Shown here piece after piece: positions 1 to 64,000 of a DNA stretch of 64,000 nucleotides (its first letter is position 1; the number at the start of each line of letters is the position of its first letter). The stretch spans positions 13,352,898-13,416,897 of the forward strand of contig OY811972.1 in NCBI GenBank assembly GCA_963681505.1, written 5' to 3'. Source of the stretch: Eunapius fragilis (lineage: Eukaryota; Porifera; Demospongiae; Spongillida; Spongillidae). The translations under genes and the position numbers were made by a program. The notes beneath the pieces are model-generated. The model was not told where the DNA came from, ran no database searches, and worked only from the letters and a program-made list of their open reading frames with translations.

Positions 1-1620
1 TATAGGCTGTTGTATCTGCGAAAGAATATGTGTTGCCAACAAAATTCGTCATTTAAAGAAGGATATGCTACGCAAATAGACGCGCTGGACGTTTTTGAGC
101 TGCGATTGCATGCCGATCGGTCACGAGTCACAAGCACGTGATTCTTTTCGACCATGCTCGCTGACCTTTGACATGCATAGAACATTCAGTCGATCATCCA
201 GCCCATCATGCTTTTTCACAGAGCGACCTTCACATGCAGGCAGAGATGCTTCTGAAGCGTCTTCTCTGCAACATCAAATTAAACCGACCATGCAAGACAG
301 GCGTCCTTTCCTTCATCTGAAGCTTAATTGCATATGAACCCTGAAACGCTCATTCTGGCTATATTAGAGGTCAAGGTCGCCGTATTATTAGCGAGCGTGT
401 GCACGTGATCATATTCTATTATCTATTATGTGGTCGATCTCCCGCTCTTTTTGTGGGCGTGAATAACAAAGCCAGACTGAAATGTTACAATAAAAATAAA
501 AATAAAAATTGGACAGTTCAAACGTTTTGCACTAGCCGGCCACACGGCCGGTTGAAATTGTGACTCGCGAGCTCCTGTCTGTACGGAATTTCCTCCTATA
601 ATCCAGGTCGAAAGTATATAGATCGACGGCATGTAAGCGTGCCACGGTGCCGTGCAAATACGAATATGACCAACATCCATGCACATTGATCTTATCATAA
701 CATGCCAGTACCCCACGTATAATTAATGGAGGCGAGAAGGAGCATATTATTTGTACTCACCTTGCAATCGCTGGCCTTCACAGACGTCTGTATCCATCCT
801 ACGCTGTAGATATAATCCAGCCAACTGATTTAATCGACAAATCGATGTGTTCCTTGGCTCACACTGACCGATGATATACGTCAGAGGAAGTACTGACACG
901 TATTCCGTGTGCTGCTTGGTTATATTGAATATTTTTAATAATTGCGTTAAATCCTTGCGCGGCTGCACATGAGATCTCGTTTATTGTAACTTCCACGTAA
1001 TATTAATATTGATTCCAAATACCCTATTTGTACAGGAACAGGCTGGCTTGCACAGCCTATAGAAGTATTATTGAGAACCGAGTGTCAGGGCGAATGCAAG
1101 AACAGGGGTCTGACTGCGACATGAAAAAAATGATGAGAGGAGGGGCGCGCGAGCAATTTTTTTAAACAGAAAGCGGCTTAACCACATAAGGTTGCCGTAT
1201 GCATTACCGCATTGTTCATAGGAAGGCCCTTCCGCAATCCGCCACTGTGTGCATGCATTTAAAAAAAGAACAAGTCTGTCTGTAGCCATGTATGATACTG
1301 TCATAGTCTCGTTCCCAACCTTATGTGCTAACGGTGATGCAATCCCCATCGCGTATGTTGGGACTGGGAATTGGACTGCAATCGTTGCTTGAACGACACT
1401 AATAATATAACACTGTTTTTAACTCATAAGGGCATGCAAAATAACTAATAGGTAAGGGTGTTGACATGCAAAACGAAGTGTGCTACTCTTTTCTTCCTAA
1501 TCATCATAACATGACTTTATTACGTCATGTCATGATATATTACATCAATTAGTAACAAACCGATTATATTTATTAATCATCGTCGTGGCAATTGCTCCAT
1601 TGGACCAATCCAAGTGGACC
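1..1620. other. intergenic, no gene recognised
   Basis: No open frame here resembles a known family, and the short frames lack codon structure. The DNA is AT-rich. An AT-rich stretch just before 1621 probably holds the promoter of the receptor gene that follows, but no clear TATA box could be assigned. Confidence 0.5.
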
Positions 1621-2547
1621 ATGGCCAACCTTTCCTGCGACTCCTCCGCTCCAAAGTACATCATAATTGTCGCTGCAACCAACGGACTGTCCATCCTCAT
1701 TTGTTTACTGGCGGCCATTTTCTTGTGTTACCTGGGCCTGTGCACTAGGGTCGTATACCGATTGTCCCTCTACCAGGTTCTCTCGTCGTTGGCCTTTGCG
1801 CTCGTTTGTGTGACGCAAGTCGTCTCCCTCCACAGTTTCGACGACCGAGTTTGCACCGCCATAGGATGGTTCGTAATGTACACGCAGTGGATGAAGCTGC
1901 TCTTTACGATGTGGCTGACCGTCCACCTCTTCTGTTTCGGGGTACTCCACAAAAACCTGAAGAGGCTCGAGTTTCTGTATGTCGTGACTTCGCTCTTCGT
2001 ACCTGCAATGGTCGCCGCTGTACCCCTGGTGACGAATACCTACCACGTTACGCCCCTGGCCATATGTTGGATAAACGAGGCACCGAATGCGAGTACCGCC
2101 TACGTTAGCAACGTCGAAACTTTCGCACTCTGGTACGGCCCAGCGATGATAGTCCTGGTAGCGTCGTCCGCTGCAATGGTTTCCTTGGTGATAACGATGG
2201 CCCGCACCGTGTGTCGGAGGTCAAGCTACGAGCCAATCACCGTCAGCGACCAATACTGGAATGCCTTTAAGCAGCTCGTTCCCCTGTCTGCCTTCCCCGT
2301 ACTGTTCTGCGTCTTCATCATGCCTCCGCTTATACTCCACGTCTACGTAGCCCTGAAGCCCACCTCGTGCCCACTTGGTTTATTCCTGGCCTCTTCTGTG
2401 TGCTTTTCTCTTTGGAGTATGACATCAGGCATCACTCTTATTGTACACATCTCCGTGACAAAAGGTCGGAAATACAAGAGAGCTGTGGCTGTCACTCCTG
2501 TGACATCACTGACATGCAACAAGAATGCCTCGCATGGCACTCAATGA
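1621..2547 (+). CDS. seven-transmembrane receptor, cAMP-receptor/GPR157-like
   Basis: Single-exon G-protein-coupled receptor of 308 residues in the plasma membrane; the ligand is unknown. The open frame extends upstream to a GTG, but the first ATG at 1621 (MANLSCDSS) gives the expected short N-terminus with one NLS glycosylation site. Hydrophobic segments lie at about 13-40, 45-72, 78-108, 116-143, 164-192, 217-245 and 252-278. A cysteine at the start of helix 3 (VCTAIGW) and the ICWI motif in loop 2 form the usual disulphide pair. ICWI is typical of the cAMP-receptor, GCR1 and GPR157 group rather than rhodopsin-type receptors, and no DRY or NPxxY motif is seen. The C-tail is short and basic, then Ser/Thr-rich. 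A second receptor of this broad type lies at 9640, suggesting a local family. The 7TM call is firm; the subfamily is inferred from one motif and overall shape. Confidence 0.85.
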   Translation: MANLSCDSSAPKYIIIVAATNGLSILICLLAAIFLCYLGLCTRVVYRLSLYQVLSSLAFALVCVTQVVSLHSFDDRVCTAIGWFVMYTQWMKLLFTMWLTVHLFCFGVLHKNLKRLEFLYVVTSLFVPAMVAAVPLVTNTYHVTPLAICWINEAPNASTAYVSNVETFALWYGPAMIVLVASSAAMVSLVITMARTVCRRSSYEPITVSDQYWNAFKQLVPLSAFPVLFCVFIMPPLILHVYVALKPTSCPLGLFLASSVCFSLWSMTSGITLIVHISVTKGRKYKRAVAVTPVTSLTCNKNASHGTQ

Positions 2548-2839
2548 CGTGATGTTACGCACCCGCTGCATGCATGCGTTTACTCTAGTAATTATGAGTG
2601 AAGCTATCTCCGTAAGCGTCATGCATAATTCACAATTTTTTAACGATTCTAATTACCAATAATTGCCTGATGTATAAGGTATACCTCACATTCGTAAGGT
2701 ATACCTTACGATATTCCAACACTTTGAATGACATGTAATAAGTGCTGTAAAAAAAACTTTTATGGCGTCAAATGGTGTGCCAGGGTCTAGGCTCAATCCG
2801 CCGCGCAAAGCTGTAGCACCTGCATGCTACTGGCATTCC
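2548..2839. other. short intergenic gap
   Basis: Three-prime flank of the receptor gene. It contains a small palindrome around a repeated GTATACCT near 2680-2715. No gene is seen. Confidence 0.4.
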
Positions 2840-3610
2840 TACGATACACGCTGTGGTAACAAATCGAAGGCGAACTGATGCTCGCGTACGGTACTGCGTG
2901 GCAAACGACTCAAATCAAAGGTGCCGTACTACAAAACGAAAGTTCACAGTTCAGTGGACTATTGGGGATAAATTGTTGACATCAGAGCATGGAGCCGCAT
3001 TTTTCAAAGTCCAGCAGCCTGTTAGTTTTGGTTATTCCGCCTCCGCCTCATCCCAATGTCGCTACTCAGGATGCCCGGCCAGCTCTAAGCGAGCAGGACG
3101 AGAATTTTGGTATAGAAAGGGACGTAGAAGAGCTACAGAATTAGGATGAATCAATGCTAAGTGGAGAACAGCACATTATGCAGACCTCGCCAGATGTCAT
3201 CCCTTTGGAGCCACATGATATATGGGCAGAAGTGAGAGAGGTGGTATTGGAGTGGTATTAACTACTGCCTTAGTCAATCGCAGGTAACATTAAAAATCTC
3301 TGGAACACACAAGAAAGTAGGCTAGTTCCACCATTCCGTCTGAAAGAGCGATTTGGGATGGGACGTGATCGCTTTCAGGACTGGAAAGCCCACCTCCAAC
3401 TGGCTATGCCAAGAAATAAATATATAGAGAGGATGCTCAAAAGGATCCACGGTATCTTGTCTAGGCAGTGGTAGATGCATTTAATGAGTGCAGGGAAACT
3501 AATTTAGTCCCTGGAAGTGAATATTTAATCGATGAAGGTATGGGGAAGTGGATCCCTTTATTTGATAATACTCCCGAAGGCATACCAAAAGGTAGAGTTT
3601 AGGTACACTG
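2840..3610 (+). pseudogene. PiggyBac-like transposase, N-terminal part (broken)
   Basis: Decayed plain DNA-transposon coding sequence. Readable pieces include [14 protein letters not shown] near 2985, FRLKERFGMGRDRFQDWK near 3340 and VDAFNECRETNLVPG near 3470. The last piece continues into DEGMGKW, matching the 'fN..r..l.pG....DE.M' block that precedes the first catalytic Asp in the PiggyBac-derived DDE domain. Frame changes and stops separate the pieces, so it cannot be expressed as one protein. The same N-terminal text lies inverted at 37205-37735. It breaks off at about 3605, where an inserted stretch separates it from the C-terminal part at 4255. Confidence 0.6.
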
Positions 3611-5660
3611 GTAGTAAACTAAGTTTAATGCGGAGAGTTACTTTGTGTCATATAGTGTTGCAAAGCTGATTATAGTGATGTTGCTATGGCTAAGATGTAA
3701 ACATATGTTTCTACAGATGCATTCAATGAACGACCATAACCAGTCCTATACTGTGCATTAGTGCCCAAAAGCATTGCAGGGGGTCCTTTTCCCCCATAAT
3801 ACCCCTTATCCAATCAAATCACCCCAAATTGTTGTTGATATGGTTACAGGTTTTGTATTTAAGTGAGGGCTCCATGGGTGCAGCACTCCAGTCATAGCCT
3901 TGACTGCGGCCAGTTGCTCACCCACCCTCCACTCTTCCCCTCTCTCCATTATGTATTTCAATGTGTACATGTATATGCATTTTGATCAATGGTGGGCGAC
4001 ACCCTCTGTGCTTCTAACCTGGACAGCCACCAAACCATGACCAATGTCTTGGTTTGGGACACAGGCCGACCCAATGGTGACCAGCGTCACCCGTTGGTCC
4101 CTGTAGGCCCAGTGGTACGAGGCACAGCTGCTACATGCCTGGCTGCGGCTGTCGCCTGCCCCCATTATGGGCCAAACACAACTACGATTCTTAGTATGGG
4201 ACAGGGGGTACATTTACTCAACCTGTAAGAGCAATTAGATGGCATTAACTTAAGGAAGCCAGATTGAAGGTGTTGGAGTGGAATACAAGGTCCCCGCATA
4301 CACTGGAATAATGTTGCATATTGAGATTCAGGAGTCAAAGGAGGACATGGCTAACAAAGGTTTCACTGATCATTATGCCAAGCATACCGCACATGTGCTG
4401 AGGCTCTCACAAAGATGCTGCATGGTAAGGGCCATATCAGCATTTACATCTGTTAAAACACCTTGTGCTATGTTGGAACATGGCATGTACTACACTGGCT
4501 TGCTAAAAACAGCACATCAAGGCTTTCCCAAGAGTTACCTCAATACTCTGGTGAAGAACATCGTGGGGCAACCAAGTCTGTTGAAACAACAACTTCAATT
4601 GGAGGGAAGGAATGCAAGATATATGGACATGCCTGGAATGAACCAGGAACAGCAGATGTACCTAAGAAGTGTCTCCTAAGTACTTGGAATCATACACTCC
4701 CAGCTGATGACCACCAGAAGAAGCGCTGGAGACTCAATCCTGACACAGGCTTGAGTGAAAACATTACTCGGGCAGTTCCACGAACTCAGGTGATAAAATC
4801 ATACTTTGAGGCTGTGTGTGCTATTGAAATCCATAACCATCTGAGACAAGGTGGCCTTGCTCTGGAAAGGATAGTAGGAACACATCAATGGTGGTTCAGA
4901 TATCTGTATACCATAATTAGAAGTAGATGCATTTAAAGCATCTGTTATTTCAATAGACATGCAACTTCGCCAAAGCATCCAGACTTTATTGAATTGGGTC
5001 GGCCTGTGTTCCAAACCAAGATGCTGGTCATGGTTTGGTGGCTGTCCAGGGTAGAATCCCGGAGGTTGTCGCCCACCATTGATCAAAATGCATATACATG
5101 TACACATTGAAATACATAATGGAGAGAGGGGAAGAGTGGAGGGTGGGTGAGCAACTGGCCGCAGTCAAGGCCATGACTGCAGTGCTGCACCCATGGAGCC
5201 CTCACTTAAATACAAAACCTGTAACCATATCGACAACAATTTGGGGTGATTTGATTGAATAAGGGGTATTACGGGGGAAAAGGACCTCCTGCAATGCTAT
5301 TGGACACTAATGCACAGTATATGATTGGTTAGGATCGTTCGTTGAATGCATCTGTAAAAACATATGTTTACACCTTGGCCTTAGCGACATCACTATAGCC
5401 AGCTTAGCAACACTATATGACACAGAGCAACTCTCGCATTAAACTTAGCTTACTACCACTGTATACCTAAACTCTACCTTTTGGTATGCCTTTCGGAGTA
5501 TTATCAAATAAAAGGATCCACTTCCCCATACCTTCATCGATTAAATATTCACTTCCAGAGACTTAATTGGTTTCCCTGCCCTCATCTAACACTGCCTTGA
5601 CAAGATACCGTGGATCCTTTTGAGCATCCTCTCTATATATTTATTTCTTGGCACGAACAT
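3405..5660. repeat. large inverted repeat with ~0.9-kb loop
   Basis: The left arm (about 3405-4075) reappears in reverse complement at about 4997-5660. Matching blocks include the segment ending in ATTGATCAATGG-type sequence (around 3985 versus 5085) and the block around CACCCACCCTCC. The arms include the end of the transposase N-terminal part, so that part exists twice in opposite directions. The loop carries the transposase C-terminal part. Arm identity looks high by eye, with scattered differences. Confidence 0.75.
4255..4936 (+). pseudogene. PiggyBac-like transposase, C-terminal part (broken)
   Basis: Continues the DDE domain of the fragment at 2840. Recognisable blocks in order are VEYKVPAYTGIMLHIEI, FTSVKTPCAMLEHGMYYTG followed by LLKTAHQGFPKSYL, and, after a frame change near 4680, YFEAVCAIEIHNHLRQGGLA and ALERIVGTHQWWFR. 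The last two match the 'yf...a.IDvHNH.RQG.LaLE..wGT..W' signature of PiggyBac-derived proteins in metazoans. The usual catalytic Asp before the SVKTA block reads as Ala-Phe-Thr, so the copy is dead by residue as well as by frame. It sits in the loop of the inverted repeat. Confidence 0.75.
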
Positions 5661-5980
5661 GTTTGGTTTCCTCCTCAGGGGTTCCTTCATACCTGTTTGA
5701 CAACAGCAATGACAGCTTTGTTGAAGAGAAAGACTCCACTGTCCATCATCTTGTTCCTATACCAGAATATCTGCATCAGGTACGGCAAAAAGTGAGAATC
5801 ATAAGACGCTTGGCTCCTCACTTAGCTGTCGCTTGTGCCCAAAGCTTGCTCACCTGCTTATTACTGCTGCTCAACCTGCAGCAATGCCATTGGTTGCAAA
5901 CCATTTGCAGTGTGTGGTCCTAAGTCTTGGCGGAACTGTGGAAATGTGCATGCTGTCATGCATGTATGTTCCTATTTCAG

Positions 5981-6103
5981 ATACCAATGAGTGCAAATTG
6001 AATAGCAGTGGATGCAGTCAGAATTGCACCAACACCATAGGAAGCTATAACTGCTCATGTTACAATGGTTATCAACTTAATGCAGATGTCAAACACTGTA
6101 ATG
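5981..6103 (+). CDS. calcium-binding EGF-like exon
   Basis: A 123-bp symmetrical phase 1-1 exon with a good acceptor (TTCCTATTTCAG) and donor (GTAAGTATT). It encodes one cbEGF module beginning D-TNEC with cysteines spaced as in the family (NEC..., GCSQNC, SYNCSC, KHC). The leading D-x-N-E and the aromatic in GSYNC fit calcium binding. Such exons normally belong to extracellular matrix or receptor proteins. No neighbouring EGF exon or other exon of the same gene was recognised within several kb, so this is either one exon of a long-intron gene or an orphan left by rearrangement. Confidence 0.7.
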
Positions 6104-7082
6104 GTAAGTATTTATTTATATTAACACATGCAACGACTGAGCTGCACACTGCAACTCTGCAAGCTCATATATAAATATGGGTCATGGGCGAAGCCCAGCT
6201 GCTAAGGCATTTTGGATGGCTAGAAGGCCTATCAGTAGAATCGGATGTAAAAACGTTATACTTGCATGTGCGTGCTTGATAAGAATTTAGAATTCTCCAT
6301 GCTAGGTAACATGGTACAATGATGTCATAAAATAGGTCTGGGACCGAGACATGAGCGAAAAGTGGTCCGGTCAAACCTTGCAACCGGACAGGCGACAACG
6401 GCCCTGAGAGATAAATTAGTTTAGGTGGCGGTGTGAGCATCGGACAGACATAGCTATAAGGCTCTAGCCTCGCATCGGACCGACAGGGATATTTCGGTCC
6501 TATGGTATGGCTTACCACCCTAGTTAGGGTGGTATCCCTATCCCCGTCGGTCTAGCCCGTCCTCGGATATCAGGACATTTCTCCAAATAAGAAGAAGATA
6601 CTGCTAAACGTTCCCCACCCCTTATGCCGCCGCTATCAGACCGCAGAGTCAGATGCAGAGCGGCAGCCAGGGGGAGGGTCGATGGAGGGTCGAACTACCC
6701 CCTCCCCCCTTCCCCTGCCCCCTCGCAATGAAGGTCCACCCGCCAGAACAAACATGGCACAAAGCAACGATTCGTCTTTCTCTAGCGAGTGGGAGACTTT
6801 TTTTATACGGAGGTGGCTCGAGTGGTTGCAAGTGCTAATAACCAGAGGGGCCTTGCAAACAAGGGAGCGATTATGTAGTGGAATAACTGGAAATGTAGCT
6901 CTGGGGACCCTAGCATGATGCATCATGCTAGGGTCCCCAGACTACTGGAAATGACCATCATCACTTGAAAAGTTATTTGGGATCACATTTGGCCAGCAGC
7001 CAGTTAGGAAGCGAAATTGCAAATGTGTGAAGAGTTGAGCACTGAGCCTTTAGGAATCCTCCGATGTATATCAGTTGTTTGA
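6104..7082. other. repeat-rich spacer
   Basis: Contains short inverted segments (for example CCACCCTAGTTAGGGTGG near 6510), a C/G-run block at 6665-6725 with GTCGAACTACCCCC resembling ends of GTACGC-type elements seen at 45.68 kb, and a 40-bp palindrome at 6901. No gene is recognised apart from what follows at 7083. Confidence 0.4.
6901..6940. repeat. perfect 40-bp palindrome
   Basis: Each 20-base arm (CTGGGGACCCTAGCATGATG and its exact complement) abuts the other with no spacer. It would extrude as a perfect hairpin. Confidence 0.9.
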
Positions 7083-7393
7083 ATGGCGGAGTATTTCAAC
7101 CACCCATTCGTGCGTCACAAGTTCATGTCTGACATCACACATCAAGGGCTGGGGAGAGCATTTTGCAGAGACCATGTCTATAAAGATGTCATCGAGACGT
7201 ATCAGGACAATTTGGTGAAAATTCAGAAGGAATTTCCATTTGAGTCCGCGTTAATCAAAGAGAAAGCAGAGGACATAGGGGGAGTTTGTCGTGATTTGTT
7301 CTCCGGCTGCCTTTTGGGAAGATAGCTATGTAAAGAATTTTGATGGGGAGAAATTGTTGGTGCCAGCAATTTTAAAAAATCTTACGCCGTCGT
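7083..7393 (+). pseudogene. HECT-type ubiquitin-ligase domain fragment
   Basis: The N-terminal part of a HECT-like catalytic domain. It reads EDIGGVCRDLFS, the conserved 'G.D.GGv.RdffS' block, preceded by about 60 plausible residues (HPFVRHKF..., LVKIQKEFPFESALI). After that block the family continues as FWEDSYVKNFDGEKLLVPA, which is present here but in another frame, so one frameshift lies near 7305. The rest of the domain, including the catalytic cysteine, is absent. It looks like a stray processed or rearranged piece; no introns are seen. HECT fragments of this kind are common in aquatic-animal genomes. Confidence 0.6.
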
Positions 7394-7770
7394 AAAATAC
7401 ACGGACGACGACATAAGGTTCCATGACGTCCAGAGGCTCTCCCAGAGGTCGTCTTCACATTTTGTTACTGATGGCTTGCCGTACGGTCTCATCCCTGCTT
7501 AATCCCACAATTATTTTGGAAGCGAGTGTGACAACAGGAGCAGCTGCTCGGACCACTGAGCAAAGAAGGCACTGCACTGACGCCAAATGTGACAAACTGG
7601 CTTGCCATTGGTGGTGGAATCATATGGAGCTTGGGGAAAGGAGGCTTTGGACTTTTTGGAGTCTATCTCCAAGATAGCTTCACGTTTGACCACTTGCTGC
7701 TCAAAGGCAAAGTCAGGGGTTCTTACTGAACTCTATGGGCGTCTGAACCTTGACCCTTGTGCGAGCTAGT

Positions 7771-9201
7771 GCCGAAGGCCGGCCGACCTTTCAGGCCGGA
7801 ACCCGGCCTGAAAGGCCACTTATTAAATATGTAATTAGATTATTAAATTTAAATAAACTTGAATAATATTATCACAAGATTATATACAATCACTGTGAAT
7901 TAATCAGTCACACGATATGCCGCATACATCAGTAAGTTGCGCAGATGAACCAGACCGCCGAGACCGGTCCAGACGTAACTAATCTAACTGTTCAGCACCC
8001 ATGCATTGTGCTTAAGCATTATGCACGCCTTCAGTCGCAGAGGAAGAAGATTCCATCTTTGACGCTGTTGAATAAGTTTGGCTCTAGAAAATACCCGCTC
8101 AGATGGTGCAGATGAGGCAGGGATTGCCAAGTACTTTCTTGCAAGCTTTGGAAAACGCGAGTCGTGCAATTTCCACCATGCAAGTCGATCTATACATAGA
8201 TAGTACTATCTATGAATCTATAGGAGAGTAGCATTCATTTGTCGTGTTTCGGGAACTGAAAGCCAAGCATCAAACTCATCCTTAACTTCTCTGCGTAGGT
8301 CGTTCGACAAAGGGCTTGTGGCAGTGGTTGCACCCAGCTTTGTCAGCTAACCCTTCATATCCTCTCTTTTCATGACATTTGTACAATTTGAAATGTGCTC
8401 ACACCACGGAAGGTTGTTTGCTTCGTTGCGGGTACCTGATATCCCTAGAAACTCTCAAATAGAATTAAAAATAGAATAAAAAACTTTAACTTAGAATATC
8501 GTGAAAACCACGTTTCTTTGAGACATCCAGTGCACAGATATTGTATACAGCATCACACTACAAATAGAATCCCAAACACAAATGTTAAGAGCGGAAGCTG
8601 TAGCGGAACAAAGGCAGTGCGATTACGGGGATACATATAGATGGTAAAAATTTGTTGCTTTTATTCTATGCAATAGAATAAAATAGTGGTGGACCGACGC
8701 TAGTATAATTTATGCTTTTAAAGTGTAAGTGGCGGCTTAACTGAAATGAGATTATAGTCAATTTATAGAAATAGCTTTCAGCATTGGATAATAATCACAC
8801 AGTATGTAGAATAACACACTCAGCTATTATCCCTAGAAACCTGCAAATAGAATAAAAAATAGAATAAAATTTTTCTAGGGATAAGCTCATCAGTGTTATA
8901 AACCCAGCGGACTGGGTTTATAGGAGACACAAGCTTATGGGATATATCTGCTACACCAGTCCACCACAATCACCTGAAGCTGTATTCATAGTGCTAGTGA
9001 CGGCCAGCTGGCGGTTAACGAATGAATAAACGTCACGCGCGTCACGTGTACTTGTCTCATACAATTAATTGATTGTTTAATAATTTTAACATGAAATTTA
9101 ATAATTGTATCTTTCGGGTCGACCTTTCAGGCCACGGGCCGGAGCCCTGGCCTGACCTTCAGGTCACAGGCCGGACCCTGGCCTGACGTTCGGCAACCCT
9201 G
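7771..9201. mobile_element. decayed hAT DNA transposon
   Basis: The right end in reverse complement begins CAGGGTTGCCGAACGTCAGG, a typical hAT terminus. The left end carries GCCGAAGGCCGGCC followed by a GGCCGGACC-rich subterminal block mirrored at 9120-9185. GAGCTAGT (7763-7770) and GAGCTAAT (9202-9209) flank it as a candidate 8-bp target duplication with one mismatch, the length expected for hAT. The left end seems to lack the outermost CAGGGTT, so the boundary is not certain. The body contains a C-terminal hAT coding remnant and AT-rich filler. Confidence 0.6.
7984..8169 (-). pseudogene. hAT transposase C-terminal dimerisation domain
   Basis: Reads FPKLARKYLAIPASSAPSER then VFSRAKLIQQRQRWNLLPLR, the hallmark hATC block (LA..yLaiPasSapsERvFS.ag). 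About 60 residues survive. The N-terminal two thirds of a transposase (zinc finger, DDE core) were not recognised upstream on this strand. It lies inside the element at 7771-9201 and is clearly a relic. Confidence 0.85.
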
Positions 9202-9209
9202 GAGCTAAT

Positions 9210-9639
9210 GTCATTGCCATCATTTCTCGTACAAGTAGTATATATCCTTGTGATGTAACGTAGGTATAATTATCATTTTGTATACTTTGTTCGCGCTGCA
9301 ACGTTATAATAAATAATAATAATAACCCCGTACGTGCATTTATTCCTATTCGTGTATTCTCTTGAATTCCAATAATAATACTCATCAATAAAAGTATTCT
9401 TAATTGATTAATTGCTCAAACCTGACGATCCAATGCTCTGTCATCCACAAACGCGGTTTACAATCTATCATACCCTAAATGACGTAGGTGCTAATCACGC
9501 GAGCATCCGTGTCAAAAAAAGGGGGCGTATTTGCATAAGAAACAAAAGTATTCCAGTTGTTGCCTCTGCCTGGACTGCGTACAATACACCAGTCTCAAAC
9601 AGCGTAGCCTGCTCCTAAACACAACTAGTGAGTTTTCGC
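9210..9639. other. 5' flank of second receptor
   Basis: AT-rich upstream sequence with ATAATAATAATAA runs near 9308-9330 and 9370. No gene. The receptor promoter should lie here, but no confident TATA box was placed. Confidence 0.35.
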
Positions 9640-10722
9640 ATGAATTCTTCCTATGGCAATCGCGTCAGCGACAATCTCCTGATCGATCTCAACGCGGGAT
9701 TCGCGGTCATCGGTTGCTGCGCCGCCATTGCAAACGTGGTGCTCATCCTGATCACGAGGACTTACCACCAGTATATCCATCGCCTACAACTCTACCTAGC
9801 CGTGGTCTCTCTCGTATTCGCCGCGGCACTTGGCTTTGAGACCCTTCCGGTTACCATCGACGCCAACGACACTGCGACGGTGCCAAACGGTTCATGGCGT
9901 GACGCCTGCAGCGCGATCGCTTACGTGGCACAACACTTCGGCTTCGCCAAGGCCTACTGCATCGTCTGGATATGCTTCTACGTGTTCATGCTGGCCATGT
10001 TCCAGAAGCAGCTCCGACAGCTCAGGTACGAGCTAACGGGACTGATCGTCGTGTTCGCACTACCGGCGGCTACGGCCTGGATACCGATGCTTCACGGTTC
10101 GTACGGGCTGGTGGGGATATGGTGCTGGATCAAGGTCGGCGCAGACAAGACCACCGTGGTGTTCCAATTTGCACTCTCCCAGGGTTCCGAAATTCTCCTT
10201 CACGCGATAAGCATTGTTCTACTGTGCTTCGTCGTATCCAACCTTTCTCGCGGTTTGTTCCGCTCGCGGGGCCGCCTCTCTTCCCCGCACAAGGCCGCGC
10301 TGATGGAGGTCCTCCCTCTGATCGTCTATCCCGCCATCTACTCCATTGCCAACTTCGTTAGCGCCACGAAGAGCATCTACGACGCTGCAACGCACGGCAA
10401 GAAACCCAACGGCTCGATGATAGATGAGATGGTAGTGGTGTGCTTCCTCCAGACCTTCCTCCTCGCCCTGCCGCTGTCTTTCTTGATGCACCCCAGCGTG
10501 AGGCGCGAACTCGGCCGCCAGTGGAGGGCTATGTGCAGAAGATCCCCCAAGCTGCCTGTCGTTGCGGTGACCTCCACGACGATGGAGAGCGAGAGGCACA
10601 CGCAGTTGTCCGATCATGCGTCCAACGCAATCCAAGCTGAGGGCGAGAAGGAGCAACTTCTGAACTCAAGATCTGTGTTGTACGGAATCAGAGCTTCAAG
10701 CTCGAGTGGAATAAAATATTAA
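9640..10722 (+). CDS. seven-transmembrane receptor with WCWI loop motif
   Basis: Single-exon GPCR of 360 residues. The frame opens upstream with GTG; ATG at 9640 (MNSSYGN, an N-glycosylation site) is the likely start. Hydrophobic segments are at about 17-39, 49-69, 90-118, 131-151, 180-200, 219-240 and 260-281. Cys in ACSAIAY before helix 3 pairs with WCWIKVG in loop 2, the signature of the cAMP-receptor/GPR157-like group. A cytoplasmic tail of about 80 residues follows helix 7, with a basic RRELGRQWR start and many Ser/Thr sites. AATAAA occurs at 10710 and again at 10721. The coding region is GC-richer than its surroundings. The 7TM call is firm; ligand and G protein are unknown. Confidence 0.88.
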   Translation: MNSSYGNRVSDNLLIDLNAGFAVIGCCAAIANVVLILITRTYHQYIHRLQLYLAVVSLVFAAALGFETLPVTIDANDTATVPNGSWRDACSAIAYVAQHFGFAKAYCIVWICFYVFMLAMFQKQLRQLRYELTGLIVVFALPAATAWIPMLHGSYGLVGIWCWIKVGADKTTVVFQFALSQGSEILLHAISIVLLCFVVSNLSRGLFRSRGRLSSPHKAALMEVLPLIVYPAIYSIANFVSATKSIYDAATHGKKPNGSMIDEMVVVCFLQTFLLALPLSFLMHPSVRRELGRQWRAMCRRSPKLPVVAVTSTTMESERHTQLSDHASNAIQAEGEKEQLLNSRSVLYGIRASSSSGIKY

Positions 10723-10726
10723 TAAA

Positions 10727-11183
10727 TAATAATAATAAAAACCACTCCACATATAGTGGCTATGGTTCAACCGTTTTCTATAATTTTAGTTTCGGTATTT
10801 GTAATACACGGCTGAATTTGAAATCATTAATCTGCACGATGTCGTGTTCAATGTAACCGGATTTGAAAATATTTGACATCAGTGCGTGCAGTGGGTAGGT
10901 CGGAGCGATTATAGACTTCAAAGGGGAATAGATATTATTACATATAGTACACACGTCTCTCTAATTCTTATTCGTTCGCAAATTCGCATACAAAGTGAGG
11001 CAATAGGAGAACTCAGGTATGCATGCGTATGCCATAGCTTTTTCATGCAAGCTTGTTTATTATCCTGCATGCCGCTTTGTGTTGAGAGTGAAGGTTAAGT
11101 AGCACGGCTAGTGCAGTAACGATGGCTTAAATCCATCTGGGTTCTATTTAGACCACACCCTAGTAAAATGACATGGGAACATA
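10727..11183. other. intergenic
   Basis: 3' flank of the receptor gene, AT-rich. No gene recognised. Confidence 0.4.
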
Positions 11184-11428
11184 TATATGGAATAGTGTCC
11201 AGCAAAATCACCAATTTTCCAGGACATGCAAAAGAAAAGTAACGCTCGCATTGAAATGTATGGCTAATTATAAATTCAGTGCCCAATAACTTTATGATGG
11301 ATAGTCCGATTTTAGATGCGTAAGGACCATTTGATAGAAGCTCTTTGGAGTTCACGGAAAATCAAAAAATTTGAAAACTTGAAAAACTACCCAGAAGGGT
11401 GATTTTGCTAGACACTTTCCCATATATT
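11184..11428. mobile_element. MITE, TIR type ATATATGG..AGTGTCCAGC
   Basis: About 245 bp, with ~30-bp terminal inverted repeats (AGTGTCCAGCAAAATCACC at the left, its complement at the right) and no coding capacity. A second copy in opposite orientation lies at 53327-53588. The absence of that copy from the paralogous site near 39851 shows it is a true mobile unit. Confidence 0.8.
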
Positions 11429-12179
11429 GTCAGCCTCAAGTATTTTAATGTGTATGCATACGTTATCACATTTAGCTCAAGGAAGCAGGGTATGTAGGTA
11501 GGCCTCAAATTATTTCACCGGTTTTAGCTTGACATGCATGGGTGTATGCTAAAAGTGTTCAGGCATTTATGCAGCTACATACGTCTGTATATCACATGCA
11601 GACCCTGAAAGCGAGAAGACAAACATGGAATATGCTGGATGAAATCGAATGCTGCCCACCTGCTTTACTATTAGGACTACTGTACTCCGCGTTTGGCAGA
11701 CCATAAACTTCAAATGGCCCAGGACTTTTATTAACTTCTATATCGGCAACCAATCAAGCCATAGCTCCTATGTATCGATCCAAAAAGATTCATTCATACC
11801 CAAACAAAGGACATACACAATTTGCGTGCAGTCGAGATCTTACTTCCAGCGTGGCCAGAACTAAACGCCATAATCTCTATTGTCACCCGGATGGTTTTTA
11901 ATTTTTAAAAATGATTTCTACCAGTACAGGTACCCAAATGACCAAAGGTGTCCCAGGAAGCCAGGGGAAGAAGCCGATGGGCATGAGAACCTGGTAGAAA
12001 GTTGCCTTGATCATGTTAGTATCATCTGTAATGAGGAAAATGATACCTTCCTGTCTTCAATTCAGAGCAAGAAGAATAGTGATGAAAAATCAAACCTGGT
12101 AACTCTCAGCCTTTAAGTCAACGCACAAACATTGTCCTGCCTTCAGAATTAGAGATGGACATTTTCTACAAGGACCATG

Positions 12180-12995
12180 CCAAGGCAAAAGAATGGACCT
12201 GCCATTTTGAAAATCACAAATCCCTATGCTGATAGTTTCATTCCTGTACCAACTATAACAACATTTCCAAAGCCATTAGCAGATTTGTATAATCCATCCT
12301 CTCTACAAATGGATTACCTTACCCTTATGAAAGAATGTGAGGTCATATTTTCTACCCTTCATGTTAGTCATCCTTATTTGTATATTTATTTCATTTTACT
12401 ACCTCCATTTAGATGACTGTTGATGAAGTTGAGCAACTGGAAAAAGCAACAAGAGGTCAATCTAAAAACAAGCTCTGGATGCAGCATCGGCAGGGCGCAT
12501 AACAGCTTCCAGGTGCAAAGATGTAGTGACGACGAATCTTGATACGCCATCACAGACCTTACTACCTTTTAGCACTGAAGCTACTAGAAACACTTGTTTT
12601 AAGTTGACAGTTATACAATTTTTATGTATAGGGCCATGAAAAAGATGCCTTTGAAATGTATCACAAAAGTGCGGCGCCTATTCACAAAGAACTGCATGTC
12701 CCCACCCTATGTAGGTTATTTGATGATATGAAAGTCCGCACATTGGTGCTTCACCTGATGCCATTATTAACTGTAAATGCTGTGGGATGGGTGTTTTGTT
12801 AAAAGCCCTTGTACTTTTAAAAGTGGTATTACCCCACGATTGTTTCGTAAAAAGGTGCAGTGATGACAATAACATGTCCTTACAGTTATCAAGTCCAAAT
12901 GCAACTCTCCATGTGCCGTGCATCTTATTGTGACTTTGTAGTATGGACACCCAATTCACTATACGTGGAATGAATAAAAGAAGATAGAGCAGTGA
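12180..12995 (+). pseudogene. YqaJ-like nuclease remnant
   Basis: Readable blocks include LEKATRGQSKNKLW then GRITASRCKDV near 12430-12530 (the 'iE..TRgQs...W...R.gRiTAS' start of the YqaJ exonuclease fold). Further blocks are HEKDAFEMY near 12645, HWCFTPDAIINCKCCGMGVL near 12740, and YQVQMQLSMCRASYCDFVVW near 12890. The last matches the 'Y..QvQ.QL.v..r.yCDFvvw' end of the nuclease core. The upstream stretch (ADSFIPVPTITTFPKPLADL) is probably the linker before the domain. Several breaks make it non-functional. YqaJ/lambda-exonuclease-type proteins in animals are usually transposon passengers. Confidence 0.7.
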
Positions 12996-13724
12996 TTGTG
13001 GATAACACGGAGCCTATGAAGCACTTCTTTATTTATGGCTTGCACTAGCAGAGATCATTGGGAAATTGTATACAAGAAAGCCAATAGCTGATTCAAAAGT
13101 GATTGTACAAGAAGGCCTTTTAGATGGAAATGAAGCTGAAGACTATACAACGCTCTGATGGTGCTGCAATGAGCCAAGCTATGAAGAAATGATAAAGTGT
13201 GATGATAAAGAATGAAGCATTCAATAGTTTCATTTTGATTACCTTCGAATTAAAAGTGCCCCTAAAGGAAATTGGTTTTCCGCAAGAAGCCAAAGGAGAA
13301 AAAAGCAAGAAGTAATAATAGCATAATTATGCACCTGTATGTGTACATTTGACTATCATAATTTTTGTTTTAATCAAATCTGAGGGATTATAGATGGGGA
13401 TAGGGTAATCAATGCACAACATACGTGCACCAATTTATCAATGGTGGTTCTGGTGTCTTTGCTACTTTAAACTAATAAGTACAACATTCTGCAGTATAGT
13501 AAACTTCTGCTTTAAGAGACCCATGCAAAGACTGTTCCACATGAATTCGAATCCCTGCTCCAGTCCACCTCCACTTTTTCCAACTGTCTTTTTCCTCTCA
13601 TGAATGGAGGAATCTTAATTTAAGCCATTACCATATTGGCTGTAAAGCCTCGATCGGCTATTATTCCATCTCATACACAAATAATGGAAAAATAAAGTTC
13701 ATTGTCAGTAGTGGATCTGGGGGT

Positions 13725-13790
13725 GAGAGGGGGGGGGGGTTGGGTTGGGGGGTTAACCCCCCCCCCCCCCCCCTCCCCCCCCCCCAATAG
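13725..13790. repeat. G/C homopolymer tract
   Basis: A run of G followed directly by a run of C (GGGGGG...TTAACCCCCC), nearly self-complementary. It may be the end of a decayed element. Confidence 0.8.
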
Positions 13791-13939
13791 CCCTTCAATA
13801 ATATTATTCATTGCAGTAAAATAGGGGATCTGTATTGATAGTTGTGAATAAATCATTTTAAAAAACCTCTTTATCTGCCACGCCCCCTTCGTACGTGCCC
13901 CCTGATTGTATATGTATAATCATCACAAAACTATTCATA

Positions 13940-15422
13940 CCAGGATTGACAATTTCGACTGCTCAACAATTCTGTATCTGTCATGCGCCCACCTACACAA
14001 TCAGATACAAAGGATATCGTTCCTTGAGGTGTTATGCCCAACAGAAACTTAACAGTAGTGGGATGCTTATTATTACTCCAAACTTGTGCTTATGCCAGAA
14101 GATCAGAGAGATGCTCAATAATTACTTCGGTACTGTCTACTATAACACAGCAATTCTTAAAGAACTTCCTGAATGACATTGGCAAAATTATTTGTTTTTC
14201 GGAGAGTTTCCCTGTCTGGCCACTTGATCAGAAAGCGTAGTCTATATAACAGCAGAAACCGCATCAAAGACTGCATCAAAACATCTGGTGACAGTGGATT
14301 TGTGCACACCAACATGGTAGGCCTAGTCTTCATTGTAGAGACCAAGGCGAATTTTCATCAGGAACATCAAAACCATTGTAAATTGAGACAACTTCCAATC
14401 CAACTTTATTCAGGCAAAGAAGGTAACAGAAAATTAAGTAGTGCATTAAAACGCACCATTCCTTGATGCCTGCACCATTTATAATGCAGCAACAGAAAAC
14501 CATTACCTGTATAGAATTTTAATTGTCTGCATTCTGACAAAGAGAATGAGAGGAAAGTTGGGATACCTTTTCAATGGCATCTGTCTGGCAACCAGCATCT
14601 ACTGTATTCATCCAAGCAGTCTGACACTCTACTGAGATCATGTCAAGGCTAGCTTGTGATGCAGCAGACTTCTTCAACCATATCTGTTTGACACATGCGG
14701 TGCTGAGCAAAGCAAACTCCTCAAAACTCTGCAGTACAACAACACACTCATTAAAATACATTAGTAAGAGAGTTACTTGCATGATGTATATATACCTTAT
14801 CAGCACAATCAGGTAAAGCTTTTCCAATCCGTTCTACCACTTCTGCTGCTACCACTGATTAAAGTTTATCATGATCAATTTGAGTCTGTATTGCCCAAAC
14901 GCACGAGTACAAGGCTAAGTTTAGAATGTCAAAATACCTTCTAACTATCATGATCTGTGGCTTGCTGCCCAGCCCGTTTATTCAGTGCTTGGTCAAGGAG
15001 GATCGTTCCCGGACAGACTATACTAACCATCAATTCTGCTCTACGCTGAGATCGTTGGTAGCGATCGCGAGGTGGTAGAGTTGAACAGTACCCCAAGTTT
15101 TTAGTTGCTACCCAATCTGGATTACAGAATAACGCGGCAGGCGTTCCTGAAAGAAGCACGGAACACGTAACTTAATTTGATACACATCACAGATGTTACT
15201 ACCTGACTCAAACTTGAAAGTGAACAGAATACACATGAACGTGTGACGAAGGCGCCCAGACTTTCCTTTGTATTTTGGATAGCCATTCGCTTCGTCTCCG
15301 AGACAGCAACTCTTTTTGCTCTTTGCAGTGCCAGAAATTTGCGAGAGGTGTAGGAAAAACTTTGTATCTTTGTCCTTGTCCGATGTCTTCAGGCATCCGA
15401 CAACGCAGCAAGTTTTACCCAT
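13940..15422 (-). pseudogene. THAP + DDE_Tnp_4 transposase remnant
   Basis: The start MGKTCCVVGCLKTSDKDKDT (ATG at 15420-15422) opens a C2CH THAP zinc finger. After a frame change the finger continues as SRRRSEWLSKIQRKVW and HVHVYSVHF. A likely second exon gives SGTPAALFCNPDWVATKNLG, the family's end block. A linker piece (DAGCQTD near 14580) follows. Next comes the helix-turn-helix/DDE part: LIKWPDRE then VIVDSTEVIIEHL, and then [17 protein letters not shown] with VGGRMTD. These carry the first two acidic catalytic positions of DDE_Tnp_4. The third acidic residue and C-terminus are missing. It is a plain DNA transposon relic, broken several times. Confidence 0.75.
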
Positions 15423-15570
15423 TCTTCCATACACTCAATACAATAGACGTAATATAAAATCGCTTAGGTCACATGATTGAACGTATAAGATCACGAGATC
15501 CATGCAACCCCTCTATTTTTTTTTTCCTCAGTCGCATTCAGTCAGCACAAACCATGAACATCAAACATTA

Positions 15571-17625
15571 TCGGAACCTACGCGAGTAGGTTCCATATAG
15601 GAATCCAACAGTATCATGAATGTCATTAAAAAAACGTCACTCACGTCTAGCGGGACATTTAAGAATCGGGTCACTTCGCTCTTAGTGGCAGTCGAGCGAT
15701 ATCAAAAAGGACAACAGTTCTGCGTTGTATCTGTGTCACAAGACGGTGTACATTTAGAGAACAAAAATACTCGTCCCCATCGTCCGTACCCAGTCCCACC
15801 TAAAATTTCTCCTCCGTCGGCTTCTTATTCTTCTTCTTCTTCTTCTTCTTCTTCGGGATAGTATAACTCACGACAGGAACGTTTGTAAAGCACGCCAAGT
15901 GTACCAATCGCTTCAGGATGCGTCCGCAGGTTATCTTCGGGTGTCTGTTAGACGCCTAACTGTTCGGGCAATTAACTAAAGCGAATAGTACCTCATTTGG
16001 TATTCGGTTAAAAATACCCAATTACATCAGCTAAATGCAATAATAGCCACGTGTCGTGGGCGTGATTCAAATTCTTAATATTCCCGCACGCTGTGGAAGA
16101 GGTATACGCACTGAATCTAAGAGCCTTTTCGGGTCCCTACGGCTCCATGTATAAATGTGCCAAATGGTTGAGAAACGGAATGGCCCGGAGCAGTGATATG
16201 CGATAACGTTATACTGACGAATATTCAAGGTATCATTTTCTGCATGACGCCTGTGCGTTACTCTCAACTCTATCAATCGTTACGCAGCTTGAAATGAAAG
16301 CCAAAACTACCATACACGTAAGTACCCGACACTATCGCATATAATTGTTTTGACCGAATTGATTTCTATACAATAGCTTCTTATATAGCATAACTTTCGA
16401 ATTCTGTCGGTGAAACTACATACGCGATCAGATACTACGGTATACAGTCTACAGCAGATATATGTGAAGCAAGAGGCTCCAATTAGAATGTGTCTCTCCC
16501 ACCACCGCCTTTACAGAAAAAAAAAAAAAAAACCGGCAACAACTAGCCACTCGTACACCTACAGATATGCCAAACGAGTGCAATACAAGATACGACAAGG
16601 TGTCAAGCGCGCTACTTAAAGGACCATCAAAGCGACCACCCGAAGGTGCGTTACACCATGAATGTTGAATCTGGACATAAATTATAGCATGTATAGTGTA
16701 TCGCTAAAATGGAAGGAATATTTTATGCAACAGTTACAGCGGTAGATATTGCGTCTCTCTCCACTTTTAGTGCTGTTTGAAATGTGTGCACGCTGTTCGC
16801 TGACAATTTCGTAATAATGCATGTGTATTGTGGTGCATAGATTATATCTGATAATAGTGTCAAAGTTGCTGTGACAACCTATTGTGGCATGGTTTATCTG
16901 ATAATAGCGTGAGATCAGTGGGTACATTGTCTGATGTATTATTTGGCTTCGCTTGCCAGTGGAGGATTTGTTTTAACTAACAGTTGTTTAAATCACCTGT
17001 TTCAGGTCCAGGTCCAGGAGTGGTTCCATGTCCAGCTGCAGGATTAGCTCAACCTGCTCTACCTGCTATATATCCTGGATATAGAAGTATATCCTGGTCC
17101 AGAATATACAGCAGTATATCCTGATTCAGGATATACAAGATGACATGCTCCTGGGTTTTATTATAGCTAGATAAATGAAATACTTGTACTTATTGTTTAA
17201 ATTGTAATACTGTGTGTTTTAATGATACACCCACACCTCAAAAAATTGCATGGCCACGAGATTCTAAAATAAAACTGTCATTTGACATTCTTGCTACATG
17301 GTTACGTTTCAAGAACTAAATCCACCAAAAAATGTAGGAAACAAGTGATAAAAACACTCTCTATGCGAGAAGGTTGGTGGTATATAGGAATCAAAGGCGG
17401 TGGTGGTGTAAAAAGCAAGGGAACAAGAATTGTGATTGAAAAGGAAAAATGAAATAGACCTATATTAGCACACACAGTTATACATGACGACATGCTGCTA
17501 ATATAGGTCTATTTCTTTTTTCCTTTTCAATCACAATTCTTGTTCCCTTGCTTTATACACCGCCACCGCCTTTGATTCCTATATACCACCAACCTTCTCG
17601 CATAGAGAATGTTTTTATCACTTGT
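15571..17625 (-). mobile_element. hairpin-ended element, long copy A
   Basis: A 2.06-kb unit repeated in inverse orientation as copy B (33703-36165). One end is a ~285-bp near-perfect hairpin (17341-17625). The other end is the 22-bp palindrome GGAACCTAC-GCGA-GTAGGTTCC (15573-15594). Homology between A and B stops at these points (CGAT is the last shared sequence), so they are natural ends. Blocks shared with the short members at 24.8 kb and 41.1 kb lie near 15760-15930. Superfamily unknown. Confidence 0.75.
17341..17625. repeat. terminal hairpin H1
   Basis: Begins ACAAGTGATAAAAACACTCT and ends with its complement, with arms of about 125 nt around a ~25-nt loop. It carries the family block GTGTAAAAAGCAAGG and TATTAGCA next to the loop. 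Confidence 0.9.
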
Positions 17626-18087
17626 ATACTTTGAGCCTCAAAGTGTAATGCTTTAGCCAACAGCCCTCTAAGCAGGGAATGACCTCATCTAGGGTCAAGG
17701 GATGGGTATGTTTCATTGCATATCACGAATTTATAAGATTGAAGCAGATCAAGTTGAACGAAAAACATCCAAGCGATTCGAGTTCGAGTTGGAAGGATTA
17801 CCGCGTGGAGTTAATTCCCCAGCCCTTCTGTATAGCTAGATATTCTAAACCAACCAATGATGTAGTATAATGTTGACTAGTGATGAACTTTGAGATACGT
17901 GCAGTATGCCGCCTGAATATACAGTGCGAGTGAGGCGTCCCTCTATAAATAGCGCTAGCTGCGCACGCGAGCTCGTATATATGATCAAATACTAAAGTTC
18001 CACATTTGCATGAATTTCAAGTTAGCATGACTATAAGAATGTACAAAGCTGCTTTAATTGGTCAAATTATGGGCTAAATATAGCTAT
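17626..18087. other. intergenic, 3' flank of Cys-rich gene
   Basis: No gene recognised. On the - strand this is downstream of the Cys-rich gene's stop codon. Confidence 0.4.
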
Positions 18088-20118
18088 CTACTTCTCATAG
18101 GGACACACTGGGCAGCATTTCCCGGGAGGAGGTGGGAGAGGGTAATCGCAATGCGGCGTTGAGCAGCGGCGATGGCAGATTTTTGTCGGGCACACGGGAC
18201 AGCATTCCCCGGGAGGAGGTGGTAGTGGATTGTTGCAGGGCGGCTTAATGCAGGAGGTGTCGCAGATCTTTGGGGGGCATACGGGACAGCATTCCCCGGG
18301 GGGTGGTGGTAGTGGATTGTCGCACAATGGCTTCGTGCAGGGGATATTGCAGATCTTTAGAGGACACACGGGACAGCATTCCCCCGGGGGAGGTGGTAGT
18401 GGATTTTTGCACAACGGCTTAATGCATGCAATATTGCAGATCTTTGTGGGGCACACGCGACAACATTCCCCTGGGGGAGGTGGCAGTGGATTTTTGCACA
18501 GGGGCTTTATGCAGGGAACATTGCAGATCTTTGGGGGGCACACGGGACAGCATTCCCCGGGGGGAGGCGGTAATGGATTCTTGCACAGTGGTTTAATGCA
18601 GGATATATTGCAGATCTTTGGGGGACACACAGGACAGCATTCCCCGGGGGGCGGTGGCAGTGGATTGTCACAGAGCAGCTTAATGCAGGTGACATTGCAG
18701 ATCTTTGGGGGGCACACGGGACAGCATTCCCCGGGGGGAGGTGGTTGTGGATTGTCACAGAGCAGCTTAATGCAGGTGATATTGCAGATCTTTGGTGGGC
18801 ACACGGGACAGCATTCTCCGGGGGGCGGTGGTAATGGATTGTCACACAGTGGTTTAATGCAGGTGATATTGCAGATCTTTGGGGGGCACACGGGACAGCA
18901 TTCCCCTGGGGGCGGTGGTAGTGGATTGTCACACAGTGGTTTAATGCAGCCGATATTGGAGATCACTGGGGGGCACACGGGACAGCATTCCCCTGGAGGC
19001 GGTGGCAGTGGATTGTCACACATCGGTTTAATGCAGGTGATATTGCAGATCTTTGGGGGGCACACGGGACAGCATTCCCCGGGGGGCGGTGGTAGTGGAT
19101 TGTCACACAAGGGCATTGTGCATGCAATATTGCAGATCTTTGGGGGGCACACGGGACAGCATTCTCCTGGGGGTGGTGGCAGTGGATCATTGCACAATGG
19201 CTTAATGCAGGCGATCTTGCAGATCACTGGGGGGCACACGGGACAGCATTCCCCCGGGGGCGGTGGTAGTGGATTGTTACATAAGGGCTTTGTGCATGAG
19301 ATATTGCAGGTCTTTGGTGGGCACACGGGACAACATTCTCCTGTTGGAGGTGGCTGTGGATTGTCGCACAATGGCTTTATGCATGAAATATTGCAGATCT
19401 TAGGAGGGCACACGGGACAGCATTCCCCCGGGGGAGGTGGTAGAGGATTGTCGCACGGAGGCTTATTGCAGGCGACATTACAGATCTTTGGCGGGCATAC
19501 GGGACAGCACTGTCCAGGCGGAGGTGGGATGGGATCTGTACAAGGTGGCTTTACACAACGGAAAATGCAGGGACAGAATGGACAGCATCCGCCGATTGGA
19601 GGTGGTTGTGGGTATTGTCCCAACACGCATATTGGTGCGGCGCATTTTACCAAACTGCAGTCTACGGCTGTTTTATATATAGATGAAAAAGAGTAATATG
19701 AATGTTCTATAATTATATGAATATATATGGGGTCGAGGCAGCGATAAGGGACCTAGCACATATTTTTTCAAGTTTTCAAATTATAACATATTCAAAGAGT
19801 CACCTATGTCCTTTACAACTTCTTTTCTTACGCACAGGAAATAAGTCTGTCAATCATGGAGTTACAGTGGCATGAATTTTTAATTACGCGTACATTTTAA
19901 TTGCGGGCTGATGCTCCTTCCTGGAAATTTGTGCTAGGTCCCTTTTCGCTGCCACGACCCCATACGTACATAATTATATACATTATAATAATTATTATAA
20001 ATTCATGTACGCGCTTTTAAGTTATAATGGTCGATCATTTACCTGTTTCAGTTGATTCCGACACTGATCGCTGTACTAGTAGTATAAGGAAGGCAAATAT
20101 CAGCGTGATAGGCAACAT
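18088..20118 (-). CDS. secreted Cys-rich protein, 18 VWC-like 29-residue repeats
   Basis: Two exons. Exon 1 (20118-20043) starts at ATG and encodes a signal peptide, MLPITLIFAFLILLVQ, with donor GTAAATG after phase 1. Exon 2 (19661-18088) follows acceptor CCGTAG and runs to a TAG stop, giving a protein of about 549 residues. Exon 2 is 18 tandem copies of 29 residues (87 bp) with the pattern C-x4-C-x10-CC-x2-C-x4-C-x3, six cysteines per unit. The typical core is PLPPPPGECCPVCPPKIC. C..P.C......G.CCP.C resembles the second half of von Willebrand factor C modules, as in chordin/kielin proteins, but each unit is much shorter than a full VWC (~60-70 residues). The outer units (first, second, last) are the most diverged and the inner ones nearly identical, so the array grew from the middle. 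A TATA box sits ~45 bp upstream. An extracellular matrix or adhesive role is inference. Confidence 0.85.
19727..19964. mobile_element. MITE with 35-bp TIRs in intron 1
   Basis: About 238 bp. Its ends, TATGGGGTCGAGGCAGCGAT then AAGGGACCTAGCACA, are mirrored at the right with two mismatches. No coding capacity. It occupies most of the single intron of the Cys-rich gene. Confidence 0.85.
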
Positions 20119-20160
20119 TGTTATCCGTGGAACACTTGTTGGTGCATAGGGTTGGTGGTT

Positions 20161-20169
20161 CTTTTTATA
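20161..20169 (-). promoter_or_regulatory. TATA box of Cys-rich gene
   Basis: TATAAAAAG on the - strand, about 45 bp upstream of the ATG at 20118, leaving room for a very short 5' UTR. Inferred from position and motif. Confidence 0.5.
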
Positions 20170-20219
20170 CATCACCTCGAGCGAGGTGTTTAGGCTTTCC
20201 TCCGGTCCAAGGTCTAGCA

Positions 20220-20689
20220 TTAATTGAAGTGTTAATATGTAGTATGCTTGCGGTTTTTACTCTGTTCTGTAGACGACAATGCATTAGCAAATAATAGAAA
20301 TGTATGAATTAAGGGCAATATTCAGATTTATTATTAGCGTTTTTACTTAAAGTAGAGGCTGTGATGTCTGAAGGAACAGCACGATAATACATACATGGAG
20401 GACGTACATACTAAACATAGGTCCGTTTCATTCCTAATTACCGCTTAACTGTTACGCAAGTGAATCATCGGATAAAGTAGGATTCCAATATAATAGTGTG
20501 TGGTATTAAAAGAGAGGTAAGAAATGTCTATGAATGTTAAAGACCTATATCAGCACATTCACACTATAATGTGCTAAACACAACTGTTTCATTCATTTAC
20601 GCTTGCTTCCGTTTCTTTTACACCGCAGTTTCCTTGGAATCCTACATCCTTTATCAAAGATAAATAGTCTTGTTTCGTGAGTTTTTATT
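20220..20689. other. intergenic
   Basis: AT-rich upstream region of the Cys-rich gene. No gene seen. Confidence 0.35.
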
Positions 20690-21200
20690 CACGGATTTAG
20701 CTGCTAATTATTAACTTTCACCACAAATCTGCCAACACTGATGAGAATTCACGTCTCGATATACGTGCCAGGGTTTTTTGGAATCGTGGTCAGGATGCTT
20801 TATTTGATGTAAGGGTTTTCCACCCTAATGCTCCAAGCTACCGTTCCATGGACTTGCCAGCAATATACCACAGACATGAATCGAAAAAAAAAGCGACAAT
20901 ATAGTCAACGGGTGAAAGAGGTTGAGCATGGGGTCTTCACATCACTGATTTTTAGTACAACAGGAGGAATGGCTCGTGAGTGTTAAACATTTTACAGGCC
21001 GTTTGGCAGACATGATTTCCATCAAGCAGGACAAACCCTATTCTCTCTTAGTTAGCTGGCTACGCACTCGACTCTCTTGTGCTTCCCTTCGTGCTGCTGT
21101 TCTGTGCATTCGTGGAAGCAGGTCATCACATCGCCACCCTATTTACGAACATGACCTTACCCTTGCCACTGTTGAGGGTAAGATACCATCCTCAGTCTAA
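20690..21200 (+). pseudogene. mobile-element protein fragment (nuclease-like block)
   Basis: Readable blocks [47 protein letters not shown] and PYSLLVSWLRTRLS with CIRGSRSS belong to a protein segment I recall as widespread in aquatic-animal genomes next to reverse-transcriptase genes. The 'RLDI...FFDVRVF' spacing resembles a PD-(D/E)xK nuclease core. The source element is uncertain, so it is treated as a broken fossil. Only this fragment is present in the window. Confidence 0.5.
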
Positions 21201-22779
21201 AAATTTATCAGTAACACTTTTATTTTTTTAAAAGATTTTTTTGTACAGTATGTGGATTATTGTATTTGGATATTTTTGACAAGATTGTATAGTAGTGGGC
21301 GGAGCACTTTTGCATACACGTAGGTTACAAAATAGTTTGAGTTTTTGGTTAGCTGGGTCGATCCAAATTCCTAACTCCTATCGGTGCTACATTCGTAGTA
21401 ACTGTTGTGACTTACTGCGTATATAAGTGATTATACTTCAGCTGTCGCACATTTACCTACGAATATTTTGCGTTTAATAAGTAGTACAGTTATAATCCCA
21501 CGTCGTATTCATATTTAGCACTTTTGAGATCAAGGGGCCACATCAGCGTGCCCGTTTCAACACCTTACATTCCAAATAAGGTCCAGCAGTTACTTGTATC
21601 GTGAAGGAACAACTACTGAATATTAACCCACATGCATAATGGAGCGGCAATGCAATATAATAAAGTGGCCATAAAAACAATTCTAAGTTCTAGTAGAACT
21701 TTATGATGACCCAGACATTCTAGTCTTGCAGTACAGTCTAAAACTTCATCATTCGTTGGTCTGGAAGTTCTAAAAGCTTCGTATGATCCCCAGTGTGAAC
21801 TGAAAGGCTCCATAGCTCGATTAAGTATATTACGTAGCCTTTGTAGTTCCTGAATTAAGAAGTAGATTTGTGTTGTACATAAACTACAACTTAAAATATG
21901 ACAACTCAAATGTAACAGCCAAGGCAGTTGAAAAACTAGCAACAGGCATATCAATGTCCACTTATATTCGTCGCTTGCTTACAGGTAAAATTGTAAAATG
22001 AGCTTGGAATAAGATTATCTAAATCGGCCAATAGTCAGCAAATACTCCATAAGGAGCAGCCAATGCAACCGGGAAAACACATTCTATCCCATGCCCACTC
22101 GGCAGATTGCATTTTCCGGAAAGCAACCGTAATGAAAATGACGGCATTGTTAAAACATTTTTTATGTTTATTGTGTCGAAAGTTATCTCGCGGGGTACCT
22201 TGTACACCCGCAGGTCGGTACACAGCTAAAAACGTTTTGCCGGTAGGTCATTGCACGTAGTATTTGTTATTGGACCGTGAAAACAAGTCTTAAAGGTCAA
22301 TTAGCAAGCCGATCTAGTGATACAGAATGCAAACACACCACCACACATGCAGACATGCATCACACCACGCTCCTAATGACCTACACTTTAATCATGTTAT
22401 GAACGTGTACGAACATCAGGGGCTACATTTCAGTGTATCCTTTAACGAAGTATAGTCATTGCCATGCACACTTGAAAAATGAAACACCTTCATCTACTAC
22501 GCCTTTATATTTATTGTGACCTTAATTTCAGTGGACTTAATGCATGGACATTTTGCATGTATAGTGTCACGGTAGTTTGCGGTTTTATTGCATCGAGTAA
22601 TGAATGACTGTCTAGATTTTGTTAAACGTTTTAAATGATTATTTTTCATCGGCACAGTGCGTATACTATCATATAAGATGCTGTGACCTGCGTTGTTATT
22701 TTGACTGTCAATATGTCTAAATAACACAATGACACAAGCGTGATGTTAGTCATGATATATAGTCAGACTATTATGTGTT
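21201..22779. other. intergenic, no gene recognised
   Basis: Short open frames on both strands show no recognisable domain, and no repeat structure stood out. Introns of an unseen gene cannot be excluded. Confidence 0.4.
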
Positions 22780-23039
22780 TATAGGTAATTGGGGACATCA
22801 GTGCATAACTCAGCTTACAATTGAGATTAAAAATTTCTGATTTCACCGTTAAACTTAGAGATGCATCACCTTATTATGTCATTAGAACTTTACATGTTAC
22901 CACGAAATAGTCATCTTTCATACAAATTATTATAAAACACTCACATTTCTTTTTGTTTTGTCCTATTTCATTACCTTCTATTTCTTTTAGTTGTAGTAAC
23001 TGGTCATTATTGTATCAGGACTAAAATGGTAGTGTGGTG

Positions 23040-23567
23040 TCTTTTCAGGTCTCTCGATCATGTCTCATAGCTTCCATTAATGCACTCATGCCCTCACTGT
23101 ATGCTCATATCCCATGGTCTCCTATACATGGTCAGGTCCAATGGCCTCCATGTCGCTGATGTGTTTTTCACATGTAGCTGGACTGTGTGTTGCATGTATT
23201 GGACTGGTTTCAGTGGCGTACACAATTGCCCCTATGCCTTTGTCACAGTGAGGGCATTGCCCCTCCACACACACACACTCACACATCACACACACACACA
23301 CATAACTATCCCATGTCATTCACAATAAATGCTCAAATGCAGAGTATGTACCATTTAGAGGTTTAAAATGACTTGGGACTTACTATTTATTACCTTTGTT
23401 ACACAAAATTTCCAGGGCCCAGGAATTAATTTTTTGGGATACGTGGACTGAATAATATTCCTGCCAGGCTAATATACCAGTACAAAGTAGTTCTTCTAAA
23501 GTCCCTATTACAGAGAGGATCTACAAGTATCACAAAAAATAAATTTGAACAGCTTCCTAGAAAGAAG

Positions 23568-23627
<60 letters not shown>

Positions 23628-23822
23628 ACACACCATGCGTAAATAAGAAGCCATGTTTGAATGCAAGCTTTACAATGGCCCAGTCTTTTGAGATAGGATA
23701 GCAATAATATTCACTGCCACTATATGCAAAGCTTCCATCCCTACTGTACAAGTAGCTTGAGTGCACATCACAAAAAATAAATTGCAGTCTCCAAACAACA
23801 TGCGCACATATATATATATTCA

Positions 23823-23897
<75 letters not shown>

Positions 23898-24600
23898 ACA
23901 TGCATATGCACACACACACACATGTACACTCATGGAAATTCCAGTGCTACTTAAGATTAGTGGTTTCTGGTGAGGATGCTGTCAAGTTGCTATGACCAAC
24001 TCTATGGAAGCCACCCGTGACATGTTTGGAAAGCGGCACTGCCCAGGCCACTATTGTCCAAACACGTACTTGAAATGACACCAAGTGCTCTGATCTCAGG
24101 TGGGTATATGTGGCTGTACGTCTCATTACTGTGGAGTCCTACACACAAATGCATTATACAGCTATTAGATGGCCTATCTGCTTGCCACCACCTCATGTAA
24201 ATCATGTGCTACATGACCATGGCTTGCATGGGTGACTTAAAGGTAGTAAGTCTGAAACAATGGTGCACACTCTGATTTTGAGCATGTGTTAGTGTGAATG
24301 GCGTGGGATAGTTATGGGTGTGTGTGTGCATGAGTGTGTATGTGTGAGTGTGCGTGTGGAGGGGCAATGCCCTCCCTGTGACAATGGCATGGGGGCAGAA
24401 TTGCCCACGCCACTGACACCAGTCCAATATATGCAACACACCAGTCGAGTTACATGTGAAAAACACATCCGTGACGTGGAGGCCATTGGACATGACCATA
24501 TAGAGGAGACCATGGGATATGAGCACACAGTGGAGGGTACGAGTGCATTACATGTAATGGAAGCTACATACATCGTACGAGACATGGGAGACCTGAAAAG
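23040..24600. repeat. fold-back repeat with ~250-bp arms
   Basis: Sequence at 23040-23330 (CATGTCTCATAGCTTCCATT..., GTCAGGTCCAATGGCCTCC, AGTGGCGTACACAATTGCCC) returns in reverse complement at 24240-24600. CA/GT runs and a ~0.9-kb spacer lie between. The AGTGGCGTA..AATTGCCCC ends look like transposon termini. In addition, 22785-22855 repeats in direct orientation at 24660-24725 (GGACATCAGTGCA, CTGATTTCACCGTTAAACT). Confidence 0.7.
23569..23892. repeat. CA microsatellites
   Basis: Two long (CA)n blocks, 23569-23631 and 23827-23892, separated by about 195 bp. The open frames on them are composition artefacts. Confidence 0.95.
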
Positions 24601-24779
24601 ACACCGAACTAACATTTTTGAGCTGATGCAATTATGATCAGTTACTTCATGTCCAGAAATTGTGGACATCAGTGCACAATGGCTTGCAATTGTGATACAA
24701 AAATTCTGATTTCACCGTTAAACTCAACGGACACTTTACGAAATGATCTCGTTATTAAAAATAGCTAATCAATTATTCT

Positions 24780-25598
24780 TTAATATTATATTTTCCCTTG
24801 GGAGTGAAGTTAGGAAAGGCCATCGGTTTTACATAAAAGCGTGCCAAACAAATCATTGATTTCAGTTATCTAACCATGCGCGTCTGTCATAATGTACACA
24901 TTGTAACTCGTGCCCTCGCTTTCAATTTCGTCGTTTGTTTTATGTCGCAAAACCGCGCGGTTGTAGAGAACAAAAGGGTACTGCCCGTCCTCGTACCCAG
25001 TCCCGGAATGATCATCCTCTGACTCCTACTCCTCCTTGACCACACATAACTTGGGATAGAATAAAGAATGGAAACTTCACCAATAGCTTCAGAATTGGCT
25101 GGAAGGTGCCTACTGTAATCAAATTGTCGATGTATATTTTTGTAATTGTATCGTTAAATTTGGGCCGTACTAAACGTTACTCATATCATTACGGCCGAAT
25201 CTTGACAAGTTTAGAAATGTCGATACCAAACCAGAAAACTACATGCAGGAGCATAGCAAATGATTTACAATCAACTATACGGTCTGTGTAAGACGCATAA
25301 TTAGGTACGAGGGGAAAAATCTATGAAACAAGTAACTAAAAACATTCTCTATGTGAAAATTGGTGAGATATAGGATTTGAAGGCAATGGTGTGTAAAAAG
25401 CAAGGAAACAAGGGTCTGTAATAGTAAGGGAAAATGTCACGGTCCTATATTTAGCACACGAACATCAAACGGGCTAAATATAGGACTATGACATTCTCCC
25501 TATCAGAGACCCTTGTTCCCTTGCTTTTTACACCAACATTGCCTTCAAATCCTATTTCTCACCATTTCAACTTTCTCATGGAGAATATTTTTAGTTGT
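24780..25598 (-). mobile_element. hairpin-ended element, short copy
   Basis: Hairpin H2 (25328-25598) at the right, with a ~0.5-kb body at the left. The body shares with copies A, B and the 41.1-kb copy the blocks GGGACTGGGTACG, TTTTGTTCTCTA and a GCTATTGG/GTTCCTGTC-like segment. Read on the - strand, the body has a frame with an acidic stretch, then FVLYNRAVLRHKTNDEI, which resembles the 41.1-kb copy. The left limit is approximate. Confidence 0.55.
25328..25598. repeat. terminal hairpin H2
   Basis: ACAAGTAACTAAAAACATTC... with GTGTAAAAAGCAAGG and TATATTTAGCACAC towards the loop. The right arm is complementary. Confidence 0.88.
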
Positions 25599-25604
25599 AT
25601 AAAA

Positions 25605-25895
25605 AGTGACACAACCCATGTAGAGTTGCCTTGCTTGGTATAATTAGTCCTAAAAAGTTTTAACTGAATACCTGCCACCCACCACCGACCCCCCTCTCCC
25701 CCGCTACCCCCTTCTCCTTCTGTTTTTTTTTCTCACGACGACCCCTATCCTAATCCATATGTGCCTGCATAAACACTATCACTCCGAACACACACACCAG
25801 CTCACAATAATGGCGTGTACACAGATCACAGATGACCCCACTGACACACCAGCACACACCAACAGTGTATACACTTCTAACCTACACATTTGTTC

Positions 25896-25937
<42 letters not shown>

Positions 25938-27210
25938 AATAGGTCTTCACATCAGAACACACTAGAATAGTGAACATAAGAGTCACCAGCACCCAGTACT
26001 ACACACTGGCTTTTTGTGAGGCAAAACCTTAGAGGGGGGGATAGTTCCTAAGGCAACTCTGAGCCCAGGTTGTATCATTTATTGCTAAGGAGGCCCTCAC
26101 CAATCCATATGCACACCAATTAAGGCATGCACTAACAATAACATGTATCACATATGCCGTCATTCTACCTTAGTGTACAAAAAGGTAAGAGTTCTGTATT
26201 GAGTACACTCACAAAAAGCTGTGTTCTTAGACTACCCTTATCAGAGGTTACCTGCCCTACGTAAAGGGGTAGTGCTCAATAGAATAGGCTAAGAACACTA
26301 ACAGTGTCTTTTTATTATTTTTCCTATCCTACATATCAAAATTCTCTCCGAGATTAGGTGGCTGTATTGTCGATGTGATACAGCCAGCATGACAAAGGCT
26401 TCAGCAAAGGAAGGGCCATTTCAGGCTTGATTTGTAAGGTCATTATGTAGTTGCATGGCTCTGCAGATTTTCATTCATGGACATTATTGATGTGCATAGC
26501 ATTAAAGATTGTGTGTATGTGTGGTAAATGTGGACAGTTGGAGAAGGGGCTGGTTGGACAATGGTGGACTTGCTCAATGCAGGTAGGCCACATATAAAAT
26601 CATGTTATGATTAGTTGGGTGTTGTGTAAACGTTTCCTCCCCCCCTCCTGGAGAAACATGTCTTGTTGGCAAATACATAACGCTAACCTGGGTAGCAATT
26701 TGTAATACACATGGCCTGTACATATGTATTTAATAATATCCAGCCATTTATTGCCACTGAGTATTTGCATGTGTGAGCTGTAATGTGATAGATGGTATGT
26801 GATAGTGCATAGGTGATGGTTTGGGATGATATTATGTGACGGTGTGTAGTCAAAGGTCTGTGCACATGTAATGGTGTTATTTAATCCTGTGTAGGTAATG
26901 GTCTTTGCACCTGTGACGGGTTATATGTGATGGTATGTAGGTGATGGTCTTCAGAAAGGAAGCGATGGCAGACATGATAAGGAGGCGAACAGAAAGTGAT
27001 GGTACATTGAACACACACCTGACGTAGACACAATTTACAATCTCCGTGAAACAGCACCACCGGGGCAAAGATCCAGGAGTCCCCCCTCCACCAGACAGGC
27101 ACCAGCACGATGCCACCAGAAACCACTTCACAGACACTGGCCTATGGCTCAGTGCTGACAGAGACAGAGACTATTTGCCTCGTGTTGTGTTAAAATAAAA
27201 CGTGACAATA
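25605..27210. other. intergenic with CA run
   Basis: A pyrimidine-rich block near 25690-25735, a CA microsatellite at 25899-25936, and an imperfect GTGATGGTATGTAG-type tandem array around 26780-26950. No gene recognised. Confidence 0.45.
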
Positions 27211-27609
27211 TCATAAACCTATCCTCATATTACCACCTCACTGATAGCCGGAAAGACAGACATCCTCTGTAGGGGACCATACGACTCCTTCACCAGTTGT
27301 TGTGACAGACAATGACCTCACACACAAGGTAACACTAACCAAGCCCTCCACAGATTGGCCCAACATCTTGGGAGATATAATGAGCCTAGGTTTTTAATTG
27401 AAAAACAATGTAATCATTAATTAAGCCGACACAGTATAAAACTCAACTACAGACCATCCCAAAACACACATTGTCAAAATGAGTGTGATGTACCTCATCA
27501 AACAATATGAGAAGTGCAAAAAGTCTCTAACTTAATATCTGCATGACTTGATTTTTTTTTTGTTGTCTCATATATGTGCATGTTGGACTGACACATCAGT
27601 CTCAGTTTA
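27211..27609. repeat. ~395-bp direct repeat, copy 1
   Basis: Starts TCATAAACCTATCCTCATAT and ends ACATCAGTCTCAGTT. It is nearly identical to 29798-30194. The last ~85 bp also occur at 47846, because copy 2 overlaps the edge of the ZnT duplication. Confidence 0.9.
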
Positions 27610-28757
27610 GTTAACCATTGGACTAAATGGCACTGTAGTAGTCCAGTCCCTTGTAGTGGTGGCATACACATTGCTGACAAACTTCTGATCGCTATGCTTG
27701 TCTGCACTTAATACTATCACTGAGTCCTTTGTCCACCAAATATTGTGATTGGACTGGTCTAGCTGACAGAAGCAGACCAAGGCTGTAATTCAGCCTATTT
27801 ATATGGTGTATGCATGTATTGTGTATTTGTGTATTTGTGTATTTGTGTATATTGTGTATATGGTGTATAATACAAGGCTCAGATTTTCTTTTGTAGCAAG
27901 TGGCTGCGTACAGTTGCCTTGCATTGTGTATGTCACCAGTTGTTGAGTTGTGTCCAGCATGACCACTAAATGGTAACCATAACAGTTATAGACCAGTTGA
28001 AGCCAGATGGAAGTAATGGAAATTCAATTCTGCCAGATAATGTTCGGTTAGGTGGCATAATTTAACCTTGAATTGTACATATGCCAAAAGCAGGCTACAA
28101 TGAGTGAGCTGGTGCTCATGACGCCCCCACCTTTGAGTGGATAATACATATATCTCTGCAAACCAACAGAGATATATGGGGGACCTGCTCCCATGGCCAA
28201 TGTAAATTCTACATTTGTGTGTTTGCAAATAGCAATTTATAATCCATGTTGGTGAACACTTCATGATACATGCAAAAGTGTGGTATTCACCTAACTTAAG
28301 CCAATCTCATGTACATTTCAATATTAATTGGTGCTTCGTCCATTGTACACACCACCAGCACTAGCAGCAGACTTTCTTGCCACCACATGCCGCCAATAGT
28401 CTTGTACTTTTGCAAATCAACTTGTTATAGCCACCATAAGGTACTTCTACGCTCACATTTATGTAAAAATCAGACATTCTGCCCACACTCATAACGCTGC
28501 AGACCCTGTCCACAGATATTACTCACCTGAAAACATATCCTTATCAATCTACATGGTGCCATGTTATCCCAGATCTACATGCAGTCATGTAGTTCACTTC
28601 CTGAGTTCCCACACTATCCAGCTTAGGCTACACCTCCATGTTTAGATTGGAGCATTTTCAAATTTGACCAATAAAATTTTAGCACATGCCGTTAATATGA
28701 TGGAATTGGCCCAATAGAATTATAGCACAGTCTGCACACGTGTTAAGGCTTTGCAGG
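27610..28757. other. intergenic upstream of proline-rich gene
   Basis: Contains a GTGTATTTGTGTATTT simple repeat near 27815-27865. No coding frame recognised. AT-rich promoter region towards its right end. Confidence 0.4.
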
Positions 28758-28765
28758 TATAAAAG
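28758..28765 (+). promoter_or_regulatory. TATA box, proline-rich gene
   Basis: TATAAAAG about 160 bp before the ATG at 28921. A plausible 5'-UTR intron runs from donor AGAG-GTAAGAAT (about 28808) to an acceptor ending CATGTAG just before the ATG. That would place the start codon at the head of exon 2. Confidence 0.5.
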
Positions 28766-28920
28766 TCAGTCATGCACCCGCAGAATTATAGTGCACTTTG
28801 CAAAAAGAGGTAAGAATTTAATAAAATACTCTATGTGGATTCACGTGTACACTTGCTTGAAAAAAGAATAAGGTAAAATTTTTAAAAATCATACTCTCTG
28901 TCTCTGTCACGTACATGTAG

Positions 28921-29400
28921 ATGGCAGCTGAAGACCTTACGGGGTTTTTTAATCAAGAGGGGTCGGAGGAGGAAGAGGATGACATACATCCTCCGACTCC
29001 TCTCCCCATCACCCCGCCACCTCCAGAAGCCCCGCCACTACTACCACCACCAGCAGCACTGCCCCCACCACCACTACCAGCAGCGCTACCCCCGCCGGCA
29101 CCACCAGCGCTGCCCCTGCCGGCACCACCAGCGCTACCCCCGCCGGTACCACCAGCGCTACCCCCGCCGGCACCACCAGCGCTGCCCCCGCCGGCACCAG
29201 CAGGGATAATCCCGCCACCACCACCACCAGCTGCGCTCCCGCCGGTACCACCGCCGCCTGTGCTCCCTCCCTGGCCTGCATGGCCACTGCCACCCTGGCA
29301 GAATGCAGCATGGCGGGGAGGCCGGGGAGGAGGACGTCTTCCGCAGGCGACGAGGGCGCGGGCGAGGACAATTAACAATAAACGCTACAAATTCATATAA
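28921..29400 (+). CDS. proline-rich protein with acidic head and RGG tail
   Basis: 159 residues from ATG at 28921. Three zones are visible. Residues 1-25 are acidic (QEGSEEEEDD). About 26-125 are proline/alanine/leucine-rich, built of PPAPPALPP-type 8-10-residue units with PPPP runs. The C-terminal 35 are basic, with AAWRGGRGGGR and RARARTINNKR. No catalytic domain or membrane segment. RGG/basic ends often bind RNA and poly-Pro stretches bind SH3/WW/EVH1 modules, but that is inference. A TATA box, probable 5'-UTR intron and AATAAA near the stop support a real transcript. It lies directly left of hairpin H3, where other hairpin copies carry their body, and its EEEEDD-then-Pro start recalls the frame in the 41.1-kb copy. 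It may therefore belong to that element family. Much of the middle is GC-rich and repetitive, so codon evidence is weak. Confidence 0.55.
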   Translation: MAAEDLTGFFNQEGSEEEEDDIHPPTPLPITPPPPEAPPLLPPPAALPPPPLPAALPPPAPPALPLPAPPALPPPVPPALPPPAPPALPPPAPAGIIPPPPPPAALPPVPPPPVLPPWPAWPLPPWQNAAWRGGRGGGRLPQATRARARTINNKRYKFI

Positions 29401-29515
29401 TTATAATTATTATTATTAAAGTTATTTGTTATTGCATTAAGAGATAAAGGGGATCATCGAAATTATATATGCTCTTCCTACATTTCATCGACTACGGTGA
29501 AAAAAAACCTATGAA

Positions 29516-29798
29516 ACAAGTAAATAAAAACATTCTCTAACGAGAGAGGGATTGACCAATGGTGGGGTAAAAAGCACGGAAACAAGAGTGACAGAAATTT
29601 TACTCGAAAATTGAAATTGGCCTATACTTAGCACGCTCACATAATAACAGCGCATGCCTGAGTAATGTGCTAAATATAGGCCTATTTCAATTTTCGAGTA
29701 AAATTTCTGTCACTCTTGTTTCCGTGCTTTTTACCCCACCATTGGTCAATCCTATATACCAACAACTCTCTCGTTAGAGAATGTTTTTATTTACTTGT
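29516..29798. repeat. terminal hairpin H3
   Basis: ACAAGTAAATAAAAACATTC..., arms of ~125 nt, family block TGGGGTAAAAAGCACGG. It abuts the second copy of the 395-bp direct repeat. Confidence 0.9.
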
Positions 29799-30194
29799 CA
29801 TAAACCTATCCTCATATTACCACCTCACTGATAGCCAGAAAGACAGACATCCTCTGTAGGGGACCATACGACTCCTTCACCAGTTGTTGTGACAGACAAT
29901 GACCTCACACACAAGGTAACACTAACCAAGCCCTCCACAGATTGGCCCAACATCTTGGGAGATATAATGAGCCTACGTTTTTAATTGAAAAACAATGTAA
30001 TCATTAATTAAGCCGACACAGTATAAAACTCAACTACAGACCATCCTGAAACACACATTGTCAAAATGAGTGTGATGTACCTCATCAAACAATATGAGAA
30101 GTGCAAAAAGTCTCTAACTTAATATCTGCATGACTTGATTTTTTTTTGTTGTCTCATATATGTGCATGTTGGACTGACACATCAGTCTCAGTTG
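29798..30194. repeat. ~395-bp direct repeat, copy 2
   Basis: Same sequence and orientation as 27211-27609. It begins at the last base of hairpin H3, so H3 probably inserted at this edge. Confidence 0.9.
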
Positions 30195-30352
30195 TCTCAG
30201 AAATATGTATCATGCAGTATGTATGAATTAGTGAATACATCAATATTGCAATGAATAATGGCAAATTACAATGTGAAATTCCCCCCCCACCCAAAAAAAA
30301 TTTTTTTTTAAATTTCTATTTTAAGAACATTCGTATTTGGTTATTTTGCCCA

Positions 30353-33300
30353 TCAAGTCCTTTGCATTGGAGTAATGTTTCTGCATGCATTGCAGTCATC
30401 CATGAATGACTCGTGTTCCTCTGTTTGAAGTATTGTGTGACTAACATTGTGACTCTCACGTAGAAGTGTAGTGGCCTCATGGAGAACAGCTTGAGGATAT
30501 GCTCCAGTGTCTGTAAAGTGACATGTGCCCAATTGACACAAAGCCAAAAAAATGTGATAAAATGTGTGACATATACTTGGCCTACAATATATCTCTCTGT
30601 CTGTTAATAGAATTAATCATTTTAATAATGCTGGCTAAAACAATCAATTTTTTTTAATAACTACATGTAATAAACTATCAACCTCATACACCTCATGCAG
30701 CATACAGTTACACCTCATCAGTTACACCTCATGCATCATGCAGTTACACCTCATGCAGCATGCAGTTACACCTCATCAGCTACACCTCATGCAGCATGCA
30801 GTTACACCTCATCAGCTACACCTCATGCAGCATGCAGTTACACCTCATGCAGCATGCAGTTACACCTCATCAGTTACACCTCATGCAGCATGCAGTTACA
30901 CCTCATCAGTTACACCTCATGCAGAATGCAGTTACACCTCATGCAGCATGCATTTACACCTCATCAGTTACACCTCATGTGGCATGCAGTTACACCTCAT
31001 CAGTTACACCTCATGCATCATGCATTCACACCTCATCAGCTACACTTCATGCAGCATGCAGTTACACCTCATGCCAGCATGCAGTTACACCTCATGCAGC
31101 ATGCAGTTACACCTCATGCAGCATGCAGTTACACCTCATGCCAGCATGCAGTTACACCTCATGCAGCATGCAGTTACACCTCATGCAGCATGCAGTTACA
31201 CCTCATGCCAGCATACAGTTACACCTCATGCAGCATGAAGTTACACCTCATGCAGCATGAAGTTACACCTCATGCAACATGCAATTACACCTCATGCCAG
31301 CATGCAGTTACACCTCATGCAGCACGAAGTTACACCGCATGCCAGCATGCAGTTACACCTCATGCAGCATGAAGTTACACCTCATGCCAGCATGAAGTTA
31401 CACCTCATGCAGCATGAAGTTACACCTCATGCAGCATGAAGTTACACCTCATGCAGCATGCAGTTACACCTCAAGCAGACCTACTTCATCCAGCATGTGT
31501 GGCCTTAACCAGAAAATACTTTAAATAGCATTAATACCTCACTTGTTAATTATACTTTATTCAAAAATGTAACCTAATAAAATTTCTCCCCCCCCCCCTC
31601 CCCCCCTCCTCCCCCCTCCTCCCGCTTCACCAACACATACCTAAAACAAGATGCGCTGCTACGGCTGTCTTGTTCAATGTAAGGGACCATATGCTGAGGT
31701 TGTGTATGCTCTTAACACCTCTAACAGCTAACAGCCCATTCCTGATGTCGTCATAGTCCACATCCATGGGTGTGCCTGATGTATGTCGGTGCAATACAGT
31801 TTTTAAAAACAATCGGTGGAAGGGCAGTGTACACACTTATACTGACAGTGAATGTCATTAATATAATGCACCTATTAGTGAACCAGACGCACCTTCCATC
31901 AGCACCAGAACAGCATCTCTCAAGATATTGACGGTAGAAAGCAAGACAAGGACCGAGAACAGAAATGTACAGGCAGGATCTGCAAATTTCCACTCTGGCT
32001 GTAGCAAGAGTAAAAGCAAAATGATACCATCTCTGGGGATATGGTTTCAGCATGCATGCTAGTTACCAATTATGCACACGTATGAAACCGCCACCCCACC
32101 CCCTCCATCCCCCCCCCCAAAATTATAATTAATTATAGTACAATATTAATAATGCTGCTGTATATTCTCTGTATGCTTGTATTCTAAAAATAAGAATAAT
32201 AACAAATCAAATTCTAACCTTGAATTTTATAATGAAAGCAGCCAGGACCACGCCCACACTTTGAACCATATCCCCTAACACGTGCAGCATGGCGGCCCGG
32301 AGGTTAATGTTCTCTCCAGACCCCGCACCATTTCCGTGGTGCTTTTTTTCCTCTACCCAGTCGTCAGAGATGGCTAATTCGTTCTCATCGTCCGGAACCT
32401 TCGACACGCTGACTTTACCTCTCTCTGCGCCATGCAGCCTGCGTGCCTTCACTTGTTCCTTTTTGTCGCCATTCTCATTGTGAAGAACGGAGCACATTCT
32501 AAGTGGAGAACATTGCGTGCAGGTAATTCTAATAATATAGTACAAATCAATCTTGATTTTACAGATGACCTGCGTAATAAGTAATAACTTTATTTACTCT
32601 ATCACCTGTGATTTTACCGGCAATTTAAATTCAACTAATGTAAAATCAAGTAATGCACCTTTTACCGCTGACGTCACAACTGCTTGACTCAGTCATGTAT
32701 AACATAAGTCTTTAGTTTTATAGAAACATCACCATGATATAGAAATATGGCAACTACAAGATGAATGCCTAGCTATATTCCAAAATAAAGTACCTTCGCC
32801 AGTTACAGTGCAGATGTTCAGTGCTCAGGTAGATGACTCCCTAAATTGAAAAAACACGAGTCCGCTAGTAACTTCCGCAATGCTTCGTTGATCAGAAATC
32901 CCTTACAAAGTTCCATTGAAATGCAACAACAATGAAACGTGATAATTTACTTCATAGTGAAACTTTGAAAGGAAAATCATGTAGGAGCTACATGTATGAT
33001 GGTGAAGTAATTCTATTTTTAAAGCAGACCCCACGCTAATTCATGTTTGGCGTCTGTGATTGAAGCCTGGAACTGCAATGCCATGCATACGAATGTACGC
33101 ACATATCATCCACTATGCAACAATTGAATGAGGCTGGTTGATTTATCCTTGATCCTTTGCCCCGAACAGAATTTGTTTAAACTTATACTTCTGCACGCAT
33201 GCATGCATGCTGGTGCACTGGTGTCGTAGTATATATTGTCCCCTCATATATTGTCCCCCCGGACAGCATAACCTAGGTTGCATTGTCCCCCGGACAATGT

Positions 33301-36300
33301 AACCTAGGGTATATTGTCCCCCACGAACAATTCACCCTAGGATATAATGTCCCCTCCCTGGTTGTACTGTCCCCCCTACCCGGACAATACACCCCAGGGT
33401 ACATTGTCCCCCATCATTTAAAAATCCCGATAGCACATTCCATTATTGTCCCGCATATATATTACGTGTCATGCATATATTGATTCAAACGTAAATAGAA
33501 TGAACCTTGCCTCTCAAAAGGACAGCGTATTAGCAACTAATCCAAAAGAAATGAAATTCAATGAGTGCATGAATTACACTGTATATAAACATAAACAAAA
33601 TACACAATCAACAATACTAATGATCGTATTCTGGAAGTGTTTTGCCAATTTCATTACCTGCAGTGCATTGTGGATAAAAACAGAGGAGCAGTTGTACTGA
33701 AAACAAGTGATAAAAACATTCTCTATGCGAGAAGGTTGGTGGCATATAGGAATCAAAGGTGGTGGTGGTGTAAAAAGCAAGGGAACAAGGATTGTGATTG
33801 AAAAGGAAAAATGAAATAGACCTATATTAGCAGCATGTCGTCATGTTTAACTGTGTTTGCTAAAATAGGTCTATTTCATTTTTCCTTTTCAATCACAATC
33901 CTTGTTCCCTTGCTTTTTACACCACCACCGCCTTTGATTCCTATATACCACCAACCTTCTCGCATAGAGAATGTTTTTATCACTTGTTTCCTACATTTTT
34001 TGGTGGATTTAGTATTGTATTTAGTTCTTGAAACGTAACCATGTAGCAAGAATGTCAAATGACAGTTTTATTTTAGAATCTCGCGGCCATGCAATTTTGT
34101 TGAGGTGTGGGTGACCATTAAAATACACAGTATTACTATTTAAACAATAAGTACAAGTATAGCTATAATAAAACTCAGGAGCGTGTCATCTTGTATATCC
34201 TGGATCAGGATATACTGCTGTATATTCAGGATCAGGATATACTTCTGTATCCAGGATATACAGCAGGTAGAGCAGGTGGAGCTAATCCTGCAGCTGGACA
34301 TGGAACCACTCCTGAACCTGGATGTGGAGCAGGTGGAGTGACTCCTGGACCTGGACCTGATTTAAACAACCGTTAGTTAAAACAAATCCTCCACTGGCAA
34401 GCGAAGCCATATAATACATCAGACAAAGATTACATGTACCCACTGATCTCACGCCATTATCAGATAAACCATGCCACAATACGTTGTCATCAGCAACTTT
34501 GACACTATTATCAGATATAAACTATGCACCACAATTACGAAATTGTTGTCAGCGAACAGCGTGCACACATTTCAGACAACAGCACGGAGAGAGACGCAAT
34601 ATCTTCCGCTGTAATGCGCCTATCAATGTTACATGAGACCCCCCCCTGGGGCATTGGGAGGGATTTGACCTTTATTAAAGCAAACTGCCCCTGGTTTGGG
34701 GTTAATAACCGGTCAAATGTCTATACTACGTGGTCTGATAAAAAGGTCAAACGCGTGCCCGACTACGGTCAAATGTGTGGCCAGTAATAATATTCACGCA
34801 TCAAATCCCCACCTAATCCCGACTTCGCCCCAGGGGAGGGGGGTCTCACGTAACAATGATAGGTGCATAACTGTTGCATAAAATATTTTAGCGATACACT
34901 ATACATGCTACAATTTATGTCCAGATCCAACACTCATGGTGTAACGCACCTTCGGGTGGTCGCTTTGTTGGTCCTTTCAGTAGCGCGCTTGACACCTTGT
35001 CGTGTCTTGTATTGCACTCGTTTGGCATGTCTGTAGGTGTACGAGTGGCTAGTTGTTGCCGGGTTTTTTTTTTCAGTAAGGGGGAGACACATTCTAATTG
35101 GAGCCTCTTGCTTCACATATATCTGCTGTAGACTGTATACCGTAGTATCTGATCGCGTATGTAGTTCCACCGACAGAATTCGAAAGTTATGGTATATAAG
35201 AAGCTATTGTATAGAAATCAATTCGGTCAAAACAATTATATGCAACAGTGTCGGGAACTTACGTGTATGGTAGTTTTGGCTTTCATTTCAAGCTGCGTAA
35301 CGAATGATAGACTTGAGAGTAACGCACAGGCGTCAAGCAGAAAATGATACCTTGAATATTCGTCAGGAGCCTTCCTATAATGCTATCGCATATCACTGCT
35401 CCATTCCGTTTCTGAACCATTTGGCATTATGGTTGGACATTTATACATGGCGCTGTAGGTATCCTAAAGGGCTCTATGCAGAAAATGATACCTTGAATAT
35501 TCGTCAGGAGCCTTCCTATAACATTATCGCATATCACTGCTCCATTCCGTTTCTCAACCATTTGGCATTATGGTTGGACATTTATACATGGCGCTGTAGG
35601 GACCCTAAAGGGCTCTATAGATTCAGTGCGTATACCTCTTCCACAGCGTGCGGGAATATTAAGAATTTGAATCACGCCCACGACACGTGGCTATTATTAA
35701 ATTAAAAATAGCTAGCTGATGTAATTGGGTATTTTCAACCGAATACCAAATGAGGTACTATTCGCTTTAGTTAATTGCCCGAACAGTTAGGCGTCTAACA
35801 GACACCCGAAGATAACTTGCGGACGCATCCTGAAGTGATTGGTACACTGGCGTGCTTTACAAACGTTCCTGTCGTGAGTTATACTCTCCGGAAGGAAGAA
35901 GAATAAGAATAAGAAGCCGACGGAGGAGAAATTTTAGGTGGGACTGGGTACGGACGATAGGGACGAGTATTTTTGTTCTCTAAAAGTACACCGTCTTGTG
36001 ACACTGATACAACGCAGAACTGTTGTCCTTTTTGATATCGCTCGATTGCCACTAAGAGCGAAGTGACCCAATTCTTAAATGTCCCGCTAGACGTGAGTGA
36101 CGTTTTTTAATGACATTCATGATACTGTTGGATTCCTATATGGAACCTACTCGCGTAGGTTCCGATTTACGCTTCGGTACAATGAAGCCCCAAATGTTGG
36201 GGACAGAGTACAGACAACTGCAGCGGCGGCGAAGGGCAAAGAGCTAGCAATACAATGCTACAGGGCTAATGCAAAGGTCAAAACATATTCAGGTGAAATT

Positions 36301-39300
36301 ATAGCTTCAGAGGGTACTGGACGTGGGCGCAAATGAAGAGTACACTGGGACGATGTCAAAATCAGTGAAGCCATTCACAGTTCTAAGGTACTGGAGAATG
36401 CTGTGACTGTTGAGGAGACCGAAGATGATGTAGCCATGGCTGAATATGATTCAGACGTACAGCTGCCGGCAGATGAGCTAGCGGAGGCGGAACCAGAAAT
36501 GGAAGAAGGCGGGGAACCATCATCAATCGACCCGTTAGTTGTCAAAGGCATCAAATGGACCATAGTTGATAATACGGTCGATATTTGTTACATCCCAAGC
36601 AACGTGGGTAAATACTATGGAACAGAACACAACAACTGGATTCTGAGAGTAGTAGAAGGGAATTGGATTTCATTTTGTGGTCATTTCCAGACAAAGCAGT
36701 AGCAGAAATTTTAGACTGTACTGGTGGCTCTATGCTAAATTCAAAACCATCAGCAATCCCTGTGAGTAAAGGAGTGCTGTTCATATGCTAGGTTTTCTGC
36801 TTTCACTGACCAGAACACATTCAAAACATCATGATCATACTGATGATTACACCTATATAATGTCATTCTTATGAGTATTTTCATCACCGTGATGAAAATA
36901 AGAATGCCATGACATTATATAGGTGTAATACAAGTATAGTAACACGAATATTGTGCATAATGAGGCTAAGATTGCATTGCTTTTTTCTAGCTTTACCTAA
37001 GAGGTAACCGCAATAAGGTCGTTGTGAATGTGCATGCATCAATCATAATTCTCATACGGTAATTACAATTAATGACTATTTATATTTCATACGATCATGG
37101 AGACACCTTTTAGTGCAAATGTAATTATTAAATCTAGGTCTGAAGGCTCAACAAGTAGTGCTGAAGTTTGATAACTGGAGTTATCAAATCTTGATCAATC
37201 TATGATTAAATGCATCTACCACTGCCTTGACAAGATACCGTGGATCCTTTTGAGCATCCTCTCTATATATTTATTTCTTGGTACAGCCAGTTGGAGGTGG
37301 GCTTTCCAGTCCTGAAAGCGATCACATCTCATCCCAAATCCCTCTTTCAGACGGAATGGTGGAACTAGCCTACTTTCTTGCATGTTCCAGAGATTCTTAA
37401 TGTTACCTGCGATTGACTAAGGCAGTAGTTAATAGCACTCCAATACCACCTCTCACTTCTGCCCATATATAATGTGGCTCCAAAGAGATGACATCTGGCG
37501 AGGTCTGTATAATGTGCTGTTCTCCACTTAACATTGATTCATCTGTTTCATCCTCATTCTGTAGCTCTTCTACGTCCCTTTCTATACCAAAGTCCTCGTT
37601 GACCTGCTCGCTTATGGCTGGCCGGGCATCCTGAGTAGCGACATTGGGATGAGGCGGAGGCGGAATCACCAAACTAACAGGCTGCTGGACTTTGAAAAAT
37701 GCGGCTCCATGCTCTGATGTCAATAATTCATCCTGGAAAAAGTGTCCCCCCAGACTATATATCCTAAGGTATATTGTCCCCCGGTTATGCCTATTGTCCC
37801 TAGGTTATGCTGTCCGGGGGGACAATATCTGAGGGGACATTATATACTACGACACCGTACTACAAAACGAAAGTTCACAGTTCAGTGGACTATTGGGGGG
37901 GACAATATATCCTCCAACACCGGTTAATAAATTTTACGCTAACCAGATAATGTAAGTTCATGAAACATACACCATGATGCGAATGATCAATAATGAACTG
38001 TGGGAGCCAAATGATCGCTGGGAAAGGTGCAATAACTTGGCACAACACATCTATATCAGACAAAGTAAAATTTACCAACACAACTAAAAAGGAGGATGAC
38101 GACTATTACGAAAAGTTAGGGCGGTCTTGTACCCTTAGAATGGAATCTTGTAACAGAGATGTAAGCCAGCACGAGTTTAACTATTATTGCTGATAGCACT
38201 TATCGTTCGAAAATAGTACACATTATTTGAAACCTTATCATTTTCGCGTGCATACCGTAATGATTTGCCAAGAAATGAAAGTAACGCGTTTGAAAGAGAA
38301 TATCAATCACATTTGTTATTATATTAAATTAATTACCGTAAACTCGCAATTACAAATCGCGGCTTCTAATCGGGACTACAAACATAAATTCCTCCGACAA
38401 AAAGCCTAGCACCGATGTAATGATATACCCGGCCTCACCCGATTTTTTAAATTGCAATCTTCGTTGGTTCAAGCGTGTGTGCAACCTTCAACCACTGTTT
38501 TGGCGATGCTGATACTTTTATGGTGATATCCAAACCTTCCATGCAAAATTTTGTGGGCGCCACGACTTCGAATTGTGAGTTTATGGTAACTCATTTGATA
38601 CTATTGTTCAAAAAACGTTGCGTTCATTTGTGGACACTCGTACAAACAGTAATACTCACAGAACGTTGAGGAACACCCCCGCACAGGATATGATGAGCAT
38701 GACATCAGCGTTAATCTCGTAATCCGTGTTGATCACTCGCAGTATGGCTTTATAAACCAGCACCCCTGTGAGCACCCATATGAGTAGAATGGAGATGATA
38801 GCACCTATGACCTCTGCGTGGTGGTTGTATATTTTTTCATTAGCGGTGAGGGGGGAGAGATGAGAATAATGTTTAAATGCTTTCATCGATAAACATATCG
38901 TGTTAGCTTTCTACATGCATCGCAATTATGGAAGTTCAGGTATTCAATTTCAATAGTTATGAATAGATTGACTGCTGCTACTCACATATCTAGAATGAAT
39001 CATTTCTAAATGTTCTAATCTTAAATTGGCAACTAATCAAATCACACAAAGGGGAGACAAAATTTTATTAAGAAATTCTTACTATCGTCTGAATATACAT
39101 TTGAAATTGAAGGTATTGGTGGTTGATTGCTAATTTTGATGTGTATTATTTTTTACTTGCACTTTAGTAATAACACAGTGCTTGTTTCAGAATGACTAAA
39201 TACTTAGGTATTTATTAAAGAATAAATATTATTGAAATGCAGGAGAAAATTGAATATTCGTAATAGTTCAAACGTAGTAGCAACTTTTTAAATATGAAAT

Positions 39301-40579
39301 CATATTCCTAGCTCTCTTATGGTACCCTGAGGCAAAAATTAATAATACTAAATGTATATACTTATACACTGGATTGCAAAAAAATAACTATCATTGCCCT
39401 GCAATGCATTTCACAATAATGGTTGCAACACATTCTAATCTGAAGACAAAATTGATTTCATTCTGCAGCATTTCGGATGCTGCAGCCGAATGGTATTGAT
39501 GCAGCAATTTACAATAAAATTAATTTATTCTTGAACACTCACAAGTTAACACGACACATGGCGTGCTAAATGCGTGCATTACTAAGCTTCACTGTTATTA
39601 TAACCATGTTTCATACAGCGAATAGTTAAAACCATTGTCAGCAATGCACTGCTTTGATTTTTTTTTAGCGAGTTAGTAATCTAAATAGCTTAATAAATTT
39701 AAATCAGCTGTCTCAATCATATAGCAGTTTACAACTACACTTTAAGACAACGCCAAAACTGATATCTGGAGGGCGAGCTATAATGTGATCCTCACGTAAG
39801 GTTACGTAGTGACAAAATTAAAGGATACAGACTATAACAGATGAGTTAACAATATACATGTATAGCTAAAGCGAGTGCCAAAAATTTTATACGGTTTTTT
39901 TAAATAGGATGCACAGCAATAAAATTATTTCTTACTTACTGTGCACTGATACAAAACCATATATGCTCGTATGTATATACCTGCTCTATGCCACCCGAAA
40001 GGCAGCCTCTTCGTAGCGGGGCGCGCCGCTAACCATATTGCAAATAGGCTGATTAGAAAACCCGCCAAATCGGACATCATGTGAGCCGCGTCTGTAAGTA
40101 TAGCCAGGCTGTTGGAGAAGTATCCGCCTGTAGAATAAATAAATATTTCAGTGGGAGGATGCTCGGGTCACGCAACACCCCTCCGTGGTGGAAATTATCC
40201 ATTGACCAGTGTCCAAACTGGATACACAAGCCTGGCACTGTACCAAACGAATATAAACATAACTTCCATACAGTGCCACGCAGGTGCACGTCACATTGGT
40301 GGATGTGTATTGCAATATAACATGCATGCGTGCATGCACTTTATAATGTATGCAAACAAGCTAGCCGGATTAACTCTTAAGCACATGAATTGCAACATAA
40401 ATACGCCCCAACACATGCAAGCACTGCAAGCACACCGTCATTTTATAAATACGCACCTAACATTTCTGCAAGCATGAATATGAAAGAAAGGACGGCCGCT
40501 ATGATGAGTTTGTTTCTTGCCTGCTTTCGTACTCCGCTTTCTTCTCGAGGATGGCAGCGGCATACAGGATCATTCCTCG
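30353..40579 (-). CDS. ZnT/SLC30 zinc exporter (copy 1)
   Basis: Cation-diffusion-facilitator that moves Zn2+ from cytosol into vesicles or out of the cell by H+ exchange; closest to SLC30A2/3/4/8. Seven exons with matching phases: 40579-40457, 40127-39981, 38813-38660, 32528-32219, 31998-31893, 31775-31641 and 30510-30353 (TGA). Exon 1 gives CRCH then [20 protein letters not shown] (TM1). Exon 2 has [14 protein letters not shown] (TM2 H-x3-D zinc ligands) and [14 protein letters not shown]. Exon 3 holds TM4 and [11 protein letters not shown]. Exon 4 has a Cys-containing [10 protein letters not shown] loop, few histidines, and HVLGD (second H-x3-D). Exon 5 reads [13 protein letters not shown]. 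Exons 6-7 form the cytosolic domain ([11 protein letters not shown], ending [11 protein letters not shown]). About 380 residues are accounted for; the exon with the start codon was not found. The third intron is enlarged by a 4.7-kb insertion. All zinc ligands are intact. Confidence 0.9.
30685..31475. repeat. 22-bp minisatellite in ZnT intron (unit 1)
   Basis: Unit GTTACACCTCATGCAGCATG plus CA/AA, with shorter (GTTACACCTCATCA) and longer (ATGCC insertion) variants, in the intron between the last two ZnT exons. It is open in several + frames only because the units lack stops. The paralogous array is at 48432-49700. Confidence 0.95.
33703..33987. repeat. terminal hairpin H4
   Basis: ACAAGTGATAAAAACATTCT..., closest to H1. 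Arms are almost fully complementary, with the loop around CAGCATGTCGTCATG. Confidence 0.9.
34615..34867. mobile_element. PIF/Harbinger-type MITE, TAA target duplication
   Basis: Present in copy B but absent from copy A, which reads CTGTAA-CTGTTGC. The insertion duplicates TAA (34612-34614 and 34868-34870). Ends are TGCGCCTATCAATGTTACAT then GAGACCCCCC, mirrored at the right. TWA duplication is the PIF/Harbinger hallmark. Confidence 0.8.
36180..36860 (+). pseudogene. possible PiggyBac-like N-terminal exon
   Basis: An acidic stretch ([15 protein letters not shown] and [14 protein letters not shown]) is followed by [10 protein letters not shown]. After a frame change comes [19 protein letters not shown], resembling the 'f.l.fp.d.l..I...tn' region at the N-terminus of PiggyBac-derived proteins. 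Family assignment is weak. It lies in the 4.7-kb composite next to copy B. Confidence 0.35.
36847..36928. repeat. ~82-bp imperfect palindrome
   Basis: TTACACCTATATAATGTCAT...TTTTCATCAC meets its complement with small bulges. A short fold-back unit. Confidence 0.85.
37205..37735 (-). pseudogene. PiggyBac-like fragment, inverted copy of 2985-3480
   Basis: On the - strand it gives [16 protein letters not shown], a Pro-rich spacer and [17 protein letters not shown], then the [18 protein letters not shown] block. It is the same text as at 2985-3480. The upstream 45 bp of that text (CGTACTACAAAACGAAAGTT) lies separately at 37856-37900 in the opposite orientation, so the fragment has been rearranged around the right end of the composite. 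Confidence 0.6.
38820..39975. other. ZnT intron 2, unit 1
   Basis: AT-rich and co-linear with 52270-53700 of unit 2, except for the MITE inserted only in unit 2. No coding frame. Confidence 0.6.
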
Positions 40580-41098
40580 CTATTTCGTTCTATGTATAGT
40601 TGTGAATTTTATTTTTGGGGGAAGGGGGGGTGGGGGGGGGCGGGAGGAATTCACTTGCAAATGCAATTTACATTTAATAATAAGTACGTGCATGGACATG
40701 CATGCAAAGGATTTCGCACACGCATACAATGTACGAAAGCATCTTTATAGATACGAGAACTCTGCCATGGCCTTATATTTGATAAGTTGTGTACTTATAT
40801 ACTTCACTAGTGAGCAACCCTTCAGCACATGCAGGGTTAGGAGGGGTACAATGATACACACACACACTCTCCGCCACAACATCTAAGTCCGGACAAAATT
40901 CTTGTAGAATGCCTAACATAACCATAATGGGTTGTTTTAGGTCCTGTATAAACAGTACAAGTTTAGGACCTAATCCATGAAGGCCTAAACCATGGTTTAG
41001 GTCCTAAATTATGGTATTGTTAACAAAGCAATACCATGCAACTGCAATGCCTAATAATACACATGCATTTAGTATTACTTATTAGACAAACATAATAT

Positions 41099-41860
41099 AC
41101 AAGTAAATAAACACATTCTCTCTGAGAAAGTTGGTGGGATATAGGTTTTTGCAGGCAAATAGTATACTGGTGTAAAAAGCAAGGAAACAAGTTTTATCAG
41201 AAGGGAAAATGTAATAGTCCTATATTTAGCACACTTGGACTAAGGCATATGCTGTTTCTATGCTAAATATGGGACTATTACATTTTCCCTTCTGATAAAA
41301 CTTGTTTCCTTGCTTTTTACACCAGAATACTATTTGCCTGCAAAGACCTATATCCCACCAACTTTCTCAGAGAGAACGTTTTTATTTACTTGTTTCCTTA
41401 ATTTTTTTTTACATCCAAATAGGTACTTTTGTTTAATTAGACTTGATAAGACCGTATATAGGCTTTTAGGCTTTTGTGTATCAAAGCCTAAAAGCGAGTC
41501 CTCCAGCAAATTCTAAAGCTATTGGTGCAATTTTCATTGCTGAAAAGTGTTCCTGTCCCGAGTTATGAGTTCCCAAGAAGAAGAAGCAGACGACCCGCCC
41601 ATTATTTTTGGAAGGGGAACAAGGACAGCAGTATTTTTCGTTCTCGACAACCACGCGGTTCTACGACGTGAAACCAAAACGAAACTACTCAGTTTTGACT
41701 TCTAGATCTATTGCCGCAACAAATTAGACGATCCGATCGTCGGGAGCGAAGCTACGGTAGGGTCGCTGGATTTTAATTAAATTCATAGTCGAGGTCAAAA
41801 CCTATCTATATGGAAGTCTCTAGCGTATGGCAAGCGGTATGCAACAAAAATAAATCATGA
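41099..41860 (+). mobile_element. hairpin-ended element, short copy at 41.1 kb
   Basis: Hairpin H5 (41099-41393) is followed by a ~460-bp body holding the family blocks GCTATTGGTGCA, GTTCCTGTCCCGAGTTATG and GTATTTTTCGTTCTC. An ATG-led frame at 41565 starts MSSQEEEADDPPIIFGRGTR and continues with FVLDNHAVLRRETKTKL. A small palindrome GACGATCCGATCGTC (about 41727-41741) may correspond to the terminal palindrome of copies A/B. Absent from unit 2, so it arrived after the duplication or was lost there with ~3.3 kb. Confidence 0.65.
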
Positions 41861-41865
41861 CGTGA

Positions 41866-42680
41866 CATTACCTTACAGCATGACATGACATCCTTACAGG
41901 ATGACGTGACGTCAGCATGACGTCCTTACAGCATGACATGACTTCCTTACAGCATGCTGTCCTTACAGCATGACGTCCTTACAGCATGATGCCCTTACAG
42001 CATGACGTCCTTACAGCATGACGTCCTTACAGCCTGACGCCCTTACAGCATGACGTCCTTACAGCATGACATCCTTACAGCATGACGTCCTTACAGCATG
42101 ATGTCCTTACAGCATGACGTCCTTACAGCATGACGTCCTTACAGCATGACGTCCTTACAGCATGACGTCCTTACAGCATGACGTCCTTACAGCATGACGT
42201 CCTTACAGCATGACGTCCTTACAGCATGACGTCCTTACAGCATGACGTCCTTACAGCATGATGTCCTTACAGCATGACGTCCTTACAGCATGACGTCCTT
42301 ACAGCATGACGTCCTTACAGCATGACGTCCTTACAGCATGACGTCCTTACAGCATGATGTCCTTACAGCATGACGTCCTTACAGCATGACGTCCTTACAG
42401 CATGATGTCCTTACAGCATGACGTCCTTACAGCATGATGTCCTTACAGCATGATGTCCTTACAGCATGACGTCCTTACAGCATGACGTCCTTACAGCATG
42501 ACGTCCTTACAGCATGACGTCCTTACAGCATGATGTCCTTACAGCATGATGTCCTTACAGCATGACGTCTTTACAGCATGACGTCCTTACAGCATGATGT
42601 CCTTACAGCATGACGTCCTTACAGCATGACGTATTTACAGCATGACGTATTTACAGCATGACGTATTTACAGCATGACGC
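41866..42680. repeat. 16-bp minisatellite, ~50 copies
   Basis: Unit CCTTACAGCATGACGT, with ATGTCC/ATGCCC variants; the first copies are irregular and the last change to ATTTACAG. It lies only in unit 1. Confidence 0.97.
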
Positions 42681-44450
42681 CCTTGTATGCATGATCTCGT
42701 AATTGGGCCTGGATATTAGATTCACTAATCCTACAATACTGATGCGTACGCATGTCATGTAGCAGTATGTAAGGAACGATTCACGCTTCAGTCTCAAATA
42801 CATTTGCATTAAGCAAAAGGGGAGTGGGGGGGGAGATGTAAAGCACCCCAAAATTTTGGACCAGCATATTATAAGTTTTCATTGTAGATTAATAGGATGC
42901 AATTTCAAATAAAGTGCGCCGTGCCATGCATAAATGAGCATTTTCAATATTAACTACAAGCCGTCTGTGCATATTGATTGAAGCCCTTCATTGGTGGTGG
43001 TGGAGAGGGGGGGGGGGAAGGAACCTCCTCATTAATCGCACAGATGAGTTCCAATCAGTTAAGAAGTGTGTCGTGATAACACTTTCACCTGAGCTTGTGC
43101 CTTAGGAAATAATTCTTTTAGAAGTAACGATATATAGAGCCACCAGCTGATAAATGAACATCAACAGTAGTAGCTATGCCATTAAACAGTCCGATCCTCT
43201 TTAGTACTTTCTAAACGTATGCACCCCTCGAGATAGCTTGCACCATGCCGGTCACTGACGTTTTTGAATTTTAGCGTAGCTAGGGCAAGCAAACTTGATA
43301 CATGCATGCATGACTCGATGACCCAAGATTTTAAAGGAGAAAAGGTTGTGGATATCTTCGCTAAATTGCACCCAAGACATGATGTTAACTAATAAGTAAT
43401 GAAGCCCTAACCTTGACATCTTTGTGCACCTGCACTGTACTTTTACATCATATGCACATTCTGTTACACATGAACAATTCGGGTCCTATTATAAATTGCT
43501 TGTACCAATGCACGCAGTACATGTACATGCACAGTTTCCAAGGTTTAACATAACGACCTTCTTCTTGTTGCTGTTTATCAGCAGCCTATACTGGCAATTT
43601 AGATGGAAATAAACTTCTAGTTTATGGAGCTAGCCGATCCTTGGTTATCTTTATAAAATGCAGGCTATGTTAATACAGATCTGTATGCAAATGACTTTTA
43701 CGGTGAGCGTTTAGCCACCTGATTATCTCTTCTGCACTGCAATCTTTCCTTTGAAGTTCATATAGTCTGAAAGGTGGTATGAAATTTTTTAAAAAAGAAC
43801 AATCATCCAACTTTTCTAGCAACTCATTTCACAGCTCAACTGACTATACATAGAGGTACTGAAGCTTGCAAATTTTATTCTTGTAATGCCAGCAACAAAC
43901 GCAGTTAGTGAATTGAACGTTACTCGTGAAGACATGGCGTACGAGAGGTGCCATGCACCAGACTTGGTTAACTGGTGCATGGTGCTACTTGCATTATACT
44001 GATATGCTACAGACCTTTGAGCAGCCTTTGTAAGCCAAAATTCAAACCACCATACAATAATAGAAAAACTAACCACAGAGCTATCATGTATCATTGCCCA
44101 TGCACGTATGCACACAATGTGTTCTTTTTTCTCTACATGATTGATTTGGCTTTTAAAATTACTTCGATTAACTACGGCCATGTATACATGTCTTCTAAAC
44201 TCAAAGAGAATCTTATAAATAAGTAGTATTTTGTGTAGACATCCACATCTCTTTTATATACCGCATGGTTAATTTTGGAGCATGCAAATACTAGCTGCTG
44301 TCTTAAAAAGTTACAAGTAAGGGGCTAACATAGACCATGCATAACTACCTCCTGCTTATGCATGGTTCATTCAGATGAGTTGAGTTTATGTGTTTCACTG
44401 TCAGTGTGTTCTTGCCTTCAAGAAAAGATTTGTATTTTAGCACCTCGCTA
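42681..44450. other. unit-1-specific sequence without recognised gene
   Basis: Present only in unit 1; unit 2 has ~80 unrelated bp here. Contains a G-run near 43008. Short frames show no known domain. Confidence 0.45.
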
Positions 44451-44995
44451 TGGACATAGCTTGGCTTAGGTCCTAAACCGTACATAGTTTAGGCCGGACC
44501 TATAAGCCATAGTTTAGGACCTGAATCTCATAGGACCTAAACACTTGTCATCTTCGGCGGACTACTAAAAGTTCACAATCCGGACTCAGATATAGTTCCG
44601 GATTACCGTTGAGACGCTCTCATATCGGCGTACTAAATTTGACATATAACGCACAATCATTCTATAGGCCTAGCTATTTCAGAGTGGAATATAGCTACCA
44701 TATAAATGCATAATCAGCGCTGCATGAATGCGCTTAATAGTTAACACACGCTTAGACTCTCACATGAACGGCGCCACTCGGTGCGATCGTTGATCCGTAC
44801 AAATCTGTCGAAATACCTGATGAGAAAAAAAAGATTCAAATCATGCATGTAACATGTACCCCCCCCCCCCCCCTCCCCCCCCCCACTAACACGTGCGCGT
44901 ACAGTACACAGCTGTGAAATAATTATATACTCGTTAAAATGAAGTTGCTATAGTGCATCACTTAGTCCTCATGGAAGGGCGGCTGCGGCCATGCA

Positions 44996-46822
44996 GAGAT
45001 AATATATAGAGGGATTGAAAACGGGGCCAATCAACTCTAATTAACGCGCGCAATCCTCGAACGAATCCTTACAAGAGGTTCGAATACATACAACAGACAC
45101 ATTTAGAAGGTTGTACAGATATAACCTCTGGAACAGGCACGGACAAGGTTAGGCCTTCTGTTTGCATTTAAAAACATGTGATGGGCATACAACCAACATA
45201 GCTCTACCATAATGATGTATCAAAACCAGCCACCATCACAACAAAAAGCCGTGGCTCCCCCAGAGAGTAAGGGTACCCAAAACATCACAGCTGAAGATGC
45301 TATACGCAAACAACATAGCGATGGGCACATACTAGACTATGAGCAGTAAATACAAAAACAATGACATGGACAGTTAATCTAGATCGACGGATTCTCTCCC
45401 CAAAGAAAAAAGGCCAATTTCGGTTAAAAAATGGCTCAAAATCGAATCTATAAGTATTCAATGAATCTTTAATGGATCTTCTATCGACTCCTTTTTTTAA
45501 ACATCAGAAGGCATGTTTCTTTACCTTGTGACATTCTCAAGACTTCAATTCAAACATACAATTCCGCCCCCTTTTTGGTCAACGTAGGTATGATTCACGC
45601 GTGCATGCAAGGATAGGGCTAAAATTGATAAAATCTATGGCGCACGTGATTCGTTTCCAATCCCTCTATATATTACATAGGCGTACGCAAGGGGGGGGGG
45701 GCCGATGGGTTCGAACGACCCCCCCTCCCCTAAGCGAGGTCACCTTCACCATTGGATTTTTTTTTTTAAATCGCGTACTAGTATTTTACATAAAACACGC
45801 TAAGTACGATTGCGCTCACGCTGTACCGGTACCACATAGCGATCAGAGAGATGCATCAGGGTCATTGTTGTCCAGTGAAGCGTATGTCTATGACTTATCT
45901 GCGCATCACCTACACCACCAGTTATTCCAATCATAACTACATCCATTGAATGTAACAGCAGAAATTGATGAGTTCAAGAATGATCGATGTTGGACTATTA
46001 TTAATTGGTCAACAGCCACCATACGTACTCCAAGCAATAACTTTAGGCCAAAAGTATCATTTGCTTCAGCATCATTATGTACCTTGTATAGATCATACTT
46101 TTCCTGAGGAATACATGGGAGGATGTAAGCGACGTTTTAACCAACATCGATAAGGAAGAGGTTAAGGCCGACATACACGGGTCGACTTCCAGCCGATTTA
46201 TCGCCTGCAACTCAAATGAATATGCTTTAGTTTATTGAATTTTCACCCGTATCCATTTGAGTTGCAAGCGATAAATCGGCAGGAAGTCGACCCGTGTATG
46301 TCGGCCTTTAATTGTCAATAATGTTTGCACATATGCACCCAAGACGACTCGAAAGGGATAATATATATATATAGTACTACATTCATTGTTCTAACAATCA
46401 TGTCATCTGTTTTTAAATCAATCTATATCATTTCATGATATAGATTGATAATTTCATGTTTCAGAAACTTGATTTGATTCCTCATGTTGAATGTCTGCAT
46501 GATTAATTCGTGAATGCATGCATGCACGAGCAAATTCTAATCAGGTATAACTATCCTGCATGTGCCAACATTGTCATTAGTCAATGCAAGTGTTACAGTA
46601 TTTAGATTGGTTTTCATGATGGAGTGGAAAGTGGTTGTAGTAACTATCGGTCTCCCCTAGTTATGCAACTTACTTTTTAGCGCCAATGGATATTTATTAT
46701 CCCGAATAGCATCATACAAAGCATCGATATACAAAATGGAAATAAAAATAAGGTCACCTATTTAAAAAAATTCGACCCCCCCTTTCCTGAAGGCTGCGTA
46801 CGCCCATGTATTATCTCTGGGG
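44996..46822. mobile_element. 1.83-kb nested insertion, unit 1 only
   Basis: Unit 2 reads GCGGCCATGCAAGCACG without interruption. In unit 1 the insertion is flanked by CATGCA (44990-44995 and 46823-46828), a probable 6-bp duplication. Ends are GAGATAATATAT and ATGTATTATCTC. An inner element starts TATTACATAGGCGTACGCAA (45671) with its complement at 46790-46811, a C/G-rich end type. No transposase recognised. Confidence 0.65.
46165..46307. mobile_element. 143-bp MITE, TTA target duplication
   Basis: TIRs of about 55 bp (AGGCCGACATACACGGGTCG...) around a short AT-rich centre. TTA at 46162-46164 and 46308-46310 fits PIF/Harbinger-type insertion. Nested in the 44996-46822 insertion. Confidence 0.8.
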
Positions 46823-46861
46823 CATGCAAGCACGCATATATATTTACACGGACTCATTGGC

Positions 46862-47131
46862 GTACCAGTTGGACAATTGGCTTCCGTGGGGAATTTCGTC
46901 TCCCCGCGTGTCAACCCTGCAGTCAGCAACTGGTCATTTGAAACTCTCAGAGGCAGTTCTTATCCCTGCTCCATCGGGGGCTATCTGCTGTTTAAAAGTG
47001 CATGCGTACACTGGGTCCACGTACTTATTGGTCCACGATTCCATCGACATGCAGCTCATGATATCCGGTGTACCGCTGGCCAATATAAATCGTGCAATGT
47101 TGGCGCGGTCCAACATCCGCTATTCTCATAA
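46862..47131 (+). CDS. conserved exon or small ORF of unknown function (unit 1)
   Basis: Reads PVGQLASVGNFVSPRVNPAV, then SNWSFETLRGSSYPCSIGGY and CTAGQYKSCNVGAVQHPLFS, ending in TAA. Five of the six base differences from unit 2 in this stretch fall at third codon positions of this frame, suggesting selection on the protein. Upstream of LIG a 2-bp difference (ATATATATTT versus ATATATTT) breaks agreement with the ATG used in unit 2, so the real start is probably in an upstream exon. AATAAA at 47751 could end the transcript. No known domain. Confidence 0.4.
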   Translation, partial: VPVGQLASVGNFVSPRVNPAVSNWSFETLRGSSYPCSIGGYLLFKSACVHWVHVLIGPRFHRHAAHDIRCTAGQYKSCNVGAVQHPLFS

Positions 47132-47750
47132 ATGTCTATATAGCTTGCTGAAATAATTACCTTTAATCAAGTTTGACGAAGATTCTCTTCTGGCGCCTGG
47201 GTATTCAAAACATTCAGCGAGCTAACATTAACAAATGGATGCCAATGTTTTAAAGTTTTATAGCGTCGCGTCAGTGTCTAACTTGGTAACAATATACGCG
47301 GCTTCGAATTGTCAAGCTCTTCTATAGCTGGGAATAATATCGTTTTGTATCTAACTTTTTCCATTGGACTTCCATTTGATAATCCCAAAAGCGCACTCAA
47401 GTGATTACAAGTTATACAATCATGTGCGTAGTGATGCTGTTATAGGTATTATAGAAGTGTAGGTGTAATTGTTAGATGTCTGGACTTAAAGCAGCCAGAC
47501 TGTATGTCCCTCATTGTAGGAGCATCTAGAAGTATCTTCGCACTGATGGACCGGCACTATTAAAAGCTGTGACAGGCAGAAGCGTTGTGGGAACTTGGCA
47601 AGCAGTCAGTGGTTGCATGCTGAGTGTGTGCTTTGTGTTGTGTGTCTACCGCTGTGATTTGGCTATTTGAGAATCTCTACAACTAGGAAGTTCTGGCGCA
47701 GCGCGTGCGTGGCCACAGTCTATACCATAGTTACTACAATGAGAATATGA

Positions 47751-47756
47751 AATAAA
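47751..47756 (+). terminator. candidate poly(A) signal, unit 1 + strand gene
   Basis: AATAAA in TATGAAATAAATTTAAG, conserved at 56375-56380 in unit 2, ~620 bp after the conserved exon's stop. Tentative. Confidence 0.3.
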
Positions 47757-48090
47757 TTTAAGAATTTCCAGGAATGTCTGAAGTTCAGAGAAGTGCAATG
47801 ACAGCATTATATTAACTATTTCATGCTTTGAACATACTTAAATAGATCAAGTCTCTAACTCAATATCTGCATGACTTGATTTTTTTTTTTGTTGTCTCAT
47901 ATATGTGCATGTTGGACTGACACATTAGTCTCAGTAGTTGTCTCAGAAATATGTATCATGCAGTATGTATGAATTAGTGAATACATCAATATTGCAATGA
48001 ATAATGGCATAATACAATGTGAAATTCACCGCCCCCACCCAAAAAAAATTATTTTTTTTTAATTACTACTTTAAGAACATTCATATTTGG

Positions 48091-51000
48091 TTATTTTGTC
48101 CAGCAAGTCCTTTGCATTGGAGTAATGTTTCTGCATGCATTGCAGTCCTCCATGAATGACTCGTGTTCCTCTGTTTGAAGTATTGTGTGACTAACATTGT
48201 GACTCTCACGTAGAAGTGTAGTGGCCTCATGGAGAACAGCTTGAGGATATGCTCCAGTGTCTGTAAAGTGACATGTGCCCAATTGACACAAAGCCAAAAA
48301 AATGTGATAAAATGTGTGACATATACTTGGCCTACAATATATCTCTCTGTCTGTTAATAGAATTAATCATTTTAATAATGCTGGCTAAAATAATCAATTT
48401 TTTTTTATAATTACATGTTATAAACTATCAACCTCATACACCTCATGCCAGCATGCAGCTACACCTCATGCCAGCATGCAGTTACACCTCATGCAGCATG
48501 CAGTTACACCTCATCAGTTACACCTCAAGCAGCATGCAGTTACACCTCATCAGTTACACCTCATGCAGAATGCAGTTACACCTCATGCAGCATGCATTTA
48601 CACCTCATCAGTTACACCTCATGTGGCATGCAGTTACACCTCATCAGTTACACCTCATGCAGCATGAAGTTACACCTCATGCAGCATGAAGTTACACCTC
48701 ATGCAGCATGCAGTTACACCTCATGCAGCATGAAGTTACACCTCATGCCAGCATGCAGTTACACCTCATGCAGCATGCAGTTACACCTCATCAGTTACAC
48801 CTCAAGCAGCATGCAGCTACACCTCATCAGTTACACCTCATGCAGAATGCAGTTACACCTCATGCAGCATGCATTTACACCTCATCAGTTACACCTCATG
48901 TGGCATGCAGTTACACCTCATCAGTTACACCTCATGCAGCATGAAGTTACACCTCATGCAGCATGAAGTTACACCTCATGCAGCATGCAGTTACACCTCA
49001 TGCAGCATGAAGTTACACCTCATGCCAGCATGCAGTTACACCTCATGCAGCATGCAGTTACGCCTCATGCAGCATGCAGTTACACCTCATCAGCTACACT
49101 TCATGCAGCATGAAGTTACACCTCATGCAGCATGAAGTTACACCTCATGCAGCATGAAGTTACACCTCATGCAGCATGAAGTTACACCTCATGCAGCATG
49201 AAGTTACACCTCATGCAGCATGCAGTTACACCTCATGCAGCATGCAGTTACACCTCATGCAGCATGAAGTTACACCTCATGCCAGCATCCAGTTACACTT
49301 CATGCAGCATGAAGTTACACCTCATGCAGCATGAAGTTACACCTCATGCAGCATGCAGTTACACCTCATGCCAGCATGCAGTTACACCTCATGCAGCATG
49401 AAGTTACACCTCATGCAGCATGAAGTTACACCTCATGCAGCATGAAGTTACACCTCATGCAGCATGAAGTTACACCTCATGCAGCATGAAGTTACACCTT
49501 GCAGCATGAAGTTACACCTCATGCAGCATGAAGTTACACCTCATGCAGCATGCAGTTACACCTCATGCAGCATGCAGTTACACCTCATGCCAGCATGCAG
49601 TTACACCTCATGCAGCATGAAGTTACACCACATGCACCATGAAGTTACACCTCATGCACCATGAAGTTACACCTCATGCAGCATGGTTACACCTCATGCA
49701 GACCTACTTCATCCAGCATGCGTGGCCTTAATCAGAAAATATCAAAAAGCACTTTAAATAGCATTAATACCTCACTTGTTAATTATACTTTATTCAAAAA
49801 TGTCTAATACAATTTCTCCCTCCCCCCTCCTCCCCCCTCCTCCCACTCCTCCCACTTCACCAACACATACCTAAAACAAGATGCACTGCTACGGCTGTCT
49901 TGTTCAATGTAAGGGACCATATGCTGAGGTTGTGTATGCTCTTAACACCTCTAACAGCTAACAGCCCATTCCTGATGTCGTCATAGTCCACATCCATGGG
50001 TGTGCCTGATGTATGTCGGTGCAATACAGTTCTTAAAAACAATCGGTGGAAGGGCAGTGTACACACTTATACTGACAGTGAATGTCATTAGTATAGTACA
50101 TGATGCACCTATTAGTGAACCAGACGCACCTTCCATCAGCACCAGAACAGCGTCTCTCAAGATATTGACGGTAGAAAACAAGACAAGGACCGAGAACAGA
50201 AATGTACAGGCAGGATCTGCCAATTTCCACTCTGGCTGTAGCAAGAGTAAAAGCAAAATGATACCATCTCTGGGGATATGGTTTCAGCATGCATGCTAGT
50301 TACCAATTATGCACATGTATGAAACCCCCACCCCCACCCCTCCACCCCCCAAATAATTACAATAAATTATAGTACAATATAAATAATGCTGCTGTAATTA
50401 TCTGTATTCTAAAAATAAGAATAATAACGAATCAAATTCTAACCTTGAATTTTATAATGAAAGCAGCCAGGACCACGCCCACACTTTGAACCATATCCCC
50501 TAACACGTGCAGCATGGCGGCCCGGAGGTTAATGTTCTCTCCAGACCCCGCACCATTTCCGTGGTGCTTTTTTTCCTCTACCCCGCCGTCAGAGATGGCT
50601 AATTTCTTCTCATCGTCCGGAACCTTCGACACGCTGGCGTTACCTCTCTCTGCGTCATGCAGCTTGCGTGCCTTCGCCTGTTCCTTTTCGTCGTCATTCT
50701 CATTGTGAAGAACGGAGCACATTCTAAGTGGAGAACATTGCGTGCAGGTAATTCTAATAATATAGTACAAATCAATTTTGATTTTACAGATGACCTGCGC
50801 AGTAAGTAATAACTTTATTCACAGCAAAAACTGATTGATGCATGTCACTAGAAATTGTGAATAGGAGGGCACTTGATCTAGTGCACTAGATCAAGTGCCC
50901 TCTTCAAAATTTCTAGTGACATGCGTCAATCAGTTTTTGCTGTGTTTACTCAATCTGACACCTGTGATTTTACCGGCGATTTAAATTCAACTAATGTATA

Positions 51001-54000
51001 AAATCAAGTAATAGACCTTTTTCCGCTGACGCCACAAATTGCTTGACTCAGTCATGTATAACATAAGTCTTCAGTTTTATAGAAACATCACCATGATATA
51101 GAAAAATGGCAACTACAAGATGAATGCCTAGCTATATTCCAAAATAAAGTACCTTCGCCAGTTACAGTGCAGATGTTACAGCGCTCAGGATGTTAACCCC
51201 CTAAAATTGAAAAACACGCCGCCAGTAATTTCCGCAATGCTTCGTTGTTCAGAAATCCCTTACAAAACTCCATTGAAATGCAACAACAATGAAACGTGTG
51301 ATAATTTACTTAATAATGAAACTTTGAAAGGAAAATCATGTAGGAGCTACATGTATGATGGTGAAGTAATTCTATTTTTAAAGTTGACCCCGCGCTAATT
51401 CATGTTTGGCGTCTGTGATTGAAGCCTGGAACTGCAATGCCATGCATACAAATGTGCGCACATGCATATCATCCACTATGCAACAATAGAATGAGGCTGG
51501 TTGATTTATCCTTGATCCTTTGCCCCGAACAGAATTTGTTTAATCTTATACTTCTGCATGCATGCATGCATGCTGGTGCACCGGTTAATAAATTTTACGC
51601 TAACCAGATAATGTAAGTTCATGAAACATACACCATGATGCGAATGATCAATAATGAACTGTGGGAGCCAAATGATCGCTGGGAAAGGTGCAATAACTTG
51701 GCACAACACATCTATATCAGACATAGTAAAATTTACCAACACAACTAAAAAGAAAGATGACGACTGTTACGAAAAGTTAGGGTGGTCTTGTACCCTTGGA
51801 GGGGAATCTTGTGACAGAGATGTAACCAGCACGAGTTTAACTATCCATATAGAAGTGGTGGGGTATTATTGCTGATAGCACTTATCGTTCGAAAATAGCC
51901 TTTTTAACTACACATTATTTGAAACCTTATCATTTTTGCGTGCATACAATTATGCCATATTGATTGGCCAAGAAATGAAAGTAACGCGTTTGAAAGAGAA
52001 TATCGATCACATTTGTTATTACTGATATGAAATTAATTAGCTCATTTGATACTATTATTCAAAAACGTTGCGTTCATTTGTGGACACTCGTATAAATAAT
52101 AATACTCACAGAACGTTGAGGAACACCCCCGCACAGGATATGATGAGCATGACGTCAGCGTTAATCTCGTAATCCGTGTTGATCACTCGCAGTATGGCTT
52201 CGTAAACCAGCACCCCTGTGAGCACCCATATGAGTAGTACGGAGATAATAGCTCCTATGACCTCTGCATGGTGGTTGTATATTTGTACATTAGCGGTTAG
52301 GGGGGAGAGATGAGAATAATGCTTTTAAAAATGCTTTCATCGATATACATATCGCGTTAGCTTTCTACATGCATCGCAAGTATGGAACTTCAGGTAATCA
52401 ATTTCAATAGTTATGAATAGATTGACTGCTGCTACTCACATATCTAGAATGAATCATTTCTAAATGTTCTAATTGGCAAATAATCCAATCACACAAAGGG
52501 AGACAAAATTCCATTTAGAAAATTCTTACCTTCGTCTGAATATATATTTGAAGATAAAGGTATTGGTGGTTGATTGCTAATTTTGATGTGTATAATTTTT
52601 TTTCTTGCACTTTTATAATAACACAGCGCTTGTTTCAGAATGACTAAATGCTTACGTATTATTTTACGGGCCAACAACAAATAAATATTATTGGAATGCA
52701 GGAGAAAATTGAATATTCGTAATAGTTCAAACGTAGTAGCAACTTTTTAAATATGAAAAACATATTCCTAGCTCTATTATGGTACCCTGAGGCAAAAAGT
52801 AATAATACTAAATGTATATACTTATACACTGGATTGCAAAAAAAAAACTATCATTGCCATGCAATGCATTTCACAATAATGGTTGCAACACATTCTAATC
52901 TGAAGACTATATTGATTTCATTCTGCAGCATTTCGGATGCTGCAGCCGAATGGTATTGATGCAGCAATTTACAATAAAATTAATTTATTCTTGAACACTC
53001 ACAAGTTAACACGACACATGGCGTGCTAAATGCGTGCATTACTAAGCTTCATTGTTATTATAACCATGTTTCATACAGCGAAAACACTTTTATATTAGTT
53101 AAAACCATTGTCAGCAATGCACTGCTTTGATTTTTTTTTTTAGCGAGTTGGTAATCTAAATAGCTTAATAAATTTAAATCAGCTGTCTCAATCATATAGC
53201 AGTTTACAACTACACTTTAAGACAACGCCAAAACTGATATCTGGAGGGCGAGCTATAATGTGATCCTTACGTAAGGTTACGTAGTGACAAAATTAAAGGA
53301 TACAGACTATAACAGATGAGTTAACAATATATGGGACAGTGTCCAGCAGAATCACCCTTCTGGCTAGTTTTTCAAGTTTTCAAATTTTTTGATTTTCCTT
53401 GAACACCCATGAGCTTCTGTCAAATGGTCCTTACGCATCCTAAATCGGACTATCCATCACAAAGTTATTTGGCACTGAATTTATAATTAGCCATACATTT
53501 CAATGCGAGCGTTACTTTTCTTTTGCTTATTCTGGAAATTTTGAAAAAGTACCGTAAGGGTGATTTAGCTGGACACTGTCCCATATATGTATAGCTAAAG
53601 CGAGTGCCAAAAATTTTATACGTTTTTTTTAAATAGGATGCACAGCAATATAATTATTTCTTACTTACTGTGCACTGATACAAAACCATATACGCTCGTA
53701 CGTATATACCTGCTCTATGCCACCCGAAAGACAGCCTCTTCGTAGCGGGGCGCGCCGCTAACCATATTGCAAATAGGCTGACTAGAAAACCCGCCAAATC
53801 GGACATCATGTGAGCCGCGTCTGTAAGTATAGCCAGGCTGTTGGAGAAGTATCCGCCTGTAGAATGAATAAACATTTCAGTGGGAGGATCCTCGGGTCAC
53901 GCAACACCCCTCCGCGGTGGAAATTATCCATTGACCAGTGTCCAAACTGGATACACGAGCCTGGCACTGTACCAAACGTATATAAACATAACTTCCATAC

Positions 54001-54300
54001 AGTGCCATGCAGGTGCAGGTCACATTGCATGGTGTATGTGTATTGCAATATAACATGCATGCGTGCATGCACTTTATAATGTATGCAAACAAGCTAGTCT
54101 TAAGCACACGAATTAACCTAAATGCGCCCCACCACATGCGCCTAAAGCAAGCACACCGTCATTTTATAAATACGCACCTAACATTTCTGCAAGCATGAAT
54201 ATGAAAGAAAGGACGGCCGCTATGATGAGTTTGTTTCTTGCCCGCTTTCGTACTCCGCTTTCTTCTCGAGGATGGCAGCGGCATACAGGATCATTCCTCG
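48091..54300 (-). CDS. ZnT/SLC30 zinc exporter (copy 2)
   Basis: Tandem paralogue of the gene at 30353-40579, with the same seven exons and identical lengths and phases for the first six: 54300-54178, 53856-53710, 52263-52110, 50753-50444, 50235-50130, 50005-49871, 48260-48091. Ligand motifs TDAAHMMSD and HVLGD are intact, and the reading frame is open throughout. Differences include GFLV for GFLI and RLSFGW for RLPFGW in exon 2, several changes in the exon-4 loop (NENDDEKEQAKARKLHDAER), KLAD for KFAD in exon 5, and AVAVHL for AVAAHL in exon 6. The stop TGA of copy 1 is TGC here, so the protein runs four residues longer (…QRTCWTK). Introns are short, so this copy looks the more compact and probably the easier to transcribe. 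The start-codon exon is again not identified. Confidence 0.9.
48432..49700. repeat. 22-bp minisatellite in ZnT intron (unit 2)
   Basis: Same unit as at 30685 but about 1.27 kb against 0.79 kb. A ~250-bp block of variant order (starting GTTACACCTCATCAGTTACA) is itself repeated within the array, showing higher-order duplication. Confidence 0.95.
50820..50944. repeat. 125-bp fold-back MITE (unit 2 only)
   Basis: CACAGCAAAAACTGATTGAT... to its complement, arms ~58 nt, centre GATCTAGTGCACTAGATC. Unit 1 reads CTTTATTTACTC at this site. The insertion duplicates at most TT. Confidence 0.88.
53327..53588. mobile_element. MITE, second copy of 11184 family (unit 2 only)
   Basis: ATATATGGGACAGTGTCCAG ... 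GGACACTGTCCCATATAT. Unit 1 has AACAATATACATGTATAGC uninterrupted, so it inserted into an ATAT-rich site after the duplication. Confidence 0.88.
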
Positions 54301-55439
54301 CTATTTCGTTCTATGTATAGTTGTGAATTTTATTTTTGGGGGAAGGGGGGGTGGGGGGGGCGGGAGGAATTCACTTGCAAATGCAATTTACATTTAATAA
54401 TAAGTACGTGGACATGCATGCAATAGATTTCTCGCACGCATATAATGTACGAAAGCACCTTTATAGATACGTGAACTTCGCCATGGCCATCTATTTGATT
54501 GGTTGCGTGCTTATATACTTCACTAGTGAGCAACCCTTCAGCACATGCATGGTTAGGAGGGGTACAATGATACACACACACTCTCTCCGCCACAACATCT
54601 TAGTCCGGAAAAAATTCTTGTAGCACGCCTAACATAACCATAACGGGTTGTTTTAGGTCCTGTATAAACAGTATAAGTTTAGGACCTAATCCATGAAGGC
54701 CTAAACCATGGTTTAGGTCCTAAATTATGGTATTGTTAACAAAGCAATACCATGCAACTGCAATGCCTAATAATACACATGCATTTAGTATTACTTATTA
54801 GACAAATATAATATATAACTATAGCTACAAAACATCGCCTGTGAGGATTATAGGTTGGACGAGCATGTTATGTTGATGCGTACTCGCCCATATATGGACA
54901 TAGCTTGGCTTAGGTCCTAAACCGTACATAGTTTTTAGGCCGGGCCTATAAGCCATAGTTTAGGACCTGAATCTTATAGGACCTAAACACTTGTCATCTT
55001 CGGCGGACTACTAAAAGTTCACAATCCGGACTCAGATATATTTCCGGATTACTGTTGAGACGCTCTCATCGGTGTACTTAATTTGACATATAACGCATAA
55101 TCATTCTATAGGCCTAGCTATTTCAGAGTGGAATATAGCTACCGTATGTAACATAAATACATAATCAGCGCTGCATGAATGCGCTTAATAGTTAACACAC
55201 GCTTAGACTCTCACATGAACGGCGCCACTCGGAGCGATCGTTGATCCGTACAAATGTGTCGAAATGCCTGCATGAGAAAAAAAGATTCAAATCATGCATG
55301 TAACATGTACCCCCCCCCCCCTCCCCGCCCCCACTAACACGTGCGCGTACAGTACACAGCTGTCAAATATTTATATACTCCGTTAAAATGAGGTTGCTAT
55401 TGTGCATCACTTAGTCCTCATGGAAGGGCGGCTGCGGCC

Positions 55440-55745
55440 ATGCAAGCACGCATATATTTACACGGACTCATTGGCTTACCGGTTGGACAATTGGCTTCCG
55501 TGGGGAATTTCGTCTCCCCGCGTGTCAATCCTGCAGTCAGCAACTGGTCATTCGAAACTCTCAGAGGCAGTTCGTATCCCTGCTCCATCGGGGGCTATCT
55601 GCTGTTTAATAGTGCATGCGTACACTGGGTCCACGTACTTATTGGTCCACGATTCCATCGACATGCAGCTCATGATATCCGGTGTACCGCTGGCCAATAT
55701 AAATCGTGCAATGTTGGCGCGGTCCAACATCCGCTATTCTCATAA
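55440..55745 (+). CDS. conserved exon or small ORF of unknown function (unit 2)
   Basis: Paralogue of 46862-47131. An ATG at 55440 (MQARIYLHGLIGLPVG) gives 101 residues to TAA. There are two Cys pairs (SYPCSIGGY, NSACVHW, DIRCTAG, KSCNVG), no signal peptide and no recognised domain. A larger overlapping frame has more differences at non-silent positions and is less likely. AATAAA follows at 56375. Confidence 0.4.
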   Translation: MQARIYLHGLIGLPVGQLASVGNFVSPRVNPAVSNWSFETLRGSSYPCSIGGYLLFNSACVHWVHVLIGPRFHRHAAHDIRCTAGQYKSCNVGAVQHPLFS

Positions 55746-56474
55746 ATGTCTATATAGCTTGCTGAAATCATTACCTTTAATCAAGTGTGACGAAGAATAT
55801 CTTCTGGCGCCTGGGTATTCAAAACATTCAGCGAGCTAACATTAACAAATGGATGCCAATGTTTTAAAGGTTTATAGCGTCGCGTCAGTGTCTAACTTGG
55901 TAACTATACGCGGCTTCAAATTGTCAAGGAAGAGCTCTTCTATAGCTTGGAATAATATCGTTTTGTATCTAACTTTTTCCATTGGACTTCCATTTGATAA
56001 TCCCAAAAGCGCACTCAAGTGATTACAAGTTATACAATCATGAGCGTAGTGATTGCTGTTATAGGTATTATAGAAGTGTAGGTGTAATTGTTAGATGTCT
56101 GGACTTAAAGCAGCCAGACTGTATGTCCCTGATTGTAGGAGCATCTAGAAGTATCTTCGCACGTGATGAACCGGCACCATTAAAAGTTAGCTGTGACAGG
56201 CAGAAGCGTTGTGGGAACTTGGCAAGCAGTCAGTGGTTGCATGCTGAGTGTGTGCTTTGTGTTGTGTGTCTACCGCTGTGATTTGGCTATTTGAGAATCT
56301 CTACAACTCGGAAGTTCTGGCGCAGCGCGTGCGTGGCCACAGTCTCAACCATAGTTACTACAATGAGAATATGAAATAAATTTAAGAATTTCCAGGAATG
56401 TCTGAAGTTCAGAGAAGTACAATGACAACATTATATTAACTATTTCATACTTTGAACATCGTTAAATAGATCAA

Positions 56475-57718
56475 GACTAATGACCTCCATCTATATAACG
56501 GACATGTCAATTCTATGAAACGTTTAACCATAGATATTGGAATTACTGGATTGTCAACGCCCGTGAAATATATGTGCGCGACACAGTCACGTGACAAACT
56601 TATTTATGGCTGAATAATATTGAGAGCGGCATTAAAAGCTATACTGGAAGATCCCTTGCTCCAGGGAACGCCTTTGCGATCGAAGAAGCTTTAAATGAGG
56701 TGAAAAAAGTTTTACGTTCTATACAGGAACATGGTAGTGAATTTGAAATTTTTGCTATTTGAATGTGACTGATGAGTCAGAGAGCGTTTCGTTCTTCTTG
56801 GCATTCTGCCAAGACGGAACTTCTTTCCAGCCATCCAATCACTTCACGACACACAGCACATATGACCAAGCAGGAAAAACATTAGTTTTAATACTACAAA
56901 TCGTTCCGGCTTAATTCCAATATCTGTATGGTTTAACCATCATTACTTATAAGAAAACTGAGGAAGATGGGGAGAATGATACAATATGGTCCACTAGGAC
57001 AAAATTTTTCTGCATGGTGACCTTTATTTTAGTGGACATTTTTATCTGTTTTTATACAATTGCAATGAACAATGCAATAGTACTAGTAGTGCAATCTGTT
57101 TAATTACTGTCTTTATTAAATCATGCACGCATAAAATGTGAATCACCCTCTGCGTTGTTGCCAGAGAGTTATTGACTAAGCCGGGCCTCAGTTCCGACAT
57201 CCAGCACATTGCATTAGGAAGAAATGTCCGATTCCTCATCAGCATGCAATGAAATTTCGTTGTAAATCATTCTCTAACTTCACACCAATGTAAGCTGTCT
57301 TCCCTAAGCAATTTTTTGTTTAATATAAAATAATAAGTAAATACAACCTTCCTCTTAATAATTCATTTGATTGTATTCAGAAGTAATTACAAGTGCTATT
57401 ATGAGGAGGGGTCATTGTGACATCTACATGTATATCAGCTTCCTGTTTCCATATACAATTCCACTTTTAATTGCATAACAAATTTAAGTTACTTTTCATT
57501 TTCCATTTCATTATACCCATATTACTGTGGCAACCATAACCCATGTGACTTGCAATATGAATTGCAACCTTACAAATGGGGTAACACTCAATTGGATTGA
57601 ACTTGACAAGTGCAAGCCAACACAAAAATCAATTGCAAAGACACACATGACTTTACAATTGTATAACCACACACCATAGACATGTACACACATGCAAAAT
57701 AGAAAGAAACCTGTTTTA
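56475..57718. other. spacer between duplication and ZIP gene
   Basis: Single-copy AT-rich DNA, the 3' flank of the ZIP gene on the - strand. No gene or repeat recognised. Confidence 0.5.
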
Positions 57719-59548
57719 TTATATTGGAAAAGCATTTGTAAGATTGCTGTTGCTAAACAGTGATTCGATTTTATCCCTGTAGTGTGCAGGAACATAGAGG
57801 ACGCCGAAGGAGAAGAGGAATCCAATATGGGTCATGACAAACGCCAGCAGACGTCCCTCGTGCACACTCACCAATTCTGGGACCTTAATGGAGGAAGACG
57901 ACATGCACATGCGTCAAACTTGGCTAAAAATCATGCCCTTAACTTTCAAGTTTCGTAGTGATGTAGTTTAAACTAAATGAAGTAAAAAGGCAAAAGTCTA
58001 GCCCCCTCCAAAACACGTACACAAGGGATGGATGTCACAGGGACATAATTGAAGCAAACATCATTCTTGTCAGATGCATGAACATGAATATAATTTTAAG
58101 CTTTGAAAACTAATTCATATTAAAGTGCAAAGTACATGTACTGTACATGTATGCTTCCTGGATGTAAATTATCCTCTACAAATATTTAGTTCAAGTTTCA
58201 ATATTATATTATATTGTACCCACAGACAAACAAAAGGAAGACTTCAACAGTAATAGCAATTAATTCCAAGGTGGAAAAAAAATAGCATTGAGCATCCTAA
58301 TGCGTTAAAATGTTTACCTGGGAAGTTGTCACAAGAGCACACACACACACACACACACACACCCACACACACACACACACACTACTCACTAACCAAGTAC
58401 AGTACAAATAAAGATGACCCAATAAAATGCAGATTTGATATACATGCATGCATGAATAGTGCACAGACATATGTGGACATATGTATACTCAGCACACCGT
58501 ATTAGGCGGGCATACATGTACATGCATACAAGCATAGTGCACAGTACCTACAGTACGTACACATAGACATAAGTATGTACATGTATGTACATGTAGAACA
58601 TGGTATACTAACCAGGTTCACCAGGGCAATGTATGAAAACAAGCCAAACAGGACTGCCAGCACCCAGGGGTTCGCCTGTTCAAGCTGGTCTCCCAAAATG
58701 GCTCCCACAATGAGCCCGGCGCAGAATACGAGAGACGAGACAATGTTGAAGATCACAGCAACCCACCACCGAACGCCATTGTCCAAGAGAACGACAAAGT
58801 TGCCTAGAGACCAAGTGAATTAGAAATGAAATACATGTATACAGCCTGATGCACAACAACAATAACAAACAACAACAAACAACAACAAAAAAACAACAAA
58901 CAACAGATCAAACCAACCAAACTCCAGTGGTATCTCGTAGATGACAAGCATGATGGCCGTGGCAATGCCCAGGGTGATGTTCTGCGTGAGGGACACGCCC
59001 AGGGTCAGCCCATCCACAAAGTTGCGCATACCGTCACCCACGCCCACCAGCCAGGACATCGGGGTGATGTGGTGCCACGGAGGGGGAGGAGGATCAGTGC
59101 GAAGGCGAGGAAATGGGACTGGATCGACAAAGGAGCTCTGTTTCTTGAACTGCTGATCTTCAGGCACAAAGGATACCTCTGAAAGTGAGGTCTCCTCTTC
59201 CATTTGTTCGCTCCTTGCGGTCGTGTATGCGACCGATATTGAGCGGCGGCTTTTGCCCTTTTCTTCCGGTGGGGGTTTCCCTGTACCCTCCTTCGGCTGT
59301 GTGTGGGCGTCCTGGGTTTTCATAATACAATATAGTGACAAACAATGTTAAAGAGCAACTGGTCATCCCTCAATAGGGCTGTGCCTAGTACATGTATTTG
59401 GCACATAGAACAAAAAGAACACATGCGTATACATACACATGCACACATACATGTGCAGACATGCAAGCACGCATTACACACGCACAAATACATGTACAAG
59501 TAGTATACACACGTCATGTATACACAAACACACACACACACACACACG

Positions 59549-59582
<34 letters not shown>

Positions 59583-59600
59583 CACACACCCACACACACA

Positions 59601-59684
<84 letters not shown>

Positions 59685-61420
59685 TCAAAGGACCACAGAG
59701 ACAACTGACATGGTCATGACCACCAGAGAAGACGTGCAGGGTGAACTCAAGAAGGTAGAAGAAATACATCCCGGCGATGATGACCACACACTTGATGATG
59801 GAAGGGTTGTCTTCAGAGGGGCTAGAGTTAAGCCTGAACACCTGCACGACAGGAAGTGTACACATCCTGCATGACCATTTAAAACTAATAACCCACACAC
59901 CTAATGTACAGCATACCAACAGAGCCATATGTACAAGCTACATGTATAGGGAGAGGTAGAGGTTGGCCTGTATAAGCATGTAGGCATGTACAGCTCTTCC
60001 CATGTGACACACACAGTACTGAGTAGGCAGAGCTCTTCCCATGTGACACACACAGTAGGCAGAGCTCTTCCCATGTGACACACACAGTAGGCAGAGCTCT
60101 TCCCATGTGACACACACACAGTAAGCAGAGCTCTTCCCATGTGACACACACACAGTAGGCAGAGCTCTTCCCATGTGACACACACAGTAGGCAGAGCTCT
60201 TCCCATGTGACACACATAGTAGGCAGAGCTCTTCCCATGTGACACACACACAGTAGGCAGAGCTCTTCCCATGTGACACACACAGTAGGCAGAGCTCTTC
60301 CCATGTGACACACACAATAGGCAGAGCTCTTCCCATGTGACACACACACAGTAGGCAGAGCTCTTCCCATGTGACACACACACAGTAGGCAGAGCTCTTC
60401 CCATGTGACACACACACAGTAGGCAGAGCTCTTCCCATGTGACACACATAGTAGGCAGAGCTCTTCCCATGTGACACACACACAGTAGGCAGAGCTCTTC
60501 CCATGTGACACACACAATAGGCAGAGCTCTTCCCATGTGACACACACACAGTAGGCAGAGCTCTTCCCATGTGACACACACAGTAGGCAGAGCTCTTCCC
60601 ATGTGACACACACAATAGGCAGAGCTCTTCCCATGTGACACACACACAGTAGGCAGAGCTCTTCCCATGTGACACACACAGTAGGCAGAGCTCTTCCCAT
60701 GTGACACACACAATAGGCAGAGCTCTTCCCATGTGACACACACACAGTAGGCAGAGCTCTTCCCATGTGACACACACAATAGGCAGAGCTCTTCCCATGT
60801 GACACACACACAGTAGGCAGAGCTCTTCCCATGTGACACACACAGTAGGCAGAGCTCTTCCCATGTGACACACACAGTAAGCAGAGCTCTTCCCATGTGA
60901 CACACACAGTAGGCAGAGCTCTTCCCATGTGACACAATTTACTGCATTGCTAAAAATGACGGCAGACCAGAGCACAATTATATGTACTGTACATGTATGT
61001 ATGCAACCAAAGAACCTTTTTAAAATGTCATTTTTAGTTTTGACAGATATTTTCCCCATTCATTATACATGTACTTGTACACTACGGTACATGAGTGGTA
61101 CAGCATGCTACAATGCCCCATGGATATCTCCTGCAACTGCCATATTGCACACCCACTGTATCCATGTACACATGCACACCCACTGTATCTACATGTATGT
61201 ACATATGCACACACACACATGCACATGTACACATGCACACACATGTACATGTTCACATGCATTATATACAAATACGTGTCGACATACATGTACAGCACAA
61301 TCTAACACGCAAGTAGACACACTCATGCACACACAGACATACATGTACACCCACATGTACACACGTGTACACACACATGTACACACACATGTACACACAC
61401 ATGTACATCTACATGTACAT

Positions 61421-61468
<48 letters not shown>

Positions 61469-61648
61469 CCATCATCAAGAAGAATATACTGTAGCAGAAG
61501 ATGGCGGACGCCCCTGAGGCCATGACGCACATCCGCATGCCCTTGTACACCTCGCCATGCTTGCAGCTCCTCAGACAGGGCAGGGCAACCAGCGACAGCA
61601 GTGAGGTCGCCATCATGAAGACCACCATGAAGGAGCCATAGGTATACA
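57719..61648 (-). CDS. divergent ZIP/SLC39 metal transporter, partial
   Basis: Membrane metal importer family. Exons are 61648-61467, 59841 to about 59690, about 59330-58918, 58803-58613 and 57883-57719 (TAA). Exon order follows the ZIP fold. [19 protein letters not shown] is TM1 and [19 protein letters not shown]2. [20 protein letters not shown] with GGHDH is TM3 and the loop start. An ~80-residue Pro/charged loop follows, then [15 protein letters not shown] (TM4), [19 protein letters not shown] (TM5), TM6, [20 protein letters not shown] (TM7), and a last helix with [11 protein letters not shown]. In typical ZIPs TM4 is HNxxDG and TM5 HExPHE. Here they are RNFVDG and YEIPLE: Asn, Asp and both Glu stay, the three His are replaced. 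The 58918 donor (TTTG-GTTGGT) is unusual but restores the family sequence EFGNF. The upstream exon(s), including the start codon, were not found. The frame is intact, so it is probably a working gene with altered chemistry. Confidence 0.82.
58338..58382. repeat. CA microsatellite in ZIP intron
   Basis: (CA)n with one CCCACA interruption, in the last intron. Confidence 0.95.
59524..59682. repeat. long CA microsatellite in ZIP intron
   Basis: About 160 bp of (CA)n with AAACAC and CCCACA variants, immediately 3' (on the - strand) of the TM3 exon. Confidence 0.97.
59998..60936. repeat. ~32-34-bp minisatellite, ~28 copies, ZIP intron
   Basis: Unit GTAGGCAGAGCTCTTCCCAT followed by GTGACACACACA, with 2-bp length changes in the CA part and rare AATAGG/AGTAAG variants. 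It is open in all three - frames purely from its sequence, and it lies between two ZIP exons. Confidence 0.97.
61424..61466. repeat. CA run abutting ZIP exon donor
   Basis: (CA)n on +, which is (GT)n on the coding strand. The donor GAG-GTGTGTGT is the first GT of the run. Confidence 0.95.
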
Positions 61649-61654
61649 CTGTGT

Positions 61655-61690
<36 letters not shown>

Positions 61691-61704
61691 ACGTATGTTT
61701 GTGG

Positions 61705-61740
<36 letters not shown>

Positions 61741-61800
61741 ACGTATGTTTGTGGATGTGTGTGTGTGTGTGTGTGTGTGCACGTATGTTTGTGGATGTGT
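61649..61800. repeat. GT runs abutting ZIP exon acceptor
   Basis: Three GT runs joined by GCACGTATGTTTGTGGAT. On the coding strand they are CA runs ending in the acceptor CACACACAG of the exon at 61648. Confidence 0.95.
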
Positions 61801-61852
61801 GCACATGTGCGTGCATGTTTTACGTGTGTACATGTACGTACGCATGTGTGCG

Positions 61853-62240
61853 CGTGTATGTGGGGATGTGTGTGCATTAGGGCATGTGTATGTGGGGATG
61901 TGTGTGCATTAGGGCATGTGTATGTGGGGATGTGTGTGCATTAAGGCATGTGTATGTGGGGATGTGTGTGCATTAAGGTACGTGTATGTGGGGATGTGTG
62001 TGCATTAAGGCATGTGTATGTGGGGATGTGTGTGCATTAAGGCATGTGTATGTGGGGATGTGTGTGCATTAAGGTATGTGTATGTGGGGATGTGTGTACA
62101 TTAAGGCATGTGTATGTGGGGATGTGTGTGCATTAAGGTATGTGTATGTGGGGATGTGTGTGAATTAGGGCATGTGTATGTGGGGATGTGTGTGCATTAA
62201 GGTATGTGTATGTGGGGATGTGTGTGAATTAGGGCATGTG
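61853..62240. repeat. ~32-bp minisatellite, ~12 copies
   Basis: Unit GTGTATGTGGGGATGTGTGT followed by GCATTAAGGCAT, with AGGGCAT/AAGGTAT variants. It lies upstream of the first recognised ZIP exon, presumably in an intron. Confidence 0.95.
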
Positions 62241-64000
62241 TGAGAGAGTACCTTTACATGTAGATGCACACTTAGCACGTATGCCGTAACCTAATCTAAA
62301 ACGTTCCCTACTGAACACATAAATGTACGCTGCTCACGTACATGTACATCCATAAATTCAGAACACACATGTGCAGTTCTCCATTAAAACCGTACCAGAC
62401 GCACTTTCATTTGGATGAATACGCACATACACAGGAACAAGGCAAATGCATTTCTTTGCTTACAGCATAAAAGGATACAATTAACAGTTATGTACAGCTG
62501 CTAATTGTGTCTAGCTCTGATCTCACTACTACACTCCCACACTTTTTCTTGCGCTTTGTCCTGCTCAGCCATGCAGTAATTGTGTGGGCAGGGATGGGAC
62601 GGGGGGGGGGTGGCGGTGGTTGCCTAAAGCATCCAAAAGTTGAACTGCCCACACACAACTCATGTACATGTATTCCCACGACACAGTTAATTCCCATTTC
62701 ACAGATTATATGCCCCCCCCCCCCCCCCCCACCCCCCCCCCCAAACCCCCGTTCTGATTGCAGAGAAGCGTTCGGAAGTGACTCTTCAACCCCTTCCCTT
62801 GTGCCATACATGTACATGTATGTGTAAGCATTGATGCCTGGTTACATGTGCATGTAATGTTTATAATCTATACGCCAGCTATACTGCTGCTACAGCAATG
62901 GCTCAAACATGGAGAAAATTCAAAGGCACCACCGAAAGCGGAAACCCTGGTACGTGCAGTTGAGTATAAAACTTTTCCCCATGTTTGGAATAAGTTTGTA
63001 TCAATAATGGTAAGTGATTATATCCATGCAGTTTTGTTTTCACACTAGTTTGCCAACAAGACTTTGAAACTAACATGTCGCTGACTTCTTTGGTTTCTAT
63101 TTTAGGGAATTTATATTTATATCCCTCATTCAGAAAAATGCTTATTTCTCCCCCTTTTGAAAACACTTCAGGCTGAACGTTGGCACATAACTACCAAAAA
63201 ACGGTTTCTTGTGAGAACCAAATGAAGGGTTCACTAATACCCAGGCTACCACCAAAAGCTAGCAGAGGTGTACTTGAAACCTTGGGAATACTCCAAGGGG
63301 AAAGTCCAATGTGGCAAGTTTGACAGAGCGAGCTACAACAAGTACCAATTGGAAGGAATGCATCTGCTGATTTCTCATAAAGAGTAATTAATAATGTAAC
63401 GTTATTCATCCAGAAATGGGTTACTTTTTAAGATCGAACGTTCGAGATAAACACTTTAGCGGTATAGTAAATGAAAGCTTTCATTAAAAACGAGTGTTTC
63501 AAATACATGTACCTGTCTTCTACGTATGTTTAAAATGTGGTACATGTACATGTAGCTTAAAACACTACGCAATGCAAGACAAACAGCTAGAATGCATTTC
63601 CCCCTAAGGTGACATCAGTCCTCGAACTGTTTCCCCGGCCACATGAAGCGGTTACATGCAGTACATGCAGGGTAGCTACTGTATATGCCAATGTTCAGCC
63701 GCATCTTTACAAAAGGGGGAGAATTAATTTTCTAAACGAGGGATACAAATTCCCCCAAACTTAGAAGTCTGACAAGTTTCAATTTCAAAGTCTTGTTGAT
63801 AACTAGTCTGCCAAAAAAAAAACTAGAATATCTTTATCTCGTACCATCATTGATAAAACTAATCCCAAACTCTGAAGAGCAGGGAAAGTGGTATCCTCTA
63901 CCACGGTTTCCACTTTAGAGAAAGTAAATCACATACATGTACATGTATAAAGTGCACTTGTGGTTAATAACTTGGTCCTGCAACATTTTTTACATGTATA
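62241..64000. other. upstream of recognised ZIP exons, no exon identified
   Basis: Should hold 5' exons or promoter of the ZIP gene if they are within the window, but no frame matches the family N-terminus. Contains a C-homopolymer block at 62707-62745 and many TACATGTA repeats. Confidence 0.45.

What the first reader, a model, noticed from the sequence alone, without database searches (positions are those of the whole stretch)
17341..41393. New family of elements ending in a ~285-bp hairpin with arm co-variation
Five hairpins (17341-17625, 25328-25598, 29516-29798, 33703-33987, 41099-41393) share outer ACAAGT(G/A)ATAAAAACATTCTC and GTGTAAAAAGCAAGG but differ elsewhere. In every copy both arms changed together, so the hairpin is kept while its sequence drifts. 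Two long copies (A, B) end on the other side in a 22-bp palindrome. All bodies lie on the same side of the hairpin. This fits no TIR, Helitron or MITE layout I know well.
Basis: seen in the sequence. Interest (0 to 1): 0.75.

Follow-up and report, generated by a model that had tools for sequence, protein, structure and literature searches.

The report
Helitrons ending in a giant hairpin
The hairpins are the tail ends of jumping genes of the rolling-circle (Helitron) kind, unusual because the end hairpin is about 285 bases long and both of its arms keep changing together.

Summary
The five hairpins are 3' ends of Helitron (rolling-circle) transposons, or their remains, in a 219-Mb eukaryotic genome. 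A-family copies stop at the hairpin's outer end; with both ends known (17 loci) they read A|TC + 9-bp stem-loop ... long hairpin ...CTTG|T. One exact and two supporting empty sites show insertion at A^T without duplication. Autonomous copies encode an intact Rep-helicase; three chosen without regard to the hairpin, and a fourth found through it, end in one. Arm co-variation is very strong: 65 of 109 pairs have both-sided changes (25 in shuffles). Four near-identical copies differ from the main hairpin type at just two bases, and these pair with each other. The 5' stem-loop co-varies too (five sequences, one 9/4/9 shape), and an 11-14-base block is shared, subfamily by subfamily, between the 5' end and the hairpin arms. 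Closest known is Helitron2, described with short 3' hairpins. Most likely mechanism (inferred): the hairpin ends rolling-circle transfer, and its arms are kept alike by copying or repairing one from the other. New variant of a known kind.

The parts
15571..17624 (+). Copy A: complete non-autonomous element, 2054 bp, A|TC...CTTG|T
   Evidence: 90% identical over its length to a copy at another locus; ends read
15573..15594 (+). 5' stem-loop (GGAACCTAC GCGA GTAGGTTCC), 2 nt from the 5' end
   Evidence: folds alone as ssDNA; 897 genome hits with up to 2 mismatches, control 0
15595..15605 (+). 5' copy of the shared block ATATAGGAATC, which recurs in both hairpin arms
17342..17624 (+). 3'-terminal hairpin of copy A, flush with the 3' end (A17341 and T17625 extend the pairing)
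   Evidence: the empty site of another copy shows that the last T belongs to the target
16563..16655 (+). Remnant of the autonomous element's first ORF (31 aa, 84% identical)
   Evidence: tblastn
33704..36165 (-). Copy B: complete non-autonomous element, 2462 bp, with an internal 141-bp tandem duplication (35337-35618)
33704..33986 (-). 3'-terminal hairpin of copy B
36142..36163 (-). 5' stem-loop of copy B
28921..29797 (+). 3' part of a subfamily-C element: proline-rich ORF 28921-29400 (159 aa) followed by the hairpin; 5' end not found
   Evidence: 94% identical to the 3' end of the C copy at C2:13909813 over 29425-29798; same order of proline-rich ORF and hairpin as in the autonomous A element
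29517..29797 (+). 3'-terminal hairpin, subfamily C; left arm lacks 13 bp
24923..25598 (+). Decayed element related to subfamily T3; 5' end not recovered
   Evidence: 90.6% match of 24923-24975 to the T3 autonomous 5' region and 79% match of the hairpin to T3; 5' region read
25328..25598 (+). 3'-terminal hairpin, T3-like, 88% arm identity
41100..41824 (-). Subfamily-D non-autonomous element, 5'-truncated at the loop of its 5' stem-loop
41100..41392 (-). 3'-terminal hairpin, subfamily D

Best explanation
These are Helitron transposons with enlarged ends. SHOWN: elements start 5'-TC plus a 9-bp/4-nt/9-bp stem-loop, carry a Rep(HUH-Y2)-PIF1 helicase gene when autonomous, end flush in a ~285-bp hairpin (...CTTG-3'), and insert between A and T with no target duplication. 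SHOWN: the arms of the hairpin, and those of the 5' stem-loop, change together, and an 11-14-base block starting at base 24-25 from the 5' end matches the block ending 39-40 nt from the 3' end within each subfamily measured. INFERRED from published Helraiser work: Rep nicks at the 5' TC, the helicase peels off a single strand, both ends fold, and the 3' hairpin marks where the transfer must stop. INFERRED: when single-stranded or replicated, the two arms pair, and template switching or mismatch repair rewrites one arm from the other, so that a change in one arm becomes a pair of changes; elements whose hairpin no longer pairs leave fewer copies. The shared block is most likely a Rep contact site that must be the same at both ends.
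For: Helitron: PF14214 gives 91 matches, 31 of them in open frames of 1,976-2,096 aa (my count). The 1,977-aa ORF hits Helitron_like_N (2.5e-26), PIF1 (7.3e-20), OTU below cut-off and Helraiser 7lcc_A at 4.6e-25, mainly in the helicase part; HUH GAPHYHV, YVTGY and Walker A are present. Ends: in 19 of 19 A-family loci compared with L013, similarity covers body sequence on one side and stops 0-6 bp past the hairpin's outer end (loci had been chosen by hairpin). 5' ends found in 17; the base before TC is A in 15 of 17, 19 of 21 with four further elements. Empty site GCGTAA^TGTACC for L017 (99.7% over 601 bp); L016 (diverged) and L018 (inserted in a hairpin's end) agree. Autonomous link: C1:1774145, C7:5425357 and C9:6520070, chosen without regard to the hairpin, all end in it; C2:13901780 was found through it. 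Arms; L and R arms sister in 9 of 11 families after a filter that favours matched arms. Four A copies differ from the main type only at the mutually pairing bases 17 and 269; the autonomous hairpin differs at three double-changed pairs (60, 89, 92), one base that closes a mismatch and one loop base. Prediction: the D-family 5' block, read from its hairpin, was found in 4 of 4 fetched loci. No wobble excess: 11 G-T, 12 A-C. Same-genome canonical Helitron: short hairpin, CTAG|T.
Against: No transposition, nicking or small RNA was measured. Arm copying is inferred; selection alone could give compensatory pairs, and one window copy shows position 17 changed on the left arm only, a possible intermediate. 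A T-T stem mismatch is carried by 22 of 25 A hairpins, so arms are not corrected at every round. Of the 12 variable stem pairs in the A family, 6 show only single unpaired changes and one of the five double-changed pairs also has a single unpaired change in one copy. 2 of 11 families (L072, L056) did not group L with R, and 10 of 72 hairpins had been dropped for short length or arm identity under 0.9. 8 of 40 sampled motif hits gave no two-arm hairpin. The 3' end is CTTG, not CTRR. In the best-40 hairpin lists a hairpin lies within 12 kb downstream of a Rep match in 5 cases and upstream in 2, 0.75 expected each: weak, perhaps because those lists hold mostly non-autonomous copies. One of four D loci (L086) lacks the 5' TC.
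Confidence: 0.73

Rival explanations
1. Same Helitron, but arms stay matched by natural selection for pairing alone, one compensatory mutation after another, with no arm-to-arm copying.
For: Co-variation alone cannot tell the two apart; the 9-bp 5' stem-loops also co-vary; the window copy at 17341 has position 17 changed on one arm only, as an intermediate would.
Against: Four copies differ from the main A hairpin at one mutually pairing pair of bases and nowhere else in 285 bp, and the autonomous hairpin has three double-changed pairs, two of them three bases apart, with no intermediate for those three among 25 hairpins.
Confidence: 0.25
2. The hairpin is kept because its RNA works: long double-stranded RNA feeding small RNAs, or an RNA terminator.
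For: A near-perfect 130-bp stem would make ideal dsRNA if transcribed (inference).
Against: G-T and A-C mismatches are about equal (11 and 12 distinct) in 33 oriented hairpins, no wobble bias (small numbers); the hairpin is flush with the DNA end and shares its block with the 5' DNA end; no Rfam match in the window at gathering thresholds.
Confidence: 0.08
3. The hairpins are independent MITEs that happened to insert next to unrelated bodies.
For: Hairpins look like fold-back MITEs, and hairpin motifs are about five times as frequent as A-like 5' ends, although other subfamilies have other 5' ends that this pattern does not count.
Against: The A-family loci compared share body sequence next to the hairpin on the same side (19 of 19); one exact empty site lacks body and hairpin together; autonomous copies chosen without regard to the hairpin end in it.
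Confidence: 0.02

Closest known systems
Helitron2 (Bao and Jurka 2013, PMC3627910; passages read)
   Same: Hairpins at both ends, an inverted repeat placed asymmetrically at the two ends, a single Rep-helicase without endonuclease, 5'-T(C), and compensatory changes noted by those authors in two elements.
   Different: There the 5' repeat is 0-2 bp from the end and takes part in the 5' hairpin, and the 3' repeat is about 20-30 bp from the end, upstream of the hairpin. Here the shared block starts at base 24-25, just outside the 5' stem, and lies inside both arms of a ~285-bp hairpin flush with the 3' end.
Helitron1 / Helraiser (PMC4778049; passages read)
   Same: 5'-TC, A^T insertion without duplication, Rep-helicase, 3' hairpin (shown there to act as terminator).
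   Different: There a 19-bp palindrome 11 nt from a CTAG end and no 5' stem-loop described; here ~285 bp, flush, CTTG end, 5' stem-loop. A canonical short-hairpin CTAG Helitron exists in the same genome, with a Rep domain 25-29% identical.
Helentron / DINE-1 / HINE (PMC4067079; passages read)
   Same: Palindromic subterminal repeats at both ends, 3' palindrome.
   Different: Helentrons encode an endonuclease and DINE-1 prefers TT; here no endonuclease domain was found and the target is A^T.
Non-canonical Fusarium Helitrons (PMC5148889; passages read)
   Same: In two of the groups a 5' TC directly followed by a hairpin; asymmetric inverted repeats.
   Different: 3' hairpin about 30-40 bp from an ATTTT end in those groups, insertion after TNAT.

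Membership tests
Helitron superfamily | Rep (HUH, two tyrosines) plus PIF1-type helicase in one protein | tested here: met
Helitron superfamily | Insertion between host bases without target duplication (A^T) | tested here: met
   exact empty site for L017, two supporting sites; base before TC is A in 19 of 21
Helitron superfamily | Rolling-circle, circle-forming transposition | not testable with these tools
   needs an assay
Helitron1 (canonical) | 3'-CTRR end | tested here: not met
   CTTG in 17 of 17 A copies with both ends (these had been chosen by matches over the whole hairpin), also in C, T3 and A2
Helitron1 (canonical) | Short hairpin 10-12 nt from the 3' end and no 5' hairpin | tested here: not met
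   ~285-bp flush hairpin and a 5' stem-loop
Helitron2 | Hairpins at both ends | tested here: met
Helitron2 | 5' repeat 0-2 bp from the end within the 5' hairpin; 3' repeat 20-30 bp from the end | tested here: not met
   block starts at base 24-25 and ends 39-40 nt from the 3' end
Helitron2 | Rep-helicase clusters with Helitron2 in a tree | not testable with these tools
   no Helitron2 reference proteins were at hand
Helentron | Endonuclease domain; TT target | tested here: not met
   no such domain among Pfam matches (E up to 0.001) of the 1,977-aa ORF; A^T sites
MITE / TIR transposon | Matching inverted repeats at the two ends and target duplication | tested here: not met

The most novel reading that the evidence does not exclude
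The long terminal hairpin is an active copying device: during rolling-circle transfer the 3' end folds back and one arm is synthesised on the other, as in hairpin-ended linear replicons, so that the transposon rebuilds its own end and the end sequence drifts in concert with a matching block at the 5' end. That would be a replication step not described for Helitrons in the passages that I read.
Probability: 0.15. Interest if true: 0.8.

Novelty: new variant of a known kind. Interest (0 to 1): 0.5.

Why it matters
Searches for Helitrons that rely on TC...CTRR and a short hairpin would miss elements like these or file them as MITEs, although one genome holds about 4,300 of the hairpins. Because five subfamilies keep one geometry while their sequences differ, they give a natural experiment on which end features a rolling-circle transposase needs. 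The young, nearly identical copies make it possible to test whether arms are matched by selection or by direct copying of one arm from the other, a question that also stands for hairpin stems in RNA genes.

Tried and rejected
Independent MITE reading: rejected by shared body, empty site and autonomous partners. TIR transposon reading: rejected, no target duplication and unlike ends. Helentron: no endonuclease domain found and another target. RNA-structure reading: not supported by mismatch types, numbers small. Rfam: no match in the window at gathering thresholds. Viral contigs: no relative of the Rep-helicase by six peptide patterns, so the spread outside this genome is unknown. A first look at the 3' regions of two autonomous copies (L034, L037) found no hairpin; this counted against the reading until the neighbouring stretches were fetched and both proved to carry it: in one the end lay beyond the first stretch, after long tandem repeats; in the other it lay before it, because part of the 3' region is missing. 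Earlier descriptions: nine paper searches listed no title or abstract opening about a Helitron with such a long 3' hairpin; I read passages of four Helitron papers and did not open the other listed papers, except the abstract and opening of PMC8794818; Repbase was not available and most subscription journals are not in the library. The host organism was not identified.

Full report
OBSERVATION. The window is G000:C2:13352898-13416897 of a 218.9-Mb genome in 24 contigs. A search with the first hairpin gave 1,218 candidates, of which the best 40 were scored; besides the window copy itself, 39 places match at 98% over the full length. The inner motif has 8,620 hits on the two strands together, so about 4,300 hairpins if each carries it once per arm.

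ELEMENT BOUNDARIES. I fetched 20 of those loci with long flanks; being chosen by the hairpin they all hold it, so that is no test. What is informative is that in 19 of 19 comparisons with L013 the similarity runs into body sequence on one side only and stops 0-6 bp past the hairpin's outer end. In 17 loci the other end was found, and the shared sequence stops abruptly there as well: 5'-TCGGAACCTACGCGAGTAGGTTCCATATAGG ... GTTTTTATCACTTG(T); three of the 20 (L019, L023, L026) lack that end or much of the body. Eight copies on several contigs are 99.75-100% identical to L013 over about 2,020 bp, so the family was active recently. The element in L017 sits inside an autonomous relative, and the empty site in L029 reads GCGTAATGTACC: the element lies between A and T, with no duplication, and the final T belongs to the target. 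The L016 site agrees in a more diverged relative, and the flanks of L018 read as an insertion at the A^T inside another copy's hairpin end. The T after CTTG is seen in all 17, but I had selected hits matching the full 285 bp, so that count is biased.

THE AUTONOMOUS PARTNER. PF14214 (Helitron_like_N) gives 91 matches, 31 in open frames of 1,976-2,096 aa (counted by me from its table). The copy at C1:1774145-1784665, chosen by its 5' end and Rep, has a 1,977-aa Rep-helicase, a proline-rich 182-aa ORF and the same hairpin at its 3' end. Domains: Helitron_like_N, PIF1, DUF6570, an OTU match below cut-off; HUH, YxxxY and Walker A motifs are present. Two further copies, chosen by Rep alone, also end in the hairpin: C7, about 13.3 kb between its ends at 5422006 and 5435259, and C9:6520070, whose 5' end I did not fetch. 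A fourth, C2:13898179-13910108 (about 11.9 kb), was found because a hairpin of list C lay downstream of its Rep. For C2 and C7 I read the ends and the Rep domain, not the whole stretch. Two Rep copies with broken frames (C6, C14), also found through the hairpin, have one downstream. Rep domains of five long-hairpin copies are 79-99% identical to each other and 25-29% to a canonical Helitron of the same genome, whose 3' end has the classical short hairpin followed by CTAG|T in the two loci read.

CO-VARIATION. My extractor found 72 hairpins. 40 loci among the sources came from exact inner-motif hits in order along the first 3.5 Mb of contig 1: 40 of about 49 distinct hairpins listed, nine skipped, six of them because they were already in hand or in other lists. 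32 of these 40 gave a two-arm hairpin, 8 none. On 14 hand-picked representative hairpins 65 of 109 pairs show both-sided changes; 0 of 500 shuffles reach this, and sliding the partners destroys it. For a tree of arms I kept 62 of 72 hairpins (length at least 270, arm identity at least 0.9, which favours matched arms) and one per family below 95% identity: in 9 of 11 families the left and right arm of one hairpin are sisters. Inside the A family (25 hairpins of equal length) 12 stem pairs vary, five of them with double compensatory changes. Four copies (L010, L017, L021, L027) differ from the main type at bases 17 and 269 and nowhere else, and these two bases pair. The autonomous hairpin differs at three double-changed pairs (60, 89, 92), at one base that closes a T-T mismatch, and at one loop base, leaving 130 of 130 stem pairs intact. 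The window copy at 17341 has another double change (88/198) but also three single unpaired ones. The T-T mismatch is kept in 22 of 25, so correction is not constant. Mismatches show no G-T excess over A-C (11 and 12 in 33 oriented hairpins), which speaks for upkeep at the DNA rather than the RNA level, with small numbers.

THE 5' END. Five subfamilies have five different stem sequences but one geometry, TC + 9/4/9. The block after it, ATATAGGAATC, ATATAGGATTGA, CATATAGGATTTGA, ATATAGGAATTG or ATATAGGTTTTG, recurs in hairpin arms of the same subfamily, starting at base 24-25 and ending 39-40 nt from the 3' end in the elements measured (A, autonomous A, A2, C, T3). For subfamily D I expected the 5' block from the hairpin and from a truncated copy in the window, fetched four loci, and found stem-loop and block in four of four; one of them (L086) lacks the TC. 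For T4 the match rests on a 5' end in L021 and a hairpin in another locus, L028.

MECHANISM. In published Helraiser experiments (PMC4778049, passages read) the 3' hairpin acts as a transfer terminator and its loss raises read-through; Bao and Jurka (PMC3627910, passages read) proposed pairing between end repeats for Helitron2. I infer the same stop signal here, in an enlarged form. For arm matching I infer template switching or repair; mutation patterns consistent with template switching have been reported for stems of RNA genes (PMC8794818, abstract and opening read). Neither step was measured here.

STANDING. It is a Helitron by protein and insertion chemistry and resembles Helitron2 most, but fails Helitron2's repeat placement and Helitron1's CTRR and short-hairpin features as tested. 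I call it a new variant of a known kind. That it is unreported is only as strong as the nine paper searches listed in Tried and rejected.

Noticed in passing
window 3633-5435: A 443-bp inverted repeat (93% complementary, 917 nt between) enclosing a 159-aa open frame without Pfam match: perhaps another transposon with long inverted ends.
   Followed up: partly
window 28921-29400; L029 from 9673 into L030: Proline-rich ORF with an acidic start and a basic, glycine-rich end just upstream of the hairpin, seen in one A and one C element though its repeats differ; no Pfam match.
   Followed up: partly
L029:680-1324: 215-aa ORF upstream of the Rep-helicase with repeated KANPEKKKASVRESY units; a remnant is kept in both complete window copies; perhaps a first exon of the same protein.
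   Followed up: partly
window 18088-19752 (-): Long open frame of cysteine-rich units on a 16-copy 87-bp tandem repeat; VWC match below cut-off.
   Followed up: partly
L038:200-340, L039:220-350: Canonical Helitron in the same genome with short hairpin and CTAG|T end; it served as control.
   Followed up: yes
window 58820-59347 (-): Open frame with a ZIP zinc-transporter match below cut-off, perhaps an exon of a host gene.
   Followed up: no
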